Source: Sulfurimonas sp. (GTDB lineage Bacteria; Campylobacterota; Campylobacteria; Campylobacterales; Sulfurimonadaceae). Taken from it: DNA of 17,519 nucleotides. Below the pieces are notes generated by a model. That model was not told the origin of the DNA, ran no database searches, and saw only the letters and a program-made list of their open reading frames with translations. This document shows, piece after piece, positions 1 through 17,519 of this stretch. The translations under genes were made by a program, and so were the position numbers. The stretch is taken from positions 1-17,519 of the forward strand of contig JALUZQ010000253.1 of assembly GCA_027011725.1 (NCBI GenBank), given 5' to 3'. Position 1 is the stretch's first letter. Each line of letters begins with the position of its first letter.

Positions 1-130
1 CAACCTCTATAAAGCCTTTGTTCTCTATATGCTCTGCATGGTAAACATACAGTCGCGGCAGATAAAAAAGCACTGCAAACCATGAGATGACCGAAACGAC
101 ATGAAACCATAAAATCCAATTATATAACAT
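1..130 (-). CDS. hemJ: Protoporphyrinogen IX oxidase HemJ, N-terminal part
   Basis: The 43 visible residues begin MLYNWILWFHVVSVISWFAV and continue with LPRLYVYH, the first transmembrane helix and following loop of the HemJ (UPF0093) family; the gene runs off the left edge. HemJ is an integral inner-membrane protein that oxidises protoporphyrinogen IX to protoporphyrin IX, the penultimate step of haem synthesis. The conserved helix-1 histidine is visible in WFHVVS. The ATG follows an AGGA ribosome site that overlaps the stop codon of the preceding barrel protein gene only 8 bases upstream, so translation is probably coupled. hemB lies elsewhere in the window in a separate unit. Identity is recognised from the motif; most of the protein is not visible. 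Confidence 0.85.
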   Translation of the reverse strand, partial: MLYNWILWFHVVSVISWFAVLFYLPRLYVYHAEHIENKGFIEV

Positions 131-138
131 CTATTTTC

Positions 139-738
139 CTAAAAGTTTTTTTCTATATAAAAACCGACATAATTTGAGCCACCATGCCGAACATTGTTGA
201 TAAGACCAAAAATACCTGAACGGTGTTTTATAAGTGCTCCTACATACAACTCTTCAAAAGTCTTTGAACCAATTAACCTAGCAAAATCAAAATCAAAACT
301 CACATCAAGATAATTTAAAAAATGAGAGTTGTTGTCATTGTGTGCTTCAGCATCTTCGCGTTCTACTTCTAAAATGCCACTCGTATAAGAACCGCCCTCA
401 CCAAATCCGACACGTACCCTGTTGCTCCAAAAATCAATGTTGTAATACGCCTTGATATAAAAAGTCATTTCGTATATAGGATCAAGGAAAGGGTTTTGTT
501 CAAAATAGGCAAGTCCACTTTTGAGATAAAAATCAAAAGGAAGAGAGTCATTGGAAGCTTTGAGAAGATAACCAAAGTCTGCAGCATATACATTTGAATT
601 AGGCTGAAACTTTCCAATATCCCCCGTCATAATCTGACCAAAATCATAATCAGTGGCTACTGCAGAAGCCACTCGTAAAGAGTAGAATGGCGCTGCAATA
701 AGGTTTAACGCAAACAACAGTAAAAATAAAATTTTCAA
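139..738 (-). CDS. Small outer-membrane beta-barrel protein, PagL-like
   Basis: A 199-residue exported protein. Residues 1-16 form a signal peptide (hydrophobic run ending in AA). The rest is alternating, aromatic-rich beta-strand sequence ending in a terminal Phe (YIEKNF), the usual outer-membrane barrel ending. Near the C-terminus it has H172-R-S174 followed by GIFG and GGSNY. This resembles the His-x-Ser region of the PagL lipid A 3-O-deacylase family, but no Glu stands about 12 residues after the Ser where PagL has its third catalytic residue, so enzymatic activity is uncertain. The only usable start is TTG at 738, because an in-frame stop lies just upstream; the ribosome site is weak (TAGGG, overlapping the hpf stop). 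It sits between hpf and hemJ on one strand. A plain structural barrel is the alternative. Confidence 0.65.
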   Translation of the reverse strand: MKILFLLLFALNLIAAPFYSLRVASAVATDYDFGQIMTGDIGKFQPNSNVYAADFGYLLKASNDSLPFDFYLKSGLAYFEQNPFLDPIYEMTFYIKAYYNIDFWSNRVRVGFGEGGSYTSGILEVEREDAEAHNDNNSHFLNYLDVSFDFDFARLIGSKTFEELYVGALIKHRSGIFGLINNVRHGGSNYVGFYIEKNF

Positions 739-750
739 CGAACAGCTGCC

Positions 751-1080
751 CTACGCTTCTACAGGTTCAAGTTCTTTGATAGAAACATTCTTATGGTCTG
801 TCACTCTATCATGCAGACGACGAAGTGCTTTTTCTGCTCTATCTACTGCAATGTCGATTCCCGCATCTAAAACTTCATCTTCTTGAGTAATAATAATAGG
901 CTCTGCATGAGCAACATGGATTTCAAACTCAACAAGTACACCTTTTTTTTGAGCACTTAAATTGCAGTGAACACTTGTAATATCTAAAGAGTATTTTTTA
1001 AATGCTTCCACAGCGTGTTCAATATGCGCTTTTGTTGCATCACTAAGTTTTAAATCTTTTGCACGTATTTGTAAGTTCAT
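751..1080 (-). CDS. hpf: Ribosome hibernation-promoting factor, short form
   Basis: A 109-residue protein of the HPF/RaiA (YfiA) family: it begins MNLQIRAKDLKLSDATKAHIE and contains the conserved pattern EFEIHVAHAEPIIITQEDEVLDAGIDIAVDRAEKALRR (motif at about residues 51-90). These proteins bind the 30S decoding centre in stationary phase or stress and either inactivate ribosomes or promote dimers. At 109 residues it lacks the C-terminal dimerisation domain of long HPF, so it is the short type. Two ATGs are adjacent (1083 and 1080). The second is preferred because AGGA then lies 6 bases upstream rather than 3, and the family starts MNL. It is the first gene of the minus-strand group leading to the barrel protein and hemJ, 12 bases before the former. 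Confidence 0.92.
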   Translation of the reverse strand: MNLQIRAKDLKLSDATKAHIEHAVEAFKKYSLDITSVHCNLSAQKKGVLVEFEIHVAHAEPIIITQEDEVLDAGIDIAVDRAEKALRRLHDRVTDHKNVSIKELEPVEA

Positions 1081-1125
1081 CATAAATCCTTTTTAAAGCC
1101 CTCAGGCTCACGTATGTTTACGTAC

Positions 1126-1131
1126 ATAATA
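1126..1131 (-). promoter_or_regulatory. Predicted -10 box for hpf
   Basis: Minus strand reads TATTAT here, about 45 bases before the hpf ATG, giving a leader of roughly 40 bases. The leader contains a small stem-loop (AGCC CTCA GGCT in plus-strand reading, 1097-1108). A second palindrome, ACGTA/TACGT at 1110-1123, overlaps the predicted start point. No -35 is evident, as is common in this phylum. Confidence 0.4.
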
Positions 1132-1152
1132 ACAAAATAAAGCTGAGATGGG

Positions 1153-1158
1153 TATAAT
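1153..1158 (+). promoter_or_regulatory. Predicted -10 box for trpS
   Basis: Perfect TATAAT in the context GGTATAATAC, 28 bases before the trpS ATG at 1187. It lies downstream of the alternative in-frame ATG at 1148, which argues that 1148 is not transcribed and not the start. The leader would be about 22 bases and includes GAGGA at 1173-1177. Confidence 0.65.
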
Positions 1159-1186
1159 ACGCGCTAAAAAACGAGGATTCTTTATT

Positions 1187-2152
1187 ATGCGCGTATTAAC
1201 CGGTATTCAGCCATCAGGTGATTTACATATTGGCAATTACTTTGGTTCTATCAAACAGATGGTAGATGCACAAAAAGACAACGACACTTTCGCTTTTATA
1301 GCCAATTACCACGCTATGAGCAGCGGTAACGGAGGAGCAAGACTCGCAGAGCTTACTATGCAGACAGCAACTGACTTTCTCTCACTCGGAATCGACCCTG
1401 AGAAATCAACTTTTTGGGTACAATCAGATGTAAAAGATGTGCTTGAGCTTTACTGGGTACTCTCTGCGTTTACCCCTATGGGACTCTTAGAGCGCGCACA
1501 CAGCTATAAAGACAAAGTAGCAAAAGGCATCTCTGCAAACCATTCACTCTTCTCTTATCCTGTTTTAATGGCTGCAGATATTTTACTCTACTCTCCCGAC
1601 ATCATCCCCGTTGGAAAAGACCAGATACAACACGTTGAAATTGCGCGTGATATCGCCATCAAGTTCAACAACGAATATGGAGAGGTCTTTAAACTTCCGG
1701 AGTTTAAAATAGAAGAAAATGTTGCCACAGTTCCCGGAACTGACGGACAGAAAATGTCAAAAAGTTACAAAAATACGGTCAATATTTTTGGCGAAGAGAA
1801 AAAACAACTCAAAACCATTAAAAAAATCGTCACTGAACCTGTACCACTTGAAGAACCGAAAGAGTATGAGAACTGTAATGTTTATAATATGGCAAAACTC
1901 TTTTTAAATGAAGATGAGTGTAAAGAGCTTCAAGCGCGTTATAAACGCGGTGGAGAGGGTCATGGACACTTCAAACTCTACCTGCATGAAGTCATTTGGG
2001 ACTATTTTGCACCATATAGAGAGAAGAGAGAGTACTACATGCAGCATCAAGATGAAGTGCGTGACATACTAAACGCAGGAGCACAAAAAGCTCAGACAAT
2101 AGCAACGCCACTGATAGAACAGATTCGTTCTCTTACAGGAATAAGATACTAA
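1187..2152 (+). CDS. trpS: Tryptophanyl-tRNA synthetase
   Basis: A 321-residue class I aminoacyl-tRNA synthetase that charges tRNA-Trp in the cytoplasm. It begins MRVLTGIQPSGDLHIGNYFG; the HIGH-type motif is HIGN at residues 14-17, and the KMSKS loop is KMSKS at 189-193 within GTDGQKMSKS. Both signatures and the length are normal for bacterial TrpRS. An in-frame ATG 39 bases upstream would add MGIIRAKKRGFFI, but a -10 promoter box lies between the two ATGs and GAGGA precedes the inner one by 9 bases, so 1187 is taken. The gene stands alone between divergent hpf and the convergent cytochrome gene, and its stop codon is in the terminator hairpin. No leader peptide or T-box-like structure was seen. 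Confidence 0.97.
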   Translation: MRVLTGIQPSGDLHIGNYFGSIKQMVDAQKDNDTFAFIANYHAMSSGNGGARLAELTMQTATDFLSLGIDPEKSTFWVQSDVKDVLELYWVLSAFTPMGLLERAHSYKDKVAKGISANHSLFSYPVLMAADILLYSPDIIPVGKDQIQHVEIARDIAIKFNNEYGEVFKLPEFKIEENVATVPGTDGQKMSKSYKNTVNIFGEEKKQLKTIKKIVTEPVPLEEPKEYENCNVYNMAKLFLNEDECKELQARYKRGGEGHGHFKLYLHEVIWDYFAPYREKREYYMQHQDEVRDILNAGAQKAQTIATPLIEQIRSLTGIRY

Positions 2153-2169
2153 AGAGTATCTTATTTTTT
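2140..2169 (+). terminator. Rho-independent terminator of trpS, overlapping both convergent stop codons
   Basis: AATAAGATACT (2140-2150) is followed by a 4-base loop AAAG and its exact complement AGTATCTTATT (2155-2165), then TTTT. This is a perfect 11-bp stem with a U-tract in the trpS direction. The trpS TAA starts in the left arm and the cytochrome gene's TAA lies in the right arm. In the minus direction the U-tract is only two bases, so termination of the cytochrome transcript here is less certain. Confidence 0.8.
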
Positions 2170-3351
2170 AAGTTTCAAAACCTTTGAGACTATAAACATC
2201 TTTTGAAAAAAGATAGCCTCTTTAAGATCTAAAAGGTCTCTCACCTCATCATTAACGAGACGATAATAAACCTTCACTTCTACGCTGTCTGCTCCTTTTA
2301 GTAGAGGCAGGCGCAAAATCTTTTTGCCATGTGCGGGAATGCTCATATCTGCACTCTGTTTACGCGCTAAATGTGCAGTTGATATTTTATTGCGTTTGCG
2401 TTTATATGTTCTTGTCAAAGAGATACTCTTCTCTTTGAGAACTTTTGTCCCTTTTTTATAGCTCACTTCCACTACAATCTCTCGTGAACCGTATCCACTC
2501 GGCAGGTTGTGCGGCTGAGGATTGTAGAGTTCTACTGTAAGCGTTCGCTTTGTAGCTTGGAGCTTTAACGCAAGTGCATTTCTCCACATTGATGCGAAAT
2601 GTGCCCCTTTGAAGCCATGATTACGTACCATTCTTTGGCGTGCTTTGCCATTGTACATTTTATACGTTGAGGCATAATCTTTATGTCTTTTTCCCATATG
2701 ACAATCAACACACTTTTTCTTACCCTTATATTCACTCTGCATATCGGTAAATACAAGACCACTCACACTTCTGTCATTTGCATGACAGACAAAGCAGAGC
2801 TTATTTGGATTGGTAGTCATAAACTCATGAGACTGCACTTTATGATACGGTGACTTTGCATCTTTAAAAGGCCCCGTCATAAGACCGTTCTTTGTCCACT
2901 CTACTCTATTGATACCGCGCTTTGTTTTGTCATACTCATCATGGATCTTATCGACATTGTGACATACAACACAGTTAATACCCTCACTAATTGCTTTGTC
3001 ATTGACTGCTTTTTCAACTTTTGAACCTTTTGCAAGTCCCATGACCGAAGCTATCTCATAATCTTCACCCGTTTTTGTCACAGAAATGCGCGGGTTATGG
3101 CAAGTCGCGCACTCCACTTTCACTGCGTTTAGACTACGGTGTGTTTTACGACTGACATACTCTAAACTCTTGCGAAAATACTCATCTTTTGCAAAATGAC
3201 TCTTTGCATGCCATGAATGACTCCACTCATCTACTATCCGCTTATGGCAGACCTTACATTTAAGAGATGATTCATATTTCTCACTGATTTTTACAACTTT
3301 CGCTCCAAAAAGTGAACTGAGTACCAATGTTATCAGTAAGAAAACTTTCAT
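2161..3351 (-). CDS. Periplasmic pentaheme cytochrome c
   Basis: A 396-residue secreted multiheme cytochrome. Residues 1-17 are a signal peptide. Five CxxCH haem-attachment sites follow at about residues 32 (CKVCH), 81 (CATCH), 127 (CVVCH), 186 (CFVCH) and 214 (CVDCH), with many extra His residues that can act as distal ligands. The arrangement is that of the cytochrome c554/c-prime-like multiheme family. Residues from about 255 onward contain no haem site and look beta-rich, with a HNLPSGYGSRE motif at 281-291 seen in other multiheme cytochromes. It should carry electrons in the periplasm; the partner is unknown. The ATG follows the argF stop by 3 bases, so it is probably co-translated with argF, an odd pairing. 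The 3' end lies in the terminator shared with trpS. Confidence 0.88.
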   Translation of the reverse strand: MKVFLLITLVLSSLFGAKVVKISEKYESSLKCKVCHKRIVDEWSHSWHAKSHFAKDEYFRKSLEYVSRKTHRSLNAVKVECATCHNPRISVTKTGEDYEIASVMGLAKGSKVEKAVNDKAISEGINCVVCHNVDKIHDEYDKTKRGINRVEWTKNGLMTGPFKDAKSPYHKVQSHEFMTTNPNKLCFVCHANDRSVSGLVFTDMQSEYKGKKKCVDCHMGKRHKDYASTYKMYNGKARQRMVRNHGFKGAHFASMWRNALALKLQATKRTLTVELYNPQPHNLPSGYGSREIVVEVSYKKGTKVLKEKSISLTRTYKRKRNKISTAHLARKQSADMSIPAHGKKILRLPLLKGADSVEVKVYYRLVNDEVRDLLDLKEAIFFQKMFIVSKVLKLKK

Positions 3352-3354
3352 CTC

Positions 3355-4278
3355 TTATCCCCTTTGTCTGTCAAGCCAGACCATAAGCCCTTTTTGAGCA
3401 TGCAGACGATTTTCCGCTTCAGAGAAGACAACATCAGCATGATTTTCCAAAAGTTCTTCGCTCACCTCTTGTCCTCGATATGCTGGCAGACAGTGCAGAA
3501 ACTTCGCATCTTTATCAGCAAGACACATCATCAGTCCATCAACCATAAAGCCTTCAAAGTCTTTAATGCGCTGCTCTTTTTCATCCTCTTGTCCCATAGA
3601 TGCCCAGGTATCAGTCGTCACGATTGTCGCACCGCGTACTGCCTCTTTCGGGTCATTCATCACTTTTATGACAGCACCGCTTGTCTTTGCAATATCAAGT
3701 GCATCACGAAGTACCGCTTCGTCCACTTCATACCCTTTTGGCGTTGCTATGCGCAGTTCAAACCCAAGTTTTGCAGCAAGCATCAGCCATGAGTTGGTCA
3801 TATTGTTTCCATCACCAATGTAAGCCACTACAGCATTTTCAGCCACTCCATACTCTATCATCGTCATATAGTCAGCCAAAAGCTGTACGGGATGGTAGGT
3901 ATCTGTCAAACCGTTGATGACAGGCACTTTTGAGTATTTTGCGAACTCCTCTATCATAGAGTGCTCAAAAGTTCTTATCATAACCATATCACACATAGAG
4001 GAGATAACGCGCGCCGTATCTTTTACAGGCTCGCCGCGTCCAAGATGAATATCTCTGTTTGAGAGAAAAAGGGCATGCCCTCCGAGTTGAAACATTCCGG
4101 TCTCAAAACTGACACGTGTACGTGTTGAGCTCTTCTCAAAAATCATAGCAAGCGTTTGCATCTCAAGTTCTTTCTTATAGACACCCGCTTTTAGATCTTT
4201 TTTTATCTCTAAACCCAGATCAATAATCTCTAAAATCTCTTCTTTGCTGTAGTCTTTGAGTGTTAAAAAATGTCTCAC
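3355..4278 (-). CDS. argF: Ornithine carbamoyltransferase
   Basis: A 307-residue enzyme of arginine synthesis that makes citrulline from ornithine and carbamoyl phosphate in the cytoplasm. Visible motifs are the carbamoyl-phosphate loop STRTR (51-55), HPVQ at 129-132 (family usually HPCQ or HPTQ), the ornithine loop D-T-W-A-SMGQ (223-230) and HCLPAYRG (262-269). The [10 protein letters not shown] stretch is typical of ornithine rather than aspartate carbamoyltransferase. The start codon is GTG, with AGGA 7 bases upstream. It is the promoter-proximal gene of a two-gene unit with the downstream multiheme cytochrome, and is separated from hemB by 52 bases that hold a candidate -10. The Val in HPVQ is a small departure and is not expected to abolish function. 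Confidence 0.95.
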
Positions 4279-4312
4279 AATAAATTCCTAAATCTTTGTT
4301 TTGTATATTCTA

Positions 4313-4318
4313 ACTATA
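4313..4318 (-). promoter_or_regulatory. Predicted -10 box for argF and the cytochrome gene
   Basis: Minus strand reads TATAGT, 34 bases before the argF GTG, in the 52-base spacer below hemB. It suggests argF has its own promoter rather than depending on hemB read-through. There is no recognisable ARG-box palindrome. Confidence 0.4.
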
Positions 4319-4330
4319 CTTTTCTTTAAA

Positions 4331-5305
4331 TTAACTTCTTTGGAGCATCGCTGCTACCTCTTTTGCATGATAAGAGATGATTATATCAGCTCCGGCACGT
4401 TTAAAGCCTATCATCGTCTCCATCACAACACGCTCATAATCTATGAGATCATTCATCCCTGCAAATTTAAGCATCGCATACTCGCCACTTACATTGTAAA
4501 CAGCCATCGGCAATGTCGTGCTATCTTTTATCTCTCTGACTATATCAAGGTATGCAAGAGCCGGTTTTACCATTAAGATGTCAGCACCCTGCGCTTCATC
4601 ACTAATGCTCTCTGCTATTGCTTCACGGCGGTTTGCAGGGTCCATTTGGTAACTTGCACGGTCTCCAAAGCTCGGCGTTGACTCTGCTACATCACGGAAT
4701 GGTCCGTAGTACCCGGAAGCAAATTTCGTTGAGTACGCCATTATAGGCAAGTTCTCAAACCCTGCTCTGTCAAGTGAAGTGCGAAGTGTCTCAATGATGC
4801 CATCCATCATTCCTGAGGGCGCTATCATATCTGCTCCCGCTTTTGCATGAATGATCGCCTGCTGCCCTGATATCTCAAGTGTCGCGTCATTGTTGACTGT
4901 TTCATGCTCTTCATCAATGATGCCGCAGTGCCCGTGGTCTGTGTACTCACAAAAACATAAATCGGTCACGACAAACATATCAGGATGTGCTTTTTTAATT
5001 TCACGCACAGCCGAAGCGATGATGCCATGCTCGCAAAGTGCATCACTTCCTATGGAGTCCTTCACATCAGGAATACCAAAAAGAATGATAGAGTAAAGCC
5101 CTAAACTTTTAAGGGTCTCACACTCTTTTATCGCTTCATCAATACTCATCTGATAGACACCCGGCATAGAAGCTACTTCTGTTTTTATTCCCTCACCGCT
5201 TCTTATAAAAAGTGGGTAGATAAAATCATCTACACTGACATGAGTCTCTCTTACAAGAGCACGCAGGTGCTTATTTAAACGAGTTCGACGAAATCTTTGA
5301 AACAT
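4331..5305 (-). CDS. hemB: Delta-aminolevulinic acid dehydratase (porphobilinogen synthase)
   Basis: A 324-residue enzyme that condenses two 5-aminolevulinate molecules to porphobilinogen, an early step in haem synthesis. It has the active-site lysines K194 (AYSTKFAS) and K247 (MVKPA). The cysteine-rich zinc site is [14 protein letters not shown], with C117, C119 and C127, so it is a zinc-dependent type rather than the Mg/Asp type. Length and motifs are full. The ATG at 5305 has AAGG about 8 bases upstream. It is divergent from ribA, the two genes sharing a 77-base spacer with overlapping -10 boxes. Haem demand fits the multiheme cytochrome and hemJ in the same window. Confidence 0.97.
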
Positions 5306-5336
5306 TTTTCAACCTTTATCTTTAGTAAATTTTCGC

Positions 5337-5343
5337 TATAATA
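5337..5343. promoter_or_regulatory. Overlapping divergent -10 boxes for ribA and hemB
   Basis: Plus strand reads TATAAT (5337-5342); the minus strand over almost the same bases reads TATTAT. The two divergent promoters therefore share DNA and probably cannot be occupied at the same time. The ribA leader would be about 35 bases with only a weak AAAG before its ATG; the hemB leader about 25 bases. No FMN riboswitch was recognised in this short leader. Confidence 0.45.
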
Positions 5344-5382
5344 TTTTCTTAACAAATATTTTACCCATTTAAAGATTAAAGA

Positions 5383-5955
5383 ATGAATATAGAAATTTCA
5401 GAAGTAGCAAATTTACCCTCAAGATTTGGTGATTTTCAAGTCAAAGCATTTAAAGAGGGACAAAAAGAACACCTTGTCATTATGGCAAAAGAGCTTGCAG
5501 ATGTTCCCGTTGTTCGTGTACACTCGGAGTGTTTGACGGGTGATGCCATAGGAAGTTTAAAGTGCGACTGCCGTGACCAGCTTGAGTATGGTCTGAAGAT
5601 GGCGAATGAAACAGGCGGTATGGTCATTTACCTGCGTCAAGAGGGGCGCGACATAGGACTGCTCAACAAAATCAACGCCTATGCCCTGCAGGACAAAGGG
5701 CTCAATACCGTAGAAGCGAACCACCAGCTCGGTTTTGCGGCAGATGAGAGAACCTACGAGGTTGTAACTTTTATTTTAAACTATTATAATATTAAAAAGA
5801 TAAAACTTTTAACGAACAACCCCGATAAAATAAACTCCATAAGCGGGGTGGAAATAGTAGAACGTATTCCCATTGTTATGGCAGCAAATGAGCATAACAA
5901 TGCTTACTTAAACGTCAAACGTGATGAAATGGGGCATATGCTTCCAAAGGATTAA
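5383..5955 (+). CDS. ribA: GTP cyclohydrolase II
   Basis: A 190-residue stand-alone RibA, which opens GTP and releases formate and pyrophosphate in the first step of riboflavin synthesis. The zinc ligands are C50, C61 and C63 (HSECLTGD and SLKCDCRD). The family motif YLRQEGRDIGL is at 83-93, Y100 follows in NKINAYALQD, and the DxR motif is D121-E-R123. The C-terminal LLTNNPDKI (142-150) is typical. There is no fused DHBP synthase (RibB) domain, so that activity must be encoded elsewhere. The ATG lacks a strong Shine-Dalgarno (TTAAAGA only). The following GGDEF-EAL gene starts 5 bases after the stop and is probably in the same transcript. Confidence 0.95.
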   Translation: MNIEISEVANLPSRFGDFQVKAFKEGQKEHLVIMAKELADVPVVRVHSECLTGDAIGSLKCDCRDQLEYGLKMANETGGMVIYLRQEGRDIGLLNKINAYALQDKGLNTVEANHQLGFAADERTYEVVTFILNYYNIKKIKLLTNNPDKINSISGVEIVERIPIVMAANEHNNAYLNVKRDEMGHMLPKD

Positions 5956-5960
5956 AATAG

Positions 5961-8072
5961 ATGCCGATTGATATAGAAAAAGATGATGTTGAAACTGCCC
6001 TACGCAAACTCAATGCTCGTGAGGGTAGTTTTCGACTCCTAGAACAGATCAATAAACTAGGAAGCTGGGAAGTTGACCTCAAAACACATAAGTCAATTTG
6101 GTCTGAGAACAGCTACCGTTTATATGATATAGAACCTTTTTCTATCGAGCCGACTTTAGAGTATTTTCTAAACCATCTTCTTCCTGAGTATCTCCCCCGA
6201 GCACAACAAAAAATAAAAGAACTCCTCGCTACACACGAAGCCCTTACCTTTCAAGGAAAGATCCGAAGTGAAACAGGGGTCGTTAAAGATATTCTCATCA
6301 ATGCTCAGGCTCTTTTTGATGCCAATGGCATCGCTCTCAAGCTCGTAGGAACTACACAGGACATCACAGCGAAGGTAAAACTAGAACAGAAATCTCAAGA
6401 ACTTAGTTCCATCATTGAGAACTCCGCGAGTGAAATCTATGTCGTTGACTATATGAATGACAAGTACCTTTATGTCAACAAAGCAGCATGTGATGCCCTT
6501 GGTTACACAAAAGAGGAGCTTTTAAAGCTCACTATATTTGATATAAATAAAGAGCTCACTCCTGAAATGGTCGAGCACTTAAAAAACAGCTATGAGATCA
6601 CAAAACGTCCTTATATTTCAAACCAAAGTATTCATACTCGAAAAGATGGGACAAGTTACCATGTACAGTCGCACATTCAAAAGATCTATTATGATTCCAA
6701 AGAGGCATATGTAATTTTTGACACGGATGTTACGCAAAATATTTTAGTCTCTGAGCTTGTTGAGAAACAATCCAAAATGCTCCAACATCAAGCCAATCAT
6801 GACCCATTGACAGACTTACCAAATAGAACACAATTCCAACAAAAGCTAAGTGATGCCATTGCAAATGCGAAAAAACATAATACGACCTTTGCTCTGTTCT
6901 TTCTCGACCTTGACCATTTTAAAGACATAAACGACTCTTTAGGGCATCATGTCGGAGATGTTGTACTCAAAGAGTTTGCAAAAAGACTCAAAGAGTCTAT
7001 TCGCCATGAAGATACGCTTGCAAGACTTGGCGGTGATGAGTTTACCATTATCTTACATAATATAGAGAAGCTGACCGATATCTCCACAGTGGCAAACAAA
7101 ATCATCACGGCAATGCAGACACCTATTCCAATAGCATCGAACGAACTCCATATTACAACAAGTATTGGTATCTCTATATATCCCGAACATGCACAGGACA
7201 AAAGTAACCTCTTAAAGTTTGCCGATACTGCAATGTATAAGGCCAAGGCAAAAGGCCGTAACACCTACCAGCTCTTCTCAGCGGGAATGTCCGCACATGC
7301 TTACAAAAGGGTCATTATGGAGAACTCTTTGCGTATCGCCATCAAAGAGGAACAATTCCGTGTCTATTACCAACCGCAGATAAACACCATTGATGAGCAG
7401 CTCAGAGGAATGGAAGCACTTGTACGTTGGAAACATCCGACTATGGGGCTCGTCTCTCCTATGGACTTTATTCCCCTCGCAGAAGAGCTTGGACTCATTG
7501 TCGAAATAGACCGCATAGTGATGAAACAGGCTATGAAGCAGTTTGCCCTCTGGTACAAGAACAGGCTCTACCCTGGAAAGCTCTCACTCAACCTTGCCAT
7601 GCAACAGCTGCATAAAAGTGATTTTAGCACTGTTTTGTTTGAGACAATGGCGCAGTGTGACTTTAAAAAAGAGTGGCTTGAACTTGAAGTGACCGAAACG
7701 CAGGTTATGAGTAACCCGGAACTCTCCATTAAAAGGCTCAAACAGATTCATGCAAATGGTATAGATATCTCAGTAGATGACTTTGGAACAGGCTACTCTT
7801 CGCTCTCATACCTCAAGAAACTTCCGCTCAGCAAGCTCAAAATAGACAAATCGTTCATCAATGATATTCCAAAAGATGAAGATGACATTGCCATTACAAA
7901 GGCTATTATTGCACTGGCAAAGAGTCTGAACCTTGGACTTATTGCAGAGGGTGTTGAAACGCAGGAGCAAAAAGAGTTTTTACTTGAAAACGGCTGTGAG
8001 TGCATACAGGGGTATCTCTACTCCAAACCACTGCCCGCTGATGAGATGACAAAGTTTTTACAGACCTTTTAG
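5961..8072 (+). CDS. PAS-PAS-GGDEF-EAL cyclic-di-GMP turnover protein
   Basis: A 703-residue soluble signalling protein with no membrane segment. Order: first PAS (about 28-135, starting LGSWEVDLKT), second PAS (about 145-262, with YLYVNKAACDALGYTKEEL), a short coiled linker, GGDEF (about 275-435) and EAL (about 450-700). The cyclase signature GGDEF (357-361) is intact, and an inhibitory I-site RHED (348-351, RxxD) precedes it by five residues. The EAL domain keeps EAL (485-487), N544, ELEVTE, DDFGTGYSS (606-614), K627, AEGVET (663 Glu) and QGYLYSKP, so both making and breaking c-di-GMP look possible. AAAGG 10 bases upstream supports the ATG. Its 3' end overlaps the convergent CZB gene by 15 bases. 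The PAS ligand cannot be told from sequence. Confidence 0.95.
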   Translation: MPIDIEKDDVETALRKLNAREGSFRLLEQINKLGSWEVDLKTHKSIWSENSYRLYDIEPFSIEPTLEYFLNHLLPEYLPRAQQKIKELLATHEALTFQGKIRSETGVVKDILINAQALFDANGIALKLVGTTQDITAKVKLEQKSQELSSIIENSASEIYVVDYMNDKYLYVNKAACDALGYTKEELLKLTIFDINKELTPEMVEHLKNSYEITKRPYISNQSIHTRKDGTSYHVQSHIQKIYYDSKEAYVIFDTDVTQNILVSELVEKQSKMLQHQANHDPLTDLPNRTQFQQKLSDAIANAKKHNTTFALFFLDLDHFKDINDSLGHHVGDVVLKEFAKRLKESIRHEDTLARLGGDEFTIILHNIEKLTDISTVANKIITAMQTPIPIASNELHITTSIGISIYPEHAQDKSNLLKFADTAMYKAKAKGRNTYQLFSAGMSAHAYKRVIMENSLRIAIKEEQFRVYYQPQINTIDEQLRGMEALVRWKHPTMGLVSPMDFIPLAEELGLIVEIDRIVMKQAMKQFALWYKNRLYPGKLSLNLAMQQLHKSDFSTVLFETMAQCDFKKEWLELEVTETQVMSNPELSIKRLKQIHANGIDISVDDFGTGYSSLSYLKKLPLSKLKIDKSFINDIPKDEDDIAITKAIIALAKSLNLGLIAEGVETQEQKEFLLENGCECIQGYLYSKPLPADEMTKFLQTF

Positions 8073-8522
8073 AGTTGAATGGAACTTCGCTTCGCTTGTT
8101 GCCATCATACGGCGTTGTGACTTTTCAAGCATTTTGAGCAGCTGCTTTGTATTTGCCTCTAAATCAACATAATAGGCTTTTGCCTTGTCTATGGTAAGTG
8201 TGTCTATGCTACTTTTTTGAAAGACCTTTGCAAAAAAGCCCTCTCTCTTTTTAGGTATTAAGAGTGCATATATCTTAGCATATTCGACATGCCATGCCTC
8301 GTGTGCCCTGTCTAGCTCCTCATAAAACTGTAGTCCCAAAATACTCACTATAAAATCTTTTTGTTCTCCATACAACCATTTTCCGAAGGTACACTGCATT
8401 TTTGAAACACTGGTCGGGTTCTCAACGCTCATACCACGAAGCATTAGATCGATCTTTTTCATCTGTTCAATATGTGCTAATCGTGCCTTCTCTATAGCCT
8501 CTAATGTTTGTGATTTTGTCAT
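8058..8522 (-). CDS. Stand-alone CZB (chemoreceptor zinc-binding) domain protein
   Basis: A 154-residue soluble protein consisting mostly of a CZB four-helix domain. The zinc ligands are visible in family order: H17, C44 in CTFGKWLYGE, H74 and H78 (H-E-A-W-H). CZB domains are known mainly at the ends of chemoreceptors and in the diguanylate cyclase DgcZ, where they respond to zinc or oxidants. Here the domain is alone, with a charged helical tail (about 110-154). The ATG has AAGGTGAG 5 bases upstream. It is divergent from a PAS protein gene, and its 3' end overlaps the GGDEF-EAL gene by 15 bases. It probably acts as a soluble partner of a chemotaxis or c-di-GMP protein; the partner is an inference. 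Confidence 0.88.
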   Translation of the reverse strand: MTKSQTLEAIEKARLAHIEQMKKIDLMLRGMSVENPTSVSKMQCTFGKWLYGEQKDFIVSILGLQFYEELDRAHEAWHVEYAKIYALLIPKKREGFFAKVFQKSSIDTLTIDKAKAYYVDLEANTKQLLKMLEKSQRRMMATSEAKFHSTLKGL

Positions 8523-8578
8523 TTATGCTCACCTTGCATATCAAATTGCTCTATTATTGCATAAAATTAATAAACATC

Positions 8579-8588
8579 ATTATATAAT
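8579..8588. promoter_or_regulatory. Self-complementary -10 element shared by the CZB and PAS genes
   Basis: ATTATATAAT is its own reverse complement, so TATAAT reads on both strands. On the plus strand the -10 is 8583-8588, 27 bases before the PAS start codon. On the minus strand it is 8579-8584, with the CZB ATG about 57 bases away. One element can thus drive either gene, but not both at once. Confidence 0.5.
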
Positions 8589-8615
8589 TTGTTTTATTTT
8601 ACCAAAGGAGTAAAT

Positions 8616-9179
8616 TTGAGACATCCAGAACCGATTTATCATGAAATCACACTTGATCCCAAACGATACATTGTCTCTAAAACAGATCCAAAAGGTATTA
8701 TTGAGTATGGAAATGACTACTTTGTAGAGATCTCCGGCTACTCAGAGAGCGAACTCATCGGACAACCCCACTCCATCATCAGACATCCTGATATGCCAAA
8801 GATTGTCTTTAAAATGATGTGGGACCGTATAAACAAAGCACAGAATATCATCGCTGTTGTCAAGAACCTTGCAAAGGATGGAAGTTTCTACTGGGTCGTG
8901 ACCGAGTTTGAACCCAAGGTCGACCCTATCACAAACGATATTATCTCACATACTGCGTTTAGAAAAGCAGCGCCAAGAGATGCCATAAAGACCATAGAAC
9001 CCATATATGCAAAACTTCTTGAAATAGAAGAAAAAGGCGGTATGGAAGCGAGTGAGAAGTATCTGCGCGGCTTTTTGGAAGAAAAAGGAATGACCTATGA
9101 TGAGTACATCGACGGTGTGGTCGGAAACAAAGGGATTTTTAAAATCTTTTTTACTATGATGAAAAAACTCTTCTCCTAA
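8616..9179 (+). CDS. PAS domain protein, Aer/CetB-type energy-taxis sensor
   Basis: A 187-residue single-domain protein. The PAS fold spans about residues 15-120, with SKTDPKGIIEYGNDYF, ISGYSESELIGQPHS, IIRHPDMP and VKNLAKDGSFYWV, the pattern of the FAD-binding PAS of Aer and of Campylobacter CetB. There is no methyl-accepting domain; the C-terminal 70 residues are helical and end in a hydrophobic, basic tail (IFKIFFTMMKKLFS) that may touch the membrane. It probably senses redox and works with a separate CetA-type transducer. The start is TTG at 8616, with AAAGGAG 5 bases upstream. An upstream in-frame TTG at 8589 directly abuts the -10 box and cannot be in the mRNA. The divergent CZB gene may belong to the same pathway. 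Confidence 0.85.
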   Translation: MRHPEPIYHEITLDPKRYIVSKTDPKGIIEYGNDYFVEISGYSESELIGQPHSIIRHPDMPKIVFKMMWDRINKAQNIIAVVKNLAKDGSFYWVVTEFEPKVDPITNDIISHTAFRKAAPRDAIKTIEPIYAKLLEIEEKGGMEASEKYLRGFLEEKGMTYDEYIDGVVGNKGIFKIFFTMMKKLFS

Positions 9180-9188
9180 GGATACTGA

Positions 9189-9779
9189 TTGAACTTAAAA
9201 GATGCACTACAAAACGCAGCACTTGAGCTGCCTGAAAACTTTTTTGCAAATGTGCAAAAATATAAAGAGCACCTCCACAAATGGAACAAGATCCACAACC
9301 TCACCGGTGCAAAAGATGAAAACACGCTCAATAATTTCATTTATGACGCTGTCTACCCTGTCAAGTTTCTCCCTCAAGTGAACTCTTTAATGGACATAGG
9401 AACGGGCGCAGGATTTCCGGGAATGATGCTTGCCTTTGCACTGCCGCAAACACAGGTCACACTCGTAGAACCTCTAAGCAAACGGGCAAGTTTTTTGCAG
9501 TTCATCAAAGCAGACCTTGGGCTTGACAATGTTCGTGTAGTGAAAAAACGGGTCGAAGAGATGGATGCCGAGCACTTTGACCTCATCACTTCACGCGCCG
9601 TAACGGACACAAAAATGCTGCTCAAACTCAGCGAAAAATTCCGTGATGCCAACTCTAAACTGCTCTTTTACAAAGGCGAAAAGGTCTTCGATGAGATGAA
9701 TGATGTCACAGAAGGAATGGAGTATAAAATCATCGAAAAAGAAAACAGACACTACCTACTTCTAGGAGAAGAACTATGA
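9189..9779 (+). CDS. rsmG: 16S rRNA (guanine-N7) methyltransferase RsmG (GidB)
   Basis: A 196-residue SAM-dependent enzyme that methylates G527 of 16S rRNA. Motifs: [10 protein letters not shown] (about 31-40), the SAM-binding loop [15 protein letters not shown] (about 68-82), [12 protein letters not shown], and the later SRAV segment. The start codon is TTG, with AAGGA 6 bases upstream beginning inside the previous gene's stop. It begins an overlapping run: its last four bases (ATGA) are the start of the next gene. Length is normal to slightly short for the family. Confidence 0.94.
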
Positions 9780-10015
9780 TACTAAAAATTTTACTTATCG
9801 CAGCTGTCATCGCAGCTGTTTACTTTATGTTTTTTAAGACAAAGCCTGCTGTGCAAAAAAGTACAAAAAAAGAGCCAAAGAGAAAACCGACAGCTGCTGA
9901 TGTGAACGATATGACAGAGTGTGCTACCTGTGGTGTCTATGTTGAAGTAAAAGAGGCGATTTTGAGTAATGGAAAATACTACTGCTCAAGAGAGTGTCTT
10001 AAAAAGGCAAACTAA
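9776..10015 (+). CDS. PP0621-type small membrane protein with a four-cysteine motif
   Basis: A 79-residue protein. Residues 3-20 form one hydrophobic helix, followed by a very basic linker (21-40) and a small metal-binding-like module with C49-x2-C52 and C70-x3-C74 around [11 protein letters not shown]. This is the layout of the PP0621 family of unknown function. It is probably anchored in the inner membrane; the Lys/Arg-rich linker next to the helix suggests that the Cys module is cytoplasmic. It overlaps rsmG by ATGA, and its stop codon overlaps the next start (TAATG), so the three genes are very likely one translationally coupled unit. A zinc-ribbon role is an inference from the four cysteines. 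Confidence 0.8.
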
Positions 10016-10407
10016 TGCTCTTTTTTGGTCATAGATTTATAGAGAGTGAGAAGTTTTATCATGTTTTTGACATCGATGCCATCCTTACCACTCCACCTGC
10101 CTCTACACTCTATGTAGAATTTAGTGAAAGTAATTTAGACATCATCGACTATATGCAGCAAAACCAACTGCGTTTTGCACTCAAGGTCTCTAGCATCACC
10201 CAAGTCGTTTATGCTGCTGCACTAAACGCAGCCTATATTGTTGTGGAGAGTGATTTGGCAAAGAGTGCCCAAAGCATAGCCGAGAGCTACCTCTTTGATG
10301 CAAAAATACTTGCACACATCGAAAAAGAAGATGAAATAGAAGAGCTTGCCCTTTTAGGCATCGATGGAGTGATTTGTCCAAGTGCAGTTGTACGGGTAAA
10401 TGCTTAA
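10015..10407 (+). CDS. Conserved hypothetical alpha/beta protein
   Basis: A 130-residue soluble protein I do not recognise by function. It shows repeated beta-alpha units (TLYVEF, RFALKV, AAYIVVES, DAKILAHI, GIDGVICPS) with helices between, reminiscent of part of a TIM barrel or a small Rossmann-like fold. No catalytic motif is obvious and no signal peptide is present. Its ATG overlaps the preceding stop by one base (TAATG), placing it third in the rsmG unit. Its own TAA overlaps the convergent alr stop (TTAA, 10404-10407). The tight coupling suggests a conserved operon, but no role is assigned. Confidence 0.75.
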   Translation: MLFFGHRFIESEKFYHVFDIDAILTTPPASTLYVEFSESNLDIIDYMQQNQLRFALKVSSITQVVYAAALNAAYIVVESDLAKSAQSIAESYLFDAKILAHIEKEDEIEELALLGIDGVICPSAVVRVNA

Positions 10408-11426
10408 CCCTCTACTACACTGCGTTTGAGATAGCCTTTGAGTGAGGTAAGTATCTCATAACTGATGGTCTTTGCATATTTAGCTGCAACACGAGCATCA
10501 TTAAAGATCAAAAGCTCCTCTGCCTCACTTAAAAAAGAGCTGTTGTCCATTGAAATTCGCCCTGCTATATGAATATTTTGCGGTGTGACATACTCATTTG
10601 AGCAAGCACGTAAAAAACCATCTCCATATCCACAATCATAGTTACTTACGACACATTTTGCATCTGCTTTATAGGTCGCGCTGTACCCCACACATGCACC
10701 TGCGTTTAAGGTACGCGAAGAGAGTTTTCGTGCATAAAGGCTCAGTACCGGTTGGAGTTTTTCTTGCACCCCGTAGTCTTCGAGCTCCAAACAGCCATAG
10801 GCAGCTATGCCCACACGTGCCATATCATCTTCTAACCTTCCCTCCCGAAAGAGAGCTGCGGAGTTACAGGAGTGAAAACGCAAAGTTTCGAAATTATGCT
10901 CATTTGCAAGTGCTGTTGCCTCTTTTTTTATCTGCTCAAAGTTACTCTTTTGCAACTCATAAAATTCATTCTCTTCATCAGCCGAACTGTGATGCGTAAA
11001 AACGGCCTCAAGCTCTAAGCCCTGCGTTTGTATCATCCTAAACACAGTGCCAAGCTCATCCATCTCTACACCGTTTCTGTTCATGCCGCTGTTCACTTTT
11101 AACTCTACTTTTGTACCCTTTGCAAACTTCTCAATCTGTGCTGTGTCATTGATGGTGTAGCGTATCTTTTCACTTGGCACTTTTGGTATATCGGCAAGTA
11201 CCAAGATGTACTCAAAAAGATGCTCTATTGCCGCTGCTTCTGCGTTTGAGCGAACTACTACTTTAGTGATGCCATACTCCTGTGCGAGTTGTGCGATCTC
11301 CAAAAGTCCGTGTCCATAGGCATTATCCTTTAAAACAAGAGCAATTTTATCTTTGCCACAAGTGAGTTGCGCGATAATGTCAAGATTATTAAAAAAATGG
11401 GTTTTATTGAGAGTTATGTAAGCCAT
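10404..11426 (-). CDS. alr: Alanine racemase
   Basis: A 340-residue PLP enzyme that makes D-alanine for peptidoglycan. The PLP-binding lysine is K33 in VLKDNAYGHG. Later come HSCNSAA, the VGYSATYKA segment carrying the second catalytic Tyr, YGDGF and GRISMDNSSF. The C-terminal region after GRISMD is somewhat short, as in other epsilonproteobacterial enzymes. The open frame continues 48 codons further upstream, but that stretch lies antisense to the agmatine deiminase gene and is unlike Alr; MAYITLNKTHF at 11426 is the natural start. There is no Shine-Dalgarno before it, and a perfect TATAAT lies 6 bases upstream, so the mRNA is probably leaderless. It is divergent from agmatine deiminase and convergent with the rsmG unit. 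Confidence 0.94.
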   Translation of the reverse strand: MAYITLNKTHFFNNLDIIAQLTCGKDKIALVLKDNAYGHGLLEIAQLAQEYGITKVVVRSNAEAAAIEHLFEYILVLADIPKVPSEKIRYTINDTAQIEKFAKGTKVELKVNSGMNRNGVEMDELGTVFRMIQTQGLELEAVFTHHSSADEENEFYELQKSNFEQIKKEATALANEHNFETLRFHSCNSAALFREGRLEDDMARVGIAAYGCLELEDYGVQEKLQPVLSLYARKLSSRTLNAGACVGYSATYKADAKCVVSNYDCGYGDGFLRACSNEYVTPQNIHIAGRISMDNSSFLSEAEELLIFNDARVAAKYAKTISYEILTSLKGYLKRSVVEG

Positions 11427-11432
11427 GGGAGA

Positions 11433-11438
11433 ATTATA
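11433..11438 (-). promoter_or_regulatory. Predicted -10 box for alr, leaderless arrangement
   Basis: Minus strand reads TATAAT, then TCTCCC, then the alr ATG. A start point 6-7 bases past the hexamer would fall on the ATG itself. No purine-rich ribosome site is present. Confidence 0.6.
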
Positions 11439-11442
11439 CACT

Positions 11443-12429
11443 ATGTTTGGGCACAAAAAACTAATTGCAGAGTTTGAAAAACAATCTTTTACACAAATCA
11501 TCTTCCCCCATCCAAAAACAGACTGGGCAGAGTACTTGCAAGAGGCACAGGCAACATTTGTCAACATCATAAACGCAGTAAGGGCATTCCAACCCTGCCT
11601 TGTCGTTGCCTATGACATAAAAGCTGTACAAAAACACTTTAGCGACTTTACTAACCTACGTTTTGTGGAGTATGAAACCAATGATACTTGGGCGAGAGAC
11701 TGCTCAGCCCTGACAATCGAGAATAACGGCGAAAAAGAGCTGCTGGATTTTACTTTTAATGCGTGGGGAGGCAAATTTGCAGCAGAGAAAGACAACCTTT
11801 TAAGCCGCTCTATCGCAAAACACTACCCCTACCCACTTCACTCTACTAACTTTGTCCTTGAAGGCGGAGCAGTAGAGAGCAACGGTGCAGGAATACTCCT
11901 CACAACAACAGAGTGTATGCTCAATCCCAACAGAAACCCTGCTCTAAACGCAGCTCAGATCACACAAAAGCTCAAAGCGTTCTTCGGTCTAAAAGAGGTG
12001 TTATACCTTGAAAATGGCTACCTTGCAGGGGATGATACGGACTCACACATCGACACCCTTGCTCGTTTTATCTCACAAGATGCCATTATGTATGTCCAAT
12101 GTGAAAATAAAGATGATGAACATTATGAAGCACTCAGAACAATGGAGCAAGAGCTGAAAGAACTTGCACAAATACATAACTTTACACTCATTGCCCTGCC
12201 TATGAGCGATGCCCTCTACTTCGATGGAGAACGACTCCCTGCGACCTATGCAAACTTTTTGTTTGTGAATGGTGCAGTATTGGTTCCAACCTACAATATT
12301 GCGTCTGATACGAAAGCTCTCGCTGTTTTTCGTAAGAGTTTCCCTGAGAGAGAGATTATTCCCATTGATTGTTCAGTCCTTGTCCGACAACACGGTTCAC
12401 TGCATTGTGTGACGATGAATTTTAGTTAA
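11443..12429 (+). CDS. aguA: Agmatine deiminase
   Basis: A 328-residue enzyme of the peptidylarginine deiminase-like (PAD_porph) family that turns agmatine into N-carbamoylputrescine for polyamine synthesis. Conserved features are NDTWARDCSALT with the substrate Asp, the FNAWGGKF segment, VLEGGAVESNG, GYLAGDDTDSHIDTLARF with the catalytic His and Asp, and the catalytic Cys322 in HGSLHCVTMNF close to the C-terminus. The start is uncertain. ATG 11443 gives MFGHKKLIAEFEKQSF, typical of the family, with GGGAG 11 bases upstream. ATG 11425 would add six residues and overlap the alr start codon. A candidate -10 (GATAAT near 11373-11378) lies inside alr. N-carbamoylputrescine amidase is not in this window. 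Confidence 0.9.
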   Translation: MFGHKKLIAEFEKQSFTQIIFPHPKTDWAEYLQEAQATFVNIINAVRAFQPCLVVAYDIKAVQKHFSDFTNLRFVEYETNDTWARDCSALTIENNGEKELLDFTFNAWGGKFAAEKDNLLSRSIAKHYPYPLHSTNFVLEGGAVESNGAGILLTTTECMLNPNRNPALNAAQITQKLKAFFGLKEVLYLENGYLAGDDTDSHIDTLARFISQDAIMYVQCENKDDEHYEALRTMEQELKELAQIHNFTLIALPMSDALYFDGERLPATYANFLFVNGAVLVPTYNIASDTKALAVFRKSFPEREIIPIDCSVLVRQHGSLHCVTMNFS

Positions 12430-12471
12430 TAAAATAATATTAAGTAATAAAAAAGCCTAACTCATATACAA

Positions 12472-12477
12472 TATATT
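12472..12477 (+). promoter_or_regulatory. Predicted -10 box for the FIST-diguanylate cyclase pair
   Basis: TATATT lies 22 bases before the FIST ATG in the 70-base, AT-rich spacer after agmatine deiminase. It would give a leader of about 16 bases containing AAAAAGGA. Confidence 0.4.
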
Positions 12478-12499
12478 CTAAGTACAAAAAGGATTAATT

Positions 12500-13636
12500 A
12501 TGGAGTTAATACATGCATCGTATGAAAATGGAAGTTGGAACGAACCCCTAGATGGGTCAATGGACTCGGAGCGAACGCTGATTATCATCTTTTCTACATT
12601 TGATGCTGATGCAATGCAAGCTCCTCTTCAAGAGCTGCAAAAGACTTACCCATCTTCATATATCATAGGTGCGTCGACCGCAGGAAGTATCTACATGGAT
12701 ATGCTTGAAGAGAACAACTGTTCTGTAACCATCGCGAAGTTTAAGACTACAGATATGAAACTTGTTACAACATCCATCAAAGATATGCAAGAGTCGCATA
12801 ATGAAGGTACAAAACTCGCTACCAAACTCAAAGATGAAAATCTCAAACATGTTTTCATACTCAGCAATGGACTCCACACCAACGGTTCTGAACTTATTGA
12901 TGGCTTTAACGAAGTCTTTGAATCACAAGTGCCTACCAGCGGTGCACTTGCAGCCGATGAAGGAAAATTTGAATCGACTTGGGTCATTGTAGATGGGAAA
13001 ATTGACACACATGGCATTACAGCCCTCGGATTTTACGGAGAAGATATCCGTTACACGGCAAGTTCACAAGATGGCTTGGATATCTTTGGAATAGAGCGTC
13101 TGGTAACACGCTCTGAGGCAAATGTACTCTATGAACTTGATGGAAAACCCGCCCTTGAAATATACAAAAAATATCTCGGAGAGCAGGCAAAGAAACTCCC
13201 CTTAAGTGCCCTCTCCTTTCCTCTTTCTTTGATGACCGGTTCCAATGACAAGATCACCCGTACCATCATCGGAGTCGATTATGATGACAACTCTATGACC
13301 TTTGCCGGAGATATACCGGAGGGGAGTTATGTCTCATTTATGAAAGCAAATCTTGACAGAGTCATCGCCGGAGCAAATGAAGCTGCTACGGAGCTTTGTT
13401 TTAATGATTATGATGGTGAAAATATCCTCAGTATTGCCATCAGCTGTATTGGTCGAAAAGCAGTTTTAAAACAGCGTACGGAAGAGGAGCTTGAGAGTGT
13501 GTTAGAAGCCTTGCCAAAAAATACAATGCAAATAGGCATGTACTCCTTTGGAGAAATATCTCCGACACAGAACAGATGCTGTGAACTGCATAACCAAACT
13601 ATGACGCTCACAGCGATATGGGAAAAAGATGCATAA
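12500..13636 (+). CDS. FIST domain sensory protein
   Basis: A 378-residue soluble protein with FIST_N (about 20-200) and FIST_C (about 205-365). FIST domains are predicted small-ligand (often proposed amino-acid) sensors genetically tied to signalling proteins. Markers are YIIGASTAGSI (54-64), TSGALAADEGKF (146-157) and VLYELDGKPALEIYKKYLG (209-227). The C-terminus QIGMYSFGEISPTQNRCCELHNQTMTLTAI is the typical FIST ending with a Gly-x-x-S-x-GEI pattern. It has no signal peptide or membrane helix. AAAAAGGA 6 bases upstream gives a strong ribosome site. Its last eight bases overlap the following PAS-GGDEF gene, a strong sign that FIST is the input unit for that cyclase. Confidence 0.9.
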   Translation: MELIHASYENGSWNEPLDGSMDSERTLIIIFSTFDADAMQAPLQELQKTYPSSYIIGASTAGSIYMDMLEENNCSVTIAKFKTTDMKLVTTSIKDMQESHNEGTKLATKLKDENLKHVFILSNGLHTNGSELIDGFNEVFESQVPTSGALAADEGKFESTWVIVDGKIDTHGITALGFYGEDIRYTASSQDGLDIFGIERLVTRSEANVLYELDGKPALEIYKKYLGEQAKKLPLSALSFPLSLMTGSNDKITRTIIGVDYDDNSMTFAGDIPEGSYVSFMKANLDRVIAGANEAATELCFNDYDGENILSIAISCIGRKAVLKQRTEEELESVLEALPKNTMQIGMYSFGEISPTQNRCCELHNQTMTLTAIWEKDA

Positions 13637-14702
13637 ACTGCTGCAGAGGCAACTCAAAAAGAGCGGAGCCGTTGTCGATGAGAAGTTCTTAGCACTTGTC
13701 AATCAAGCATACATCGATGCCGATGAGGACAGAGAACTGCTTGAGCGCTCACTTGAGATCTCTTCACAAGAGATGCGTGAGCTCTATGAGAAGCTCCAAA
13801 AAAATGCAAAAGAGAAAATAAAACAGAGTGAGGACAGACTTAAACGACTGCTCTATGAGCTACGCACTCAATATTTTTTATATAGTTATAATACAAACTT
13901 TATAATTACAGATGTTAGTGACTCCATTGAAGATATTTTAGGGTACACTCCCAAAGAGGTTATCGGTACAAACTTTTCAAAATACTATACAACTGAAGAA
14001 ATTAATAAATTCTCTTTAAACCTTGCAAAAAAGACAATAGAGGGAGAAGAGACAAATTCTCGAATTGTCAGTATTTACTCTAAAGATGGCAAGGTTCATT
14101 ATCTTGAGGTCGATAGCTATCCTCTCCATGATAAAAATGGACATGTTATTGGAGCCGAAGGATTAGCAAAAGATATCACCCAGCAGTTTCTTTTACAACA
14201 AAAGCTCGACTACCTCTCCAACCATGACTCACTGACAGGTCTTTCAAATAGACACTCGCTTTACAACCAGCTCGACTACCTCATCAAAGATGCCAAAAGA
14301 CATCAACAATCCTTTGCTCTTTTTTACATCGATCTTGATAATTTTAAAGCTATTAACGACATACTTGGACATGATGAAGGAGACAAACTGCTTCAAGAGT
14401 TTGCACATCTGCTCAAAGCTCATGCCCGTGCAAATGACATCGTGGCGCGCATAGGAGGGGATGAGTTTATCCTTGTCTATACCGATATCAATGAGCAAAC
14501 AAGAGACACCCTTGCACAAAAACTTTTAGAGAGCATTAACAGTGAGATAACACCAAAATATAAAAAGTACAATCTCTCTGCAAGTATCGGAATAGCGACC
14601 TATCCACAAGATGGAACGAGTATGCACCAACTTTTAAAGAGTGCGGACAGTGCCATGTATAAGGTCAAACACAGCAGTAAAAACAGCTTTGCTAACTATT
14701 GA
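13629..14702 (+). CDS. Diguanylate cyclase with FIST-associated N-terminus and PAS domain
   Basis: A 357-residue soluble enzyme predicted to make cyclic-di-GMP. Residues 1-60 form a charged helical segment (RQLKK, AYIDADEDRELLERSLEISSQEM) of the kind that starts many kinases and cyclases encoded next to FIST genes. A coiled region follows (about 45-80), then PAS (about 82-190, with DILGYTPKEVIGTNF and the YSKDGKVHYLEV return strand) and GGDEF (about 192-355). GGDEF is intact at 276-280, preceded by the I-site RAND (267-270), so product inhibition is likely. No EAL or HD-GYP domain is present. It starts inside the end of the FIST gene, 8 bases of overlap, implying coupled translation. The two proteins probably form one complex. 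Confidence 0.93.
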   Translation: MHKLLQRQLKKSGAVVDEKFLALVNQAYIDADEDRELLERSLEISSQEMRELYEKLQKNAKEKIKQSEDRLKRLLYELRTQYFLYSYNTNFIITDVSDSIEDILGYTPKEVIGTNFSKYYTTEEINKFSLNLAKKTIEGEETNSRIVSIYSKDGKVHYLEVDSYPLHDKNGHVIGAEGLAKDITQQFLLQQKLDYLSNHDSLTGLSNRHSLYNQLDYLIKDAKRHQQSFALFYIDLDNFKAINDILGHDEGDKLLQEFAHLLKAHARANDIVARIGGDEFILVYTDINEQTRDTLAQKLLESINSEITPKYKKYNLSASIGIATYPQDGTSMHQLLKSADSAMYKVKHSSKNSFANY

Positions 14703-14710
14703 CAATACGA

Positions 14711-14848
14711 CTATTTCACTGTAGCGCTCTTTGTTGCGTTTGCATCTTGCATTTTGAGCATTGCACTGCCACTAATTATAAGGTAAGTCGCAAGTGCGAA
14801 ACCGAGTGCTATTAAAGTTATTCGTTTTATTTTTTCTATTTTATTCAT
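14711..14848 (-). CDS. Small single-pass membrane protein, 45 residues
   Basis: An open frame of 45 codons, MNKIEKIKRITLIALGFALA followed by TYLIISGSAMLKMQDANATK and SATVK, ending in TAG. It has a lysine/arginine-rich N-terminus (residues 2-9), one hydrophobic helix (about 10-30) and a short polar tail, the layout of a positive-inside single-span membrane protein. A perfect TATAAT stands 7 bases before the ATG with no Shine-Dalgarno, so it is probably a leaderless gene. It lies in the gap between the diguanylate cyclase (convergent, 8 bases away) and the copper-type receptor (divergent). I do not recognise the family. The alternative is a non-coding stretch, but the promoter, composition and fit to the gap argue for a gene. 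Confidence 0.6.
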   Translation of the reverse strand: MNKIEKIKRITLIALGFALATYLIISGSAMLKMQDANATKSATVK

Positions 14849-14855
14849 AGCTAGA

Positions 14856-14861
14856 ATTATA
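14856..14861 (-). promoter_or_regulatory. Predicted -10 box for the 45-residue membrane protein
   Basis: Minus strand reads TATAAT, then TCTAGCT, then ATG. The spacing predicts a transcript starting at or within a base or two of the start codon. A 7-N4-7 direct repeat begins 6 bases upstream of the box. Confidence 0.55.
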
Positions 14862-14867
14862 CAAACT

Positions 14868-14885
14868 TAACACTGTTGTAACACT
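14868..14885. promoter_or_regulatory. Tandem heptamer direct repeat, candidate OmpR/PhoB-type operator
   Basis: TAACACT (14868-14874), spacer GTTG, TAACACT (14879-14885). The 7-base repeats have an 11-base period, one helical turn, as in sites bound by OmpR/PhoB-family response regulators. On the minus strand the distal repeat falls where a -35 would be for the small membrane protein promoter, so an activator there is plausible. It also lies 44 bases before the TonB receptor start. The regulator is unknown. Confidence 0.4.
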
Positions 14886-14928
14886 TTTTTTATACCATTA
14901 GATTATACAAAAAACGGGAATCAAAAAT

Positions 14929-16905
14929 ATGAAAAAAACAATTTCACTTTCACTCATCACAATCTCCTCTCTCTTTGGCGCAGAGCTTACGCTCTCTCCT
15001 ATAGATGTCTCCTCAACTACCATTACAGAGGTAGCACAAAATGTAAAAACATCTGCCGATGTTGCTGAAGCACTCTCAAAGAGTGTTCCAAGTGTCGATA
15101 TGAGCCGTCGAAGCGGCATAGCAAATGACGTTCTCATCCGCGGGCAGAAACGGGATAATATCTCCGTAGAGGTCGATGGTACAAAAGTCTACGGAGCCTG
15201 CCCAAACAGAATGGACCCACCTGTCTCACATGTGCTTGCAAGCCAAATAGATACCATAGAGGTAACAGAAGGCCCTTATGATGTCACAACATATGGAACT
15301 ATGAGCGGTGGTATAAAAATCACTACAAAGCAACCAAGTAAAGAGCTTAAAGGCGAAATAAACGTCGGCTTTGGAGCATGGAACTACAAAAAATTTGGAG
15401 CAACTGTTACAGGTGGCAATGACATCATTCGACTTCTACTGAGTGCATCTCGTGAGTCAAGTGACCAATACGAAGATGGTAATGGACATACGCTTGCCGA
15501 GCAGGTGAAATACTCCAATGCCCCGGCAGGGAATAAATACCAAACGCAGTATGAAGATATGCAAGCCTATACTAAACAATCGGTTATGGCAAAAGCCTTT
15601 GTAAAAACTGCCGAGAATCAAGAGCTGCGTTTAAGTACAACGGCAAACAGAAGTGACAATGTGCTCTATGCCAACTCACCGATGGATGCCATCTTGGATG
15701 ATTCAAACATTTACAGTGTGGCGTATAACATCAAAAACATTTCAGACAAATACAAGAACATAAACTTAGAGTACTACTACTCAGACGTTGATCATCCTAT
15801 GAGTACAGAGTATAGAAACGCAGCACTCAATCCAATGAATAACAAGACAAACCATATGAAAACGAGTATGCAGGGTGTCAAACTCAAAAATGACTTTTAT
15901 ATTGAAACATATAAACTACTTGTGGGAGCAGATGCAAGTAAACGAACCTGGAAAGGTGAATATGTAAACAATGTCAGCGGCACTGTTTTAGGCAAAAGCA
16001 TAGACAATGCCCTCACCACAAACGCAGCGCTCTTTGCAACACTCGAGAAAAAATACGCTGCGTTTAACGTCAAACTCGGTGCGCGCTATGACCACTCAAA
16101 AGTACAAGATGATAATGCTGCACACCAATCAAACACCTATGATGCACTCAATGCAAACATCTTTACAACCTATGCACTGAGCTGTGCGAACAAACTCTTT
16201 GTAGGTGTTGGACAGGCTTCTCGTGTGCCTGATGGAAGAGAGCTCTACTTTATGAAAGGTGGCAATACCATCGGTACACCTGATTTGAAACAGACAACAA
16301 ACCAAGAAATAGATGCAGGATTTGAGACAAATAATGACTACTTTGACTTTAAAATAAAAGCTTTTTACTCAAAACTAAGCAACTACATCTATATAAACGC
16401 AGACAAAACTGCCAATGCTTTTGAAAATATCGATGCAACTGTCTATGGGGCAGAACTCAGTGGCACATACTACATCAATGATGACATAACACTCGATATG
16501 GGTGTATCATATAAACGTGGACAAAAAGATAAAGCTCTGGCAGGACAAAATGACAAAGACCTTGCAGATATGGCACCTCTACGCGGGAATATTGCGCTGA
16601 ACTATGAGTATGCGAACAACTCTCTAGCAAGCATTTCAGTTGAAGGGAGTGACGCATGGAGTCACTATGATGCAGACAATGGGGAACAGGCAATTGCCGG
16701 CTGGTCAGTACTGAATATGAAAATAAAACATGCCGTCAATAAAAAGTTTGACCTCACACTTGGAGCGAACAACCTCTTTGATGTAACATATGCAAAAAGT
16801 AATACCTATGCAGACCTTACACTCATCAGCGCAGGCGGCACTCAAAAACTACTGCTCAATGAACCGGGTCGCTACATCTATACCAACCTTGATTTTAAAT
16901 TCTAA
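14929..16905 (+). CDS. oprC: TonB-dependent outer-membrane receptor, OprC/NosA copper type
   Basis: A 658-residue receptor. Signal peptide at 1-18, a TonB-box-like LSPIDVSS near 22-29, a plug domain (about 40-140, with VLIRGQKRDNISVEVDG and IEVTEGPYDVTTYG), then a beta-barrel ending in LDFKF with a terminal Phe. In the plug, GACPNRMDPP holds C91-x3-M95, the CxxxM copper ligand pair of Pseudomonas OprC. H289-x-M291 in VDHPM matches the HxM pair, and M252 stands 39 residues before M291, as in the OprC Met286/Met325 pair. Copper is therefore the best substrate guess, perhaps for nitrous oxide reductase or oxidases. GGGA lies 9-12 bases before the ATG; the promoter is unclear (TATAC-like stretches at 14891 and 14904). 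Divergent from the small membrane protein. Confidence 0.85.
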   Translation: MKKTISLSLITISSLFGAELTLSPIDVSSTTITEVAQNVKTSADVAEALSKSVPSVDMSRRSGIANDVLIRGQKRDNISVEVDGTKVYGACPNRMDPPVSHVLASQIDTIEVTEGPYDVTTYGTMSGGIKITTKQPSKELKGEINVGFGAWNYKKFGATVTGGNDIIRLLLSASRESSDQYEDGNGHTLAEQVKYSNAPAGNKYQTQYEDMQAYTKQSVMAKAFVKTAENQELRLSTTANRSDNVLYANSPMDAILDDSNIYSVAYNIKNISDKYKNINLEYYYSDVDHPMSTEYRNAALNPMNNKTNHMKTSMQGVKLKNDFYIETYKLLVGADASKRTWKGEYVNNVSGTVLGKSIDNALTTNAALFATLEKKYAAFNVKLGARYDHSKVQDDNAAHQSNTYDALNANIFTTYALSCANKLFVGVGQASRVPDGRELYFMKGGNTIGTPDLKQTTNQEIDAGFETNNDYFDFKIKAFYSKLSNYIYINADKTANAFENIDATVYGAELSGTYYINDDITLDMGVSYKRGQKDKALAGQNDKDLADMAPLRGNIALNYEYANNSLASISVEGSDAWSHYDADNGEQAIAGWSVLNMKIKHAVNKKFDLTLGANNLFDVTYAKSNTYADLTLISAGGTQKLLLNEPGRYIYTNLDFKF

Positions 16906-16917
16906 ACACAATAATGG

Positions 16918-16923
16918 TATAAT
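16918..16923 (+). promoter_or_regulatory. Predicted -10 box for the degenerate GGDEF gene
   Basis: Perfect TATAAT in GGTATAATAG, 22 bases before the ATG at 16946. The leader would be about 16 bases and is almost filled by the ribosome site AAAGGAG (16932-16938). The gene thus seems to be transcribed independently of the TonB receptor. Confidence 0.6.
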
Positions 16924-16945
16924 AGCTCAATAAAGGAGTCACGAT

Positions 16946-17407
16946 ATGTCTAGTGCAACAGGTACAATGCTACAAGAGTTAAACACAATACGTAGATTTT
17001 GTTACCAGACCATCATGGACATCATCAGTGACTATATCTACCGAGAGAAGCGTTATAAAACACACTTTTCTGTTGCCATAATCTACTCAAAAGATATCCT
17101 CAATGTTCACTCTGAAGAGTTAAGAAAAACGCTGAGAAAGACAGACAAGCTTGTCTGCATCACTGATAATATTGTCTGTGTTGTTTTTGACGCAGCTCAG
17201 GCGAATGGCTACGTCAAAGCAGCTGAAAATCTCTACAAAGCACTCAAATCAATAGAGTACCAACAAGACTATTATATTGCTACGGCATTTTCTGATGAAT
17301 TTGATGAAAACTACTTAAATATGCTCAACCACCTTTTTGACAGACTGCACTACTCAGTAGAACATAACTGTTATAGTAATATCAACTACGAAGACTACCT
17401 CATATAA
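16946..17407 (+). CDS. Degenerate GGDEF-like (nucleotide cyclase fold) protein
   Basis: A 153-residue soluble protein with no assigned function. Residues 38-115 follow the order of a GGDEF domain: a core strand HFSVAIIYSKDI, then LRKTDKLV in place of the usual R-x-x-D region, then CITDNIVCVVFDAA where RxGGDEFxxxL would stand, and a helix with AAENLYKAL. The catalytic GGDEF signature is replaced by ITDNI (72-76), so it cannot be an ordinary diguanylate cyclase. It may be a c-di-GMP effector or a protein-binding relic. R64-K-T-D67 resembles an I-site RxxD, but sits at about the right distance only if the alignment is correct. AAAGGAG 7 bases upstream gives a strong start. The next gene is ispG. 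Confidence 0.65.
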   Translation: MSSATGTMLQELNTIRRFCYQTIMDIISDYIYREKRYKTHFSVAIIYSKDILNVHSEELRKTLRKTDKLVCITDNIVCVVFDAAQANGYVKAAENLYKALKSIEYQQDYYIATAFSDEFDENYLNMLNHLFDRLHYSVEHNCYSNINYEDYLI

Positions 17408-17448
17408 TATAAAAATAATTCTAAAGCACCTTTTCATCAAAATATAGC

Positions 17449-17454
17449 TAAAAT
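17449..17454 (+). promoter_or_regulatory. Predicted -10 box for ispG, leaderless arrangement
   Basis: TAAAAT, then CTCTCT, then the ispG ATG. As with alr, the start point would coincide with the start codon and no Shine-Dalgarno exists. The remaining 40-odd bases of this spacer show no other structure. Confidence 0.45.
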
Positions 17455-17460
17455 CTCTCT

Positions 17461-17519
17461 ATGATTAAAAGATACCCTACCAAAAAAATATTTGTCGGCG
17501 ATGTAGCAGTTGGTGTTGA
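17461..17519 (+). CDS. ispG: 4-hydroxy-3-methylbut-2-en-1-yl diphosphate synthase IspG, N-terminal fragment
   Basis: Only 19 residues are visible (MIKRYPTKKIFVGDVAVGV) before the window ends, matching the start of IspG (GcpE), where the family continues into the APISVQSMT-like strand. IspG is an iron-sulfur enzyme of the non-mevalonate isoprenoid pathway. The ATG is preceded by CTCTCT with no ribosome site and by a -10 six bases upstream. The call rests on a short match and on the RYPTxxIFVGDVxVG pattern. Confidence 0.75.
   Translation, partial: MIKRYPTKKIFVGDVAVGV

Follow-up and report, generated by a model that had tools for sequence, protein, structure and literature searches.

The octamer AAACGCAG is strongly enriched in the genome of a Sulfurimonas MAG (G000, 67.6% complete), and we consider it probable that the word is a DNA-uptake (self-recognition) signal for natural transformation. 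The enrichment is a property of the DNA, is neutral with respect to strand, and takes different forms in different clades of the genus.

Over-representation of AAACGCAG in the window and in the host genome

The window, which is the whole stretch of 17,519 nt that was analyzed, contains 21 exact copies of AAACGCAG, 11 on the plus strand and 10 on the minus strand, the first starting at 1464 and the last ending at 16402. These figures reproduce exactly those of the sequence-only reading, which had expected about 0.5 copies; an expectation far below the observed count was upheld by 200 dinucleotide-preserving shuffles of the window, with a mean of 0.65 copies and a maximum of 4. The last base had also been described as fixed, with another base seen about four times, and at 4 positions the base after AAACGCA is indeed not G, every one of them AAACGCAA. 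None of the one-letter variants of AAACGCAG exceeds 4 copies in the window. All 21 copies lie within ORFs called by a simple longest-ORF script, and shuffling synonymous codons in the 18 ORFs (200 runs) gave a mean of 1.36 copies and a maximum of 6. The copies are as follows, with those also present in the syntenic relative L013 indicated.

1464..1471, minus strand: copy 1, in a gene for a W/Y-type tRNA synthetase (read as trpS)
2071..2078, plus strand: copy 2, in the same W/Y-type tRNA synthetase gene (trpS)
3123..3130, minus strand: copy 3, in a multihaem cytochrome-like gene; also in L013
7696..7703, plus strand: copy 4, in a PAS-GGDEF-EAL gene
7957..7964, plus strand: copy 5, in a PAS-GGDEF-EAL gene; also in L013
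8953..8960, minus strand: copy 6, in ORF 8589-9179; also in L013
9212..9219, plus strand: copy 7, in rsmG/gidB
10168..10175, minus strand: copy 8, in ORF 10015-10407; inverted pair with copy 9
10224..10231, plus strand: copy 9, paired in inverted orientation with copy 8 at a distance of 56 bp
10420..10427, minus strand: copy 10, in an alanine racemase gene
10700..10707, minus strand: copy 11, in an alanine racemase gene
11022..11029, minus strand: copy 12, in an alanine racemase gene
11240..11247, minus strand: copy 13, in an alanine racemase gene
11571..11578, plus strand: copy 14, in a PAD_porph / agmatine deiminase-like gene
11946..11953, plus strand: copy 15, in a PAD_porph gene
15542..15549, plus strand: copy 16, in a TonB-dependent receptor gene
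15625..15632, minus strand: copy 17, in a TonB-dependent receptor gene; also in L013
15816..15823, plus strand: copy 18, in a TonB-dependent receptor gene
16020..16027, plus strand: copy 19, paired in inverted orientation with copy 20 at a distance of 38 bp
16058..16065, minus strand: copy 20, in a TonB-dependent receptor gene; inverted pair with copy 19
16395..16402, plus strand: copy 21, in a TonB-dependent receptor gene

The spacing of these copies is uneven, as had been remarked from the sequence. Two gaps, 3131-7695 and 11954-15541, are free of AAACGCAG, and so large a pair has a probability of 0.00065 for 21 uniformly placed sites. The second gap covers a FIST and GGDEF gene pair (12500-14702), an insert without copies that aligns with neither L013 nor L020, both of which are syntenic with the window. 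The L013 alignment ends at 12423 and restarts at 15095, that of L020 ends at 11426 and restarts at 15021, and only about 0.4 kb lies between in these relatives. The suggestion that the gaps may mark recently acquired DNA fits the FIST-cyclase gap and fits the argF-hemB-ribA gap less well, since L013 has 2 copies there by linear mapping of the alignment. The same copies speak against slowly converting DNA as an explanation of gap 3131-7695.

Throughout G000, AAACGCAG occurs 521 + 566 = 1,087 times in 1,416,224 bases (0.77 per kb), compared to 10 + 19 = 29 occurrences of a reversed-pattern control, an excess of about 37-fold. It was the top octamer under an order-3 Markov model in a 186,162-base sample of G000, with 166 copies seen versus 12.9 expected (score, 42.7); the best listed octamer sharing no 6-mer with it scored 8.9. 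In sampled genes, real counts were 137 versus 12.1 (standard deviation, 3.5) after synonymous-codon shuffling in G000, about an 11-fold excess, 175 versus 13.5 in G193, and 26 versus 2.3 in G104. The over-representation first noticed in the window is thus genome-wide, and the earlier judgment that codon or peptide bias explains it poorly stands. Because the enrichment outlives both comparisons, that of genome frequency and that of codon use, the idea of an uptake signal survived.

The word is not identical to its reverse complement, CTGCGTTT, and is therefore non-palindromic. The 137 genic copies in G000 divide into 84 sense and 53 antisense (P = 0.010), with frame 2 favored among the sense copies and frame 1 among the antisense ones. 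Relative to GC skew, a proxy for replication direction, copies divide 66:64 in G000, 105:101 in G193, and 35:27 in G085. Intergenic copies numbered 9 versus 9.3 expected in G000 and 7 versus 16.2 in G193, which indicates neither intergenic enrichment nor avoidance of genes. Inverted pairs less than 60 bp apart are few (5 in G000 and 7 in G193). Numerous intergenic inverted pairs and scarcity within genes are common traits of DUS and USS, although neither trait defines the class. Flanking sequence shows hardly any conservation past the word and its nearest neighbors, roughly Y-AAACGCAG-Y in G000, and no repeat-like flanks were found around the copies.

Clade variants, site retention, and other words in the genus

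AAACGCAG marks 29 of 135 Sulfurimonas genomes, and 3 others have only AAACGC[C/G]A. The form of the word follows clades that share the core AAACGC: AAACGCAG in clade A (G000, G159, and G157), AAACGCA[A/G] in clade B (G121, G104, G193, and G194), and AAACGCAG together with AAACGC[C/G]A in clade C (G085, G133, G114, and G203). All three clades are starred on a 19-genome tree of T2SS proteins, on which gain and loss of the word look alike. In clade B genomes, AAACGC[C/G]A is found at 1.8 to 2.8 times the control.

Individual sites are retained between sister genomes more often than expected: 9 of 12 versus 4.1 for G104/G194, 6 of 9 versus 1.4 for G193/G104, and 7 of 14 versus 1.5 for G157/G159. 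The window and L013 share 4 of 21 (1.3 expected), and retention is weaker for G193/G121, at 3 of 11 (1.2 expected). When six clade A and B genomes were compared with eight AAACGC-free genomes, 1 of 315 comparisons, which are not independent of one another, was shared versus 17.8 expected; this sum covers clades A and B, and the clade C genomes G085, G114, and G133 gave 5 shared sites in 18 pairings. A 20-kb stretch of the second contig of G085 (82 kb) contains no AAACGC[C/G]A and no AAACGCAG, against 7.7 and 2.8, respectively, expected from the first contig, and the looser AACGC[CG]A occurs there 4 times versus 15.9 expected.

Further words in the genus are built on an unrelated ACATG-containing core. 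Palindromic TACATGTA marks 24 of the 135 genomes and non-palindromic CCACATGC marks 18, a bearer being defined by a minimum of 100 copies and a count no lower than four times the control, with the palindrome scored by its forward count alone; these cutoffs were chosen after the counts were known, and the counts were sorted by hand. At these cutoffs, neither word overlaps the AAACGC set (0 versus 5.7 genomes expected for TACATGTA and 0 versus 4.3 for CCACATGC, phylogeny ignored). The alternative words are largely exclusive between genomes. The picture is less tidy below the cutoff, where the TACATGTA bearers G088 and G099 hold CCACATGC at 85 versus 10 and 71 versus 11. The palindromic form of TACATGTA is unlike that of known uptake sequences.

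Competence genes and explanations of the word

A ComEC match is present in 123 of the 135 Sulfurimonas genomes and in 78 of the 79 good ones, and G000 has one as well. It is absent from the AAACGC bearers G117 (82% complete), G127 (73%), G167 (90%), and G177 (54%) and from the CCACATGC bearer G216 (99%). G157 has a secretin - AAA ATPase - PilB/GspE-like ATPase - GspF-like locus, with an order like that of the C. jejuni cts locus tags (PMC8308473), and G193 has part of such a locus. No Msh/Cts secretin was found in the 68% assembly of G000, whose single secretin adjoins GspE. G109 (99% complete, 361 copies) yielded no secretin, no long assembly ATPase, and one pilin-type match; no long assembly ATPase was found in G168 (89% complete, 294 copies), and only weak T2SSE matches were found in G117 (82% complete, 146 copies). 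These three bearers seem to be devoid of pilus assembly genes. The apparent lack of the Msh/Cts secretin in G159 is doubtful, as its long assembly ATPase lies close to a contig end (C6:395-1540), which makes assembly breakage likely. Uptake genes also occur in word-free genomes and therefore do not predict the word.

A gene cluster and a set of candidate receptors were considered and set aside. A cluster of pilins and a secretin of about 620 amino acids that appeared to track the motif proved, gene by gene in G193, to be a type II secretion system that word-free genomes have as well. PriA-linked pilins from nine genomes did not sort by word when compared by eye. Two pilins of G000 matched generic pilin models only, and no ComP-type receptor was recognized among them.

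The excess of one-mismatch sites per exact copy, worked out for 19 of 34 genomes, was 1.95 in G109 and 4.49 in G117, versus -0.11 to 0.46 in G000, G157, G159, G170, and G171. Decay of sites where the pilus is lost is only suggestive, because mixed-dialect clade C genomes raise the same measure (1.33 in G114 and 1.38 in G203).

We infer selective uptake, a receptor, a drive, and one common job for the three words. A sequence-selective DNA receptor, probably within a type IV-pilus-like (Msh/Cts-type) uptake machine feeding the ComEC channel, would prefer word-bearing DNA. Fragments with chance copies would be taken up and recombined more often, and by this molecular drive the word would build up on both strands wherever proteins tolerate copies. 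A shift in receptor preference would shift the word, giving AAACGCAG, AAACGCA[A/G], and AAACGC[C/G]A mixtures by clade, and perhaps likewise TACATGTA and CCACATGC elsewhere in the genus.

The sequence-only reading had named an uptake sequence alongside a methylation or protein-binding site. Uptake has become the leading reading, and the second possibility, a chromosome-wide, HIP1-like target of an orphan methyltransferase, nucleoid protein, or segregation factor unrelated to uptake, stays as a rival that we regard as unlikely. Words that change clade by clade, as recognition specificities do, would suit such a target, as would the palindromic, HIP-like TACATGTA, the word-free stretch of the second contig of G085, read as a second replicon, and the persistence of the word in G109. 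However, AAACGCAG and CCACATGC are non-palindromic, and restriction targets are usually avoided rather than enriched. Furthermore, so many copies spread through genes call for some site-creating process; uptake bias provides one, which binding by itself does not easily do.

A Chi-like signal, which would halt the AddAB/RecBCD nuclease and trigger repair, with recognition shifting between clades, is distinctly unlikely. PMC4390886 names Chi as one kind of over-represented oligomer. AAACGCAG has the short, non-palindromic, genome-wide character of such a site, and persists in a genome seemingly without pilus genes (G109). In contrast, known Chi sites tend toward leading-strand bias, and the copies show none relative to GC skew in G000, G193, or G085; no Chi is known to have an excess over synonymous shuffles as large as that of AAACGCAG. 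The near-equal use of strands, cited earlier against Chi- or KOPS-like polarity, extends to the whole genome (521:566), and marks of replication-strand polarity (KOPS- or AIMS-like), which would also be genome-wide, are very improbable for the same reason. Codon, codon-pair, or peptide usage and a dispersed repeat family, for which the nearly complete confinement of copies to genes and their preferred frames might speak, are given next to no credence. The synonymous-codon shuffles, the antisense orientation of 53 of the 137 genic copies, the scarcely conserved flanks, and the absence of the word from genomes with homologous proteins speak against them, and codon use and repeats are already contradicted.

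Comparison with known systems and significance

According to a 2016 review (PMC5031613), sequence-specific uptake occurs in species of two families, the Pasteurellaceae and Neisseriaceae. The DUS of the Neisseriaceae comprise eight dialects with a three-base core (PMC3630211), and the Sulfurimonas word is like them in its shortness, its hundreds to thousands of copies, its phylogeny-following variants, and its invariant core (here AAACGC). It is unlike them in sequence, in the lack of intergenic enrichment, and in the unrelated ACATG-core words of the same genus. The canonical DUS GCCGTCTGAA, the one dialect counted, occurs 0 times in 186,162 bases of G000. The USS of the Pasteurellaceae likewise combine a short core with copy numbers in the hundreds to thousands and unequal gene orientation, with 47 to 70% of copies genic versus 84 to 89% coding (PMC2346458). 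In contrast, AAACGCAG is unrelated in sequence and does not avoid genes. In the same 186,162 bases, the USS AAGTGCGGT occurs 0 times and ACAAGCGGT once.

Campylobacter jejuni, of the same phylum as Sulfurimonas, discriminates DNA by methylation (CtsM; RATTY as printed). What is read in C. jejuni is a methyl mark carried by a short site that occurs often, while in Sulfurimonas the eight-base word itself is strongly over-represented. Cyanobacterial HIP1 is likewise an octamer over-represented genome-wide and is described in PMC4390886 as a palindrome tied to methyltransferases; AAACGCAG is not palindromic, and the TACATGTA of its relatives is closer in form. A literature search, with most subscription papers outside its coverage, returned no paper containing both "DNA uptake sequence" and "Sulfurimonas," and among the matches listed for the string AAACGCAG, no title concerned such a signal.

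We lean slightly toward the view that the Sulfurimonadaceae are an independent third lineage of sequence-specific uptake, with at least two unrelated cores (AAACGC- and ACATG-based), largely exclusive dialects (AAACGCAG / AAACGCA[AG] / AAACGC[CG]A; TACATGTA; and CCACATGC), and repeated recognition switches among close relatives, which may set boundaries to gene exchange among free-living bacteria. If true, this third and unrelated case, in free-living sulfur oxidizers with many sequenced relatives, would provide a natural experiment on the origin, spread, and switching of uptake signals. A receptor search by covariation would be feasible, with each word borne by 18 to 32 genomes. The words would forecast which Sulfurimonas can exchange genes and would give hints for delivering DNA into this ecologically important genus.

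Abundance of the octamer in the window and its genome

The 21 copies of AAACGCAG reported for the window by the sequence-only reading were recovered (11 plus, 10 minus), compared to 0.65 expected from dinucleotide-preserving shuffles, and no one-letter variant occurs there more than four times. The window's own genome, G000 (1,416,224 bases, 279 contigs, 67.6% complete), contains 1,087 copies (521 forward, 566 reverse) versus 29 for the control, the word read backwards. In a 186,162-base sample scored with an order-3 Markov model, AAACGCAG ranked first among octamers (166 versus 12.9, score 42.7), while the next-best octamer sharing no 6-mer with it scored 8.9. HemB of the nearest named Sulfurimonas records is 87 to 91% identical to that of the window, and L013 (STC_122), one of these records, has 18 copies in 19.9 kb.

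To assess codon usage, synonymous codons were exchanged at random across the genes within a sample, a shuffle that leaves proteins and codon usage unchanged. As that reading had anticipated, the signal disappeared: genic copies numbered 137 versus 12.1 (SD 3.5) in shuffles of G000, 175 versus 13.5 (SD 3.2) in G193, 26 versus 2.3 in G104, and 21 versus 1.4 in the window. Its claim of strand neutrality, which argued against polarity marks, also held, with orientation relative to GC skew evenly split in G000 (66:64), G193 (105:101), and G085 (35:27). Relative to genes, sense copies outnumber antisense copies in G000 (84 and 53, P = 0.010) and G193 (107 and 68, P = 0.004). Intergenic copies are at chance in G000 (9 versus 9.3) and fewer in G193 (7 versus 16.2), and inverted pairs less than 60 bp apart are few (5 and 7, respectively). 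A mobile repeat was ruled out because flanks are hardly conserved: a pyrimidine precedes 90% and follows 77% of 146 sites in G000, then a weak G, and among 184 sites in G193, C follows in 49% with little preference before. In G101, AAACGCAG has a low total and, unlike in bearers, is strand skewed (111 forward, 30 reverse), perhaps as a local repeat.

Distribution, variants, and retention of the AAACGC word

A genome counted as a bearer if it had 100 or more copies and a count fourfold or more that of the control, a cut chosen after the counts were seen. At this cut, 29 of 135 genomes of the window's genus bear AAACGCAG, and none of 93 genomes from the rest of the family does. Counts reach 2,331 in G193, 1,822 in G194, 1,698 in G121, 1,450 in G104, 1,367 in G170, 1,344 in G159, and 1,207 in G157. 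The variant AAACGC[C/G]A brings in three more bearers (G145, G175, and G177) and is commoner than AAACGCAG in some genomes (1,030 versus 109 for the control in G085; 768 versus 25 in G168).

A 19-genome tree built on GspD, GspE, and GspF shows the variants following clades. In clade A (G157, G159, and G000; support 100/100) the word is AAACGCAG, and the clade's sister, G115, is AAACGC free (100/99). Clade B (G121, G104, G193, and G194; 100/100) uses AAACGCA[A/G] and groups, with weaker support (94/88, not starred), with AAACGC-free G130. Clade C (G085, G133, G114, and G203; 99/98) mixes two forms. The tree requires at least two switches between high (>1,000 copies) and not-high states and does not distinguish gain from loss.

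Copies of AAACGCAG and of AAACGC[C/G]A in clade C genomes
G085: 409 and 1,030
G133: 370 and 566
G114: 549 and 287
G203: 566 and 562

Retention of AAACGCAG sites was measured in syntenic regions against other 8-mers of equal GC. It exceeded expectation between sister bearers G104/G194 (9/12 sites, 4.1 expected), G193/G104 (6/9, 1.4), G193/G194 (6/8, 1.8), G157/G159 (7/14, 1.5), and the window/L013 (4/21, 1.3), and was weaker for G193/G121 (3/11, 1.2). Clades A and B have 0 to 2 sites in common per pair. Between six clade A and B genomes and eight AAACGC-free genomes, 1 of 315 comparisons found a shared site versus 17.8 expected; the comparisons were summed over pairs with each site counted once per pair and are not independent. 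Sites therefore originated in the bearing lineages and have been kept there.

The 82-kb second contig of G085 may be plasmid or foreign DNA; a 20-kb stretch of it contains neither variant (7.7 and 2.8 predicted from the first contig) and 4 copies of the looser AACGC[C/G]A (15.9 expected). Its first 20 kb (L104) repeats a AATGACTTCG-like word 11 to 12 times, possibly iterons or a repeat array. One AAACGCAG-free gap in the window holds this feature, which has no counterpart between flanking alignments in the syntenic relatives L013 and L020:
12500-14702: FIST-domain and PAS-GGDEF cyclase gene pair, zero copies

Other words in related genomes

G115 bears CCACATGC in place of AAACGCAG. The word was found de novo in 20 kb of this genome (11 versus 0.4) and is abundant genome-wide relative to controls in G115 (1,113 versus 20), G151 (1,564 versus 12), and G118 (1,495 versus 24); 18 of 135 genus genomes pass the cut, G134, G146, and G108 included. 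In the G115 stretch L259, T precedes 11/11 copies, CA follows 8/11, and 10 lie in genes versus 2.3 in synonymous shuffles. The palindrome TACATGTA has 24 bearers among the 135 (e.g., 848 versus 57 for the control in G107; 737 versus 32 in G103); G088, G095, G099, G086, and G092 and stretches L025, L033, and L018 are also rich in it. It lies mostly in genes, often with A or G next, and exceeds synonymous shuffles in G095 (34 versus 2.7) and G099 (36 versus 6.1). Other genera of the family have it in abundance, with 1,768 copies in one genome. Of the 12 copies in the Sulfurospirillum stretch L033, 5 fall between genes, where 1.1 would be expected.

At least one of the three words is borne by 73 of 135 genus genomes; de novo sampling of G093 and G218 found no strong word. 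Against expectations that ignore relatedness, AAACGC bearers overlap with none of the TACATGTA bearers (5.7 expected) or CCACATGC bearers (4.3), and TACATGTA and CCACATGC coincide once, in G215 (3.2). Below the cut, two TACATGTA bearers are raised for CCACATGC (G088, 85 versus 10; G099, 71 versus 11), which suggests that these two words, both containing ACATG, could be forms of a single one.

Further repeats were seen in relatives. AGATTCCA/TGGAATCT, possibly another iterated word in Campylobacterota, has 19 copies versus 1.4 expected in a 21-kb Helicobacter turcicus stretch (L050), and TATCATGA/TCATGATA has 22 versus 1.4 in an 11.6-kb Sulfurospirillum MAG stretch (L023). A GTGCCTGACACC-like repeat has about 11 copies in 100 kb of G092 (L228 to L232).

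Uptake genes and the uptake reading

Of the 135 genus genomes, 123 gave a ComEC match, as did 78 of the 79 good ones; in G000, which also gave one, the gene shares its contig with priA and two pilin genes. Searches gave no ComEC match in AAACGC bearers G117, G127, G167, and G177 or in the CCACATGC bearer G216 (99% complete), the sole good genome lacking one. A G157 locus encodes two proteins that we read as PilN/PilO-like, although without an NCBIfam match, a 149-aa protein, a secretin (MshL model, 273 bits; cutoff, 250), an AAA ATPase, a PilB/GspE-like ATPase, and a GspF-like protein. Its order resembles that of the transformation genes ctsR-D-P-X-E of C. jejuni, compared by locus tag alone (PMC8308473). 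G193 has a secretin and neighboring ATPase genes, and the 67.6% complete G000 assembly has a single secretin adjoining GspE. Genes of this kind are present in genomes lacking AAACGCAG as well. No secretin or long assembly ATPase was found in G109 (361 copies) and no long assembly ATPase in G168 (294 copies), and G117 (146 copies) has almost no pilus ATPase. In G212, secretin and T2SSE-type ATPase genes (C82 and C23) seem broken by several stop codons. PriA-linked pilins compared across nine genomes did not sort by word, and the search for a AAACGCAG receptor found none; in Pasteurellaceae, the receptor is predicted to be the minor pilin ComN (PMC12616744).

The main rival is that AAACGCAG is a methylation or binding site, and additional bearers without uptake genes lowered our confidence in uptake. 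C. jejuni, in the same phylum, distinguishes self DNA at uptake by a methylated site (PMC8468864), unlike the over-represented word of Sulfurimonas, and thus offers a precedent for self-recognition by another means. No account of such a signal in Sulfurimonas was found in the literature searched, in which subscription journals were thinly covered. By sequence, AAACGCAG is outside the DUS and USS families proper. We consider it probable, from sequence patterns, that AAACGCAG is a DNA-uptake sequence, and we infer that the three words share one function. Neisseriaceae are described as having eight uptake dialects with a three-base core in common (PMC3630211) and, like Sulfurimonas, have clade-following variants around a constant core. 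In our analysis, the DNA-level excess, strand neutrality, clade variants, and replacement of one word by another in sister lineages together fit such dialects more closely than they fit Chi sites, KOPS, or effects of codon usage.
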